Shown here: in pieces, positions 1 through 64,000 of the stretch | Numbering within the stretch: position 1 is the stretch's first letter | How the letters are laid out: every line of letters starts with the position of its first letter | Assembly: GCF_963583255.1 (NCBI RefSeq) | Contig: NC_084809.1 | Location: forward strand, 8,009,215-8,073,214 | DNA from: Pyrus communis | Lineage: Eukaryota > Streptophyta > Magnoliopsida > Rosales > Rosaceae | DNA length: 64,000 nucleotides | Direction: 5' to 3' | The notes under the pieces: model-generated | Seen by the model: only the letters and a program-made list of their open reading frames with translations | The model's database searches: none | What the model was told of the DNA's origin: nothing | Made by a program: the position numbers and the translations under genes

Positions 1-49
1 CTGCATTGTGTTTGTGTCATCGATTCTTAAACGCAAAGGAACATGAGGG

Positions 50-348
50 TGTTAAACCTAAGTATATGCTGAAAAGGATCTCTGCGAACTGGAAGGATTG
101 TCTTATTAAACCACAAACAAGAAACTGGCTATAAATAAGCCTTACAAACAACTGGAACGGAAAAACTGCAGCCCACGTTAAACATAATCCTAAACGTGGT
201 AAATGACTAAGTCTCTAAGTAAACAACTACAACTGATTCCTAAAAACTAGGATTTATTGAACCATGCAGTTAACCTGCTTACAAAAGATAACCCTATGTT
301 TACGTAGTGGATAAAACCACTACGTCCACAAACCTTAATATTCTATCA
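50..348 (-). repeat. 3' LTR of the copia element
   Basis: A 299-bp direct repeat starting TGTTAAACC and ending TTCTATCA on the plus strand. It matches 4452-4750 without a difference that I could see. Because the element reads leftward, this is its 3' LTR. Confidence 0.96.
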
Positions 349-357
349 TCCTCCCTT
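349..357 (-). other. Polypurine tract of the copia element
   Basis: Read on the minus strand this is AAGGGAGGA, directly abutting the 3' LTR. This is the expected place and composition for the plus-strand DNA primer of an LTR retrotransposon. Confidence 0.8.
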
Positions 358-375
358 AAACTAATTGCAATGCAA

Positions 376-3300
376 TCAGTTTACACCTGGTTCCAAACGC
401 ATCCCCATAAGCCCACGCATCTTCAGAAAGGCATCAGTCTTTAAAGGCTTAGTGAATATATCTGCTATTTGCTCCTGAGTGATGCAATGGACCAGCTGCA
501 CAGTTTCATCTTTAGTCAATTCACGAAGAAAATGGAAGCGCACATCTATGTGTTTGCTTCGACCGTGCATGACAGGATTCCTAGAGAGCTTTATTGCTGA
601 GCTATTGTCACAATAAATTGTTGTAGGACCTCGCTGGACTTGACATAGTTCTTGCATTATCCTTCTCAACCAGATTGCTTGACACGCACATGAAGCTGCT
701 GCTATAAACTCAGCTTCAGTTGTTGATAATGTAACTATAGGTTGCTTCTTCGAAGCCCAACACACAGCTCCTGCACTCAACATAAACAGATACCCCGATG
801 TGCTCTTTCTGTCATCTAAGTCGCCTGCATAATCACTATCTGTAAAACCTCTGAGCTCAGCATGTCCTCCCTTGCTGTATTGAATCCCGAGACCAATCGT
901 GCCTTTCAAATACCTCAGAACCCTTTTTGCTGCTGCCAAATGCATTTCTGTTGGACACTCCATAAATCTGCTAAGTAAACTTACCACAAACATAGTGTCA
1001 GGCCGAGTGGCTGTAAGATACATGAGACTCCCCACGATTTGTTTGTAGACAGTGCTGTTGACCTTTTCACCCGTGTCATCCTTTGTCAACTTGGTACCTG
1101 GAACAATAGGATTCTGTACTGAGTTGCAATTCTCCATATTGAACCTTTTCAACACATCCTGTGCATACTTCTTTTGACATATAAATAATCCTTCTTCCTG
1201 CTGCAAAACTTCGATTCCAAGAAAGTATCTCATCTTGCCAAGATCAGTCATTTCAAACTCATTCATCATTGACTGCTTAAACTCAGTGAACATGTATTCA
1301 TCATTGCCAGTATAAATGAGATCGTCAACATATAGACAAACAACAAGAATTTTACCTCCATCGCCAGTTTTGATAAACAAGGTGTGCTCATATGGACATT
1401 TCACAAACCCTTCCTTCAAAAAATAAACTTCTATACGACTATACCAAGCACGAGGGGCTTGTTTAAGTCCATATAAAGCTTTTCTTAGTTTGTAAACTTT
1501 ATGCTCTTTATCCTTCAGTACATACCCAGGTGGTTGTTCTACAAATACTTCTTCATTAACCTCCCCATGTAGAAAAGCACTTTTCACGTCCAATTGATGA
1601 ATTGTCCAGTCCTTTTGCGCAGCAAGTGCAATCACAATTCGAACAGTTTCTAACCTGGCCACAGGAGCGAATACTTCAGCATAGTCGATCCCATATTCCT
1701 GAGCATACCCCTTAGCCACCAGCCGAGCTTTGTACTTATCCACCTCTCCATTCTCATTAAGCTTCGTTTTGTAAACCCATTTGACTCCAATCTTCTTTCC
1801 CCCTTTAGGTAAATCCGTTAATTCCCAGGTGTTATTCCTTTCAATGGCTGCAATTTCTACATCCATAGCTTTCCTCCATTTAGAACTTGTCACAGCTTCA
1901 TTGTAGTGAAGCGGATCACTGTCAGCTAAAAATGCCAGATGCACCATGTCCTCTTCTTCAGATAATCCTTCTCCTGTTACGTAATCTCTCATCCATATTG
2001 GCGGAGCCCTAGTTCTGCCTTCCTCTGGACTGGATGCATTTACTTCCGAGACTTGATCCGAGTCACTGTTGCTGCCTGTGTTATTGTCATTCTCACCAGA
2101 AACATTGCCATCTTCTCCCTGATTATCAACATCATTATCTTCAGTTGGTTCATCTTCATCGTCATCCCACTCCAACACTGCTAAGACAGCTTCAGGATAA
2201 TGTTCCTCCCAATCCCAGCTATTGTTCTCATCAAAACGAACATCACGACTAATTATGATTTTCTGCGAGACTGGATCAAAAAGTCGATAAGCCTTCGTCC
2301 CTTCGCTGACTCCAAGCAGCACGCACTTCAGACTTTTGTCATCCAGCTTAGTCCTCTTATTATCTGGAACATGTGCATATGAAATACATCCAAAGATCCT
2401 GAAGTAACTTACTGATGGTATCGTCCCACTCCATGCCTCCTCGGGAGTTTTATTTTTGACTGCAAACGTGGGACTTCTGTTGAGCACATGCACGGTCCAG
2501 TTTGCTGCTTCTGGCCAAAAGGTCTTTGGCATCTTCTTCTCGATCAATAGACTTCGAACCATGTTCATGATGGTCCTATTCTTGCGTTCAGCCACTCCAT
2601 TCTGCTGTGGGGTGTAGGCTGCTGTGAGTTGACGTTGAATCCCATTCTCAACACAGAATTCAGCAAACTCATGAGATGTGAATTCCCCTCCACGATCCGT
2701 GCGTAGACTTTTGATACTTGCACCTGTTTCTTTCTCCACAAGGCTTTTGAATGCTTTAAAGGTTTTAAAAGCTTCTGACTTCTCAATTAGAAAATAGATC
2801 CAAGTCTTACGACTAAAATCATCAATGAATGTGAGTAGATACCTCTTCTTGCTGTTAGATGTAGGTTGTATCGGGCCACATATGTCTGCATGGATAAGTT
2901 CTAAGATTTGATCAGCCCTCCACGTACTGTGCTTTGGAAAAGGATCTCTTGATTGCTTGCCTATCAGACAATTCTCACACACTCTTGAGGAGTCCCTTAT
3001 TTCTGGTAGTCCGCTCACCATTTGCTTCTGTTGTAGCGTCTTTAATCCGCCAAGACTCAAGTGCCCATATCGACAGTGCCACAACTGAACTAGATCATCT
3101 GTAATGGCTGTAAAACATGCCTGTTCATTGAATTGATGCTGAGCAACAAGAATGAACATGCGATTTGCAGCCATGACCGTTTCTATGATCAGTCCTCGTT
3201 CAGGATGGTAGATCTTGCACCTCCCTTGTTTAATGAGAATAGCAAGACCTCTCTCCTGAAGCTGACCAATACTCAGGAGATTGTTTTTTAAGGCAGGTAC

Positions 3301-4371
3301 GTAAAACACTCCCGTGATCACCTGAATTATTCCATGCACTTGAAGTCGAATGTTCCCTTTCCCCATCACAGCCATGCTAGTATTGTTTCCCAGTTTCACC
3401 GTTTCTCTGAAACTTCCATCAAAGTCCAAGAACAATGCTCTCTTTCCACACATATGGTTACTGCAACCAGAATCCAGAAACCAGATGTCCTCTTTGATCT
3501 CCTGAGTATCCACGTATGCCATGAGCAACATCTCTTCACTTGCTTCTGCATAGTTGACTTTTCCTTCCTTATCTCTCTTGGGGCATTCATACTGAAAATG
3601 CCCTAGCTCATGACAGTTATAGCATTCAATTGTTGACTTGTCAAACATCTGTCTGCCCCTTCCTCTACCTCTTCCACGATAGCTTCCGCGACCACGGCCT
3701 CTTCCACCATAGTTCTCTTCGTGAACCACCTTTAGAGCTTGTTCTTCCACGACATGTCCAATCATCCGCTGCTCATGAACCAACAAACTACTTTGCAGTT
3801 CGTCAATTGAAAGAATGTCCAAGTCTTTGGATTCCTCAATTGAACAAACCACATAGTCATACTTAGGAGTCATCGATCTCAAAATCTTCTCAATAACTTC
3901 TACATCTGTCAGTTTGTCACCATTGATCCTTCTTTTGTTGGCTATGGTTAACGTTCGACCAAAGAATTCGTTCACAGTCTCTCCCGTCTTCATGTGTAGC
4001 ATCTCAAACTCCTTTCGAAGAGCCTGCAACTGTGCTCGTTTGACTCGAGCAGTTCCTTGATACTTCTGCTTCAACGAATCCCAAATCTCTTTAGCCGTGT
4101 CCTTGTTCAGGATTGTTTCCAAAACAGCTCGGTCGATTGCTTGAAACAGATAGTTCTTAGCCTTTAAATCTTTCAACTTGTGCTCCTCGAACACTTTTCG
4201 TTGCCCTTCTGAGAGTGAACCTCCTTCTGCTACTGCAGGAATTCCATGCTCCACAAGACTCCAATATTCCTTTGAACGTAGGAAATTTTCCATAAGCATT
4301 GCCCAATGATCGTAATGCCCTTCCAGCTTTGGGATGGATGCTTGCACAAAACCACTTCCTTCTCCTGCCAT
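376..4371 (-). CDS. Copia gag-pol polyprotein, intact
   Basis: A single 1331-residue frame with no stop or frameshift. I start it at the ATG at 4371; the frame is open two codons further upstream but only through a GTG. In order it shows a gag region, a CCHC zinc knuckle (about residues 250-263, preceded by an RG-rich stretch), an aspartic protease with a DSG core near residue 300, and an integrase with an HHCC module (about 432-468). The integrase DDE core includes TDRGGEF and AERKN. A copia-type reverse transcriptase with YVDD near 1014-1017 and a C-terminal RNase H follow. The products would package and copy the element RNA in cytoplasmic particles and integrate the cDNA. A very acidic linker (about 735-780) separates integrase from reverse transcriptase. 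I do not assign a copia lineage. Confidence 0.96.
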   Translation of the reverse strand: MAGEGSGFVQASIPKLEGHYDHWAMLMENFLRSKEYWSLVEHGIPAVAEGGSLSEGQRKVFEEHKLKDLKAKNYLFQAIDRAVLETILNKDTAKEIWDSLKQKYQGTARVKRAQLQALRKEFEMLHMKTGETVNEFFGRTLTIANKRRINGDKLTDVEVIEKILRSMTPKYDYVVCSIEESKDLDILSIDELQSSLLVHEQRMIGHVVEEQALKVVHEENYGGRGRGRGSYRGRGRGRGRQMFDKSTIECYNCHELGHFQYECPKRDKEGKVNYAEASEEMLLMAYVDTQEIKEDIWFLDSGCSNHMCGKRALFLDFDGSFRETVKLGNNTSMAVMGKGNIRLQVHGIIQVITGVFYVPALKNNLLSIGQLQERGLAILIKQGRCKIYHPERGLIIETVMAANRMFILVAQHQFNEQACFTAITDDLVQLWHCRYGHLSLGGLKTLQQKQMVSGLPEIRDSSRVCENCLIGKQSRDPFPKHSTWRADQILELIHADICGPIQPTSNSKKRYLLTFIDDFSRKTWIYFLIEKSEAFKTFKAFKSLVEKETGASIKSLRTDRGGEFTSHEFAEFCVENGIQRQLTAAYTPQQNGVAERKNRTIMNMVRSLLIEKKMPKTFWPEAANWTVHVLNRSPTFAVKNKTPEEAWSGTIPSVSYFRIFGCISYAHVPDNKRTKLDDKSLKCVLLGVSEGTKAYRLFDPVSQKIIISRDVRFDENNSWDWEEHYPEAVLAVLEWDDDEDEPTEDNDVDNQGEDGNVSGENDNNTGSNSDSDQVSEVNASSPEEGRTRAPPIWMRDYVTGEGLSEEEDMVHLAFLADSDPLHYNEAVTSSKWRKAMDVEIAAIERNNTWELTDLPKGGKKIGVKWVYKTKLNENGEVDKYKARLVAKGYAQEYGIDYAEVFAPVARLETVRIVIALAAQKDWTIHQLDVKSAFLHGEVNEEVFVEQPPGYVLKDKEHKVYKLRKALYGLKQAPRAWYSRIEVYFLKEGFVKCPYEHTLFIKTGDGGKILVVCLYVDDLIYTGNDEYMFTEFKQSMMNEFEMTDLGKMRYFLGIEVLQQEEGLFICQKKYAQDVLKRFNMENCNSVQNPIVPGTKLTKDDTGEKVNSTVYKQIVGSLMYLTATRPDTMFVVSLLSRFMECPTEMHLAAAKRVLRYLKGTIGLGIQYSKGGHAELRGFTDSDYAGDLDDRKSTSGYLFMLSAGAVCWASKKQPIVTLSTTEAEFIAAASCACQAIWLRRIMQELCQVQRGPTTIYCDNSSAIKLSRNPVMHGRSKHIDVRFHFLRELTKDETVQLVHCITQEQIADIFTKPLKTDAFLKMRGLMGMRLEPGVN

Positions 4372-4437
4372 GTTCACGTACTTCTACACTCAAAAGATTA
4401 CGATCTCTCAAGCTTCGATCAAGAGCCCCAGGGTGGG

Positions 4438-4449
4438 GCTCTGATACCA
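4438..4449 (-). other. tRNA primer binding site of the copia element
   Basis: On the minus strand this reads TGGTATCAGAGC, two bases inside the 5' LTR. It is the usual plant copia binding site, complementary to the 3' end of initiator methionine tRNA. Confidence 0.88.
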
Positions 4450-4451
4450 AA

Positions 4452-4750
4452 TGTTAAACCTAAGTATATGCTGAAAAGGATCTCTGCGAACTGGAAGGAT
4501 TGTCTTATTAAACCACAAACAAGAAACTGGCTATAAATAAGCCTTACAAACAACTGGAACGGAAAAACTGCAGCCCACGTTAAACATAATCCTAAACGTG
4601 GTAAATGACTAAGTCTCTAAGTAAACAACTACAACTGATTCCTAAAAACTAGGATTTATTGAACCATGCAGTTAACCTGCTTACAAAAGATAACCCTATG
4701 TTTACGTAGTGGATAAAACCACTACGTCCACAAACCTTAATATTCTATCA
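4452..4750 (-). repeat. 5' LTR of the copia element
   Basis: Direct repeat of 50-348, 299 bp, ending in CA directly before the GAGGG target duplication at 4751-4755. It should hold the element's promoter for leftward transcription. Confidence 0.96.
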
Positions 4751-5086
4751 GAGGGATGGTCCCATTGCCAACTTTATCTTTCCAGAAAAATGCCTTATCC
4801 TCGCCTATATATAGAAATATAAGAGGACAAATACACTTGGGTTGGTTCAGCATGAGTAATTGTCAAATCACTCTTAAACAAGACAAAACATGTCGTTATC
4901 GACACTCTGTCTACAATATTCATTCTCCGCTTCAAATACAGAAATATAAGGGTTATCTTTGAAGAAAATGTCAAAACTACAATTATTGATATATTTGTAT
5001 TTTTATATCAATTTTAGTTATAATTTTCATCAACTTAAAAGAGTGGTTTAATTCTACATGGGGTCCAAGTTTCACAATTATTAAGT

Positions 5087-5250
5087 ATTTTAACAAACGA
5101 TATTATCTACACTAAAGGGTGGGAGAGTGGGCTAAGCGTCACAATGTTCTAGCAATAATGTGATTCAAATTCGTTTTTAGTGAGAATTGAACTTAAGACC
5201 TCTGACTTACAAATGAAGATGAATATCATTATACTGTAGTACTAAGAGAT
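5087..5250 (-). mobile_element. tRNA-derived SINE, degraded copy
   Basis: Read on the minus strand, the head resembles a tRNA-like pol III promoter: a TACTACxGTxTAxTGxTATT-like box A area, then a B-box-like region around 5170-5180. The tail matches the copy at 58747-58904 (AGATAATATCGTTTGTTAAA). Ends are approximate and I see no clear target duplication. A short tail-only fragment of the same family lies at about 5842-5868. Confidence 0.6.
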
Positions 5251-5603
5251 CACATTTTATAGTTGATTATATATGCCTTTTTCATGCCTTACTTATAAAT
5301 TTTGGAAAGGAAATGAAAATTGATTTTGGATGGTTGATGTATAGTTTCTATGCTATGTATATGTTTTGATTGTATGGTTTCATATATCAAGTTTTGTATC
5401 TATTGCAATATTTAATTGATTCATGTTTGCCGAAGATGGTACTGATTTCAATTTACTTTTTAAGAACTGTTTGATAACTATTTCGTATTCTTTCTTTTAC
5501 TTTTTATGTTTAAAATCAACTAAAAATAATTTTTGGTTTTGGATTTTCAATTTGTAAATTGTATACATTGATTCCACTCTTGCAGCACTGGAGTTTTTGC
5601 ACG

Positions 5604-5606
<3 letters not shown>

Positions 5607-5650
<44 letters not shown>
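5607..5650. repeat. (CT)n microsatellite
   Basis: About 22 uninterrupted CT dinucleotides. No gene is evident on either side; the flanks from 4756 to about 6200 are AT-rich spacer with SINE debris. Confidence 0.95.
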
Positions 5651-5655
<5 letters not shown>

Positions 5656-6224
5656 TTTGTTGTTATTTCAACTTGAATACGTTTGTGCAAGCTTTGCTGG
5701 TTTCTATTACTTGGCCTGCATGCAAACTGAGCTATGAAAGTCCAACAAGGACAAGTTATGGGAGGAGGAGAGAAGCAATTCGTAAACCCCTGTTATTATC
5801 CTTGAAAAAGAAGGCACCGTGTACTTTTTTTTATTTTTTTATTTTTAACAAATGATATTATCTATGTTAAGGAAGAAAAGATGAATTTAATCTCACTGTG
5901 TACTTGAAAAAGATATTTCTAAAGATGATCATGGTTATTATCCTTTCTGACGGAGGGCTATAGTTGTGGGCAATACCATCTATATGCTTTATCTAACCTT
6001 AGCAAGGAGCACTACACGTGTCCTAATGAATCACATCCAAAGCCATGCCTAGCCTTATAAAAGAGCAACACTGCTGTTGCTTATTGCTTTGGGGATAGGC
6101 AATCAAATCCACTCCACCCTCCCCAAAGGGCCAAAACACTCTAGCCCACTTGAGCAATTGGACTTGAGGTGAGTTCGATAAAGAAGTCAGCTAATAATCG
6201 TCTGTTCCAGAGCTCTGTTTATGT

Positions 6225-6724
6225 GACGCCAGACGTTAGTCATAATTTAAATTATTAAAAAAAATAAAAAAAATATAAATATATATATTAATTATAAATA
6301 CCTAACCATATTCTTCCACTTTACCCTACATTTCAATATTTTAAAATACTTTCAACCAATCATTTATTATTACCCAAAATTAAAAATAAAGTTAGTATTT
6401 TATAAAATAAAAAATACTGATATTTTAAAACGAATTGTCTGGGTTATTTAGTTTTGGGTTGGAGATGCACTTTGGTAGTTATTGTTCATTTAAGGAGATA
6501 TTTTTTAATGCATCTATATTTTTACATTAAGGGGAGGGGGAGTTCAGCTAAGTCACACAATGAGCAACCTAATTTGGTATCGAATTAGCCATTTACGAGA
6601 ATCGAACCTAAAATCTCTCACTTCCAAATGAAGAGGAATACCATCAGACCGTAGTACTAAGTGGTTATTTAAGGGGATTAAGTTGCCTATTGGCTAGGGG
6701 GTCTTACTACACTGGAAGTGCTCT
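6225..6724 (-). mobile_element. MITE-like element, interrupted by a SINE
   Basis: An AT-rich non-coding element whose right end, read on the minus strand (AGAGCACTTCCAGTGTAG), matches the start of the sequence at 16227. Internal blocks also match (TTGAAATGTxGxGTAA and GGTAxGGTATTTATA). The SINE at 6499-6666 splits it. The left boundary is uncertain. No coding capacity is visible. Confidence 0.5.
6499..6666 (-). mobile_element. tRNA-derived SINE nested in a MITE
   Basis: The minus-strand head contains TACTACGGTCTGATGGTATT (box A area) and GGTTCGATTCTC (a good B box), as in tRNA-derived SINEs. It is bounded by an 11-bp imperfect target duplication, ATTTAAGGAGA at 6488-6498 and ATTTAAGGGGA at 6667-6677, which confirms an insertion event. 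Confidence 0.75.
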
Positions 6725-6810
6725 AAAGGCATGACCAAATATATGAACATATAATTGTTCAAGGGACAAGAAACTTATACCTTGAAATTTATTTTTCCTA
6801 AAATTAATTT

Positions 6811-6988
6811 ATTTTTTAGTACATCGATATTTTTGCACTAGATGAATGGGGAGTTCGGCTAAATCACACAATAGGTAGCCTAATTTGGTATCGAATTCAT
6901 CATCCATAATATTTGAACTTTAAGACCTCTCACTTTTAAGTGAAAAAGAATACTATCATATTGTAATATAGTAATACGAAATGACTCA
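6811..6988 (-). mobile_element. tRNA-derived SINE, degraded head
   Basis: Same subfamily body as 6499-6666 (shared TTCGGCTAAATCACACAAT-type segment and CCTAATTTGGTATCGAATT). It is flanked by a perfect 11-bp duplication TAAAATTAATT at 6800-6810 and 6989-6999. The box A area has decayed. Confidence 0.72.
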
Positions 6989-7180
6989 TAAAATTAATTA
7001 AGTCTAACTAAGATATCAGAGAGTCGTAGGCTCACACCATGTCGGCGTGACAAGATTTCGACTCCTAAAATTAATGAAGTCTAACCCGAAGCAACCCTAC
7101 GTTTGAGAGAAATCTGTTCCCAATTTTTCATTTTTGGATGTTGCCCGATTAAGCACGAGATTGTAAAAAAATAGTAACTC

Positions 7181-7287
7181 AGCCCAGTCCAAGCCCAATA
7201 CAAAATCTCAATAGTTCAGCCCAGGTCTTAAAAAACCTAGGGTTTCAGTGAGCCGCCATTACTATAAATCTCTCTCCTAGGGTTTTT
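7181..7287 (+). promoter_or_regulatory. Promoter of the L27 gene: site II, telo-box, TATA
   Basis: Three AGCCCA (reverse TGGGCT) site II elements lie at 7181, 7192 and 7218. A palindromic telo-box AAACCTAGGGTTT is at 7233-7245 and a second CTAGGGTTTTT at about 7277-7287. A TATA-like TATAAAT is at 7263-7269, about 90 bp before the start codon. Site II plus telo-box is the known signature of plant ribosomal-protein promoters, where TCP and Myb-type factors couple expression to cell growth. Actual factor binding is inferred. Confidence 0.8.
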
Positions 7288-7354
7288 CCTCCCCACTCTT
7301 TGCCGAAGCCCGAGCGACAGAGAGAGAGTGAGAGAGAAGAGAGAGAAACCAGCC

Positions 7355-7762
7355 ATGGTGAAGTTTCTGAAGCCAAACAAGGCGGTGATCAACCTCCAGG
7401 GCCGCTACGCCGGGCGCAAGGCCGTCATCGTGCGCGCCTTCGACGAGGGCACCCGCGACCGTCCCTACGGCCACTGTTTGGTTGCGGGGATTAAGAAGTA
7501 CCCAGGCAAGGTCATCCGCAAGGACTCCGCCAAGAAGACGGCCAAGAAATCCAGAGTGAAGGCCTTCATCAAGCTCGTGAACTACCAGCACCTGATGCCA
7601 ACGCGCTACACCCTGGACGTGGATCTCAAAGACGTCGTCAACGTCGAGTGCTTGCAGACAAAGGACAAGAAGGTCACTGCTTTGAAGGAGGTCAAGAAGC
7701 GGTTCGAGGAGCGGTTCAAGACCGGGAAGAACAGGTGGTTCTTCACCAAGCTCAGGTTCTGA
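7355..7762 (+). CDS. RPL27: 60S ribosomal protein L27 (eL27)
   Basis: An intronless 135-residue protein, the usual plant eL27 length. The N-terminus [20 protein letters not shown] and the following KOW-type segment (about residues 5-40) are characteristic, as are the lysine-rich [12 protein letters not shown] block and the C-terminal [15 protein letters not shown]. It is a structural component of the cytosolic 60S subunit. I start at 7355 because it is the first ATG of the conserved N-terminus (context GCCATGG); the open frame extends about nine codons upstream without another ATG. GC content and codon use are markedly higher than in the flanks, as is usual for ribosomal protein genes. The purine-rich GA leader at 7318-7350 is probably untranslated. 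Confidence 0.97.
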
Positions 7763-9239
7763 GGACCTTTCCATACGGCGCCGCATTGGAAATGGGGTCT
7801 GTCTGATTTTGGGTTTATGTTTTTTCGAGTTTAAGTTTAATTTTGAAATGAAATGAGACGTTTTTATGGATTTTATGGATTAATGTTTAGCTTGAATGAT
7901 TAGATTTTGTATTACTGAGATGTTTGATTTTGCTTTATTTTCCTGCAATTTTATTTCAGCATTGTTCTTCTGTGTTGTTTGATATGATTCTTTCCTGCAG
8001 TTACTTTACGCTTATCATTTGTGTATTGATTCTGTTTCAATTTGGATAATTAGGAATCGGGTTTCTGGAGTTGTAGGCTATTGAGCAGCTGTGATGCGTA
8101 TAATGTTTCGATTTAAGTTCGATTCAGTGGATTAATATTCTGCTTACTGTTCACTGATGCATTTTTGTTTTATGGAATTGCCCAAGTGTTGTGCTTTTGG
8201 ATTTTCCAGTGTTTAGGTTTGATCACGAACAAATTGTCTGCTGTGAGGTATCTTGTTTGTCAACTTTAGTGCTAGTTAATAGAAATAGTTTAGTTATGGT
8301 GTTTATTTTTGATGCTTCGGCTTGTAGAAAACAGTTTTACCTTAAGACGTCGTTGGAGTGTGTATGTGGATTGGTTTATGTTTGAGGTTTCGCGGTATGA
8401 AATGTTCTCTACTAATTGCTAGAAATTTGAAAAGTTGCGGTCAAAGTTTTAGCATTTTATTAACAAGTACTATTGAATTTTTCAATTGATAGACTTTGTT
8501 TATCTTTCAGTATGATGTGTTGAATTGAGTCTTCAACTGATGGCTGGTGATTGGAAGTTTTGCAGATTGCTGCTTTTGTAAAACGCTTTGTCGCTCTTTG
8601 TTTAGGGATTTTTGTTGTCTGTGGTCCGGTAGATGCCCTAATCATCTCATGTCAAAATGTTTAGATTTGTGATTTAACAGTCGTGAATAGAAGTTGTTGC
8701 TTGTTTTTGGATGTTACTTGTAATTACGTGGTTCTTGTGTTGCGTTGATCATGAAAATATCTTATGATAAACTGGTGCTAGCATTCGATGGATTGGTTAG
8801 CTGTCGTGCTGTCGTGAAATTTTGGTTGAAAACATTTCCATGCCCATTCTTTTCTGGATGATTTTTATGTGTAGTCAAATTTAAGAACAATAGTTTTTGT
8901 TCAGACTTAGGGCTAGTGTGGGATTGCTCTGCTTTGAAAAAAAAACTGATTATGCTGGGCTGTGAGAATAAGCTTATTTTTGTTACTTAACGGTTTCAGT
9001 TTTTTTTCACTCAAAACTGTGAAAATAAGCTGTTTTAAGTGTTTACCAAACACCTTTTTGAGTTCAGATTTTATTTATACCTGCTTTTTATAAAATCACC
9101 TCAGTACTAAATCAGTACTTATTTTGTTGGGTTTAATCTATTTCCTCTCTGCTTGAGGTCCTTGACTTCTGTCGAAAACTTGCCTATCCCAGTTCCATGA
9201 AACAGCTACCCTTGTTTCATGAAACTGGCTTGTGCAAAG
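7763..9239. other. Spacer downstream of L27, no gene seen
   Basis: T-rich sequence with no supportable coding region. The first part is presumably the L27 3' UTR. At about 8905-9150 a stretch with poorly conserved mirrored ends (AATAAGCTTATTT and AATAAGCTGTTTT) looks like a hAT-type MITE remnant, but I cannot fix its ends. Confidence 0.5.
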
Positions 9240-9693
9240 TAAATTGTAATAATGATCCTTCAACTTTAATCAAATTAGGTCAATGGTCTCTTAATTTAAA
9301 ATTCATTACTATTGGTCATGGTCCTTTTCGTTGATTTTGTCAAAATAATTGAAAGGACCATTGCAATCATTGGGGCTCCTCAACTTATCAAAACCTACCG
9401 TTATGGTTCTTTTCGTTAACTTTATTAGAATGTAGTCAAAATGAGTTATGTTGAAAGGACCATTGGAATGTTAAAGTTGAGAGATCGTTGCTCCAATTAG
9501 ATTAAAGTTGAATGATTATTTCTCCAGTTGGATTAAAGTTGAGGGATCAATGGTAATTGATTTTTAGTTGAGGGACCAGTGGAAATGGATTTTTAATTGA
9601 GGGGTTATAGTTGCACGTTTTGATGAGTTGAGGAACTAATGATAATCCATTGCTCTGATTGAGTTAAAATTAAGGGATGATTGTTACAATTTA
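9240..9693. mobile_element. Long inverted-repeat MITE-like element
   Basis: The left end TAAATTGTAATAATGATCC is mirrored by the right end (reverse TAAATTGTAACAATCATCC). The match continues with mismatches for about 50 bp, and related blocks (AAAGTTGAGGGATCAATGG and its complement) recur inside. No coding capacity and no clear target duplication. It is probably a non-autonomous DNA transposon of foldback type. Confidence 0.6.
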
Positions 9694-10082
9694 TTTTTTG
9701 ATGCATGTATGTGGCAATTGGCAAATGATCGTAGACGTGAGACTTGTTTCATTGGGCGGGTGTATAAAAAATTTCTCTTATGTTTGGCGTTTTCAATTTG
9801 TACATCGAAAATTATGCAGTCTTTGAAGTAAACCATTTGGAATGCTACACGGTGGTGATTTCACGCCTGGTTTCTTTCCTCTTATGCACCCGTCTCCTTG
9901 TTTGTAACCCTGATTATCCCTTGATTCTCTGGTGATTCATTCAATTCAAGGGTTGTAAAAATAGGAGTGTAGAGAAGAAAGTCGTGTGCGGAAATCACTT
10001 TTGTTGTAACGGAACTCAAAAAATTTCAATAGGAATCTTAGTATCATCTGCTTTTATTCATTAAGTACATGATATATCATGC

Positions 10083-10331
10083 TTAAGAGGAACTACAAAA
10101 GCACAACCCTTGTCTGCAAATTCCCCTCCTAAATACAAAACAAGATTCAAAGGGATAAAAATCCATCTCTCTCAAGTTATTCAGCAAAACACTTCCGCTT
10201 ATGAGCTTTTCGAGTTGCCTGACCGAAGTCTCCGCTGCTCTATGCCACCACGGCCGGTGCTTTGCCACTCCACCTCCACCACCAGAACCAGAGAAGCCTT
10301 CTGTACCAGTTGAAGTACCAACAGCCCCAGT
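10083..10331 (-). other. Exon-like orphan fragment, unidentified
   Basis: On the minus strand, an AG acceptor just right of 10331 precedes a Gly/Ser/Thr-rich open stretch (TGAVGTSTGTEGF... then SGSGGGG). It stays open to about 10083 in one frame; a second frame stops after GNSKSS. Base composition is higher in GC than in the surroundings. I recognise no family, and no partner exons are visible. It may be the last exon of a decayed gene or transcript. Confidence 0.2.
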
Positions 10332-11499
10332 CTGATATTACTCAGTTTAGTATTTATGATGGCCGTGACTAACTCAGTCTACTCTTTTCAAGTTTTAGTT
10401 TTCTAACTTTTGTAGTCTACCTACCTACCCTGGAATCTTTCATCGTTTCGGTAAGCAGTAGGTATAGCCACACATCTTTTGAAGTTCGACTGTAGTACAT
10501 AAAAGTTTCTTTTATACTCCAGTCGAACTACGACCAAGATTGGAATGATGGGACTAGAGAGTGGGGCAGTTGGACTTGAAATACAACGGGATTGGGGTAG
10601 AGAGACTTTCAGTCGCTATTTCAGACCTTAGAACTTGTGCTATACAAGGCAGCAAATGAGCTCAAGAAGTCAGACTTTAGAATTTCTCTTATACTAGACG
10701 CCTAACAAGCTTTTACTGTCTCGATTGATGTTGATTGACCTTTAAACTTCAGGACAATGGGAGTCCTAACTGTATTTAAGCTTCTTGAATATAGGCATGA
10801 TATGTGAATCATTCTATTATATATCAATTGACAATGTACAATACGTTTAAATGACTCAAATTTACATGTTAAATTCTCTAAAATACTTTACTTTTGGACC
10901 GTTATATTTTAACAACATATATCACACTTTTTTTTTTTAGTTGGGACAATTGATGGTAAACACGGTTATCCACCTTTTCCTGAAATCAGGAATACTCACA
11001 TGAGCATTTCAGTCTATCCTGATTACAGTCAATTAGACTCATCAACTTGGAATCTGAAATCCGAATAAATGTTGAAGTCGAATTGGGATCTGAGTTGGTA
11101 CAGCTGTAAAGCCGCCGTCCAAGGTTCCAAAAACTCGTGAATATTGAATGGTCTAGATGTTTGCATACAACCATACAAACATTAGACAAAATTAACACAC
11201 ATCAATGTCAACACAAGGACAAACCCTCCCACCCTATAATCTTCCCAAAACCTCTCGATCCGAGAATCCGAAGATGACGCTAATTACACCATTAATCAAC
11301 TAATCAACCCTTAATTAATTCTACTAATCCGTCAATCGACCGACCCCCTTTTTTTTTTGGTCGAATCCCCCAACACAACAAACGGACTTAACGACAACCC
11401 CAAACGGAGTACCTAACGAGGAGGATTTCCCCACACGTGTCAACTCCTCACCCACCCCCCAACACGCTCGCACGTATCCCCTTCCCCCTCTAAAGTTAT

Positions 11500-11764
11500 C
11501 AAACTTTCCGTCTCATTTTCCCTAATTTTCTCTCACTTTCTCGCACTTTCTCTCTAACCAAACAATTTTCTCTCTCACCAAACAATTTTCTCTCTCTACT
11601 ATCTCTCCTCTCTCTCTGACAAAGCTTTCTGCAAAACTCCCTGTACAGGCGTTTGGTTGTCTTTCTCGCTTTTCTTTGTCGCTTCCCGCTCGAAGGCTTC
11701 CGAGCTTTTTATATTCTCCCTATCGACAATCACACACTTCCTCCCTCCTCCTCCTCTACCAGTC
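11500..11764 (+). promoter_or_regulatory. Pyrimidine-rich leader of the SCL23-like gene
   Basis: CT-rich tracts (TTCTCTCTCTAC and similar) run from about 11510 to 11620, a plant Y-patch-like 5' UTR pattern. There is no convincing TATA box. No upstream ATG is in frame with the coding region. The leader ends in CCAGTC before the first ATG. Confidence 0.45.
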
Positions 11765-13114
11765 ATGCTTCAGAGCTTAGTTCCTCAATCCCCAATCGCC
11801 GCCGCCACCCCTAGCAATAACAACCCTACCTCCTCCTCCTCCTCCATGAAGACCAAGCGCGGCGACCGCGACCTCGCCGGCAGTGGAAGCGGCGATTCCG
11901 ACGCCGAAGACCCCTCCTTCACCAAACGGCCCAATTCCGGCAGAAATTTCCGCGAAAGCACTGCCGACGATCGTGACACCGAACCGGTGGCGGAGGGCGA
12001 GTCGGACGGGTTGAGACTGTTGGGGCTTCTGCTACAATGCGCCGAGTTCGTCGCCATGGACAGCCTCGACGACGCCAGCGACCTGTTACCTGAGATCGCG
12101 GAGCTATCATCGCCGTTCGGGTCGTCGCCGGAACGAGTCGGCGCGTATTTCTCGCATGCGCTTCAGACTCGCGTGATCAGCTCCTGCTTAGGTACCTACT
12201 CTCCGCTCGCCAACAAAACCCTAACGCTTGCTCAGTCGCAGCGGATCTTCAACGGGCTCCAATCCTACAACTCCATCAGTCCGCTAGTCAAATTCTCACA
12301 CTTCACGTCCAATCAGGCGATTTTCCAGGCGCTGGACGGCGAGGATCACGTCCACGTCATCGATTTGGATATAATGCAAGGCCTCCAGTGGCCAGGACTG
12401 TTCCACATCCTCGCATCGCGGTCGAAGAAGATCCGGTCAATGCGGATAACCGGGTTCGGGTCCTCCTCGGAGCTCCTCCAGTCGACCGGGCGGAGACTCG
12501 CCGATTTTGCGAGCTCGCTCGGCCTGCCCTTCGAGTTCCAGCCGCTGGAGGGCAAAATCGGGAGCATAACCGACCTAAGTCAACTCGGAATCAGACCGAG
12601 CGAGGCCACCGTGGTCCACTGGATGCACCATTGCTTGTACGACGTCACCGGCAGCGATTTGGCGACGCTGAGATTGCTGGGCTCGCTGAGACCGAAGCTG
12701 ATCATGATCGCCGAGCAGGATTTGAGCCACAGCGGCAGCTTCCTGAGTAGGTTTGTGGAGGCCTTGCATTACTACAGCGCGCTGTTTGATGCGCTCGGGG
12801 ACGGGTTGGGCGCAGACAGCCTGGAGAGGCATATGGTGGAGCAGCAGCTGTTTGGGTGCGAGATTAGGAATATCCTGGCGGTTGGCGGGCCGAAGAGAAC
12901 CGGGGAGGTGAAGGTGGAGAGGTGGGGGGATGAGTTGAAGCGGGTTGGGTTTGGGCCCGTTTCGCTTGGCGGGAACCCGGCGGCGCAGGCTAGCTTGTTG
13001 CTTGGGATGTTCCCGTGGAAGGGGTACACTCTGGTGGAGGAGAATGGGTGCTTGAAGTTGGGTTGGAAGGACCTCTCCTTGCTCACAGCCTCTGCCTGGC
13101 AGCCGTTGGATTGA
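11765..13114 (+). CDS. SCL23: GRAS transcription factor, SCARECROW-LIKE 23 type
   Basis: An intronless 449-residue GRAS protein. Residues 1-80 are low-complexity. The GRAS domain then runs to the end: leucine-heptad region I from about residue 84 ([15 protein letters not shown]), VHIID as [15 protein letters not shown] (196-210), a PFYRE-type region from about 254 (LPFEFQP), and a C-terminal SAW motif (TASAWQPLD). The long match to SCL23 supports orthology. In Arabidopsis SCL23 is the closest SCARECROW relative and acts with it in the nucleus in bundle-sheath and endodermis fate. The first ATG is at 11765. An in-frame ATG at 11846 ([10 protein letters not shown]) aligns with the start of Arabidopsis SCL23, so translation may begin there. 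High GC and no introns are typical of GRAS genes. Confidence 0.93.
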
Positions 13115-14889
13115 AATACTTTGACCAGCATGATACAGTGGGGAGGAGGAGTTGTTTTTCACTTTGCTGTAATTCTTTGAAGGAGAAAAACATTGTAGTT
13201 AGTTTTTTTTTTTTTTTTTTTTCGGTTCTTTGTTATATGTTTAAAGAAAAGAAGAAGGCGGTGCTGTCTACGCATCTATTTTTACTTCTCACATATTTCT
13301 TATTAATTTTTGTTCTTTGGATTTTGTGATTTATGAAATTCGACGATCAAAACTGAAAGGGGTGTGTGTATTACACCACCCGGAAAAAAAAAAATCCATA
13401 GGTCATGGGTTGTTATTATTATTATTTAGGAAGTAAGAATCATTTGTGTTGTTAAATTAGGTGCAATTGTTTAACTCATTGAAGAGTTGAATGTGTGTTT
13501 TGATGATGCAATGTCATGAGAGGATGAGGATTATGATATTTGGCTTGGTGGGAAGTTGCAATCAAACATGGGAGACAAGACTTATCCTCCTTTGTGTGCT
13601 AAATAATTTTAGGGATCAATAGAAACATCAATGTTATATGCTACGGTAAGTCGTCTGCATGGATTATAAAATTATGATCGTTGAGACTTTGAATGTGATA
13701 TATCAATGGTATGATACAACGTTTAGAACTAACTCACACACACGACTGATCTTTCTAGGTCCCCTCATCCTATATCTAACATGTGCGGGGTAAGTGAGAA
13801 ATTGGAATTTGGAGATGGCCTAGTCCCCACAAAGGAAATGAGTGCACATGGAATTGTACCCTAGAAAATGAAAGCTTGTCTCACTTTGTCAGAAAATCAG
13901 ATAAGCTCGGTGTGCTTCTCTTCCTCTCATAGTTGCATATCAGTTCTTGACAGGTTGATTGGAAGGGAATTCCACACACTTTAACTCGTATGATAGTGAC
14001 CTTTAAATTATTTCAATCCCAATTTTACTAACATATCATTTTCCAACCATTTTTAATCAAGTTTTAAACACTTGCTAACCTCCTCATCTTACCCTACCAG
14101 CATACCTCCATGTCAATATGTCAATCATAAAATTGGATTAATTGAAGCTTTGGTTGCTGGATTAAAAACTCGTGAGCATTGATTCTTGAACTTGTTATAA
14201 TGTAGTAATTGACATTTTGGCTAATCCTGTTAGAATTTCCATTCAAAAGAAAGGATTTAAGGGGTGAAAGTTCTAAACGGAGTTAGCCAAAAGGACTTTC
14301 GCTCCATATTATGATAAGTTCAGAAATTAATACTTAGATTTTTATTTCATGACCAAACCTCCAATTGAGTTAACGTACAAAGACTATTGCCCTAATTATC
14401 TTATATGTGAAATGTGGGAGCCATTGTGCCAATAGCAAATGAAGGGTGGAAGCTTTCGCACGGAAATAATTTGTGCACACTTTTTTCTCATAATGCACGC
14501 TCACATTTATTTATTTCTCTTATTTCTTTTTTTTCTTTATTTGATCTGAAAATTACATATAAATAACGTGCGAAAATCATCTCCCTTCTTTGTACTTCTC
14601 CATGAAAAAACCATGTTTACTTTATAAGGTAAAATATTTACATGTTTTCTTTAAAAGGTAAAATAGTTATTCACTCGAGTATTTAGTGCAATAGGGTCTT
14701 GTTATTGACATTGGGCCGAATAGGACCCGATCCTTAAGGCTCGTTATGGGCCAATCTAGTCTTAAAATGTAAGCCCCATGACCTACCGATTTAAAAACGA
14801 GTCAAATAAAACCAGCTCTACGATCGGATTGGGCCGACCTAAGACCTTAAAATAGGACTAAACTCTGACCGCCTATTAGGGCCTTGGCT
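13115..14889. other. Intergenic spacer, no gene seen
   Basis: The start is the SCL23-like 3' region with a T tract at about 13204-13222. The rest is AT-rich and non-coding, and I recognise no element. The last 200 bp (about 14695-14889) contain several GGGCC-type blocks of unknown origin. Confidence 0.5.
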
Positions 14890-15825
14890 CTTTTTAACAG
14901 GCCTAGTACCGGTAAAGTAATAGTTAGTTGTTTGAAGGGCAGTTATGATCTTTGAGATCGGCATAATTCATTTTTTCGTTTTTGAGATCTGAAATTAGTA
15001 GAAGTGGTCATGAGTTTCTCTACCGTCAATTATTTTGGTTATTCCATAAAAATTTTCTATTAAATTTGGACTAAAATTAGAAAAATACTCTCAATTAATA
15101 AACATGGGCCAAAACGATTAGACAAAAATTAAGGGTATTTTTGTCATTTTATCTCCTTTCGATTAGGTTGCCACCTTTTTCCTTCTTATATTGTGAAACC
15201 CCTCCTGACTTCTCCATCACTTACCTCTCTCTATATCTCTTTCATTCACACACACACACACAAAAACTGTTGAGGTTGTTGCTTCGGATGGTGTTCTCCC
15301 GATTTGAAACCAATTGGTTCTGTAGTTTTAGAATTCTGCTGATCACAAGGACTCCATCTCCATCATTGCACATGGGAATATAGAAAGTAAAGAGGAAAAG
15401 GGAAGCCGCGGGTTCTTGCTTTAGTTTATTTCTTGTGCGCTCAACCATCTCCTGGTCAAGCTTTGGATGAGCTTCCAGTGTTGAGTTGTCACAAGTAGGT
15501 TTTTTTAGTCATAGCTAGATAGCCAAGATAGACGTCCGTCTCCTCGATCAAATTCACCAGTATCCTTGGTTGGAAAATGAAGAAGTAATCGAAGTGACAA
15601 ATGGTGACGGTTGCGGAAACCGGAGAAAAAGTCGGTTACCTTTTGGATCATAGAATGAATAAGTAGAATGAATAAGGAGAGGCCTGTTGATGACCGAGCC
15701 ACTCTTATATTACTCCTTGTCCTACCACCCCTTGTCACTTAAGGGGCAAAGTCGCTGAAGCGAGTCTAAAGGCCAAAGAGTGATCTTTGAATGCTACTAC
15801 GCATCTTTACTATTAGTATAGTGTA

Positions 15826-16116
15826 TGTAAGATCCCATATCGCCCAGGGGAGTGATCCTTATATGTATATTCTCATCCCTACCTAGCACGAAGCCTTTTG
15901 GGAGCTCACTGGCTTCGGGTTCCGTAGGAACTCCGAAGTTAAGCGAGTTCGCGAGAGAGCAATCACAGTCACAGGATGGGTGACCCACTGGGAAGTTCTC
16001 GTGTGAGTTCCCAAAAACAAAACCGTGAGGGTGTGGTCGGGGCCCAAAGCAGATAATATCGTGCTACGGTGGAGTTGAGCCCGGGATATGACGGGGGCCC
16101 AGGCCAGGATGTGATA
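15826..16116 (+). mobile_element. Cassandra-type solo LTR carrying 5S rRNA-like sequence
   Basis: A 291-bp element starting TGTAAGATCCCATATCGCC and ending GATGTGATA, flanked by a perfect GTGTA target duplication (15821-15825 and 16117-16121). The middle (about 15920-16012) is clearly 5S rRNA-derived: AACTCCGAAGTTAAGCG and GGATGGGTGACC correspond to the 5S internal control region. Cassandra TRIM elements are known for 5S sequences in their LTRs. Only one LTR remains, so this is a solo LTR left by recombination. It is not a functional 5S gene. Confidence 0.9.
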
Positions 16117-16226
16117 GTGTAAGGTAGGTTTCCTTATTCTAAGTGAGATTTTTCACGGAATGAACAAAGTGATTATGATGGACAATCTCATGCACATTTC
16201 TATTAATTTTAAATCTTAAAGGCCAA

Positions 16227-16690
16227 AATGAGAGCACTTCCAGTGTAGGAAGGTCCCCCATGGCAATTGGCAATTGAAAATATTGAAATGTGGTGTAAGC
16301 TGAGAGAAAATGGTAAGGTATTTATAAAAAATAAAAAAAATTATAATTAATTTTTTTTTTTTCTTCTGATTTTTAATTAGTTTTAAATTTTTTATTAACT
16401 TAATTAATTTGGACCGTCAGATTACAAAAAAATTGAAATCCAACAGTCCAAAATGAGACATGTGACCCACCCAAACATTTCTGATTTTTTTTCTTTTTCT
16501 AAAATTTTTTAAAACCGAACAAACTGGACTGTTGATCTGGAAATCAAACGGTCTAGATTCAAAGTGATTGACTGGGGCTGACACGCGAGCCCCACCGCCT
16601 GAAATCTTGTCAGTAATGCACCCCCATGCGCAAGTGTTATGCACGCGCCTGACGCAAATTTTTTTATAACCTGACTGACGTTATCCTTGC
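16227..16690 (+). mobile_element. MITE-like element
   Basis: Begins AGAGCACTTCCAGTGTAG and shares that end and internal AT-rich blocks with the element at 6225-6724 in the opposite orientation. The right boundary is uncertain. Non-coding. A second copy travelled with the segmental duplication (about 32968-33430). Confidence 0.5.
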
Positions 16691-17073
16691 ATCACAAAGC
16701 CCTTAGACGCTCGGACCTTGGACTCCCGTCTCCCCTTTCCCACGGGCTCCCCCTTCACCCAACCGCCCGAATAAGCTGGAACTAGTTTGAGTGGGGATGG
16801 GTTTGCTTTTGTTCCCTATCCACCAGGCTAAAGAGCATGCTGGATTTGCTCTGAGAAGTTATAACAGTCAAATCCCATTTTGGCTAAAAGAACAAAAAAA
16901 AAATTCACCGGTTTGACAAACTGGTTGACCTTTTTTCTCAACACAAAAATCCATCTAAAGCCCGCACGGACGCTCGTTTCTCTCTCCCAAACAAACCACT
17001 CCCCCCCTCCTCTCTCTCTCTCTCTCTCTGTTCCCAAAATCCTCCAAAGGCTGAGAGAAATCACCAGAGACAA

Positions 17074-17217
17074 GTAAGTCATCTTCTTCCCACTCTTCTC
17101 CTTCGAATTCTTTCTGGAAAATGCAAAATCTTCACCACTACATATTAAATTCTCAGAAAATTTTCGACAATATTCACAGGCTAGTAATTTGATTGATTAA
17201 TTGATTGATTATTTTAG
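17074..17217 (+). other. Probable 5' UTR intron of the hAT-derived gene
   Basis: A strong donor (CAA|GTAAGTC) at 17074 and an acceptor (TTATTTTAG) ending at 17217 bracket a T-rich 144-bp segment, ten bases before the start codon. A leader with a CT repeat (about 17009-17030) lies upstream. Predicted from splice motifs only. Confidence 0.6.
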
Positions 17218-17226
17218 TTGATTAGG

Positions 17227-20200
17227 ATGATATCTCTGGAGGGTTTCGAGCCCGTAGCTGTTTCTCCCCAGAAACAAGACCCGGCATGGAAACACTGCCA
17301 ACTTTTCATGAAAGACCAACCCAATGGGGTTAGAGTTGAGTTGAAAAAGTGTATATATTGCGGCAAGTTGTTTCAGGGTGGTGGGATTACTCGGCTTAAA
17401 TCCCACCTTGCCGGTCGGAAGGGCAATGGCCCTACCTGTGATCAGGCCCCGCCGGATGTTAGAATCGCAATGTTGCAGAGTTTGGATGATGGGATTGCAG
17501 CGTTTAGGCAGAGGAAGAGTCGAATTGTTGCTAACCCGCATTGTAGTATTAGCGAAATTGACGGTTCATTGGGCGAAAATGGAGAGTATAAATTGGTTGT
17601 AGGACACGATTCGAATGCGGTGGTGAATGATGAGGAGGCTGGTGGGATGAGTGGGAATGGAGGAATTAGGTTAAGTGATAATTTGACGAATGTGCCCCTT
17701 GAAGTAGATAATTCTTACAGGAGTAATGCTCAGCAGGGATTAATTGGAGTACCCAAATTGGATTTTTCGGTAGATGAAGAGGAAGATGGTGGGACAAGTG
17801 TTGATAGAAGAGAACGGCGGAGGGGTAGACCTTCAGGTGGTGCTACCTGTTCTGGTTCAGTTCATGCCGGTGTTACGAAATTGAGTAGTGTTTCAGCTCC
17901 TTTTCCTATTTCAGTAGGCAATGCTTTTCCCAATTCAAATTTATCGCAAAACAAAGAAGTTGGCATCAAACTGAATTTTTCAGCAGATCAGGAAGATGCT
18001 GGATTGAGTATTGATAGAAGAGTAAGGCGGAGGGGTAGACCTTCTAAAGCAGCAACTGGTTCAGTTAATGCTGTTACGAAATTGAGTAATGCTTCACCTC
18101 CTGTTCCTATTGCATTAGGTACTGTTTTTCCCAATTCAAATTTGTTGGAAAATGAAGACGTTGGCGTAAGTAATACAAATGTGAGTGTGAAGAAGAGGGT
18201 AAGGGATGAGAATGCTTTGGGGGCTGCGAATGATGGAACCATCGGCAATGATTACCAGGTAAAAAGGTTGAGCATTGAACAAATACATATGGCAATTGGT
18301 CGGTTTTTGTATGAAATTCAGGCTCCCCTGGATGCAGTGAAGAACTCTGTTTATTTCCAGCCAATGATTGACGCAATTGCCTCTGGGGGAAAGGAGACTG
18401 TGGCACCCTCATATGATGACATTCGGGGTTGGATGTTGAAGAATGCAGTTGAAGAGATGAAGAGTGAAATTCAACAACACAAGGAAACTGGGGCGAGGAC
18501 AGGCTGTTCTCTTCTAGTCAACCAATGGAATTCTGAAAAGGGTAGAACTTTGCTAAATTTTGCAGTGTACTCTCCTGAAGGAACAATCTATTTGAAATCT
18601 GTGGATGCTTCTTACTTTATTTTTTCCCCAGATGCTTTGTTTGCATTTTTCAAGGAAGTGGTGGAAGAAATTGGAGTGGGACATGTTTTGCAAGTCATTA
18701 CAAATAGTGAAGAGCAATTTTCTGTTGTTGGGAAGAAGTTGATGGATACGTTCCCTACCCTGTACTGGTCTCCCTGTTCCAGTGCTTGCATAGATTCGAT
18801 TCTCGAGGATTTCGGAAAAGTTGAGTGGATAAATTCTGTAATTGAACAGGCTAGATCTATTACAAGATTTATCTACAAACACGTTGTCATTTTGAACATG
18901 ATGAGAAGGTATACGTTTGGGAATGACATTGTTAGGCTGGGAGTATCTAGGTTTGCAACAAACTTTATGACGTTGAAACAAATGGCTGACCTTAAATATA
19001 ATTTGCAGTCGATGGTTACTTCAAACGAGTGGATGGGCTGCCCCTTTTGTAAAACACCAGAAGGATCGGCAGTGTTAGATATATTCAGTAATCAGTCATT
19101 TTGGTCTTCGTGCATTTTGATCACCCGTTTAACAAATCCGCTCTTGCGAGTTTTGAGAATTGTTGGTAGCCAGAAGAGGCCAGCGATGGGATATGTTTTT
19201 GCAGGGATGTATCGAGCAAAAGAAACAATCAAAATAGAACTTGTCAAGAAAGAAGAATATATGGTGTACTGGAACATTATAGATCAGAGATGGAAAAAAT
19301 TGTGGGATTTTCCCCTTCACGCTGCAGGATTTTACCTTAATCCCAAGTTCTTTTATAGCTTCAAAGGAGACATGCATAATGAAATTGTGTCGAGGATGTC
19401 TGACTGCATAGAAAGATTGGTTCCTGATATAAAAGTCCAAGATGAAGTAATCAAAGAGATCAACATGTACAAAAATGCTGTTGGAGATTTGGGGAGGAAT
19501 TTGGCAGTCCGAGCAAGGGACAATCTGCGTCCTGGTGAGAATAGTTCATTAGAATGCATTGTTATTTTGTGTCGCATGGTTTCTTTAGTTACTTGGCTAT
19601 ACATGTAGACGAAAGGTAATTAAGCCATATTTTAACTCAGTTAACCTTTATGTAATAGAATGATAGATATGATAAATTGCATAAAATATACCCTGACCAT
19701 CTAATTTATTTATTTATTTTTAAAATTCGGTACGAGGGCTCCTATTTTTAGGATATGCTGCAGAGAGTTTGGATGTTCTTGCATCTTTTGGCTCATTTCT
19801 TTGAACTCTCTGTTTGTCTTAGCTGAATGGTGGTCGACATATGGTGGTGGTTGCCCAAACCTTGCACGCTTGGCAATTCGTATTCTCAGTCAAACTTGCA
19901 GCTTAGTTCCGTGTCAGGAGAATCAGATTCCTTTCGAACAGTTGCACAAGACAAGGAACAGCGTAGAACAACAGCGGCTTAATGATCTTGTTTTCGTTCA
20001 GTACAACCTCAAACTAAAACAGAAGTAAGTGGAAACCATAGGTTCTGTTGATTTGTATTCCCAATGTTCTTTGGTCAAAGAAAACAGATGTTTTGCTAAT
20101 CAACTGTCTTATAGGGTTCATACGCACAAAGAACAGAAGTACGTGGATCCTATATCATTTGACCGCAACAGCATTGCCGAAGAGTGGGTAGCAGAGATGG

Positions 20201-20457
20201 AGATGCACCAAGAAGACACTGAAAATCCTGATTGGATGTCACTTGATCCCCCCTCTGAGAACTCGAGGCTTTTAGAACTTTCGGTTGATGAAGTTGAAGA
20301 ATTGGGTTCAGGTAACTAAGTTTGTATGGTTTGTAATTTATCGTCGAAGATATAATCTTTTCTACATCTTGAGTTAAACTGGACAGTTGGTCAATGTACA
20401 GGGTATGATGACAATGAAATTTTGAACGGATTGAAAGTGGTTAAAGAAGAATGTTAA
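17227..20457 (+). CDS. BED zinc-finger / DUF659 hAT-derived protein, intact copy
   Basis: I join exons 17227-19534, 19823-20024, 20115-20311 and 20402-20457 by GT-AG sites with matching phases, giving 920 residues. The start is the first ATG (MISLEGFEPV). A BED-type finger spans about residues 18-71 (C42, C45, H60, C71). Two AT-hook-like RRRGRPS motifs lie in an internal duplication (about 178-315). A DUF659-like core follows, then the hAT C-terminal dimerisation segment (EWWSTYGGGCPNLARLAIRI, from about 771). This matches the domesticated hAT-like proteins of plants such as Arabidopsis AT3G17450, which are probably nuclear DNA-binding proteins. There are no terminal inverted repeats, so it is a host-type gene and not a transposon. 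The last two exons are predicted; without the final splice it would end at 20319 (GSGN). Confidence 0.88.
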
Positions 20458-20577
20458 ACACAGCGCTGTGAGCCGGCGGGACAGAATGCAAAGACAAACA
20501 TCTTTATGAGTTCACCACACCACCGCCACTTTCTTCAAGTACCTACGGGAAGGAAGGCACTTAGCAAACTCGCATGT

Positions 20578-20700
20578 CTAGAGATACTGCTCGGGCCAAT
20601 TATATTCTTTCCCTGGCATTACTGCAGAGTGACGGAAATTAGGAGGAAAAATATGTGACCGCGGCCAGCCTTCAGGGATGTGAATTGGTTGGGCAAATTC
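20578..20700 (-). pseudogene. Orphan terminal exon, unidentified (copy 1)
   Basis: On the minus strand an acceptor (TTTGTTGCAG) is followed by 40 codons and a stop. The peptide begins EFAQPIHIPEGWPRSHIFPP and ends YNWPEQYL. It looks like a genuine last exon, but no upstream exon of the same gene is visible. The same exon recurs at 37321-37443 and 46617-46739, with fragments at about 24208-24256 and 52880-52930. It marks the downstream flank of each coiled-coil gene copy. I do not recognise the family. Confidence 0.5.
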
Positions 20701-21063
20701 CTGCAACAAACAATTACAAGTAGGTAGTTTACATGGCAGAAAAATGGGGGCTTTGTAGCTAACAATCAAAAATAGTTGCCGAACGAGTTTTCAGTTTTCA
20801 ATTTTCAAAAAGAAATATAAAAACTGAAAATTAAATACTTATCAAACGGCCCTGAAGTAATTTCATTTTGAGATCCGACCATATGACTCGAAAACAACTG
20901 AGACCGTCCTCTTCTTTTTGTATCAACAAACGCACAAATTCTTATATTTCCGAAAGAATTTGCAACCCCATATACAAACCAAATACAAACTTGAATAATA
21001 CATAACCATCTGTGTTTTTCTTTGCAAATAGCCAAGGGGATAGCAAAAACACAAAAACTTGAT

Positions 21064-24000
21064 CTAATATCGTTTCCCAAGAATGAGGCCGATGATCGCA
21101 AACACCACAGCCACTCCCACGATGAACTTAACACTCGGCATTGGGGAAGCCTCTGCCTCTCTTTTCGCTGCAGCCGCCTTAATGCTTTCAGCCTACAATT
21201 CGTCAGAGTCAGAAAGAATATTTAAAAAAGTTTGGCTGCAGCCGCCTTAATGCTTTGCAGCCGCCTTAATGCTTTTAGCCGCAAAATAATTACAAAAAAG
21301 TTTGGTGCAAACCTGAGATTGTAGTTTCTGCCATTGAGAAGAATGCTGCTGCATTAAATCTTCAATAGTCGTTTTTGTAGCCTGAAGTTGTTCAACTGAT
21401 TCATCATTCTCAGCAACAGCAGTGGAATATTTCGCTTCAAGGTCACTTTGTTTGGACTCGTATGTAGACACATCTTCTTTAAGCTTTATATTTGCTTCAG
21501 CTAGTTTTCTGCTCTCTTCTTCAAAGTGAGCTGACTTGGTTTGCAGTTCCTTGAGAGAATTCTGCAATAAAGGCTTCTCAACAACCTCAGCCTTGAGATT
21601 TTCAACCTCAGATTTTAAAGCAGCTTCTCCTGTTTTTTGTTCCTTGAGCTGTTCTTCAAGGTTAGATATCGCTAGCTGGAGTTCCTTCTTAGTATTCTGA
21701 TGCACTTCATTAAGCAGGTTGTTCTCATCGGTAAGTGAAGATATCTGTGGCGAACAGATGTAGCTAATAACCATAAAGCAATAGTATTTAGCCGCAAAAT
21801 AATTACAAAAAAGTTTGGTGCAAACCTGAGATTGTAGTTTCTGCCCTTGAGAAGAATGCTGCTGCATTAAATCTTCAATAGTCCTTTTTGCAGCCTGAAG
21901 TTGTTCAACTGATTCATCATTCTCAGCAACAGCAGTGGAATATTTTGCTTCAAGGTCACTTTGTTTGGACTCGTATGTAGACACATCTTCTTTAAGCTTT
22001 ATATTTGCCTCAACTAGTTTTCTGCTCTTTTCTTCAAAGTGAGCTGACTTGGTTTGCAGTTCCTTGAGAGAATTCTGCAATAAAGGCTTCTCAGCAGCCT
22101 CAGCCTTGAGATTTTCAACCTCAGATTTTAAAGTAGCTTCTCCTGCTTTTTGTTCCTTGAGCTGTTCTTCAAGGTTAGATATCGCTAGCTGGAGTTCCTT
22201 CTTAGTATTCTGATGCACTTTATCAAGCAGGTTGTTCTCATCGGTAAGCGAAGATATCTGTGGCGAAGAGATGTAGCTAATAACCATAAAGCAATAGTAT
22301 TTAGCTGCAACATAATTACAAAAAAGTTTGGTGCAAACCTGAGATTGTAGTTTCTGCCCTTGAGAAGAATGTTGTTGCATTAAATCTTCAATAGTCTTTT
22401 TTGCAGCCTGAAGTTTTTCAACTGATTCATCATTCTCAGCAATAGCAGTGGAATATTTTGCTTCAAGGTCACTTTGTTTGGACTCGTATGTAGACACATC
22501 TTCTTTAAGCTTTATATTTGCCTCAACTAGTTTTCTGCTTTCTTCTTCACAGTGAGCTAACTTGTTTTGCAGTTCCTTGAGAGAATTCTGCAATAAAGGC
22601 TTCTCAGCAGCCTCAGCCTTGAGATTTTCAACATCAGATTTTAAAGCAGCTTATCCTGCTTTTTGTTCCTTGAGCTGTTCTTCAAGGTTGGATATCACTA
22701 GCTGGAGTTCCTTCTTAGTATTTTGATGCACTTCATTAAGCTGGCGGTTCTCATCCATAAGCGAAGATATCTGTGGCAAACAGATGTAGCTAATGACCAT
22801 AAAGCAACAATATTTAGCCGCAAAATAATTACAAAAATGTTTGGTGCAAACCTGAGATTGTAGTTTCTGCCCTTGAGAATAATGCTGCTGCGTTAAATCT
22901 TCAATAGTCTTTTTTGCATCCTGAAGTTGTTCAACCGATTTGTGCTTCTCAGCAACGGCAGTGGAATATTTTGCTTCAAGGTCACGTTGTTTGGACTTGG
23001 ATGTAGACACATCTTCTTTAAGCTTTATATTTGCCTCAGCTAGTTTTCTTCTCTCTTCTTCACAGTGAGCTAACTTGTTTTGCAGTTCCTTGAGAGAATT
23101 CTGCAATAAAGGTTTCTCAGCAGCCTCAACCTTGAGATTTTTAACCTCAGATTTTAAAGTAGCTTCTCCTGCTTTTTGTTCCTTGAGCTGTTCTTCAAGG
23201 TTGGATATCACTAGCTGGAGTTCCTTCTTAGTATTTTGATGCACTTCATTAAGCAGGCGGTTCTCATCTATAAGCGAAGATATCTGTGGCAAACAGATGT
23301 AGCTAATGACCATAAAGCAACAATATTTAGCCGCAAAATAATTACAAAAATGTTTGGTGCAAACCTGAGATTGTAGTTTCTGCCCTTGAGAAGAATGCTG
23401 CTGCGTTAAATCTTCAATAGTCATTTCTGCATCCTGAAGTTGTTCAACTGATTTGTGCTTCTCAGCAACGGCAGTGGAATATTTTGCTTCAAGGTCACGT
23501 TGTTTGGACTTGCATGTAGACACATCTTCTTTACGCTTTTTATTTGCCTCAGCTAGTCTTCTGCTCTCTTCTTCACAGTGAGCTAACTTGGTTTGCAGTT
23601 CCTTGAGAGAATTCTGCAATAAAGATTTCTCAGCAGCCTCAGCCTTGAGATTTTTAACCTCAGATTTTAAAGCAGCTTCTCCTGCTTTTTGTTCCTTGAG
23701 CTTTTCTTCAAGGTTGGATATCACTTGGTGGAGTTCCTTCTTAGTATTTTGAAGCACTTCATTAAGCAGGCGGTTCTCATCCATAAGCGAAGATATCTGT
23801 GGCAAATAGATGTAACTAATAACCATAAAGCAACACTATTTAGTCGCAAAATAATTACAAAAATTTTTGGTGCAAACCTGCGATTGTAGTTTCTGCCCTT
23901 GAGAAGAATGCTGCTGCGTTAAATCTTCAATAGTCCTTTCTGCATCCTGAAGTTGTTCAACTGATTTGTGCTTCTCAGCAACGGCAGTGGAATATTTTGC

Positions 24001-24207
24001 TTCAAGGTCAAGTTGTTTGGACTTGCATGTAGACACATCTTCTTTAAGCTTTATATTTGCCTCAGCTAGTTTTCTTCTCTCTTCTTCAATGGTTGTTGAC
24101 TTGGTTTGCAGTTCTTTGAGAGAATTCTGCAATAAAGGTTTCTCAGCAGCCACAGCCTTGAGATTTCTAACCTCATATATTAAAGAAGCTTCTCGTGCTC
24201 TTTGTTG
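21064..24207 (-). pseudogene. Rearranged PICC-type coiled-coil gene, copy P1
   Basis: A 5'-truncated copy of the gene at 53410-58231. From 5' it has a partial repeat exon (23878-24207, cut off at the junction with the next copy), five full 432-bp coiled-coil exons, then a fused 129-bp terminal exon (21064-21192). The terminal exon joins the IKAAAA segment directly to the C-terminal membrane anchor (SVKFIVGVAV...). A TAA at 22651-22653 replaces a conserved Glu codon in the third unit from the 5' end. The sixth intron (before 21313) has lost its 3' half: sequence jumps from it into a second SIKAAA piece. No start codon or N-terminal region is present, so I call it a pseudogene. Transcription is unknown. 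Confidence 0.85.
21313..24207 (-). repeat. 513-bp exon-intron tandem array, P1
   Basis: Six introns start at exact 513-bp steps (donor ends at 21312, 21825, 22338, 22851, 23364 and 23877). Each full unit is a 432-bp exon (144 codons) plus an 81-bp intron, all in phase 0. The exon peptide runs from ISSLxDEN through LKELQTKSAHFEEE to GQKLQSQ. There are no indels between units, so the array formed recently or has been homogenised. Confidence 0.95.
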
Positions 24208-24621
24208 GTTGACCGCGGCCAGCCTTCAGGGATGTGAATTAGTTGGGCAAGTTCCTACAACAAACAATTACAAGTAGGTAGTTTACATGGTAGAAAAATG
24301 AGGCTTTGTAGCTGACAATAAAAAATAGTTGTCGAACGAGTTTTCAATTTTCAAATTTCAAAAAAAAAAGAAGAATAAAAACTGAAAATTAAATACTTAG
24401 CAAACGGCCATGAAGTAATTTCATTTAGGGATCCGACCACATGACTCGAAAACAACTGAGACCGTCATCTTCTTTTCGTATCAACAAACACACAAATACT
24501 TATATTTCCGAAAGCATCTGCAACCCAATATACAAACTAAATACAAACTTGAATAATACATAACCATCTGTGTTTTGCTTTGCAAACAGCCAAGGGGATA
24601 GCAAAAACACAAAAACTTGAT

Positions 24622-27194
24622 CTAGTATCGTTTCTCGAGGATGAGGCCAATGATCGTAGACACCATAGCCACTCCCACGATGAACTTAACACTCGACATT
24701 GGGGAAGCCTCTGCCTCTCTTTTCGATGCAGTCACCTTAATGCTTTCAACCTACAATTCGTCTGAGTCAGAAAGAATATTTAAAAGAAGAATGTGCCCCG
24801 TTCTTTGGCCGCCCAAGAGCTTATATGTGGATTTTTTTTTTCAGGGAAATTGATTTCTACCTCTTTTTCCAGTTGAGCTTCAGTTTTCATCAATTTCTCT
24901 TCGAGATCCTTGAGGCAATTCTGCAACAAAAGTTTCTCAGCAACCTCAGCCTTGAGATTTTCAACTCAGATCTTAAAGCAACTTCTCCTGCTTTTTGTTC
25001 CTTGAGCTGTCCTTCAAGGTTGGATATCACTTGCTGCAGTTCCTTCTTAGTATTTTGATGCACTTCATTAAGCAACATGTTCTCATCTGTAAGCGAAGAT
25101 ATCTGTGGCAAACGAATGTAGCTAATAACCATAAAGCAACAGTATTTAGCCGCAAAATAATTACAAAAAAGTTTGGTGCAAACCTGAGATTCTAGTTTCT
25201 GCCCTTGAGAAGAATGCTGCTGCATTAAATCTTCAATAGTCCTTTTTGCGGCCTGAAGTTGTTCAACTGATTCATCCTTCTCAGCAACAGCAGTGGAATA
25301 TTTTGCTTCAAGGTCACTTTGTTTGGACTCGTATGTAGACACATCTTCTTTAAGCTTTATATTTGCCTCAGCTAGTTTTCTGCTCTCTTCTTCATAGGGA
25401 GCTAACTTAGTTTGCAGTTCCTTGAGAGAATTCTGCAACAAAGTTTTCTCAGCAACCTCAGCCTTGAGATTTTCAACCTCAGATTTTAAAGCAGCTTCTC
25501 CTGCCTTTTGTTCCTTGACCAGTTCTTCAAGGTTAGATATCGCTTGCTGGAGTTCCTTCTTAGTATTTTGATGCACTTCATTAAGCAGGTTGTTCTCATC
25601 CGTAAGCGAAGATATCTGTGGCAAACAGATGTAGCTAATAACCATAAAGAAACAACATTTAGCCGCAAAATAATTACAAAAAAGTTTGGTGCAAACCTGA
25701 GATTGTAGTTTCTGCCCTTGAGAAGAATGCTGCTGCTTTAAATCTTCAATTGTCCTTTTTGCAGCCTGAAGTTGTTCAACTGATTCATCCTTCTCAGCAA
25801 CAGCAGTGGAATATTTTGCTTCAAGGTCACTTTGTTTGGACTCGTATGTAGACACATCTTCTTTAAGCTTGATATTTGCCTCAGCTAGTTTTCTTCTCTC
25901 TTCGTCAAAGTGAGCTGACTTGGTTTGCAGTTCCTTGAGAGAATTCTGCAACAAAGGCTTCTCAGCAGCCTCAACCTTGAGATTGTCAACCTCAGATTTT
26001 AAAGCAGCTTCTCCTGCTTTTTGTTCCTTAGGCTGTTCTTCAAGGTTGAATATCACCTGCTGGAGTTCTTTCTTAGTATTTTGACGCACTTCATTAAGCA
26101 GGCGGTTCTCATCCATAAGCGAAGATATCTGTGGCAAACAAATGCAGCTAATAACCATAAAGCAACAATATTTAGCCGCAAAATAATTACAAAAAAGTTT
26201 GGTGCAAACCTGAGATTGTAGTTTCTGCCCTTGAGAAGAATGCTGCTGCTTTAAATCTTCAATTGTCCTTTTTGCAGCCTGAAGTTGTTCAACTGATTCA
26301 TCGTTCTTAGCAACAGCAGTGGAATATTTTGCTTCAAGGTCACTTTGTTTGGACTCGTATGTAGAGACATCTTCTTTAAGCTTTATATTTGCCTCAGCTA
26401 GTTTTCTGCTCTCATCCATAAGCGAAGATATCTTTGGCAAACAAATGTAGCTAATAACCATAAAGCAACAATATTTAGCCGCAAAATAATTACAAAAAAG
26501 TTTGGTGCAAACCTGAGATTGTAGTTTCTGCCATTGAGAAGAATGCTGCTGCTTTAAATCTTCAATTGTCCTTTTTGCAGCCTGAAGTTGTTCAACTGAT
26601 TCATCCTTCTCAGCAACAGCAGTGGAATATTTTGCTTCAAGGTCACTTTGTTTGGACTCGTATGTAGACACATCTTCTTTAAGCTTTATATTTGCCTCAA
26701 CTAGTTTTCTGCTCTCTTCTTCACAGTGAGCTGACTTGGTTTGCAGTTCCTTGAGAGAATTCTGCAATAAAGGCTTCTCAGTAACCTCAGCCTTGAGATT
26801 TTTAACCTCAGATTTTAAAGCATCTTCTCTTGTTTTTTGTTCCTTGAGCTGTTCTTCAAGGTTAGATATCGCTTGCTGGAGTTCCTTCTTAGTATTTTCA
26901 TACACTTCATAATTATTCGTAGGCGTAGATTCCTGTGGCAAACAGATGTAGCTAATAACCATAAAGCAACAATATTTAGCCACAAAATAATTACAAAAAA
27001 GTTTGGTGCAAACCACTGACCTGTTGTCCCATTAGCTTCCAAATCTCTCTGACTGAATGTTTCAATGGCTTCTTGCAACTTCGTTTCAGCTTCCACAATG
27101 CGGGCTTCAGAAGTAGAATGAAGTTCTAAGGCTCTAGAGTGCTTATCTGTTAATTTTTCAACACTGCTCTTGTGCAAAGGCTTTGAACTGCATC
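24622..27194 (-). pseudogene. Rearranged PICC-type coiled-coil gene, copy P2
   Basis: From 5': an exon starting at 27194 that matches the LHKSSVEELTDKHSRAL region of the intact gene, a break after EAN, then amplified coiled-coil exons, and the fused 129-bp terminal exon (24622-24750) with the tail anchor. One unit is internally shortened (303-bp spacing between introns at 26204 and 26507) and the next is 501 bp; both still keep the frame. A one-base deletion near 24965 shifts the last coiled-coil exon and ends it before the anchor. The 5' junction intron has mismatched phases. A golgin-like exon lies upstream. Probably a pseudogene, though most of it is open. Confidence 0.82.
25103..27013 (-). 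repeat. 513-bp exon-intron tandem array, P2
   Basis: Introns of 81 bp with donor ends at 25183, 25696, 26209, 26512 and 27013 give spacings of 513, 513, 303 and 501 bp. All spacings are multiples of three. The short unit fuses LMDE directly to SRKLAEAN, deleting 210 bp of the exon. Confidence 0.92.
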
Positions 27195-27320
27195 CTAACA
27201 GCATGTGTAAAAACAAGGAAGAGGATGCACCAACTCATTAGTGGGTAAAGTCTTTTGGCAGCGTCCCGACTCCAAACCAAAACAAAAATAAAAAGATGCA
27301 GGACAATTCGAAGACAATAC

Positions 27321-27398
27321 CTGGTGACTGGGAAGACGACCGATCATCCAACTCACTGACAACTAGCTTTGCCCTTGGATCAACAACTTCAAACAAAT
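27321..27398 (-). pseudogene. Captured golgin-84-like exon 2 (copy 1)
   Basis: A 78-bp exon between a GCCTCAG acceptor and a CAG|GTATTG donor. It encodes DLFEVVDPRAKLVVSELDDR and then SSSQSP, which closely resembles the N-terminal coiled-coil Golgi protein golgin candidate 1 (golgin-84-like) just after its first few residues. Spliced to the exon beginning at 27194 it stays in frame and gives SPGCSSKPLHKSSVEEL, a golgin/PICC chimera. No golgin first exon or ATG is identifiable upstream. The family call is from memory and needs a search. Confidence 0.6.
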
Positions 27399-28383
27399 CT
27401 GAGGCCAAAGGAAAAAGTTACAAACTTTACACATCAAGGGCACAAGAAATGTTGCGGTAATACAAGGAACTCTGACATGGAGCTTCTACAGGGATGATCT
27501 ATATAGTAAACGATCGTATCCTATGGACCAGATCGAACTGACAATACTGGTTTGATACCAAGAAGAACACGATTGATCAAGGGCACATGCTAATATGAAT
27601 AACTAGCCAGATTTCTCAGGCTCACTTTCATATCATATTCGCAGAATTCATGAAATGTGGATTCCCCACTATATACAATATATTCAAAACTACCATTTAA
27701 TCGCCTTTTTTCGGTTTCTAATGACTCCAAATTGAAATTTCTATTTCAAAATGAAGTTCTAAACACAATTCAATAAAGAAACGCACAATGCCAATGACAT
27801 CAGAATCACCAAACGTGCAAATCCAAACTTAACCCGGTTTTCGCAACCATATTATCCGTAAAACACCTCAAATAATTACAATTAGTGATTAAGCATAAGA
27901 TCAAACCTAAAAAACATTTCAAATCCAAATGCAAACCAAATTAACCAATGGAGCAGCTTCCACGGAAGAAATGGGAGAGATTAAAAGCTCGAATTCGAGA
28001 GATTGCCTAACCGAACAGCAATGCATCAAAACCACCGCCAGATTAGATTCTTACTTAGCTATTAAGCTTGGGATGTTTAGTGATTGGTTATATATATTCT
28101 TAACTATCTTGCATGAATTGCAGAAATATAAATCTTGAGAGAAAGGAATAACATGAAAAGCAATCTTGTGTGAGAAGATAGAGCTCAGAATCTTTTAGAG
28201 AGAGAGAGTGTTTATTACAATATAACCAACCGATTGCAAATGAGAGAGGGAAAAGATCTTTATGCAAGGTATTTCGAAGACTACTTAATTCTAAAGCTAT
28301 CACTGACATGGCAATTGCCTAGGTGGCATGTATATCCAATATCCCCCCTCAATCATTAATGGGATAGTCGAGATTAAGATCAG
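27399..28383. other. Leader region of the chimeric coiled-coil copies
   Basis: Non-coding by my reading. It recurs at 41879-42143 plus 45376-46042, and at 51075-52062. The right part (about 28140-28340) has LTR-like traits on the minus strand: a stretch like TCTCTCTAAAAGATTCTGAG before CTCTATCTTCTCACACAAG, and on the plus strand ATATCCCCCCTCAATC, like a polypurine tract next to an LTR end. It may be a remnant promoter, which I cannot prove. Confidence 0.4.
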
Positions 28384-28633
28384 CGGCTTAATGATCTTGT
28401 TTTCGTTCATTACAACCTCAGACTAAAACACAAGTGGAAACCATAGGTTCTGTTGATTTGTATTTCCAATGTTCTTTGGTCCAAGAAAACAGATGTTTTG
28501 CTAATCAACTGTCTTGTAGGGTTCATAAGCACAAAGAACAGGAGTACGCGGATCCTATATCATTTGACCGCGACAGCATTGCCGAAGAGTGCGTAGCAGA
28601 GATGGAGATGCACCAAGAAGACACTGAAAATCC
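28384..28633 (+). pseudogene. hAT gene 3' fragment (end of exon 2, intron 2, exon 3)
   Basis: Matches 19977-20226 of the intact hAT gene: the RLNDLVF end of exon 2, intron 2 and most of exon 3 (SIAEECVAEMEMHQEDTENP). It breaks off after GAAAATCC and is fused to an unrelated segment. The TAGGGTTCAT acceptor area is retained. Non-functional alone. Confidence 0.85.
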
Positions 28634-28750
28634 AATACAGCATTCTTTTGGAAGCAACAACAAACTGGGATCGGACTCATTTCTTTCTCACTAAAGTTGA
28701 ACGCAGATATTACAGTTGTCTCCCTCCCTTCACTAGTACTACAAGTCCAC
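28634..28750. other. Segment X, unidentified, fused to hAT fragments (copy 1)
   Basis: A segment of about 115 bp starting AATACAGCATTCTTTTGG and ending near ACTACAAGTCCACATACC. It recurs at 29896-30006 and 52310-52430, always directly after the broken hAT exon 3. It is open on the minus strand (MSPIPVCCCFQKNAVLDF) and in one plus frame (TNWDRTHF...). I cannot assign it to a family. Confidence 0.5.
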
Positions 28751-28906
28751 ATACCTCTGAAAAACCAACAACCTCTCAAAAACCAAGCTTGAAAGCACAA
28801 AAACAAAGCCTTCAATCTTTCTGTGGATAATGTCCACAAAGCGAAACAATTAACGAAGTAATCAACCAAAACCTGACGGACAAACCCGAAAACACAAAAA
28901 CTTGAT

Positions 28907-29468
28907 CTAGTATCGTTTTCCAAGAATGAGGCCGATGATCACAGACACCACAGCCACTCCCACGATGAACTTAACGCTTGTCATTGGGGAAGCCGCAGTT
29001 GTATGTGTATGGATATTTGCAGATGATGAGGTTTGAGCAGGTGTTGCTTCTGACTTCTTCTTGCTCTTCCTTTTCGATGGAGTTGAAATGGTTGATCCAA
29101 TGTCCCTGGATTTCACTTCCAGTCCGGCTACACTGCCTCCATCACCCTGCAACACGATCATTTAAACATAAGTAAATTTAATCTCCCGCTCGAATTCTTG
29201 TAAGTTAAAAGCCTTGTGCAAGCTGAAACCCTTTTGGTATGGTTTAATGTTTTCATTTCCCCGAGTTGTTTTCGACAATTAAGTCCAAAAAATTGACATC
29301 TACTGAGAGCTTAAGATTACGTAACTAGCGTATGCTGTTTTCGGAATTTCTACTGTGGTGGTAACTATAAAGTGAGTTGGAAACAGAAATAAACATACCC
29401 TTTCTGTTACTTTGGTATCTGCCAGCTGCACTTTCTGCTCGAGCTCTTTGACTTGCTTATCTAGAAGA
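28907..29468 (-). pseudogene. PICC-type gene 3'-end fragment, un-fused form
   Basis: Carries the normal 240-bp last exon (28907-29146; GDGGSVAGLEVKSRD, a basic SKRKSKKK block, then the tail anchor) and part of the preceding exon (29399-29468; LLDKQVKELEQKVQLADT). It then breaks into repeated leader sequence at GAAGAGTG. It is nearly identical by eye to 53410-53970, unlike the fused terminal exons of P1-P4, so it was copied separately from the intact gene. Confidence 0.85.
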
Positions 29469-29643
29469 GTGTTTATTACAATATAACCAACCGATTGCAA
29501 ATGAGAGAGGGAAAAGATCTTTATGCAAGGTATTTCGAAGACTACTTAATTCTAAAGCTATCACTGACATGGCAATTGCCTACGTGGCATGTATATCCAA
29601 TATCCCCCCTCAATCATTAATGGGATAGTCCAGATTAAGATCA
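29469..29643. repeat. Second copy of the LTR-like leader piece
   Basis: Repeats about 28207-28383 (GTGTTTATTACAATATAACC through ATTAAGATCAG) almost exactly, joined directly to the broken coiled-coil exon at 29468. The join has a few bases of shared AGAG. Confidence 0.8.
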
Positions 29644-30006
29644 GCGGCTTAATGATCTTGTTTTCGTTCATTACAACCTCAGACTAAAACACAAGTGGAA
29701 ATCATAGGTTCTGTTGATTTGTATTTCCAATGTTCTTTGGTCCAAGAAAACAGATGTTTTGCTAATCAACTGTCTTGTAGGGTTCATAAGCACAAAGAAC
29801 AGGAGTACGCGGATCCTATATCATTTGACCGCGACAGCATTGCCGAAGAGTGTGTAGCAGAGATGGAGATGCACCAAGAAGACACTGAAAATCCAATACA
29901 GCATTCTTTTGGAAGCAACAACAAACTGGGATCGGACTCATTTCTATCTCACTAAAGTTGAACGCAGATATTACAGTTGTCTCCCTCCCTTCACTAGTAC
30001 TACAAG
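29644..30006 (+). pseudogene. hAT 3' fragment plus segment X (copy 2)
   Basis: Repeats 28384-28750: hAT exon 2 end, intron 2 and exon 3 to about 29895, then segment X to 30006. At 30007 it runs straight into the middle of hAT exon 1 of the next copy. Confidence 0.85.
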
Positions 30007-31588
30007 TCGGAGGGGTAGACCTTCTAAAGCAGCAACTGGTTCAGTTAATGCTGTTACGAAATTGAGTAATGCTTCACCTCCTGTTCCTATTGCATTAGGT
30101 ACTGTTTTTCCCAATTCAAATTTGTTGGAAAATGAAGACGTTGGCGTAAGTAATACAAATGTGAGTGTGAAGAAGAGGGTAAGGGATGAAAATGCTTTGG
30201 GGGCTGCGAATGATGGAACCATCGGCAATGATTACCAGGTAAAAAGGTTGAGCATTGAACAAATACATATGGCAATTGGTCAGTTTTTGTATGAAATTCA
30301 GGATCCCCTGGATGCAGTGAAGAACTCTGTTTATTTCCAGCCAATGATTGACGCAATTGCCTCTGGGGGAAAGGAGACTGTGGCACCCTCATATGATGAC
30401 ATTCGGGGTTGGATGTTGAAGAATGCAGTTGAAGAGATGAAGAGTGAAATTCAACAACACAAGGAAACTGGGGCGAGGACAGGCTGTTCTCTTCTAGTCA
30501 ACCAATGGAATTCTGAAAAGGGTAGAACTTTGCTAAATTTTGCAGTGTACTCTCCTGAAGGAACAATCTATTTGAAATCTGTGGATGCTTCTTACTTTAT
30601 TTTTTCCCCAGATGCTTTGTTTGCATTTTTCATGGAAGTGGTGGAAGAAATTGGAGTGGGACATGTTTTGCAAGTCATTACAAATAGTGAAGAGCAATTT
30701 TCTGTTGTTGGGAAGAAGTTGATGGATACGTTCCCTACCCTGTACTGGTCTCCCTGTTCCAGTGCTTGCATAGATTCGATTCTCGAGGATTTCGGAAAAG
30801 TTGAGTGGATAAATTCTGTAATTGAACAGGCTGGATCTATTACAAGATTTATCTACAAACACGTTGTCATTTTGAACATGATGAGAAGGTATACGTTTGG
30901 GAATGACATTGTTAGGCTGGGAGTATCTAGGTTTGCAACAAACTTTATGACGTTGAAACAAATGGCTGACCTTAAATATAATTTGCAGTCGATGGTTACT
31001 TCAAACGAGTGGACGGGCTGCCCCTTTTCTAAAACACCAGAAGGATCGGCAGTGTTAGATATATTCAGTAATCAGTCATTTTGGTCTTCGTGCATTTTGA
31101 TCACCCGTTTAACAAATCCGCTCTTGCGAGTTTTGAGAATTGTTGGTAGCCAGAAGAGGCCAGCGATGGGATATGTTTTTGCAGGGATGTATCGAGCAAA
31201 AGAAACAATCAAAATAGAACTTGTCAAGAAAGAAGAATATATGGTGTACTGGAACATTATAGATCACAGATGGAAAAAATTGTGGGATTTTCCCCTTCAC
31301 GCTGCAGGATTTTACCTTAATCCCAAGTTCTTTTATAGCTTCAAAGGAGACATGCATAATGAAATTGTGTCGACGATGTTTGACTGCATAGAGAGATTGG
31401 TTCCTGATATAAAACTCCAAGATGAAGTAATCAAAGAGATCAACTTGTACAAAAATGCTGTTGGAGATTTGGGGAGGAATTTGGCAGTCCGAGCAAGGGA
31501 CAATCTGCGTCCTGGTGAGAATAGTTCATTAGAATGCATTGTTATTTTGTGTCGCATAGTTTCTTTAGTTACTTGGCTATACATGTAG
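30007..31588 (+). pseudogene. hAT-derived gene, 5'-truncated chimeric copy H2
   Basis: Starts in mid exon 1 (RRGRPSKAATGSVNAV) and reads through the DUF659-like core to a TAG in what is intron 1 sequence of the intact gene. Exons 2-4 are missing. The upstream segment X is open in the same frame, so a fused frame of about 560 codons exists from 29909, but it has no ATG before hAT codons. After the stop a short repeat of the gene end (AGAATGCATTGTTATTTTG) precedes the sharp junction to block A copy 2 at 31636. Lacking both the BED finger and the dimerisation end, it is a pseudogene. Confidence 0.9.
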
Positions 31589-32576
31589 ACGAATGGTTTC
31601 TTTAGAATGCATTGTTATTTTGTGTCGCATGGTTTCTTTTTAACAGGCCTAGTACCGGTAAAGTAATAGTTAGTTGTTTGAAGGGCAGTTATGATCTTTG
31701 AGATCGGCATAATTCATTTTTTCGTTTTTGAGATCTGAAATTAGTAGAAGTGGTCATGAGTTTCTCTACCGTCAATTATTTTGGTTATTCCGTAAAAATT
31801 TTCTATTAAATTTGGACTAAAATTAGAAAAATACTCTCAATTAATAAACATGGGCCAAAACGATTAGACAAAAATTAAGGGTATTTTTGTCATTTTATCC
31901 CCTTTCGATTAGGTTGCCACCTTTTTCCTTCTTATATTGTGAAACCCCTCCTGACTTCTCCATCACTTACCTCTCTCTATATCTCTTTCATTCACACACA
32001 CACACACACACACAAAAACTGTTGAGGTTGTTGCTTCGGATGGTGTTCTCCCGATTTGAAACCAGTTGGTTCCGTAGTTTTAGAATTCTGCTGATCACAA
32101 GGACTCCATCTCCATCATTGCACATGGGAATATAGAAAGTAAAGAGGAAAAGGGAAGCCGCGGGTTCTTGCTTTAGTTTATTTCTTGTGCGCTCAACCAT
32201 CTCCTGGTCAAGCTTTGGATGAGCTTCCAGTGTTGAGTTGTCACAAGTAGGTTTTTTTAGTCATAGCTAGATAGCCAAGATAGACGTCCGTCTCCTCGAT
32301 CAAATTCACCAGTATCCTGGTTGGAAAATGAAGAAGTAATCGAAGTGACAAATGGTGATGGTTGCGGAAACCGGAGAAAAAGTCGGTTACCTTTTGGATC
32401 ATAGAATGAATAAGTAGAATGAATAAGGAGAGGCCTGTTGATGACCGAGCCACTCTTATATTACTCCTTGTCTTACTACCCCTTGTCACTTAAAGGGCAA
32501 AGTCGCTGAAGCGAGTCTAAAGGCCAAAGAGTGATCTTTGAATGCTACTACGCATCTTTACTATTAGTATAGTGTA

Positions 32577-32861
32577 TTTAAGATATCATATCGCCCAGGG
32601 GAGTGATCCTTATATGTATATTCTCATCCCTACCTAGCACGAGGCCTTTTGGGAGCTCACTGGCTTCGGGTTCCGTAGGAACTCTGAAGTTAAGCGAGTT
32701 CGCGAGAGAGCAATCCCAGGATGGGTGACCCACTGAAAAGTTCTCGTGTGAGTTCCCAAAAACAAAACCGTGAGGGCGTGGTCGGGGCCCAAAGTAGACA
32801 ATATCGTGCTACGGTGGAGTCGAGCCCGGGATATGGCGGGGGCCCAGGCCAAGATGTGATA
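32577..32861 (+). mobile_element. Cassandra-type solo LTR, duplicated copy
   Basis: Counterpart of 15826-16116 with the same GTGTA flanks (32572-32576 and 32862-32866). The terminal TG has mutated to TT, and a few bases of the 5S-like part are missing. The identical flanks show that it was copied with the block and did not insert independently. Confidence 0.88.
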
Positions 32862-32967
32862 GTGTAAGGTAGGTTTCCTTATTCTAACGGAGATTTTTCA
32901 CGGAATGAACAAAGTGATTATGATGGACAATCTCATGCACATTTCTATTAATTTTAAATCTTAAAGG

Positions 32968-33430
32968 CCAAAATGAGAGCACTTCCAGTGTAGGAAGGTC
33001 CCCCATGGCAATTGGCAATTGAAAATATTGAAATGTGGTGTAAGGTGAGAGAAAATGGTAAGGTATTTATAAAAAATAAAAAAAATTATAATTAAAATTT
33101 TTTTTTCTTCTGATTTTTAATTAGTTTTAAAATTTTTATTAACTTAATTAATTTGGACCGTCGGATTACAAAAAATTTGAAATCCAACAGTCCAAAATGA
33201 GACATGTGGCCCACCCAAACATTTCTGATTTTTTTTCTTTTTCTAAATTTTTTTAAAACCGAACAAACTGGATTGTTGATCTGGAAATCAAACGGTCTAG
33301 ATTCAAAGTGATTGACTGGGGCTGACACGCGGGCCCTACCGCCTGAAATCTTGTCAGTAATGCACCCCCATGCGCAAGTGTTATGCACGCGCCTGACGCA
33401 AATTTTTTTATAACCTGACTGACGTTAGCC
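32968..33430 (+). mobile_element. MITE-like element, duplicated copy
   Basis: Counterpart of 16227-16690 within block A copy 2. Same AGAGCACTTCCAGTGTAG start and AT-rich body; right end uncertain. Confidence 0.45.
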
Positions 33431-33972
33431 TTGCATCACAAAGCCCTTGGACGCTCGGACCTTGGACTCCCGTCTCCCCTTTCCCACGGGCTCCCCCTTC
33501 ACCCAACTGCCCGAATAAGCTGGAACTAGTTTGAGTGGGGATGGGTTTGCTTTTGTTCCCTATCCACCAGGCTAAAGAGCATGCTGGATTTGCTCTGAGA
33601 AGTTATAACAGTCAAATCCCATTTTGGCTAAAAGAACAAAAAAAAAATTCACCGGTTTGACAAACTGGTTGACCTTTTTTCTCAACACAAAAATCCATCT
33701 AAAGCCCGCACGGACGCTCGTTTCTCTCTCCCAAACAAACCACTCCCCCCCTCCTCTCTCTCTCTCTCTCTCTGTGTTCCCAAAATCCTCCAAAGGCTGA
33801 GAGAAATCACCAGAGACAAGTAAGTCATCTTCTTCCCACTCTTCTCCTTCGAATTCTTTCTGGAAAATGCAAAATCTTCACCACTACATATTAAATTCTC
33901 AGAAAATTTTCGACAATATTCACAGGCTAGTAATTTGATTGATTAATTGATTGATTATTTTAGTTGATTAAG

Positions 33973-36900
33973 ATGATATCTTTGGCGGGTTTCGAGCCCG
34001 TAGCTGTTTCTCCTCAGAAACAAGACCCGGCATGGAAACACTGCCAACTTTTCATGAAAGACCAACCCAATGGGGTTAGAGTTGAGTTGAAAAAGTGTAT
34101 ATATTGCGGCAAGTTGTTTCAGGGTGGTGGGATTACTCGGCTTAAATCCCACCTTGCCGGTCGGAAGGGCAATGGCCTTACCTGTGATCAGGCCCCGCTG
34201 GATGTTAGAATCAATGTTGCAGAGTTTGGATGATGGGATTGCAGCGTTTAGGCAGAGGAAGAGTCGAATTGTTGCTAACCCGCATTGTAGTATTAGCGAA
34301 ATTGACGGTTCATTGGGCGAAAATGGAGAGTATAAATTGGTTGTAGGACACGATTCGAATGCGGTGGTGAATGATGAGGAGGCTGGTGGGATGAGTGGGA
34401 ATGGAGGAATTAGGTTAAGTGATAATTTGACGAATGTGCCCCTTGAAGTAGATAATTCTTACAGGAGTAATGCTCAGCAGGGATTAATTGGAGTACCCAA
34501 ATTGGATTTTTCGGTAGATGAAGAGGAAGATGGTGGGACAAGTGTTGATAGAAGAGAACGGCAGAGGGGTAGACCTTCAGGTGGTGCTACCTGTTCTGGT
34601 TCAGTTCATGCCGGTGTTACGAAATTGAGTAGTGTTTCAGCTCCTTTTCCTATTTCAGTAGGCAATGCTTTTCCCAATTCAAATTTATCGCAAAACAAAG
34701 AAGTTGGCATCAAACTGAATTTTTCAGTAGATCAGGAAGATGCTGGATTGAGTATTGATAGAAGAGTAAGGCGGAGGGGTAGACCTTCTAAAGCAGCAAC
34801 TGGTTCAGTTAATGCTGTTACGAAATTGAGTAATGCTTCACCTCCTGTTCCTATTACATTAGGTACTACTTTTCCCAATTCAAATTTGTTGGAAAATGAA
34901 GACGTTGGCGTAAGTAATACAAATGTGAGTGTGAAGAAGAGGGTAAGGGAAGAAAATGCTTTGGGGGCTGCGAATGATGGAACCATCGGCAATGATTACC
35001 AGGTAAAAAGGTTGAGCATTGAACAAATACATATGGCAATTGGTCGGTTTTTGTATGAAATTCAGGCTCCCCTGGATGCAGTGAAGAACTCTGTTTATTT
35101 CCAGCCAATGATTGACGCAATTGCCTCTGGGGGAAAGGAGACTGTGGCACCCTCATATGATGACATTCGGGGTTGGATGTTGAAGAATGCAGTTGAAGAG
35201 ATGAAGAGTGAAATTCAACAACACAAGGAAACTGGGGCAAGGACAGGTTGTTCTCTTCTAGTCAACCAATGGAATTCTGAAAAGGGTAGAACTTTGCTAA
35301 ATTTTGCAGTGTACTCTCCTGAAGGAACAATCTATTTGAAATCTGTGGATGCTTCTTACTTTATTTTTTCCCCAGATGCTTTGTTTGCATTTTTCAAGGA
35401 AGTGGTGGAAGAAATTGGAGTGGGACATGTTTTGCAAGTCATTACGAATACTGAAGAGCAATTTTCTGTTGTTGGGAAGAAGTTGATGGATACGTTCCCT
35501 ACCCTGTACTGGTCTCCCTGTTCCACTGCTTGCATAGATTCGATGCTCGAGGATTTCGGAAAAGTTGACTGGATAAATTCTGTAATTGAACATGCTAGAT
35601 CTATTACAAGATTTATCTACAAACACGTTGTCATTTTGAACATGATGAGAAGGTATACGTTTGGGAATGACATTGTTAGGCTGGGAGTATCTAGGTTTGC
35701 AACAAACTTTATGACGTTGAAACAAATGGCTGACCTTAAATATAATTTGCAGTCGATGGTTACTTCAAACGAGTGGACGGGCTGCCCCTTTTCTAAAACA
35801 CCAGAAGGATCGGCAGTGTTAGATATATTCAGTAATCAGTCATTTTGGTCTTCGTGCATTTTGATCACCCGTTTAACAAATCCGCTCTTGCGAGTTTTGA
35901 GAATTGTTGGTAGCCAGAAGAGGCCAGCGATGGGATATGTTTTTGCAGGGATGTATCGAGCAAAAGAAACAATCAAAATAGAACTTGTCAAGAAAGAAGA
36001 ATATAAGGTGTACTGGAACATTATAGATCACAGATGGAAAAAATTGTGGGATTTTCCCCTTCACGCGGCAGGATTTTACCTTAATCCCAAGTTCTTTTAT
36101 AGCTTCAAAGGAGACATGCATAATGAAATTGTGTCGAGGATGTTTGACTGCATAGAGAGATTGGTTCCTGATATAAAAGTCCAAGATGAAGTAATCAAAG
36201 AGATCAACATGTACAAAAATGCTGTTGGAGATTTGGGGAGGAATTTGGCAGTCCGAGCAAGGGACAATCTGCGTCCTGGTGAGAATAGTTCATTAGAATG
36301 CATTGTTATTTTGTGTCACATGGTTTCTTTAGTTACTTGGCTATACATGTAGACGAAAGGTAATTAAGCCATATTTTAACTCAGTTAACTTTTATGTAAT
36401 AGAATGATAGATATGATAAATTGCATAAAATATACCCTGACCATCTAATTTATTTATTTATTTTTAAAATTCGGTACGAGGGCTCCTATTTTTAGGATAT
36501 GCTGCAGAGAGTTTGGATGTTCTTGCATCTTTTGGCTCATTTCTTTGAACTCTCTGTTTGTCTTAGCTGAATGGTGGTCGACATATGGTGGTGGTTGCCC
36601 AAACCTTGCACGCTTGGCAATTCGTATTCTCAGTCAAACTTGCAGCTTAGTTCCGTGTCAGGAGAATCAGATTCCTTTCGAACAGTTGCACAAGACAAGG
36701 AACAGCGTAGAACAACAGCGGCTTAATGATCTTGTTTTCCTTCAATACAACCTCAAACTAAAACAGAAGTCAGTGGAAACCATAGGTTCTGTTGATTTGT
36801 ATTCCCAATGTTCTTTGGTCAAAGAAAACAGATGTTTTGCTAATCAACTGTCTTATAGGGTTCACACGCACAAAGAACAGAAGTACGTGGATCCTATATC

Positions 36901-37201
36901 ATTTGACCGCAACAGCATTGCCGAAGAGTGGGTAGCAGAGATGGAGATGCACCAAGAAGACACTGAAAATCCTGATTGGATGTCACTTGATCCCCCCTCT
37001 GAGAACTTGAGGCTTTTAGAACTTTCGGTTGATGAAGTTGAAGAATTGGGTTCAGGTAACTAAGTTTGTATGGTTTGTAATTTATCGTCGAAGATATAAT
37101 CTTTTCTACATCTTGAGTTAAACTGGACAGTTGGTCAATGTACAGGGTATGATGACAATGAAATTTTGAACGGATTGAAAGTGGTTAAAGAAGAATGTTA
37201 A
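33973..37201 (+). pseudogene. hAT-derived gene copy H3, frameshifted
   Basis: Near-complete copy of 17227-20457. Equivalent exons are 33973-36278, 36567-36768, 36859-37055 and 37146-37201. A 2-bp deletion at about 34212 (ATCGCAATG became ATCAATG) ends the BED-finger frame at 34233. An ATG created in place at 34214 could restart translation without the finger and would splice in phase to exons 2-4 (about 840 residues). The intron 2 donor changed from GTAAGT to GTCAGT, and that intron is open, so read-through would also be coding. It could be a finger-less paralogue; pseudogene is my first call. Confidence 0.82.
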
Positions 37202-37320
37202 ACACAGCGCTGTGAGCCGGCGGGACAGAATGCAAAGACAACATCTTTATGAGTTCACCACACCACCGCCACTTTCTTCAAGTACCTACGGGAAGCAAGG
37301 CACTTAGCAAACTTGCATGT

Positions 37321-37443
37321 CTAGAGATACTGCTCGGGCCAATTATATTCTTTCCCTGGCATTACTGCAGAGTGACGGAAATTAGAAGGAAAAATATGTG
37401 ACCGCGGCCAGCCTTCAGGGATGTGAATTGGTTGGGCAAGTTC
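37321..37443 (-). pseudogene. Orphan terminal exon, unidentified (copy 2)
   Basis: Same 123-bp exon as 20578-20700 with an intact TTGTTGCAG acceptor and a stop. The peptide starts ELAQPIHIPEGW and ends NWPEQYL. It is part of the duplicated flank and its family is unknown. Confidence 0.5.
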
Positions 37444-37806
37444 CTGCAACAAACAATTACAAGTAGGTAGTTTACATGGTAGAAAAATGGGGCTTTGTAG
37501 CTGACTTTTCAAAAATAGTTGCAGAACGAGTTTTCAGTTTTCAATTTTCAAAAAGAAATATAAAAACTGAAAATTAAATACTTATCAAACGGCCCTAAAG
37601 TAATTTCATTTTGGGATCCGACCATATGACTCGAAAACAACTGAGACCGTCCTCTTCTTTTCGTATCAACAAACGCACAAATTCTTATATTTCCGAAAGC
37701 ATCTGCAACCTAATATACAAACTAAATGCAAACTTGAATAATACATAACCATCTGTGTTTTGCTTTGCAAACAGCCAAGGGGATAGCAAAAACACAAAAA
37801 CTTGAT

Positions 37807-40800
37807 CTGGTATCGTTTCCCAAGAATGAGGCCGATGATCCCTGACACCACAGCCACTCCCACGATGAACTTAACACTTGGCATTGGGGAAGCCTCTGCC
37901 TTTCTTTTCGCTGCAGCCGCCTTAATGCTTTCAGCCTACAATTCGTCTGAGTCAGAAAGAATATTTAAAAGATGAATGTGCCCCGTTCTTTGGCTGCCCA
38001 AGAGCTTATCTGTGGATTTTTTTTTAGGGAAATTGATTTCTACCTCTTTTTGCAGTCGAGCTTCAGTTTTCACCAATTTCTCTTTGAGTTCCTTGAGAAA
38101 ATTTTGCAACAAAGTTCTCTCAGCAACCTCAGCGTTGAGATTTTCAACTCAGATCTTAAAGCAGCTTCTCCTGCTTTTTGTTCCTTGAGCTGTTCTTCAA
38201 GGTTGGATATCACTTGCTGGAGTTCCTTCTTAGTATTTTGATGCACTTCATTAAGCAGGCTGTTCTCATCTGTAAGCGAAGATATCTGTGGCAAACAGAT
38301 GTAACTTATAACCATAAAGCAACAGTATTTAGCCGCAAAATAATTACAAAAAAGTTTGGTGCAAACCTGAGATTGTAGTTTCTGCCCTTGAGAAGAATGC
38401 TTCTGCATTAAATCTTCAATAGTCCTTTTTGCAGCCTGAAGTTGTTCAACTGATTCATCATTCTCAGCAACAGCAGTGGAATATTTTGCTTCAAGGTCAC
38501 TTTGTTTGCACTCGTATGTAGACACATCTTCTTTAAGCTTTATATTTGCCTTAGCTAGTTTTCTGCTATCTTCTTCACAGTGAGCTGACTTGGTTTGCAG
38601 TTCCTTGAGAGAATTCTGCAATAAAGGCTTCTCAGCAACCTCAGCCTTGAGATTTTCAACCTCAGATTTTAAAGCAGCTTCTCCTGTTTTTTGTTCCTTG
38701 AGCTGTTCTTCAAGGTTAGATATCGCTTGCTGGAGTTCCTTCTTAGTATTTTGATGCACTTCATTAAGCAGGCTATTCTCATCCGTAAGCGAAGATATCT
38801 GTGGCAAATAGATGTAGCTAATAACCATAAAGCAACAACATTTAGCTGCAAAATAATTACAAAAAAGTTTGGTGCAAACCTGAGATTGTAGTTTCTGCCC
38901 TTGAGAAGAATGCTGCTGCTTTAAATCTTCAATTGTCCTTTTTGCAGCCTGAAGTTGTTCAACTGATTCATCCTTCTCAGCAACAGCAGTGGAATATTTT
39001 GCTTCCAGGTCACTTTGTTTGGACTCGTATGTAGACACATCTTCTTTAAGCTTTATATTTGCATCAGCTAGCTTTCTGCTCTCTTCTTCAAAGTGAGCTG
39101 ATTTGGTTTGCAGTTCGTTGAGAGAATTCTGCAATAAAGGCTTCTCAGCAGCCTCAGCCTTGAGATTTTCAACCTCAGATTTTAAAGCAGCTTCTCCTGT
39201 TTTTTGTTCCTTGAGCTGTTCTTCAAGGTTAGATATCGCTAGCTGGAGTTCCTTCTTAGTATTTTGATGCACTTCATTAAGCAGGTTGTTCTCATCGGTA
39301 AGCGAAGATATCTGTGGCAAACGGATGTAGCTAATAACCATAAAGCAATAGTATTTAGCCGCAAAATAATTACAAAAAAGTTTGGTGCAAACCTGAGATT
39401 CTAGTTTCTGCCCTTGAGAAGAATGCTGCTGCATTAAATCTTCAATAGTCCTTTTTGCAGCCTGAAGTTTTTCAACTGATTCATCCTTCTCAGCAATAGC
39501 AGTGGAATATTTTGCTTCAAGGTCAAGTTGTTTGGACTTGTATGTAGACACATCTTCTTTAAGCTTTTTATTTGCCTCAGCTAGTTTTCTGCTCTATTCT
39601 TCACAGCGAGCTAACTTGGTTTGCAGTTCCTTGAGAGAATTCTGCAAAAAAGGTTTCTCAGCAGCCTCAGCCTTGAGATTTTTAACCTCAGATTTTAAAG
39701 CAGCTTCTCCTGCTTTTTCTTCCTTGAGCTGTTCTTCAAGGTTGGATATCACTTGCTGAAGTTCCTTCTTAGTATTTTGATGCACTTCATTAAGCAGGCG
39801 GTTCTCATCCATAAGCGAAGATATATGTGGCAAACAGATGTAGCTAATGACCATAAAGCAACAATATTTAGCCGCAAAATAATTACAAAAAAGTTTGGTG
39901 CAAACCTGAGATTGTAGTTTCTGCCCTTCAGAAGAATGCTGTTGCGTTAAATCTTCAATAGTCTTTTTTGCAGCCTGAAGTTGTTCAACTGATTTGTCAT
40001 TCTTAGCAACGGCAGTGGAATATTTTGCTTCAAGGTCACTTTGTTTGGACTCGTACGTAGACACATCTTCGTTAAGCTTTTTATTTGCCTCACCTAGTTT
40101 TCTGCTCTCTTCTTCATAGTGAGCTAACTTGGTTTGCAGTTCCTTGAGAGAATTCTGCAATAAAGGTTTCTCAGCAGCCTCAGCCTTGAGATATTTAACC
40201 TCAGATTTTAAAGCAGCTTATCCTGCTTTTTATTCCTTGAGCTTTTCTTCAAGGTTGGATATCACTTGCTGGAGTTCCTTCTTAGTATTTTGATGCACTT
40301 CATTAAGCAGACGGTTCTCATCCATAAGCGAAGATATCTGTGGCAAACAGATGTAGCTAATAACCATAAAACAACAATATTTAGCCGCAAAATAATTACA
40401 AAAAAGTTTGGTGCAAACCTGAGATTGTAGTTTCTGCCCTTGAGAAGAATGCTGCTGCGTTAAATCTTTAATAGTCCTTTTTGCAGCCTGAAGTTGTTCA
40501 ACTGATTTGTGCTTCTCAGCAACGGCAGTGGAATATTTTGCTTCAAGGTCACATTGTTTGTACTTGCATGTAGACACATCTTCTTTAAGCTTTATATTTG
40601 CCTCAGCTAGTTTTCTTCTCTCTTCTTCAAAGCGAGCTGACTTGGTTTGCAGTTCCTTGAGAGAATTCTGCAATAAAGGTTTCTCAGCAACCTCATCCTT
40701 GAGAATTTTAACCTCAGATATTAAAGCAGCTTCTCGTGCTCTTTGTTCGTTGAGCTGTTCTTTAAGTTCAGATATCTCTCGCTGGAGCAGGACCTCGCGC

Positions 40801-41674
40801 ACAATTATCTGTGGCAAACAGATGTAGCTAATAACCATAAGGCGACAATATTTAACCGCAAAATAATTACAAAAAAGTTTAGTGCAAACCACTGGCAACA
40901 GAAATGCCATTAGCTTCCAAATCTCTCTGACTGAATGTTTCAATGGCTTATTGCAACTTTGTCTCAGCTTCCACAATGCGGGCTTCGGAAGCAAAATGAA
41001 GTTCTAAGGCTCTCGAGTGCTTATCTGTTAATTCTTCAACACTGCTCTTGTGCAAAGGCTTTGAACTGCATCGTAACAACATGTGTAAAAACAAGGAAGA
41101 GGATGCACCAAATCATTAGTGGGTAAAGTCTTTTGTTCCTTGAGCTGTTCTTCAAGGTTAGATATCGCCAGCTGGAGTTCCTTCTTAGTATTCTGATGCA
41201 CTTCATTAAGCAGGTTGTTCTCATCGGTAAGCGAAATATCTGTGGCAAACGGATGTAGCTAATAACCATAAAGCAACAGTATTTAGCCGCAAAATAATTA
41301 CAAAAAAGTTTGGTGCAAACCTGAGATTGTAGTTTCTGCCCTTGAGAAGAATGCTGCTGCATTAAATCTTTAATAGCCCTTTTTGCAGCCTGAAGTTGTT
41401 CAACAATTGTCTGTGGCAAACAGATGAAGCTAATAACCATAAGGCGACAATATTTAGCCGCAAAATAATTACAAAAAAGTTTGGTGCAAACCATTGGGCA
41501 CAAAAAATTCATTAGCTTCCAAATCTCTCTGACTGAATGTTTTAATGGCTTCTTGTAACTTCGTCTCAACTTCCACAATGGGGGCTTCGAAAGCAGAATG
41601 AAGTTCTAAGGCTCTCGAGTGCTTATCTGTTAATTCTTCAACACTGCTCTTGTGCAAAGGCTCTGAACTGCATC
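37807..41674 (-). pseudogene. Rearranged PICC-type coiled-coil gene, copy P3
   Basis: Tandem coiled-coil exons plus a fused terminal exon (37807-37935). In this copy the TAG stop after GLILGKRY has become CAG, so the frame runs on about 47 codons to 37666 and the membrane segment is no longer C-terminal. A one-base deletion near 38148 shifts the last coiled-coil exon, a TAG lies at 39594-39596 and a TAA at 40218-40220. The 5' side is doubled: one KSSVEEL exon piece at about 40915-41070 and another at about 41500-41674, with a short repeat unit between. It is multiply broken, hence a pseudogene. A golgin-like exon lies at 41801-41878. Confidence 0.85.
38286..40889 (-). repeat. 513-bp exon-intron tandem array, P3
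   Basis: Donor ends of the 81-bp introns are at 38366, 38879, 39392, 39905, 40418 and 40889, giving four exact 513-bp steps and one of 471 bp. Two further partial introns occur near 41240-41320 and 41411-41491 in the doubled 5' part. Confidence 0.93.
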
Positions 41675-41800
41675 CTAACAACATGTGTAAAAACAAGGAC
41701 GAGGATGCACCAACTCATTAGTGGGTAAAGTCTTTTGGCAGCGTCCCAACTCCAAACCAAAACAAAAATAAAAAGATGCCGGACAATTCGAAGATAATAC

Positions 41801-41878
41801 CTGGTGACTGGGAAGGCGACCGATCATCAAACTCACTAACAACCAGCTTTGCCCTTGGATAAACAACTTCAAACAAAT
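41801..41878 (-). pseudogene. Captured golgin-84-like exon 2 (copy 2)
   Basis: Same 78-bp exon as 27321-27398 with acceptor and donor kept. Substitutions change the conserved VVDPR to VVYPR and DDRSSSQ to DDRSPSQ, consistent with relaxed constraint. Confidence 0.6.
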
Positions 41879-42143
41879 CTGAGGCCAAAGGAAAAAGTTA
41901 CAAACTTTACACATCAAGGGCGCAAGAAATGTCGCGGTAATACAAGGAACTCTGACGTGGAGCATCTACAGGGATGATCTATATAGTAAACGATCGTATT
42001 CTATGGACCAGACCGAACTGACAATACTGGTTTGATACCAAAAAGAACACGATTGATCAAGGGCACATGCTAATATGAATAACTAGCCAGATTTCTCTGG
42101 CTCACTTTCATATCATATTCGCAGAATTCATGAAATGCGGATT

Positions 42144-45100
42144 TGATAGGAGCATATTTAGGCGACTTACTTAGCTTGTTTTCGTGCATTTATATTGTTA
42201 ATTCATAGTTGTTTTAGTAGTTTAAGCCATTTTCGTGTGTTTTTAGGTTCATATGGCTAAGGAAGCAAAAAGATGCATTTTGGAGCATTTTGGAGCAAAA
42301 TTGGGCTTGGAATGGATAGCATATGCTTGGAGCAAAAGGAATGGACGAAATTGAAGACCTAAAGACCTTTTGTTTGAGCAATATCAAGGAATCCTACCTA
42401 TTCTAGGTCACAAAACAATGTCCCTTCCAACATTGTTACCCTTGCCGTGTGTCCCTTGGTGTTTCCCTTCCTTGCCATGCAAGGAAGGGCCTTGTTTCCT
42501 GTTTTAAACCATTTAAACACATTCATTCATCTCCTTATCATAACCATACACTCATCTCCTTATCATAACCATACACTTATCACTTATCACAACAACAACC
42601 TTGCACATGCACTTCCCCCTTTAACAATCCCACACCTTGACATTATTCTTTCATCAACCCACCACAAATCCAACCTTGCCGTGCACTCCCACTTCATCAT
42701 TCCAGCTTTCCAACCTAATTCACATGCATTCCATCATTTAATTCACCCACATGCACTCATAATCATTCACACCTTGCAACCACATGCATTTCCAACCTAA
42801 TCACTCACCCACACAATCTGCCATCATTCACACAAACACCATCATTGCCGTGCATCCCATTCCATCTCCCATTTCAGATTGCATTCCATTCATTCCAGCC
42901 AAGCCACATGCACTCCCTTTAATTAAATTCAACCTAGCTGTCAAAGCACATGCACATTCACCCACATGCATTTCCACCCACATGCTCTCCCATTTCAGAT
43001 TGCATTCCCATTCACACACCAAAACCGTGCACATGCATTCCCCTTGTGCAATTCCAGCTTTCCACAACCAACCTAGCTGTCATTGCACATGCATTCATCA
43101 TCATTCCCCCTTGCATTTCAGCCACATGCACCCAAACTCCCCTTTGCCGTGCACTCCCATTGCATTTCCAGCCATTACACATGCATTTCCACCCACATGC
43201 ACTTTAATCATTCAATCACACCATCACACATTCACTCCCCCTTACCTTGCCGTGCATAACCCATCCAGATTTCCAGCATTCCACATGCTATTTCAGCCAC
43301 ATGCTTTCCCCTTTTGCATTTCCAGCTTTCCACCAAGTTCCTAGCTGTCATATTCCCTCTTTTTCACCTATAAATAAACACCCATTGCAGCCACAAGGGG
43401 GGTGATTCATTCACCACAGAAATAAGTCCTTTGTGCCAGAAATTCATCCATTGCCGTGCATTCTTCCCTCTCCAAAACACTATCCACCACTCCCCATCCA
43501 TTCATACACATTCACACCATCAAACTATCCTTAGACCTTGTGCTACAACAAAGAGGAAGAGAAGCGGGCCTAAACGTTCATACAATTCAAGTTTGAGTTG
43601 TTGGAATGTTTAGGTGTTTCTTTTCCTTTGAATTCAATGTTTAATTTCAATTCTCTTTGTTTTGTACGTATGAGGAACTAAACCCCCTTTGGCTAGGGGT
43701 GGATTCGAAATATATGTTTATGCTTGCATTTTGATTTGATTACTTCTAATTGCGTTTCATAAGTTGTGAATTCAATTTGTTTAACTGTTTGATTGATAAC
43801 TTATTTATGTATGCTTATTGAGAGTGCACACTTAATTTTCATGCATGAATATGACGCTAGAATATAAGTGAGTTTCACCTAATAGTTACGAACTTATATT
43901 CACAAGTAGTGGAGGTTGCTTATAAACAATCGCGTTAAATGAATTCTTGGCAAGAGTATCATGCATTCATAGTTACAATTGCCTCTTCAACACTTATAAT
44001 TTTCATAGAGCATAATGATCTCTCACTGTACCTCTTCTATGCATTCATGTTGAGGACCGTTGGAGAATGATTTGAATTGTCGCATGCATCATCCAATTCA
44101 TTGACATAAGGAAGATTTGAAGGTTAATTAGTGCATCACGGTTAACTTGGGGTGTTGAGAATTAATGGTTTATTGAAACGCAATTGGAAATCGTTTTATT
44201 ATGCAAGTGTAACATGTATGGAGATGAACCCCTTAGCTAGCTTTCCATCCATTCAATTCCATCAAATTCATCCTTCTTCTCTTGTTTCTGTTTTCATGTT
44301 TAATTTAACTTGTTGTTCAATTATGTTAAACATGTGGAACTAATTTCTTTTTAGTTAGAGGCGAATTTGAAGCCATGGACATATGTTGGTTATGATTTGA
44401 TTTACTCCAGTTATGAATTCATGAACTTTAGATGTGGTTTACTTTTCTGTTTTGATTAAGAACTTGTTTATGTATGTGGGTTGAGGGTCGACACTTAATT
44501 TGCATGCCTAAACTTGATGCTAGGATATAAGGGAATTTCACCTAATCGTTATGAACTTATATTCATGAGTAGTACAAATCGCTAGTCACGATTGTATTTA
44601 GTAAACCCTAGGCTGGATTAACATGCGTATTCCATAGTTATGAATGCCTAGTCGATGTTTATGATTTCCGTTGAACTTAATGATCTTTGTTGAATGTCTC
44701 TATCATGCGTATTCCATGGTTAGGGACTTTGATTAGGAATAATTTGGTTGTAATGTGTATCCCATTCAATCCAATGAATCTAGGGAAATCTGAAAGTTAA
44801 TTTAAGCGGACCTAATTAACTTGGAGCATTGTCATTCATCGTTTGTTGAAGTCATAACTGGGAATCAAATTATATGCATATGTTCATGTGTGGATAAGGA
44901 ACCCTCTAACTAGTTTCTCATCATTCTATTTCATCAATTTCGTTTTTACAATCTGTTTTAATTAGAATCTGTGCATTTAGTTTAAATTCGTCAAAACCAA
45001 TCCCCCATTTATTTTAAAGTGTTAGATTAGTTAGAAATACATTTAGTTTGTGTTTTTAAGAGTCTTGAGTCAAGTTACAACTTAATTTCGTCCAAATTTG

Positions 45101-45375
45101 TGTTTAAGGTCAAAAACTGCCTAGTTAGTGTTTTTAGGCAGTTTTGAGTCTTTTGAACTTGTTTTGAGTCTTTTGGTTTGTCTTAGTGTTTTAAAGTTTA
45201 GTTTTGCATTCTTTGAGTCTAGTATAGTGTTTTATTTTGTGTTTTTACGTTTTTGAGTCAAATCCAAGTGATTAACAATCCCTCCTAATCCCCGGTCCAG
45301 AACGATCCCTACTTATACTTATACTACAATTGTCAAAAAGAAGGTTTAATTTGTGCGCGTATAATTCCCGCATCA
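42144..45375. mobile_element. 3.2-kb LTR-like insertion (probable large solo LTR)
   Basis: Compared with the leader copies at 27650 and 51340, a 3232-bp insert starting TGATAGGAGC and ending CGCATCA splits GGATTCCCC. The flanks GGATT and AAATT form only an imperfect 5-bp duplication. TG...CA ends, a TATA box (43369-43376, TATAAATA), and the absence of gag-pol or a second terminal repeat fit a large solo LTR. The part at about 42500-43365 is strikingly C-rich and G-poor, with many ACATGCATTTCCA-type repeats. Two diverged copies of a segment of about 600 bp follow (about 43680-44290 and 44340-44945). Confidence 0.65.
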
Positions 45376-46042
45376 AAATTCCCCACCATATACAATATAT
45401 TTAAAACTACTATTTAATCGCCGTTTTTTGGTTTCTGATGACTCCAAATTGAAATTTCTATTTCAAAATGAAGTTCTAAACACAATTCAATAAAGAAACG
45501 TACAATGCCAATGACATCAGATTCACCAAACATGCAAATCCAAACTTTTCGCAACCATATTATCCGCAAAACACCTCAAATAATTACAATTAGTGATTAA
45601 GCATAAGATCAAACCTAAAAAACATTTCAAAACCACATGCAAACCAAATTAACCAATGGAGCATCTTCCATGGAAGAAATGGGAGAGATTAAAAGCTCGA
45701 ATTCGAGAGATTGCCAAACCGAACATCAATGCATCAAAACCACCGCCAGATTAGATTCTTGCTTAGCTATTAAGCTTGGGATGTTTAGTGATTAGTTATA
45801 TATATATTCTTAACTATATTGCATGAATCGCAGAAATATAAATCTTGACAGAAAGGAATAACATGAAAAGCAATCTTGTGTGAGAAGATAGAGCTCAGAA
45901 TCTTTTAGAGAGAGATCTTTATACAAGGTATTTCGAAGCCTACTTAATTCTAAAGCTATCACTACCATGGCAATTGCCTACGTGGCATGTATAACTAATA
46001 TCCCCCCTCAATCATTACTGGGATAGTCCAGAGTAAGATCAG
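45376..46042. other. Leader region copy, split by the LTR-like insertion
   Basis: Continuation of the leader of P3 (counterpart of about 27670-28383), non-coding. It lacks about 40 bp of the GTGTTTATTACAATATAACC segment found in the other copies. Confidence 0.6.
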
Positions 46043-46498
46043 CGGCTTAATGATCTTGTTTTCGTTCAATACAACCATAGGTTCTGTTGATTTGTATTTC
46101 CAATGTTCTTTGGTCCAAGAAAACAGATGTTTTGCTAATCAACTATCTTATAGGGTTCATAAGCACAAAGAACAAGAGTACGCGGATCCTATATCTTCTG
46201 ACCACGACAGCATTGCCGAAGAGTGGGTAGCAGAGATGGAGATGCACCAAGAAGACACTGAAAATCCTGATTGGATGTCACTTGATCCCCTCTCTGAGAA
46301 CTCCAGGCTTTTAGAACTTTCGGTTGATGAAGTTGAAGAATTGGGTTCAGGTAACTAAGTTTGTATGGTTTGTAATTTATCGTCGAAGATATAATCTTTT
46401 CTACATCTTGAGTTAAACTAGACAGTTGGTCAATGTACAGGGTATGATGACAATGAAATTTTGAACGGATTGAAAGTGGTTAAAGAAGAATGTTAAAC
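46043..46498 (+). pseudogene. hAT gene 3' fragment H4 (exons 3 and 4)
   Basis: Matches 19979-20457. About 29 bp including the end of exon 2 and the intron 2 donor are deleted (TACAACC joins ATAGGTTC). Exon 3 is complete to LGSG and exon 4 (about 46443-46498) is present. It leads straight into the usual hAT-to-coiled-coil spacer and the orphan exon. Confidence 0.85.
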
Positions 46499-46616
46499 AC
46501 AACGTTGTGAGCCGGCGGGACAGAATGCAAAGACAAACATCTTTATGAGTTCACCACACCACCGTCACTTTCTTCAAGTACCTACGGAAAGCAAGGCACT
46601 TAGCAAACTCGCATGT

Positions 46617-46739
46617 CTAGAGATACTGCTCGGGCCAATTATATTCTTTCCCTGGCATTACTGCAGAGGGACGGAAATTAGGAGGAAAAATATGTGACCG
46701 CGGCCAGCCTTCAGGGATGTGAATTGGTTGGGCAAGTTC
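46617..46739 (-). pseudogene. Orphan terminal exon, unidentified (copy 3)
   Basis: 123-bp copy of the exon at 20578-20700 with acceptor and stop kept and few differences. Family unknown. Confidence 0.5.
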
Positions 46740-47107
46740 CTGCAACAAACAATTACAAGTAGGTAGTTTACATGGTAGAAAAATGAGGCTTTGTAGCTGA
46801 CAATCAAAAATAGTTGTCGAACGAGTTTTCAGTTTTCAAATTTCAAAAACAAAAAAAAGAATAAAAACTGAAAATTAAATACTTATCAAACGGCCATGAA
46901 GTAATTTCATTTAGGGATCCGACCATATGACTCGAAAACAACTGAGACCGTCCTTTTCTTTTCGTATCAACAAACACACAAATTCTTATATTTTCGAAAG
47001 CATCTGCAACCCAATATACAAACTAAATACAAACTTGAATAATACATAACCATCTGTGTTTTGCTTTGCAAACAGCCAAGGGGATAGCAAAAACACAAAA
47101 ACTTGAT

Positions 47108-50100
47108 CTAGTATCGTTTCTCAAGAATGAGGCCAATGATCGCAGACACCATAGCCACTCCCACGATGAACTTAACACTCGACATTGGGGAAGCCTCTGC
47201 CTCTCTTTTCGCTGCAGTCGCTTTAATGCTTTCAACCTACAATTCATCTGAGTCAGAAAGAATATTTAAAAGAAGAATGTGCCCCGTTCTTTGGCCGTCC
47301 AAGAGCTTATATGTGGATTTTTTATTTCAGGGAAATTGATTTCTACCTCTTTTTGCAGTCGAGCTTCAGTTTTCATCAATTTCTCTTCGAGATCCTTGAG
47401 GCAATTCTGCAACAAAAGTTTCTCAGCAACCTCAGCCTTGAGATTTTCAACTCAGATCTTAAAGCAACTTCTCCTGCTTTTTGTTCCTTGAGTTGTCCTT
47501 CAAGGTTGGATATCACTTGCTGCAGTTCCTTCTTAGTATTTTGATGCACTTCATTAAGCAACATGTTCTCATCTGTAAGCGAAGATATCTGTGGCAAACG
47601 AATGTAGCTAATAACCATAAAGCAACAGTATTTAGCCGCAAAATAATTACAAAAAAGTTTGGTGCAAACCTGAGATTCTAGTTTCTGCCCTTGAGAAGAA
47701 TGCTGCTGCATTAAATCTTCAATAGTCCTTTTTGCGGCCTGAAGTTGTTCAACTGATTCATCCTTCTCAGCAACAGCAGTGGAATATTTTGCTTCAAGGT
47801 CACTTTGTTTGGACTCGTATGTAGACACATCTTCTTTAAGCTTTATATTTGCCTCAGCTAGTTTTCTGCTATCTTCTTCATAGGGAGCTGACTTAGTTTG
47901 CAGTTCCTTGAGAGAATTTTGCAACAAAGTTTTCTCAGCAACCTCAGCCTTGAGATTTTCAACCTCAAATTTTAAAGCAGCTTCTCCTGCCTTTTGTTCC
48001 TTGAGCTGTTCTTCAAGGTTAGATATCGCTTGTTGGAGTTCCTTCTTAGTATTTTGATGCACTTCATTAAGCAGGTTGTTCTCATCCGTAAGCGAAGATA
48101 TCTGTGGCAAACGGATGTAGCTAATAACCATAAAGAAACAACATTTAGCCGCAAAATAATTACAAAAAAGTTTGGTGCAAACCTGAGATTGTAGTTTCTG
48201 CCCTTGAGAAGAATGTTGTTGCATTAAATCTTCAATAGTCCTTTTTGCAGCCTGAAGTTGTTCAACTGATTCATCCTTCTCAGCAACAGTAGTGGAATAT
48301 TTTGCTTCAAGGTCACTTTGTTTGGACTCGTATGTAGACACATCTTCTTTAAGCTTTATATTTGCCTCAGCTAGTTTTCTGTTCTCTTCTTCAAAGTGAG
48401 CTGACTTGGTTTGCAGTTCCTTGAGAGAATTCTGCAACAAAGGCTTCTCAGCAGCCTCAGCCTTGAGATTTTCAACCTCAGATTTTAAAGCAGCTTCTCC
48501 TGCTTTTTGTTCCTTGAGCTGTTCTTCAAGGTTAGATATCGCTAGCTGGAGTTCCTTCTTAGTATTCTGATGCACTTCATTAAGCATGTTGTTCTCATCA
48601 GTAAGCGAAGATATCTGTGGCGAACGGATGTAGCTAATAACCATAAAGCAATAGTATTTAGCTGCAAAATAATTAGAAAAAAGTTTGGTGCAAACCTGAG
48701 ATTGTAGTTTCTGCCCTTGAGAAGAATGTTGTTGCATTAAATCTTCAATAGTCCTTTTTGCAGCCTGAAGTTTTTCAACTGATTCATCATTCTCAGCAAT
48801 AGCAGTGGAATATTTTTCTTCAAGGTCACTTTGTTTGGACTCGTATGTAGACACATCTTCTTTAAGCTTTATATTTGCCTCAACTAGTTTTCTGTGTTCT
48901 TCTTCACAGTGAGCTAACTTGTTTTGCAGTTCCTTGAGAGAATTCTGCAATAAAGGCTTCTCAGCAGCCTCAGCCTTGAGATTTTCAACATCAGATTTTA
49001 AAGCAGCTTCTCCTGCTTTTTGTTCCTTGAGCTGTTCTTCAAGGTTGGATATCACTAGCTGGAGTTCCTTCTTAGTATTTTGATGCACTTCATTAAGCTG
49101 GCGGTTCTCATCCATAAGCGAAGATATCTGTGGCAAACAGATGTAGCTAATGACCATAAAGCAACAATATTTAGCCGCAAAATAATTACAAAAATGTTTG
49201 GTGCAAACCTGAGATTGTAGTTTCTGCCCTTGAGAAGAATGCTGCTGCGTTAAATCTTCAATAGTCTTTTCTGCATCCTGAAGTTGTTCAACTGATTTGT
49301 GCTTCTCAGCAACGGCAGTGGAATATTTTGCTTCAAGGTCACGTTGTTTGGACTTGGATGTAGACACATCTTCTTTAAGCTTTATATTTGCCTCAGCTAG
49401 TTTTCTTCTCTCTTCTTCACAATGAGCTAACTTGTTTTGCAGTTCCTTGAGAGAATTCTGCAATAAAGGTTTCTCAGCAGCCTCAACCTTGAGATTTTTA
49501 ACCTCAGATTTTAAAGTAGCTTCTCCTGCTTTTTGTTCCTTGAGCTGTTCTTCAAGGTTGGATATCACTAGCTGGAGTTCCTTCTTAGTATTTTGATGCA
49601 CTTCATTAAGCAGGCGGTTCTCATCTATAAGCGAAGATATCTGTGGCAAATAGATGTAGCTAATGACCATAAAGCAACAATATTTAGCCGCAAAATAATT
49701 ACAAAAATGTTTGGTGCAAACCTGAGATTGTAGTTTCTGCCCTTGAGAAGAATGCTGCTGCGTTAAATCTTCAATAGTCCTTTCTGCATCCTGAAGTTGT
49801 TCAACTGATTTGTGCTTCTCAGCAACGGCAGTGGAATATTTTGCTTCAAGGTCACGTTGTTTGGACTTGCATGTAGACACATCTTCTTTAAGCTTTTTAT
49901 TTGCCTCAGCTAGTCTTCTGCTCTCTTCTTCACAGTGAGCTAACTTGGTTTGCAGTTCCTTGAGAGAATTCTGCAATAAAGATTTCTCAGCAGCCTCAGC
50001 CTTGAGATTTTTAACCTCAGATTTTAAAGCAGCTTCTCCTGCTTTTTGTTCCTTGAGCTTTTCTTCAAGGTTGGATATCACTTGTTGGAGTTCCTTCTTA

Positions 50101-50870
50101 GTATTTTGAAGCACTTCATTAAGCAGGCGGTTCTCATCCATAAGCGAAGATATCTGTGGCAAATAGATGTAGCTAATAACCATAAAGCAACACTATTTAG
50201 TCGCAAAATAATTACAAAAAATTTTGGTGCAAACCTGCGATTGTAGTTTCTGCCCTTGAGAAGAATGCTGCTGCGTTAAATCTTCAATAGTCCTTTCTGC
50301 ATCCTGAAGTTGTTCAACTGATTTGTGCTTCTCAGCAACGGCAGTGGAATATTTTGCTTCAAGGTCAAGTTGTTTGGACTTGCATGTAGACACATCTTCT
50401 TTAAGCTTTATATTTGCCTCAGCTAGTTTTCTTCTCTCTTCTTCAATGGTTGCTGACTTGGTTTGCAGTTCTTTGAGAGAATTCTGCAATAAAGGTTTCT
50501 CAGCAGCCACAGCATTGAGATTTCTAACCTCAGATATTAAAGCAGCTTCTCGTGCTCTTTGTTGGTTGAGCTGTTCTTTAAGTTCGGATATCTGTCGCTG
50601 GAGGAGAAAAACTATCTGTGGCAAACAGATGTAGCTAATAACCATAAGGCGATAATATTTAGCCACAAAATAATTACAAAAAAGTTTGGTGCAAACCAGA
50701 AGTGCCATTAGCTTCCAAATCTCTGTGACTGAATGTTTCAATGGCTTCTTGCAACTTCGTCTCAGCTTCCACAATGCGGGCTTCGGAAGCAGAATGAAGT
50801 TCTAAGGCTCTCGAGTGCTTATCTGTTAATTCTTCAACACTGCTCTTGTGCAAAGGCTTTGAACTGCATC
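47108..50870 (-). pseudogene. Rearranged PICC-type coiled-coil gene, copy P4 (longest array)
   Basis: The longest rearranged copy. From 5': a KSSVEELTDKHSRAL exon (from 50870), an intron, an exon starting IVFLLQRQISELKEQ, then six 81-bp introns at exact 513-bp steps, and the fused 129-bp terminal exon (47108-47236) with the tail anchor. Exons and introns are open together for 935 codons (47376-50183), with no nonsense codon. Defects: a one-base deletion near 47450 takes the last coiled-coil exon out of frame before the anchor, and the intron after EANGTSG is phase 1 while the next exon needs phase 0. No start codon is apparent. Unit order matches P1, so P1 and P4 are duplicates of one array. 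Confidence 0.83.
47589..50696 (-). repeat. 513-bp exon-intron tandem array, P4
   Basis: Intron donor ends at 47669, 48182, 48695, 49208, 49721, 50234 and 50696. The first five steps are exactly 513 bp and the last is 462. All introns are 81 bp, phase 0 and free of in-frame stops. Exons show two flavours: YESKQSDLE with ENDESVEQL or EKDESVEQL, and CKSKQRDLE with EKHKSVEQL. Confidence 0.95.
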
Positions 50871-50996
50871 CTAACAGCATGTGTAAAAACAAGGAAGAGG
50901 ATGCACCAACTCATTAGTGGGTAAAGTCTTTTGGCAGCGTCCCGACTCCAAACAAAAACAAAAATAAAAAGATGCAAGACAATTCGAAGACAATAC

Positions 50997-51074
50997 CTGG
51001 TGACTGGCAAGACGACCGATCATCCAACTCACTGACAACTGGCTTTGCCCTTGGATCAACAACTTCAAACAAAT
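50997..51074 (-). pseudogene. Captured golgin-84-like exon 2 (copy 3)
   Basis: 78-bp exon as at 27321-27398, with intact splice sites and DLFEVVDPRAKPVVSELDD. It lies at the same distance upstream of the KSSVEEL exon of P4. Confidence 0.6.
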
Positions 51075-52062
51075 CTGAGGCCAAGGGAAAAAGTTACAAA
51101 CTTTACACATCAAGGGCACAAGAAATGTCGCGGTAATACAAGGAACTCTGACGTGGAGCTTCTACAGGGATGATCTATATAGTAAACGATCGTATCCTAT
51201 GGACCAGATCGAACTGACAATACTGGTTTGATACCAAGAAGAACACGATTGATCAAGGGCACATGCTAATATGAATAACTAGCCAGATTTCTCTGGCTCA
51301 CTTTCATATCATATTCGCAGAATTCATGAAATGTGGATTCCCCACTATATACAATATATTCAAAACTACCATTTAATCGCCTTTTTTCGGTTTCTGATGA
51401 CTCCAAATTGAAATTTCTATTTCAAAAAGAAGTTGTAAACACAATTCAATAAAGAAACGCGCAATGCCAATGACATCAGAATCACCAAACGTGCAAATCC
51501 AAACTTAACCCGGTTTTCGCAACCATATTATCTGTAAAACACCTCAAATAATTACAATTAGTGATTAAGCATAAGATCAAACCTAAAAAACATTTCAAAT
51601 CCAAATGCAAACCGAATTAACCAATGGAGCAGCTTCCACGGAAGAAATGGGAGAGATTAAAAGCTCGAATTCGAGAGATTGCCTAACCGAACAGCAATGC
51701 ATCAAAACCACCGCCAGATTAGATTCTTACTTAGCTATTAAGCTTGGGATGTTTAGTGATTGGTTATATATATTCTTAACTATCTTGCATGAATTGCAGA
51801 AATATAAATCTTGAGAGAAAGGAATAACATGAAAAGCAATCTTGTGTGAGAAGATAGAGCTCAGAATCTTTTAGAGAGAGAGAGTGTTTATTACAATATA
51901 ACCAACCGATTGCAAATGAGAGAGGGAAAAGATCTTTATGCAATGTATTTCGAAGACTACTTAATTCTAAAGCTATCACTGACATGGCAATTGCCTACGT
52001 GGCATGTATATCCAATATCCCCCCTCAATCATTAATGGGATAGTCGAGATTAAGATCAGCGG
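51075..52062. other. Leader region of copy P4
   Basis: Non-coding counterpart of 27399-28383, uninterrupted, with the same LTR-like piece near 51840-52045. Confidence 0.6.
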
Positions 52063-52430
52063 CTTAATGATCTTGTTTTCGTTCATTACAACCTCAGACT
52101 AAAACACAAGTGGAAACCATAGGTTCTGTTGATTTGTATTTCCAATGTTCTTTGGTCCAAGAAAACAGATGTTTTGCTAATCAACTGTCTTGTAGGGTTC
52201 ATAAGCAGAAAGAACAGGAGTACGCGGATCCTATATCATTTGACCGCGACAGCATTGCCGAAGAGTGTGTAGCAGAGATGGAGATGCACCAAGAAGACAC
52301 TGAAAATCCAATACAGCATTCTTTTGGAAGCAACAACAAACTGGGATCGGACTCATTTCTTTCTCACTAAAGTTGAACGCAGATATTACAGTTGTCTCCC
52401 TCCCTTCACTAGTACTACAAGTCCACATAC
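52063..52430 (+). pseudogene. hAT 3' fragment plus segment X (copy 3)
   Basis: Third copy of the hAT exon 2 end, intron 2, exon 3 piece (to about 52309) followed by segment X (52310-52430). X is followed here by CTGTAGTACTCGTTGG and unique sequence. Confidence 0.85.
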
Positions 52431-52870
52431 CTGTAGTACTCGTTGGTCTACCTAAATGCAAAGGAAAAATGAACACCAACAACATAAACACAACAAACCT
52501 GGAAGACAGAAACAAAAAAGCAAAGCCAAAAAGAACCGAATTGGCAACATTAAACCAAAACCTACAGTAAGTGCACCAGAAAAGAAAGCAACCCACGAGT
52601 ACTACAAGTCCAATTCAATCCAAAAGTCGCAATCTTTGATATACACGTGCAAACAAAGCATCCTCGATATCACCGGTTTCGTCAGCGTCGAATCATCTTT
52701 GACTCGGAAACGATAAAGGGCGACGAGGATTGCAGATATCAAGAATTTGAGTGACACTGCACAGACATGTGAAAGACGGATGAGAGAGAAAGAGATGGGT
52801 CTGCGAAATATGGGTTTCACTTAACCCGTTTCTACGCGAAATATGGGATATAAAAGGATCTGAAAGTAGG
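52431..52870. other. Unique spacer with an exon-like minus-strand stretch
   Basis: Not duplicated elsewhere in the window. The minus strand is open across about 52602-52820 and encodes a short hydrophobic piece (SLKFLISAILVALYRFRV). I cannot identify a gene, and splice context is unclear. Confidence 0.3.
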
Positions 52871-52879
52871 AGGACAAAT

Positions 52880-52930
52880 ATGTGATCGCGGCCAGCCTCC
52901 AGTGATGTGGATTGGTTCGGCAAGTTCCTG
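52880..52930 (-). pseudogene. Orphan exon remnant next to the intact coiled-coil gene
   Basis: Only the acceptor side of the orphan exon remains (GCAG acceptor, ELAEPIHI...GWPRSHI), with substitutions and loss of the 3' half. It shows that this exon was already in the downstream flank of the progenitor gene. Confidence 0.5.
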
Positions 52931-53409
52931 CAACAAACAATTACGAGTAGGTAGTTTACATGGTAGAAAAATGGGGCTTTGTAGTTGACAATTAGAAATA
53001 GTTGCCGAACGAGTTTTCAGTTTTCAATTTTTGAAAAAGAAGGATAAAAACTGAAAATGAAATGCTTATCAAACGGCCCTAAACTAATTTCATTTAGGGA
53101 TCCGACCATATGACTCACAAACAACTGAGACCGTCCTCATTTCATATCAACAAACGCATAAATTCTTATATTTTCGAAAGCATCTGCAACCCAATACACA
53201 AACTAAATACAACCTCCAATAACACATAATCATCTGTGTTTTGCTTTGCAAACAATAAATATCCTGACCAACAACCTCTCAAAAACCAAGCTTGAAAGCA
53301 CAAAAACAAAGCCTTCAATCTTTCTGTGGATAATGTCCACAAAGCGAAACAATTAACGAAGTAATCAACCAAAACCTGACGGACAAACCCGAAAACACAA
53401 AAACTTGAT

Positions 53410-56400
53410 CTAGTATCGTTTTCCAAGAATGAGGCCGATGATCGCAGACACCACAGCCACTCCCACGATGAACTTAACGCTTGTCATTGGGGAAGCCGCA
53501 GTTGTATGTGTATGGATATCTGCAGATGATGAGGTTTGAGCAGGTGTTGCTTCTGACTTCTTCTTGCTCTTCCTTTTCGATGGAGTTGAAATGGTTGATC
53601 CAATGTCCCTGGATTTCACTTCCAGTCCAGCTACACTGCCTCCATCACCCTGCAACACGATCATTTAAACATAAGTAAATTTAGTCTCCCGCTCGAATTC
53701 TTGTAAGTTAAAAGCCTTGTGCAAGCTGAAACCCTTTTGGTATGGTTTAATGTTTTCATTTCCCCGAGTTGTTTTCGACAATTAAGTCCAAAAAATTGAC
53801 ATTTACTGAGAGCTTAAGATTACGTAACTAGCGTATGCTGTTTTCGGAATTTCTACTGTGGTGGTAACTATAAAGTGAGTTGGAAACAGAAATAAACATA
53901 CCCTTTCTGTTACTTTGGTATCTGCCAGCTGCACTTTCTGCTCGAGCTCTTTGACTTGCTTATCTAGAAGAGCGATTTCTTTATTCTTAGCTTCAAGTTC
54001 TTCAAGAGAATGCTTCAACGATGCTTCTCGTTCCAGGTCCTTTTGAGAATCTGCTTCCTTCTGTTGAATAGGGAATTCAAACATGAACGTTTTAGCCGGC
54101 ATTAAATTCCTTTTGTAGAGAATTGTCAGCGCACAGTTTAAGTAAAAGAAATCTTGAAATTGATCGGTTCCTAACCTTTTTGGAAACAGTGGCATGAGCA
54201 AGTTGTAACTCGCTCCGGAGTTTTGTGACTTGTTCATTCAATAAATCTCTGTCATGGACCTTATGCGCATGATCGTCCAATTTTGAAGTCAACTCTACCT
54301 CTCTTTCCGCTGCAGCCGCCTTAATGCTTTCAACCTACAATTCGTCTGAGTCAGAAAGAATGTTCAAAAGATGAATGTGCCCCATTCTTTGGCCGCCCAA
54401 GAGCTTATCTGTGTTTTTTTTTTTCATGGAAATTGATATTCTACCTCTTTTTGCAGTTGAGCTTCAGTTTTCAACAATTTCTCTTCGAGTTCCTTGAGAG
54501 AATTCTGCAACGAAGGTTTCTCAGCAACCTCAGCCTTGAGATTTTCAACCTCAGATTTTAAAGCAGCTTCTCCTGCTTTTTCTTCCTTGAGCTGTTCTTC
54601 AAGGTTGGATATCAATTGCTGGAGTTCCCTCTTAGTATTTTGATGCACTTCATTAAGCAGGCTGTTTTCATCCATAACCGAAGATATCTGTGGCAAACGA
54701 ATGTAGCTGATAAGCATAAAGCAACAATATTTAGCCGCAAAATAATTATAAAAAAGTTTGGTGCAAACCTGAGATTGTAGTTTCTGCCCTTCAGAAGAAT
54801 GCTGCTGCGTTAAATCTTCAATGGTCCTTTTTGCAGCCTGAAGTTGTTCAACTGTTTCGTCCTTCTCAACAATGGCAGTGGAGCATTTTGCTTCAAGGTC
54901 ACTTAGTTTGGACTCGTATGTAGACACATCCTCTGTAAGCTTTATATTTGCCTCAGCTAGTTTCCTGCTCTCTTCTTCAAAGTGAGCTGACTTGGTTTGC
55001 AGCTCCTCAACAAAACTCTCCAGATTCTTCAGCTTTGATAGACTTTCTTCTAGCTCTGCATTTCTGGTTTCAGAAACCGCAGATGTTTCTCGAACTTGCT
55101 CTTCATACAATTTTATTTGGCCTTCTAGGGCATTTAGCTTCTCCAGCAAGTCGTTAGCTTCCAAATCCCTCTGACTCAATCTTTCAATGGCTTCTTGCAA
55201 CTTCGTCTCTGCTTCCACAATGCGGGCTTCGGAAGCAGAATGAAGGTCTAAGGCTCTTGAGTGCTTATCTGTTAATTCTTCAACACTGCTCTTGTGCAAA
55301 ACAAGTTCTCTTGTAGTGGCTTCAGTTTCAGATAGAGCAGCATTCAACGATTCCTGCAATTCATCAATCTTGCATTTCAGCTGAACATTCGTCTCAACTA
55401 GCATTTCGTTTTCTGAGAAAGGCTGAGAAGCTTTGTTTTCTGCTTCCAAGATCTGTTTTCTGAGTTCTTCATTGGTACTTTCGGAAGATGCCAATTTAGC
55501 CAAGCTGTTGTCCAGCTCTTCTTTCAACGATGCAGATTTCCCCGCTGCTTCAGCAATATGCTCGTCATAAATCTTCACCTGATCGTCAAGAATCTTTAGT
55601 TTCTCAAGCAGAGAATTTGCCTCGGCATCCCTGTTAGTGAAGCGCTCTATTGTTTCTTGAAGTTTGATCTCTGAATCCCTCACTAGGGTTTCATGTAGCG
55701 CTTCAAGCTCTGATTTCTTTGACATTGTTTCCTCTATTACTTTGCCTTGTTGCTCCAGTTGCTCCTCCGCACATTTGAGTTTCTGTATGACCTCGCCTTC
55801 TCTGATTCCAGCAGTATTCAGATCATTTTCAATGCTTTCCAATTTCTCTTGAGTCATCTTCAATTCTTCTCTTAAGACCTCCACCAATTTTTCTGATTCG
55901 GAAAACTTCTCAGTAAAACTACTCGATGCATCCTCCAACCTTTTCTTCTCTTCTGTGGCAACATTCAAGGCTTCAAACAACTCCCTTCCCTTTTTGTTGG
56001 CCACTTCCAGGTCAACTTCAAGGCTAGATGTTCTCGCTTGGAATGCCTCGAGTTCAGAAGCAAGTTCAGATACCTTGTTAGAGTAATTCCCAGAATCTGC
56101 TTCTGCCTCCTGACATTTCTTTTCCAAACCAGTTATTTGTTCCTCGAGTTCTTGAATTCTGGACTTCTCTGTTTCAAGCATCAACTCCAGCTCGCTCACC
56201 TTTTTACCAGTATCCTCCACTTTGGTATGAGAAATTTGGACCAAATCTTCAAGTTCGAGGCTTCGCTGATGGTGTTCAGTGGCCCGGACCTCATGTTCGG
56301 CACATTTCTCGGAGGCAGTCTTCAGTTCCTCCTGAAGATCTGAATATTGCAAAGTTGACTGGTTTAATGCAGATTCCAGCTGGCCTATCTTCTCTTGGTA

Positions 56401-58231
56401 TTCTTGCACCTGACCAGTCAGCTGTTTCTTTTCTTCCTCGACCTCGCTCAATGCAGTATTGAGTGCAGATAATTTTTGAGAGAGTTCTTCCAGACCACTC
56501 TCAGCAATTCCTCGGTTCAGCTCTACCGCACTTACCTGTTGCTCGAGCTCTCTCAGTTGCGATTTTGCCTCCTCCGCTGCTGCATTTGAAGCTTGAATAA
56601 TTGCTTCAAGTTCAAGATTCTTTTCAGTAGCAGTTCCTGATTCATTATGGAGCTCATCCAGTGACTTCAACTTCTGTTCAAGCTCAGCATTGTTCGACAA
56701 AGATTGAGACAAAAGAGCATCTTTTTGATGAAAATTCTCTTCTGAAAGCTTCAATTTTTCCTCGAGATCACTGCACAGCTCCTTCATCAGCTGCACATTA
56801 CCGGTGAGATCTGCCACAGCTGCTTCCAGAGCTTCTTTTTCTTTGGTTACTATTGCCAAATTCTCCTGTGCAACTACGGACTGTTCTTCATGAGTTTTTC
56901 GTGCGGCTTCAACTAATTCCTTGGCGCTCAATTCCCCCTGTAGCTTCAACTTCATTTCTTCCAATTCAGAAACCTTTGCTTGAAGATCTTCTTTAGTTGA
57001 TGCAAACAGATTTTCAAGAGCGGAAATATCTTCCTTCACTTGAGATTCCGAGGCCTTTTTCAGGCTCAATTCCTCAGTCAGTTCATTTATCAGAGCATCG
57101 TTAGCCGAGAGTTTCTCCTCCAGGTCTGCGCCTTGAGACTTTGATAGAGCCAGCTCTTCTTGGACAGCAGAAAGCTCGGCAGCGGTAGAACTGAGTGCTT
57201 CTTTGACTTTTTCATCTTCGGCAATCTTTTCATACAGGCCCTTGAGTTCTCCTTGTATGGAACCCATCTGATCTTCCATCTCCTTCGCACTCAACCTTGT
57301 TGCTTTGAGCAGTTTCTCGAACTCCAAGGCCCTCTTTGTCTCAGTTTCGGCATGTGAACCACTTTGCTTGTGCAGCTCCTCAAACTTTTGCACCTCGCAG
57401 GCAGAACTCTGCAACTCTTTCTCCAAGTCCTGCATCCTCTTTCTCGAGCTTTCAAGCTCAAGGTTGAGACCGTCAAACGATTCCTTCACCGCGATCAGAT
57501 CCTTGTGCTTTTCTTCTTGAGCTTGCAATGCCTCTTGCAAAACATTGAGCTGCGAACTGTATTTCTCCTCGGCTTCGGTGATTTGCTCTTGCAATTTCTT
57601 ATGACTGAGTTCAAGCTCTTCATACTTCTTTCCACTTTCTCCCAGCTTCTCCTTCATAAGCAAGACCTCATGCTTCAGCTCAGAACTCTCTGATTCCGAA
57701 TGCTTCAACGCACCAGCCAATCTTTCGATTTCAACCTCAAGGTCACTGACCTTCTCCCGCCCTTCTAGCAATTCTCTGCTCAAATTGCTCGAGCTTCTCT
57801 CAATAACAGATACCTTGTCGTCCTCCGCCAATGCTGTTTCAGCAGCATGAGAACCATCCTTCACATCTATCGATTCTCTCTCAACTTTTATGAACTCTCC
57901 ATCAAATGTTGCTTCCTCCTCTTCTTTCCTTCCTTCTTTTTCTACCGGCAGCAATTTCCCATTCGATACCTACATCGAAAACAACATTCAGCATCCATTC
58001 AAATCATGCAAAATCAAATGATCCCACGAAAGGACTTAAACGTTCAGTTGCAAACTAATCCATGAATGACTACTGTAACTTAATTCCGATCACTTCGAAC
58101 AAAACTAGCAAAGAGAAAGGCTTGAATCACAGAACGCAGATCGCGGTTACCTTGATCGCTTCGGCATCTGCAGTCTCGGAATTCTCAGCAACCTTCACCG
58201 TGGTTTCGGAGATCACTTGTGCTTCTTCCAT
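53410..58231 (-). CDS. PICC: Long coiled-coil tail-anchored protein, PICC/PICL family, intact
   Basis: Six exons with GT-AG sites, all phase 0: 58151-58231, 54769-57969, 54445-54687, 54176-54334, 53902-54060 and 53410-53649, giving 1360 residues. The start is the ATG at 58231 (MEEAQVISET). Almost the whole protein is heptad-rich Glu/Lys/Leu coiled coil. The C-terminus has a basic SKRKSKKK block and a single hydrophobic anchor (VKFIVGVAVVSAIIGLIL) before GKRY. Size, the KSRDIGSTISTPSKRKS motif and the tail anchor match plant PICC/PICL proteins (Arabidopsis AT2G32240 and AT1G05320), which are ER-associated and, for PICC, induced by microbial patterns. Automated annotation often calls these myosin-like, but there is no motor domain. 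This copy alone in the window has a start codon and N-terminus. It holds one copy of the segment amplified in P1-P4. Confidence 0.9.
54688..54768 (-). other. Stop-free 81-bp phase-0 intron, progenitor copy
   Basis: Donor CAG|GTTTGCACC and acceptor CCACAG|ATATC. It is 27 codons long with no in-frame stop and would encode VCTKLFYNYFAAKYCC followed by a hydrophobic FMLISYIRLPQ if retained. It is the only such intron in the intact gene and is copied in every unit of the amplified arrays. Confidence 0.9.
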
Positions 58232-58340
58232 ATTTTACCCAGCTTTCACCTACACCACTCGCTTCTCTGCGATTTCAGAACAAGAACAACTTCATCAGAT
58301 ACTTTTAATGATATCAACTTATAAAAATAATACAGATTTT
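58232..58340 (-). promoter_or_regulatory. 5' leader of the PICC-type gene
   Basis: On the minus strand an acceptor-like TGTTCTGAAATCGCAG ends at 58267 and another AG at 58250, suggesting a spliced leader. Alternatively a TATA-like TTTATAAG at about 58320-58327 could start transcription locally. The sequence does not decide between the two. Confidence 0.35.
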
Positions 58341-58746
58341 TCAAAAAAAAAAAAAAAAAGATTCTTAATTACTACACTTCATTTTTTCTGGAAAAATTCT
58401 TTTACGTGAAGGCTTTGCAATCTTGCATGAAAAATAAACGCAGAGAAAGACATTTCGTAACAGCAAGGAAAGCATAGAGGGGCAATTATGTAATTTGGGT
58501 CACAGGGCCCCTGTGAATTGTGTGCCGGAAATGGACAAAAAAAAATCTGACGTGGAACCCAAAACAGGGACCCACCCCCAACTCATACTAGTGGCCCATC
58601 AGCATCATGGCACAGAATTTTATTCTTTCGTGATGCTCTTTATTTATTATTTCATAAGTAAAAAGTACAAAAAGAAATTTTATAATTAAATTAATTAATA
58701 TAATAGAAAAAATTATTTCAATTTAATAATTTTTTCTTTTATAAAT

Positions 58747-58904
58747 TACTACAATTTAGTAATATTATTCTTCACTTATAAGTGAGAGGTTTTAGGTTTG
58801 ATTTTTACCAAAGGCAAAGTTCAACCACATTATTGGTAAGCCATTGTGAGGCTAAGTCCATAATTTTATTTTAATGTAGATAATATCGTTTGTTAAAAAA
58901 AAAA
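58747..58904 (+). mobile_element. tRNA-derived SINE with poly(A) tail
   Basis: Plus-strand copy of the family at 5087-5250. Head TACTACAATTTAGTAATATT, a weak B box (GGTTTGATTTTTACC), a body matching the other copy (GAGGCTAAGTCC) and a tail GATAATATCGTTTGTT followed by ten A residues. Confidence 0.65.
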
Positions 58905-59659
58905 TTTTTAATTTAGACGCTCTTTCTTTCACTCTCTCATTGAAATTGAAGACTTGGATTATAATTAATTAGTAATTAGTATCAAATAATAAAAACTTTA
59001 GTAACTCTAAGTTTTGCCAAAAACTTAGAAGATTAAAATTTTGGTTCCATTAAAAATGAATAATTGAGTTTAGGCAATGATGCAAGGTCTATCATCAATA
59101 CATGGACCACTAACAAAGCATGGGTTCCTGGCTTTTGGCCACATTCAAGGACATAATGACCTCGATAACGATAATGTTCAAGTTGATCATAACTCGTGCT
59201 AATAACACTACATAACTGTGTAATCGTCATAGTCCAAAGAGGAGAAACCAATAGGAAAACACTCAATTATCTTCAAGGTGAGATCAAAATCACATGCTGC
59301 CTGCCAATTTTTCTGTCACTTAAACTAGTGATGATCTAACATGTGATGATCTCATGTGGAACGATTTAGTATGTGGGACCCAAAATTCTTCATCCAAAGA
59401 ATATAATTTTTTACACATCCAGATACACTAAATGTACTATACAATTAGTTAGATATTTGAAGCAAAAAATTCAATTGATGTACCAAACTGTGTTGCCACA
59501 AAAGATTACTCCATTTTCATGGGTTAAAAATGGAAAAATAAATTAGAAAAAAAATGGAAAAAAAATTAAACGGTGTACATCTTTGAATCCCTAGAGACAT
59601 CTGGACCGTCTGTTGCTAATACAAAAAGAGTGAAGCAAGCAGTGGGAGGTGGCCACGAG
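58905..59659. other. Intergenic, no gene seen
   Basis: AT-rich sequence without supportable coding regions or recognisable elements. Confidence 0.5.
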
Positions 59660-59840
59660 AGAGGATCCTCGCCGGATCCTCTTTGTGAGGATTCTAAAGA
59701 TCCTTCAATCACATCCGTTCATCGTACATCGTGTAGCCAGTTTTTGTCATATACTATTTATATTTAACTTTAAATAAAAATTTTATAATGATTTCTGACT
59801 GTACGATATACAATGAACGAATGTGATTTGAAGATCCTTA
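59660..59840. mobile_element. Palindromic MITE-like element (copy 1)
   Basis: The inverted arms AATCACATCCGTTCATCGTA (left) and its near complement AATGAACGAATGTGATTT (right) enclose an AT-rich centre. The left outer arm (GAGGATCCTCGCCGGATCC) is present; the right outer arm appears cut short. Confidence 0.6.
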
Positions 59841-60671
59841 CTCGGAAGCCACTAGCAAAGTTGGCAGTCCATCCTTTATATTTTTGGATGTATCTTTTTA
59901 TTTGAATCGACAGATCACAAACCCCATCTTTTCTAAATTTCCCTTCCAAAGTTGTGACCAAAAAGAAAAATTAGAAAATAAAAAAGATTCTTTCAAAGTT
60001 AAAGAGGGGAAAGGAAGAAGGCGGGGGCGGCATGGACAGGTAGCTTGGCCATCATTTTCTTTCTTAAGTTTGTTTTTCCTACTTTATAATTTTAATCACC
60101 ATCTTTGGCTCCGTAATTACATAAAAAAAGGCATATCAATTATCTTCGACAATTGGAGAAAAATTAGGCGGCCACTAATTGAGGTGGATAATCAAGATCA
60201 GCTTTCACATGATATAAACACACTTTAGACGTGCTAGTTAGAATGTTTTTAGGTTCCAAAAGCACAAATATTTCTTGCAATAAGCACTAGTTATGTGTTT
60301 TTTTTTGTAAGAAACACTTTATTACTTTTTCAAGATTTACTTATATTTTTACTAAAAATTGATTCTAAAAACATTTTCACAAAATGTGCTTTCAGTTGTT
60401 TTAACAGCACTTTTAAACAAGCTCTATAACATGAATACGGGCGAGAAAGAATGGGTACTAGATCAATTTGGTATTCCTAATCAATCTAATTCTCGATTTT
60501 TCATGTACTTTTAAGGGCTAAAGAATAGAACTCGCAAATCAAAGCATACTAAATACACAAGCGTCAACAATCGCATTAGACTATTTCCAATAAGATGTCG
60601 AATGTGATGTGAAATGCGATTTGACTCATTTTATGTAAGTAAACTTGTCAAACATACATAGCATCATTTTG

Positions 60672-60868
60672 AATGAGGATATTCTTCAGATTCTTTAATC
60701 ATGTTCGTTCATCGTTTATCGTGTGATCAGAAATAATTATAAATTTTTTTATTTAAAATTAAATATAAACAGTACTTGACAAAAACTGATCGCACGATAT
60801 ACGATGAACAAATATGATTGGAGCATTTCCGGAATCCTTACAGAATCCGGAGAGGATTCTCATTCCAT
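60672..60868. mobile_element. Palindromic MITE-like element (copy 2)
   Basis: Same family as 59660-59840: GTTCGTTCATCGTTTATCG on the left and CGATATACGATGAAC on the right, around an AT-rich centre. Here the right outer arm (GAATCCGGAGAGGATTCTC) is present and the left one is shortened. Confidence 0.6.
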
Positions 60869-61604
60869 TATTTTCTCCTTCTTACACTTCCGACTATTTT
60901 TGTTGCTCAAATCCAATTATTCAATGTCGTTAATAAAAAATTGACGCTAAAATAAAAATAAAGAAAATTCAATTAAGAGCTGGAATCCACTGCAACAGGA
61001 CGTGCAAGTAAACCAACCTCAAATGTGTTAAATTTACCAATAAATTCATACTTCCTTAACCCTTTAATAGCGATTTAGGCAGCTTTAACGACTAAAATAT
61101 CTACCAAACACCCCTAATTAAATAAAATTTAATTGATCTTATCATCAAAGTGAAGATATGAAGAAAATGGACCAGACAAATGATCATCAAGGATCAGCAA
61201 TCAACAAATGGAACGTGAAGACGGTTTCTTGATTCTTTCAAAGTATTTTTTCGATTCGTCGATATTTTAAACTACTCTGATTTATTAGATACGGGATTCA
61301 AAGTCCGTCTTGACCAACTGACATGACCCGTCTGCAACTTCTTTCAAAGACTTCAAAGACACGAACTTTGACATCAGAAACAAATGAAAATTGAAATGCG
61401 CAATCCAATTCACATAAGAACCAAATTCTAAAACTTCACCCAAATCTAAACCAAACCCAGATTCCATCATCGCACAAGGATCAAATTGGATGCTTAACCA
61501 GTTAATCGAAACACCATAAGCAAAAGAAAGAAGAAAACAGGTATGCATAAAATAAATGCATAACAAAAAAGGAATAAGTAGAGAGAGTGAGGTTGATGAC
61601 TTGC

Positions 61605-61805
61605 CTGATAAAGTTTTGATTGGATTCTCCTTAGATTTCTGGGAAGCTTTTTTTGTTGTTTCTTCCCGAGAGACGAATAACAAATGGAGTGATTAGGATT
61701 TTGGTGAAGGTGATGAGGATGATGAAGGTGAAAATACAAAATGAAAAGGCAGAACTTTTTTTTTTGTCAAACAAAATGAAAAGCCAGATGAGTTGAGGGG
61801 AGAGA
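61605..61805 (-). other. Possible untranslated leader exon (minus strand)
   Basis: A pyrimidine-rich stretch (TCTCTCCCCTCAACTC) follows a TATA-like ATATTTATG (near 61816-61824, read on the minus strand) and ends with ATCAG|GCAAGT at 61605. That is the consensus for a GC-AG intron donor. Joined to the acceptor near 58249 or 58266 it would form a 5' UTR intron of about 3.3 kb for the PICC-type gene. It could equally be the first exon of an unrelated transcript. Confidence 0.3.
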
Positions 61806-62379
61806 GATTCCAACTACATAAATATGAGTGAGGGGGCAGAGGGGTCCACCTACAGTGCCAGGCAATCAACGGCAGCAGAAGAATTTTCAGTGTGTCCGGA
61901 ACACAGAATACATGTTATTATACAATTAAAAGAATTTTTTTTAAAATGTTTCTCCAATTGTGTAATAGTATGTAGTGTTTCCGCCCGTGTTCTGAGCACA
62001 TTGAAAAAATCTGCTTTGCTATGTTCCTTTTTATTTTTTGTTATTTTTTGAAATGTACGGATTCCAAAACAGTAAGTCTATTTTCATCTGTTCAAATCTG
62101 ATTCGAAATTCCATTATTTTGTTATGTGAATGTGTGATTGTATAAATATTGGTTGATTATATTTAGAATATTAGAAGATTTATTTCCAAATTAGGTTCCT
62201 ATTCTTAGTTTTTTTCACTCCAATTAAATTTTTTTTATTTTAATTTTGATCAAAGTCATTCGGTTTTAATAAACGTCATTAATTATTCAAAAATAAAATA
62301 TTTACATGTCACGGTAATAAAGTTTTATTTTTAAATATATTTAGTTAGTATTAGAAATGTTACATTTGATATATTATAT

Positions 62380-63180
62380 ATATGGTTAAATTTTTTATCA
62401 TATATTTATATTTCTAGTTTGTACCTATTTTTTATTTGCAACTATTTTTTAAATTGTACCAATTTTCTTTTGAATTTTGATTTGTACCCATATATTAATT
62501 TTTTTTCCCTTATTTAAAATTTTATTTGTACTCATAATTTTTTTAACCTTTTATTTGTACCCATAATTTATTTATGATGTACCCTTTTTTTTACAAATGT
62601 ACCACTTTGTTTTATGTTTACTAGCATATGGGCACACATAAAGTGTGTGAGAATTTTTTTTTATTTTTGTTTGTGAAATAGAAGGAGATGAAGAGAGTGA
62701 TAGAGAATGTGGGAGTGGAAAGTTCTTTTCTTTTTTATTTATTTATTTATTTTTAAATTAGAGATATGTTAGGATTACATGTAAGTGAGGCTTTGGAAAA
62801 AAAAAGAACAAAATTTGGTTGTTTGAAATTACATTTCTGCCCCATATTTCTTATTCATGTTTGTTTTAATTAGAGAGTTAAACTGATAATTTTATAGGAT
62901 TTTGGTTGACAATGAGTGTTTTATTAATTAATAGAGATGTATCCCTATTTTTTGTTGTAAGTACCATTTTTTATGTAAAATGTACCCATTTGTTATGTAA
63001 GATGTACCCATTTTTAATGTAAAATCTATTTATTTTTAATCTAAAATGTACCATTGTTTTTTTTTTTAATATAAAATGTACCCATTTTTTTCTATATAAA
63101 ATGTACCAATTTTTTATATATAAAATGTAGCCAAATTTTTATCATATAAATGTACTCATTTTATAAAAATAAAAATAATA
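62380..63180. repeat. Degenerate AT-rich repeat (TGTACCCATTTTTT type)
   Basis: The word TGTACCCAT or TGTACCAAT, followed by T-rich runs and often preceded by TAAAA, recurs more than a dozen times in one orientation on both sides of 62621-62940. No coding capacity. I cannot say whether it is a decayed tandem repeat or ends of a Helitron-like element. Confidence 0.6.
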
Positions 63181-63216
63181 AAATAAAATCCCTTTTTATA
63201 TAATCTAGAATGCATG

Positions 63217-64000
63217 TGACATCCCGTCCCGGGATTATTAAAACGTACTTGTGAAATGACCTTTTTACCCCTAGTTCGTTTTCATGGTGTTTTTGGTTGC
63301 TTGGTGTGGTGTTGGCAGGTGCTGGGCCACACACACACTCTCACTGTCTCTATCCCTTTCTCTGTCTTTCCCTGTCTCTCTCTCCCGAGTTCCCTTTCCC
63401 TTCCCATTCACCATAAACGTACGGACAAACACACAACTACACCAAACCATTGCAGATCGAGGAAACTAAGGTCACTATCGAACTCGTGAGGTTGAGAGGA
63501 GCACGATCATACCATTTTCAGGTAAGAACTCTAACGTTTTCACGTCGATTTCACGAGCTCCGATTTGAGTACTATTCATGCAAACTTAATCTAGCATGTT
63601 TTTGGAATTTTGAAGCTCGTAGATGTCTTAGTGAGGTCCCAAGGAGCCTCGGAGTGCTTCGTTGGACGAATTTGGACGTCGAAATAGCTTGGTTCGAAGT
63701 TGGCCGGTTTTTGAGTTTGGAGACAGGTATGATCGCGTGGGTTTTAGCCTTTAAAAGTAGTATATCGTGATTCTACTAGTCCTAAGCTTCTTTTTGGTTC
63801 AAGAATCGTAGAAAATGGTTGAGAAACGAACGAGAAAACACGATTTGAAGTTTTTCCAGTTTTCCGGCGCCGGCGACGTCGCCGGAGGCTCGCCGGAGAA
63901 GGTGACGGAATATTCTGTCAAATCTGACGGAATATTCCTGACGCCGTTGACGGAATCCGTTAGAACAAATGGAATATTCCTCACGACGTCAGTTGACGCC
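63217..64000 (+). mobile_element. Edge of an LTR-like element, runs off the window
   Basis: TGACATCCCGTCCCGGG at 63217 resembles the start of Rosaceae gypsy-type LTRs that I remember. The rest is GC-richer than the left flank and ends in repeated TGACGGAATATTC words (about 63902-63990), also present in inverted form. The right end is outside the window, so this is tentative. Confidence 0.45.

Follow-up and report, generated by a model that had tools for sequence, protein, structure and literature searches.

The window analysed here is a 64,000-nucleotide stretch of Pyrus communis DNA (contig NC_084809.1, positions 8,009,215 to 8,073,214). It contains an intact gene for a long coiled-coil protein, hereafter the parent gene, and array gene copies P1 to P4, in which one segment of the parent is repeated in tandem (Table 1). 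Similarity searches with the parent gene identified 66 homologues (E<=0.001, 31-63% identity), several of them covering 97-100% of the query, and by full-length similarity the predicted product falls in the plant PICC/PICL family. We take the gene to be linked by name to At2g32240. The C-terminus of the product (...MTSVKFIVGVAVVSAIIGLILGKRY*) has a best 19-residue hydropathy of 2.48 and is a predicted transmembrane tail anchor.

Table 1. Features of the array locus, in positions of the window
Feature	Position	Strand	Remarks
Intact parent gene	53410..58231	minus	PICC-type long coiled coil, C-terminal membrane anchor
Parent exon 2; intron; start of exon 3	57969-54769; 54768-54688; 54687	minus	Exon ends set by eye
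Amplified parent segment	54488..55007	minus	Spans the 81-bp intron, with the end of exon 2 before it and the start of exon 3 after it
P4	47376..50708	minus	Complete array gene, 921 codons; introns GT-AG 7/7
P4 exons	50708-50697, 50615-50235, 50153-49722, 49640-49209, 49127-48696, 48614-48183, 48101-47670, 47588-47376	minus	
P4 first intron	50616..50696	minus	
P3b	41036..41512	minus	Further 5' gene end, lying upstream of P3; starts at ATG 41512 and runs 104 codons to a stop; introns at 41491 and 41320
P3	38026..40910	minus	Array gene in decay; starts at ATG 40910 and meets its first stop 172 codons on
Duplicate (98.1%) of 14889-21227	31635..37970	not assigned	hAT transposase remnants; most of block serves as indel control
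Copy (99.3%) of the intact gene's 3' end (53267-53972)	28764..29469	minus	Mark of segmental duplication
P1b	24890..27032	minus	Complete array gene, 576 codons; introns GT-AG 5/5; P. x bretschneideri counterpart P0073
P1a	21274..24212	minus	Five whole units, ends truncated; the single in-frame stop is in unit 1a.3
P1a 3' end	21046..21227	minus	Exon 4 start joined in frame to last-exon anchor end (AESIKAAAAKREAEASPMPSVKFIVGVAVVFAIIGLILGKRY)

The repeat unit and the array genes

The amplified segment is single-copy in the parent gene. In the array copies it recurs at 513 bp, as the preliminary description of this DNA had claimed, and most units match the parent across 518-520 bp. Each 513-bp unit comprises 231 nt of exon 2, the 81-nt intron and 201 nt of exon 3, and each repeat consequently contributes a new phase-0 exon of 201+231 = 432 nt, or 144 amino acids, again as first described. 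The fusion reads QNSLKEL|QTKSAH or a close variant of it, as had been reported, with the DNA sequence CTCAAGGAACT|GCAAACC. Identity of the units to one 300-nt reference was mostly 91-98%, and 60-84% for cut units. Among 20 tabulated array units, the intron began with GT in all and ended with AG in 19, the sole exception being unit 3.3 (39905), which ends with AT. The intron lacked a stop codon in 19 of 21 translated copies. Its read-through as a membrane segment was considered and found to be a weak proposal, with a hydropathy of 1.2-1.4 compared with 2.5 for the anchor.

Twenty-seven copies of the intron were counted in the window, all on the minus strand (26 full-length and one reduced to 39 bp), in line with the earlier estimate of about 27. 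Start-to-start spacings were exactly 513 in 16 of 26 cases, so that the claim that most are 513 also holds. Spacings between genes were 1306, 11353, 6178 and 4072. The preliminary description had further stated that the exceptions it measured inside the arrays are multiples of three. This is correct for the four values it gave (303, 501, 471 and 462) and for a fifth within-array exception, 171. A spacing of 431, likewise absent from its list, separates the 5' ends of two genes in P3 and is not a multiple of three.

P1-P4 showed no parent match 5' of position 55300 or across 53498-54292, so they did not arise by simple expansion of the intact gene. They are head-to-tail duplicates of the parent lacking about 900 N-terminal codons and a region that starts in exon 4 and reaches into exon 6. 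The proposal that a coiled coil has grown here by whole spliceable units agrees with the segment amplification and with the gene models, but the growth lies in truncated, re-started paralogues, of which P3 and P1a are damaged. P3 has stops in units 3.2 and 3.4 in addition to the AT acceptor. P0069, the database counterpart of P1a, retains the membrane anchor.

A new ATG begins a complete open frame in P4 and P1b, whose 12 introns are all GT-AG and whose internal exons all have lengths of 0 mod 3. P4 contains a run of five 432-nt phase-0 exons, that is, consecutive similar exons of one length and phase, as in tandem exon arrays. The open frame of P1b, which carries an in-frame deletion (the 303 spacing), assumes a first donor at CAG|GTCAGT, 7 nt before the ancestral donor. 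From sequence and computed gene models, both genes are predicted to be spliced. The N-terminal part of PICC is missing from both, and both reading frames end in a frameshifted basic tail, LKISRLRLLRNFCCRIASRISKRN, in place of a C-terminal transmembrane anchor. First exons vary in length and sequence yet remain in phase in P4, P3 and P3b, and in P1b with the CAG|GTCAGT donor.

Relatives in pear and apple, and constraint on the units

Eight array proteins were found in databases, one from Pyrus communis, five from P. x bretschneideri, which probably share one contig, and two among three Malus hits. The Malus relatives have two units and the same fusion word as pear. In the gene models of the eight proteins, a word count at the QSQ junction, which misses variant junctions, showed the intron removed in 23 cases and retained in two; P0075 additionally reads through the first intron. 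A unit phylogeny, which the preliminary description had proposed as a check, was built. In this tree the five P1a units are identical to those of P. communis P0069. Units 2, 3 and 4 of P3 group in order with units of the P. x bretschneideri proteins P0071 and P0072 (supports 84-100), the grouping of P3 unit 1 is weak (63), and those of P1b cluster with P0073. The Pyrus units fall together, apart from the Malus ones, with a support of 78. Unit order is thus largely preserved across two pear species.

Relative rates at codon positions 1, 2 and 3 and in the intron were 0.80, 1.13, 1.10 and 0.95, and omega was 0.81-1.02, as expected for sequence free of residue constraint. Changes from hydrophobic to polar residues in the core showed no depletion (12 seen against 14.1 in simulation, P 0.36), and varying core sites were fewer than simulated (12 versus 18-20). 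Purifying selection on residues is supported neither by omega, nor by codon-position rates, nor by protection of the core against polar residues.

Small indels gave a different picture. Counted in whole units with edge gaps excluded, three array comparisons gave none in 205 substitutions and control duplicates from the same cluster 14 in 180 (p 3e-5); with the hAT block removed the figures were 0/205 and 7/104 (p 6e-4). Length differences at array 5' ends, the 303-spacing deletion and a one-base loss in the terminal unit lie outside this count or predate it. Array introns also had no indels, compared with about 3 expected, and a 5' flank control had none in 40 substitutions; part of the depletion may accordingly reflect a locally low rate of indels. 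Changes to proline or glycine were seen at 4 sites (15-17 simulated), stops at 3 (8-11.5 simulated) and synonymous changes at 35 (about 41 simulated). Because the simulations yield more changes than were seen, they were rescaled by the overall ratio, which gave 4 versus 11.7 for proline and glycine (P 0.01) and 3 versus 7.6 for stops (P 0.06). No stops were present in P4 or P1b units (simulated P 0.002-0.006). Depletion of small indels, of helix-breaking changes and, weakly, of stops points to a protein constrained in length and helix, as judged from these substitution patterns.

Origin of the arrays and alternative explanations

By a simple heptad score both breakpoints lie at heptad index 4 (position e), and since they share a heptad position the fusion keeps both frame and coiled-coil register; register switches occur near the fusion in two of six P4 junctions. 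The preliminary description had pointed to similar words at the breakpoint. The idea was right, an imperfect match of AGGAACT to AGGAGCT being present, although the exactly shared stretch within it is just CT. In the PICC family, internal duplications (that of pear and nine others) have a length of 0, 3 or 4 mod 7 in nine of ten cases (P 0.003), a set of remainders picked from coiled-coil lore after the lengths were known and with two of the ten duplications weak. The offset scan for internal repeats listed 9 of 68 proteins, P0039 and P0057 being the weak ones. A 143-residue repeat in Sarracenia was considered as the same segment on account of its near-equal length and was rejected for its N-terminal position.

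We propose that the first duplication arose by unequal exchange or slippage between two heptad-equivalent words. Later, units would have been gained and lost through ordinary unequal crossing over among nearly identical copies, and segmental duplication may have multiplied whole array genes. Once spliced and translated, P4 and P1b would give long rods lacking the membrane anchor, which might self-assemble or pair with the corresponding segment of the PICC coil, and selection would hold helix, frame and unit length and not exact residues. The existence of the arrays is confirmed; the explanation as a whole, in which they are young and part of a small apple and pear family descended from the neighbouring PICC-type gene, is in our judgment probably correct.

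Its main rival is a pseudogene origin: the array copies would not be expressed, satellite-like unequal crossing over would have multiplied the 513-bp repeat within a truncated duplicate, and the frames would be open owing to youth and homogenization. It was first suggested by the absence of the N-terminus and by the altered frame of the terminal unit. The omega values near 1, the lack of a codon-position signal and the unprotected core all agree with it, as do the loss of the native start, the loss of the anchor in P1b and P4, the stops and broken acceptor of P3 and the stop in P1a. It was weakened by the observation that database pear proteins start at an ATG in the short sequence ahead of the first intron, a start that opens P4 and P1b. 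Their complete reading frames, the rarity of indels, proline or glycine changes and stops relative to controls or simulations, the within-array spacings (303, 501, 471, 171, 462) in multiples of three, the in-phase first exons and the unit order mostly shared by two pear species also count against it, and we regard a pseudogene-only origin as unlikely.

Capture and amplification of a gene fragment by a transposon (hAT, Helitron or Pack-MULE) in place of tandem gene duplication is very improbable. Three hAT-type reading frames (DUF659) lie within the same cluster, but the four copies stand head to tail beside the parent in the same orientation, each with the 3' flank (53000-53254). On the copies in this window, even less credence is given to the intron being a mobile, Introner-like element inserted many times. 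It would account for the introns at 27013, 40889, 41491 and 50696, where a short variable stretch replaces the end of exon 2 and the sequence that follows is diverged, shortened or (41491) displaced; those downstream flanks are nevertheless still exon 3- or exon 2-like, the other 23 of the 27 copies retain parent exon sequence on at least one side, the 513-bp period spans the whole segment, and no target-site duplication was seen by eye. Highly similar repeats often trouble assemblies, but a collapsed or wrongly expanded repeat is very unlikely, the least probable reading of all, because the units differ at many sites, those of one array correspond one by one to those of a P. communis protein and units cluster, in order, with those of another species, which has five such proteins, and because two-unit Malus relatives share the fusion word.

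Significance and comparable systems

On the preferred reading, derivation from the PICC-type gene by exchange between heptad words, the locus offers a young and legible case of exon birth, in which the single-copy parent segment can be set directly beside two-unit apple relatives and pear arrays that reach about six units. The questions it raises are how coiled coils lengthen while frame and register persist, whether length and helix can be maintained in a protein whose residues drift, and whether repeats that carry an intron serve to produce rods of graded length. A more speculative idea, to which we assign a low probability, is that the coding sequence of a coiled coil serves as its own ruler: heptad-equivalent words would offer partial homology in frame and in register, so that unequal exchange repeatedly gives usable lengthenings. 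The locus might then make a ladder of n x 144 aa rods through unit number, in-frame exon skipping and retention of the 81-nt, mostly stop-free intron, and a new family of soluble rods in pear could titrate PICC. The mod-7 lengths of the PICC-family duplications given above agree with this idea.

No paper on the pear array was among the matches listed from the open-licence PMC literature. The parent gene resembles Arabidopsis PICC/PICL, for which PMC3581476 describes a long coiled coil, called 'expanded in PICC', and a C-terminal anchor; the array genes differ from that description in lacking the N-terminus, and P1b and P4 also lack the anchor. Synaptonemal complex coiled-coil proteins, according to PMC8598163, are depleted in indels and fast-changing in residues. 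The pear arrays are similar in having few indels and drifting residues, but those are different proteins and without tandem amplification. Internal tandem repeats in human segmental duplications, described in PMC2812944, also vary in number among recent paralogues and alter exon/intron structure; their units average about 30 bp and the pear unit is 513 bp. A plant-gene precedent of a single partial duplication across an exon-intron boundary likewise inherits splice signals, but in pear each unit carries an entire intron and has been amplified.

Precedents for growth by exon arrays exist. In chicken BG genes, described in PMC4046983, a coiled-coil tail is built from many 21-nt (heptad) exons, predicted exon number ranges from 13 to 36 across tandem genes, and some introns are in frame and readable if retained. 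The pear coiled coil is likewise lengthened by whole in-frame exons; compared with the one-heptad exon described there, however, its unit is 144 aa, fused from parts of two exons with the intron carried along, and the segment still exists nearby as a single copy in the parent. The Tetrahymena LRR arrays, described in PMC6564038, consist of 90-bp exons with phase-2 introns and number tens of thousands of exons. The pear array differs from these in being a coiled coil in phase 0 seen at one locus. Both have young exon/intron units in tandem, constant in size and phase, with transposon sequence nearby, and for both unequal crossing over is invoked.

Truncated copies beside an intact parent

Exon amplification had been proposed in the preliminary description from comparison with the intact gene. 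The repeated segment is real, but the copies that carry it are not enlarged PICC genes, as their match to the parent is partial. It takes in the 3′ flank, the final part of the last exon, the beginning of exon 4 together with the sequence ahead of it from the array segment on, and 147-153 bp within exon 2. The exon 2 match reaches 55300 at most; no match between copies and parent was found 5′ of this position or over 53498-54292. About 900 N-terminal codons, exon 1 included, are lost from the copies. All copies lie head to tail beside the parent, and one segment copies the parent 3′ end at 99.3% identity, so tandem and segmental duplication enlarged the cluster. The window is plant DNA that also contains a Copia element, a GRAS gene and remnants of hAT elements.

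The parent product was read from the sequence as a long coiled coil with a hydrophobic anchor at its C-terminus. A protein search, in which scoring covered the 7,988 candidates with the most words in common, returned 66 homologues at 31-63% identity; this set holds no named Rosaceae protein, so the database does not show whether other Rosaceae lack the array. The parent belongs to the family known in Arabidopsis as PICC/PICL, linked by gene number. Internal repeats were scanned with a threshold in 68 proteins, the homologues plus two window ORFs. PMC3581476 describes PICC and PICL as coiled coils tail-anchored in the ER, with PICC acting in the defence and ABA responses of Arabidopsis.

Features of the pear cluster and its surroundings
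Feature	Coordinates	Strand	Details
Parent gene, ATG to stop	58231-53410	minus	six exons read by eye from splice sites
Parent intron	54768-54688	minus	occurs 27 times
P4 open frame	50708-47376	minus	921 codons; exons 12, 381, 5 x 432, then last; introns GT-AG 7/7; same ATG as database models
P1b open frame	27032-24890	minus	576 codons; introns GT-AG 5/5; same ATG
Copy of parent 3′ end	28764-29469		99.3%
Copia polyprotein ORF	376-4380	minus	
Ribosomal L27e ORF	7268-7762		
GRAS protein ORF	11558-13114		
hAT-type (DUF659) ORFs	17218-19608, 29858-31588, 34091-36352		duplicated inside cluster
Regions listed with hAT-type ORFs	14889-21227, 31635-37970		

The repeated unit and its junctions

About 27 intron copies had been reported, with 513 as the main spacing; 27 were counted (26 whole, one cut), and 16 of the 26 start-to-start distances were 513. 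The exceptions within the arrays, 303, 501, 471, 171 and 462, are all multiples of three, as had been stated for four of them; 431, which lies between two 5′ ends in copy P3, is not. Spacings of 1306, 11353, 6178 and 4072 are gene-to-gene distances. In each unit the intron lies between 231 nt from exon 2 and 201 nt from exon 3, and the unit table bears out a new phase-0 exon of 432 nt per repeat, formed between neighbouring introns. Most units were 91-98% identical to a single 300-nt reference. All 20 array introns tabulated start with GT and 19 end in AG. At 81 bp the intron length is divisible by three, and of 21 translated copies 19, the parent's included, contain no stop; intron retention would add 27 residues, mostly hydrophobic. 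One such intron is kept after QSQ in database models P0069 and P0076, and model P0075 reads through its first intron.

The fusion CTCAAGGAACT/GCAAACC links CTCAAGGAACTC to GTTGAGGAGCTG. Similar words had been proposed for the breakpoint; in the DNA, AGGAACT and AGGAGCT match imperfectly, and exact identity at the point is limited to CT. With a simple a/d score in 28-residue windows, both breakpoints fell at heptad index 4, position e. At four of six P4 junctions every window that spans the fusion gave one and the same register; at the remaining two, the furthest-upstream windows keep the preceding register, placing a switch nearby. The repeat length of 144 is 4 mod 7, yet the parent segment contains compensating shifts. 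An exchange between these words would lengthen the coil in frame and in register because they are heptad-equivalent, and once two units were present, ordinary unequal crossing over could have supplied further ones.

Reading frames and possible constraint in the arrays

The P. x bretschneideri models P0070 (starting MAFLLPV) and P0073 (starting MGQQ) have their ATG within a short variable stretch ahead of the first intron. Models P0071 and P0072 of that pear instead begin further upstream, in the PICC frame, so the ATG in the short stretch is a candidate start. At the array 5′ ends (intron starts 27013, 40889, 41491 and 50696) the intron is conserved, the preceding stretch is short and differs between copies, and the following exon is diverged, shortened or displaced. 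Read from the new ATG, all four nevertheless keep phase, in P1b by way of the donor CAG/GTCAGT, 7 nt ahead of the ancestral one. P3 has a stop after 172 codons and one AT acceptor, and P3b a stop after 104 codons. P4 and P1b end in the tail LKISRLRLLRNFCCRIASRISKRN. It results from the loss of one base, shared by P1b, P3 and P4, in their terminal units (near 24900, 38080 and 47400). This loss swaps the route to the membrane anchor for a basic tail with two cysteines. P0073 ends in the same tail, and P0074 and the Malus models P0075 and P0076 in similar ones; judged from the protein alone, the Malus tail apparently reflects loss of a single base at a position slightly apart from the one in pear. 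P1a lacks the terminal exon 3; its P. communis counterpart, model P0069, runs from the last unit into exon 4 and the anchor.

Relative rates at codon positions 1, 2 and 3 and in the intron (0.80, 1.13, 1.10 and 0.95) and omega values of 0.81-1.02 from three codon models count against gene status. Protection of core residues from polar changes was absent (12 seen, 14.1 simulated). Counting for gene status, the arrays had 0 indels per 205 substitutions (P1a-P4, 63; P1b-P4, 43; P3-P4, 99), a count that omits the 303-spacing deletion and the array 5′ ends, where length differences are multiples of three. Control duplicates had 14 per 180 (3′ flank, 3/25; 5′ flank, 0/40; 45378 copy, 4/39; hAT block, 7/76). 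The deficit gave p 3e-5, and 6e-4 when the hAT block was dropped; both values are rough, since all array comparisons include the P4 branch and control pairs overlap in some cases. Introns also had no indel, with about three expected, and a low local indel rate may therefore account for part of the effect. Simulations were run forward along the unit tree from the parent unit, with total changes exceeding those observed. Stop sites numbered 3 against 8-11.5 simulated (scaled expectation 7.6, P 0.06) and changes to proline or glycine 4 against 15-17 (scaled expectation 11.7, P 0.01). For synonymous changes the count was 35, with about 41 simulated. Stops were absent from every P4 and P1b unit (unscaled simulated P 0.002-0.006). 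This pattern, in which residues are free while helix, frame and length are held, resembles the one described in PMC8598163 for synaptonemal complex coiled coils.

Distribution, possible function and precedents

Two listings, of 40 and 42 proteins, contained arrays from Pyrus communis (P0069), P. x bretschneideri (P0070-P0074) and Malus (P0075, P0076) and from no other source; Malus P0077 is parent-type, without the fusion. The five P. x bretschneideri proteins are each listed with a contig of 9,219,357 bases and thus probably share one contig. In the unit tree, P1a of the window and P0069 have five identical units, which points to the window being P. communis or a very close pear. P1b units cluster with those of P0073, and P3 units 2-4 follow the order of the P0071 and P0072 units with which they cluster (supports 84-100), unit 1 joining with weak support (63). 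These groupings indicate that the arrays and much of their unit order predate the split of the two pears. Pyrus units stand apart from Malus units (support 78), and from the sequences array growth looks to have occurred mostly on the pear side. If made, the P4 and P1b products would most likely form soluble rods, and a P1a-type product would be anchored; all are probably capable of self-pairing or of pairing with the corresponding PICC segment. Interference with, or support of, PICC by such products is conceivable, if somewhat doubtful.

Internal repeats were present in nine of the 68 scanned proteins (lengths 193, 84, 143, 84, 147, 116 and 189; weak, 53 and 533), the 193-aa unit of an Ancistrocladus homologue occurring about five times. 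With the array's 144, nine of ten lengths are 0, 3 or 4 mod 7 (P 0.003, the values 0, 3 and 4 having been picked once the lengths were known). In homologues P0003, P0004, P0005, P0006, P0014, P0016 and P0022, which come from other plants, the tandem duplications lie at differing places, and all seven are 0, 3 or 4 mod 7. The scanned repeats, small in number, suggest that PICC-type coils were lengthened several times, at different places, by internal duplication.

Precedents exist. Chicken BG genes encode coiled coils from repeated exons (PMC4046983), Tetrahymena has young arrays of exon/intron units (PMC6564038), and in potato a duplication spans an exon-intron boundary (PMC4974935). The pear array differs from these in its unit, its adjacent parent and its register: a large unit is cut through two exons with the intron carried whole in each repeat, a living parent adjoins it, and the breakpoint is true to register.
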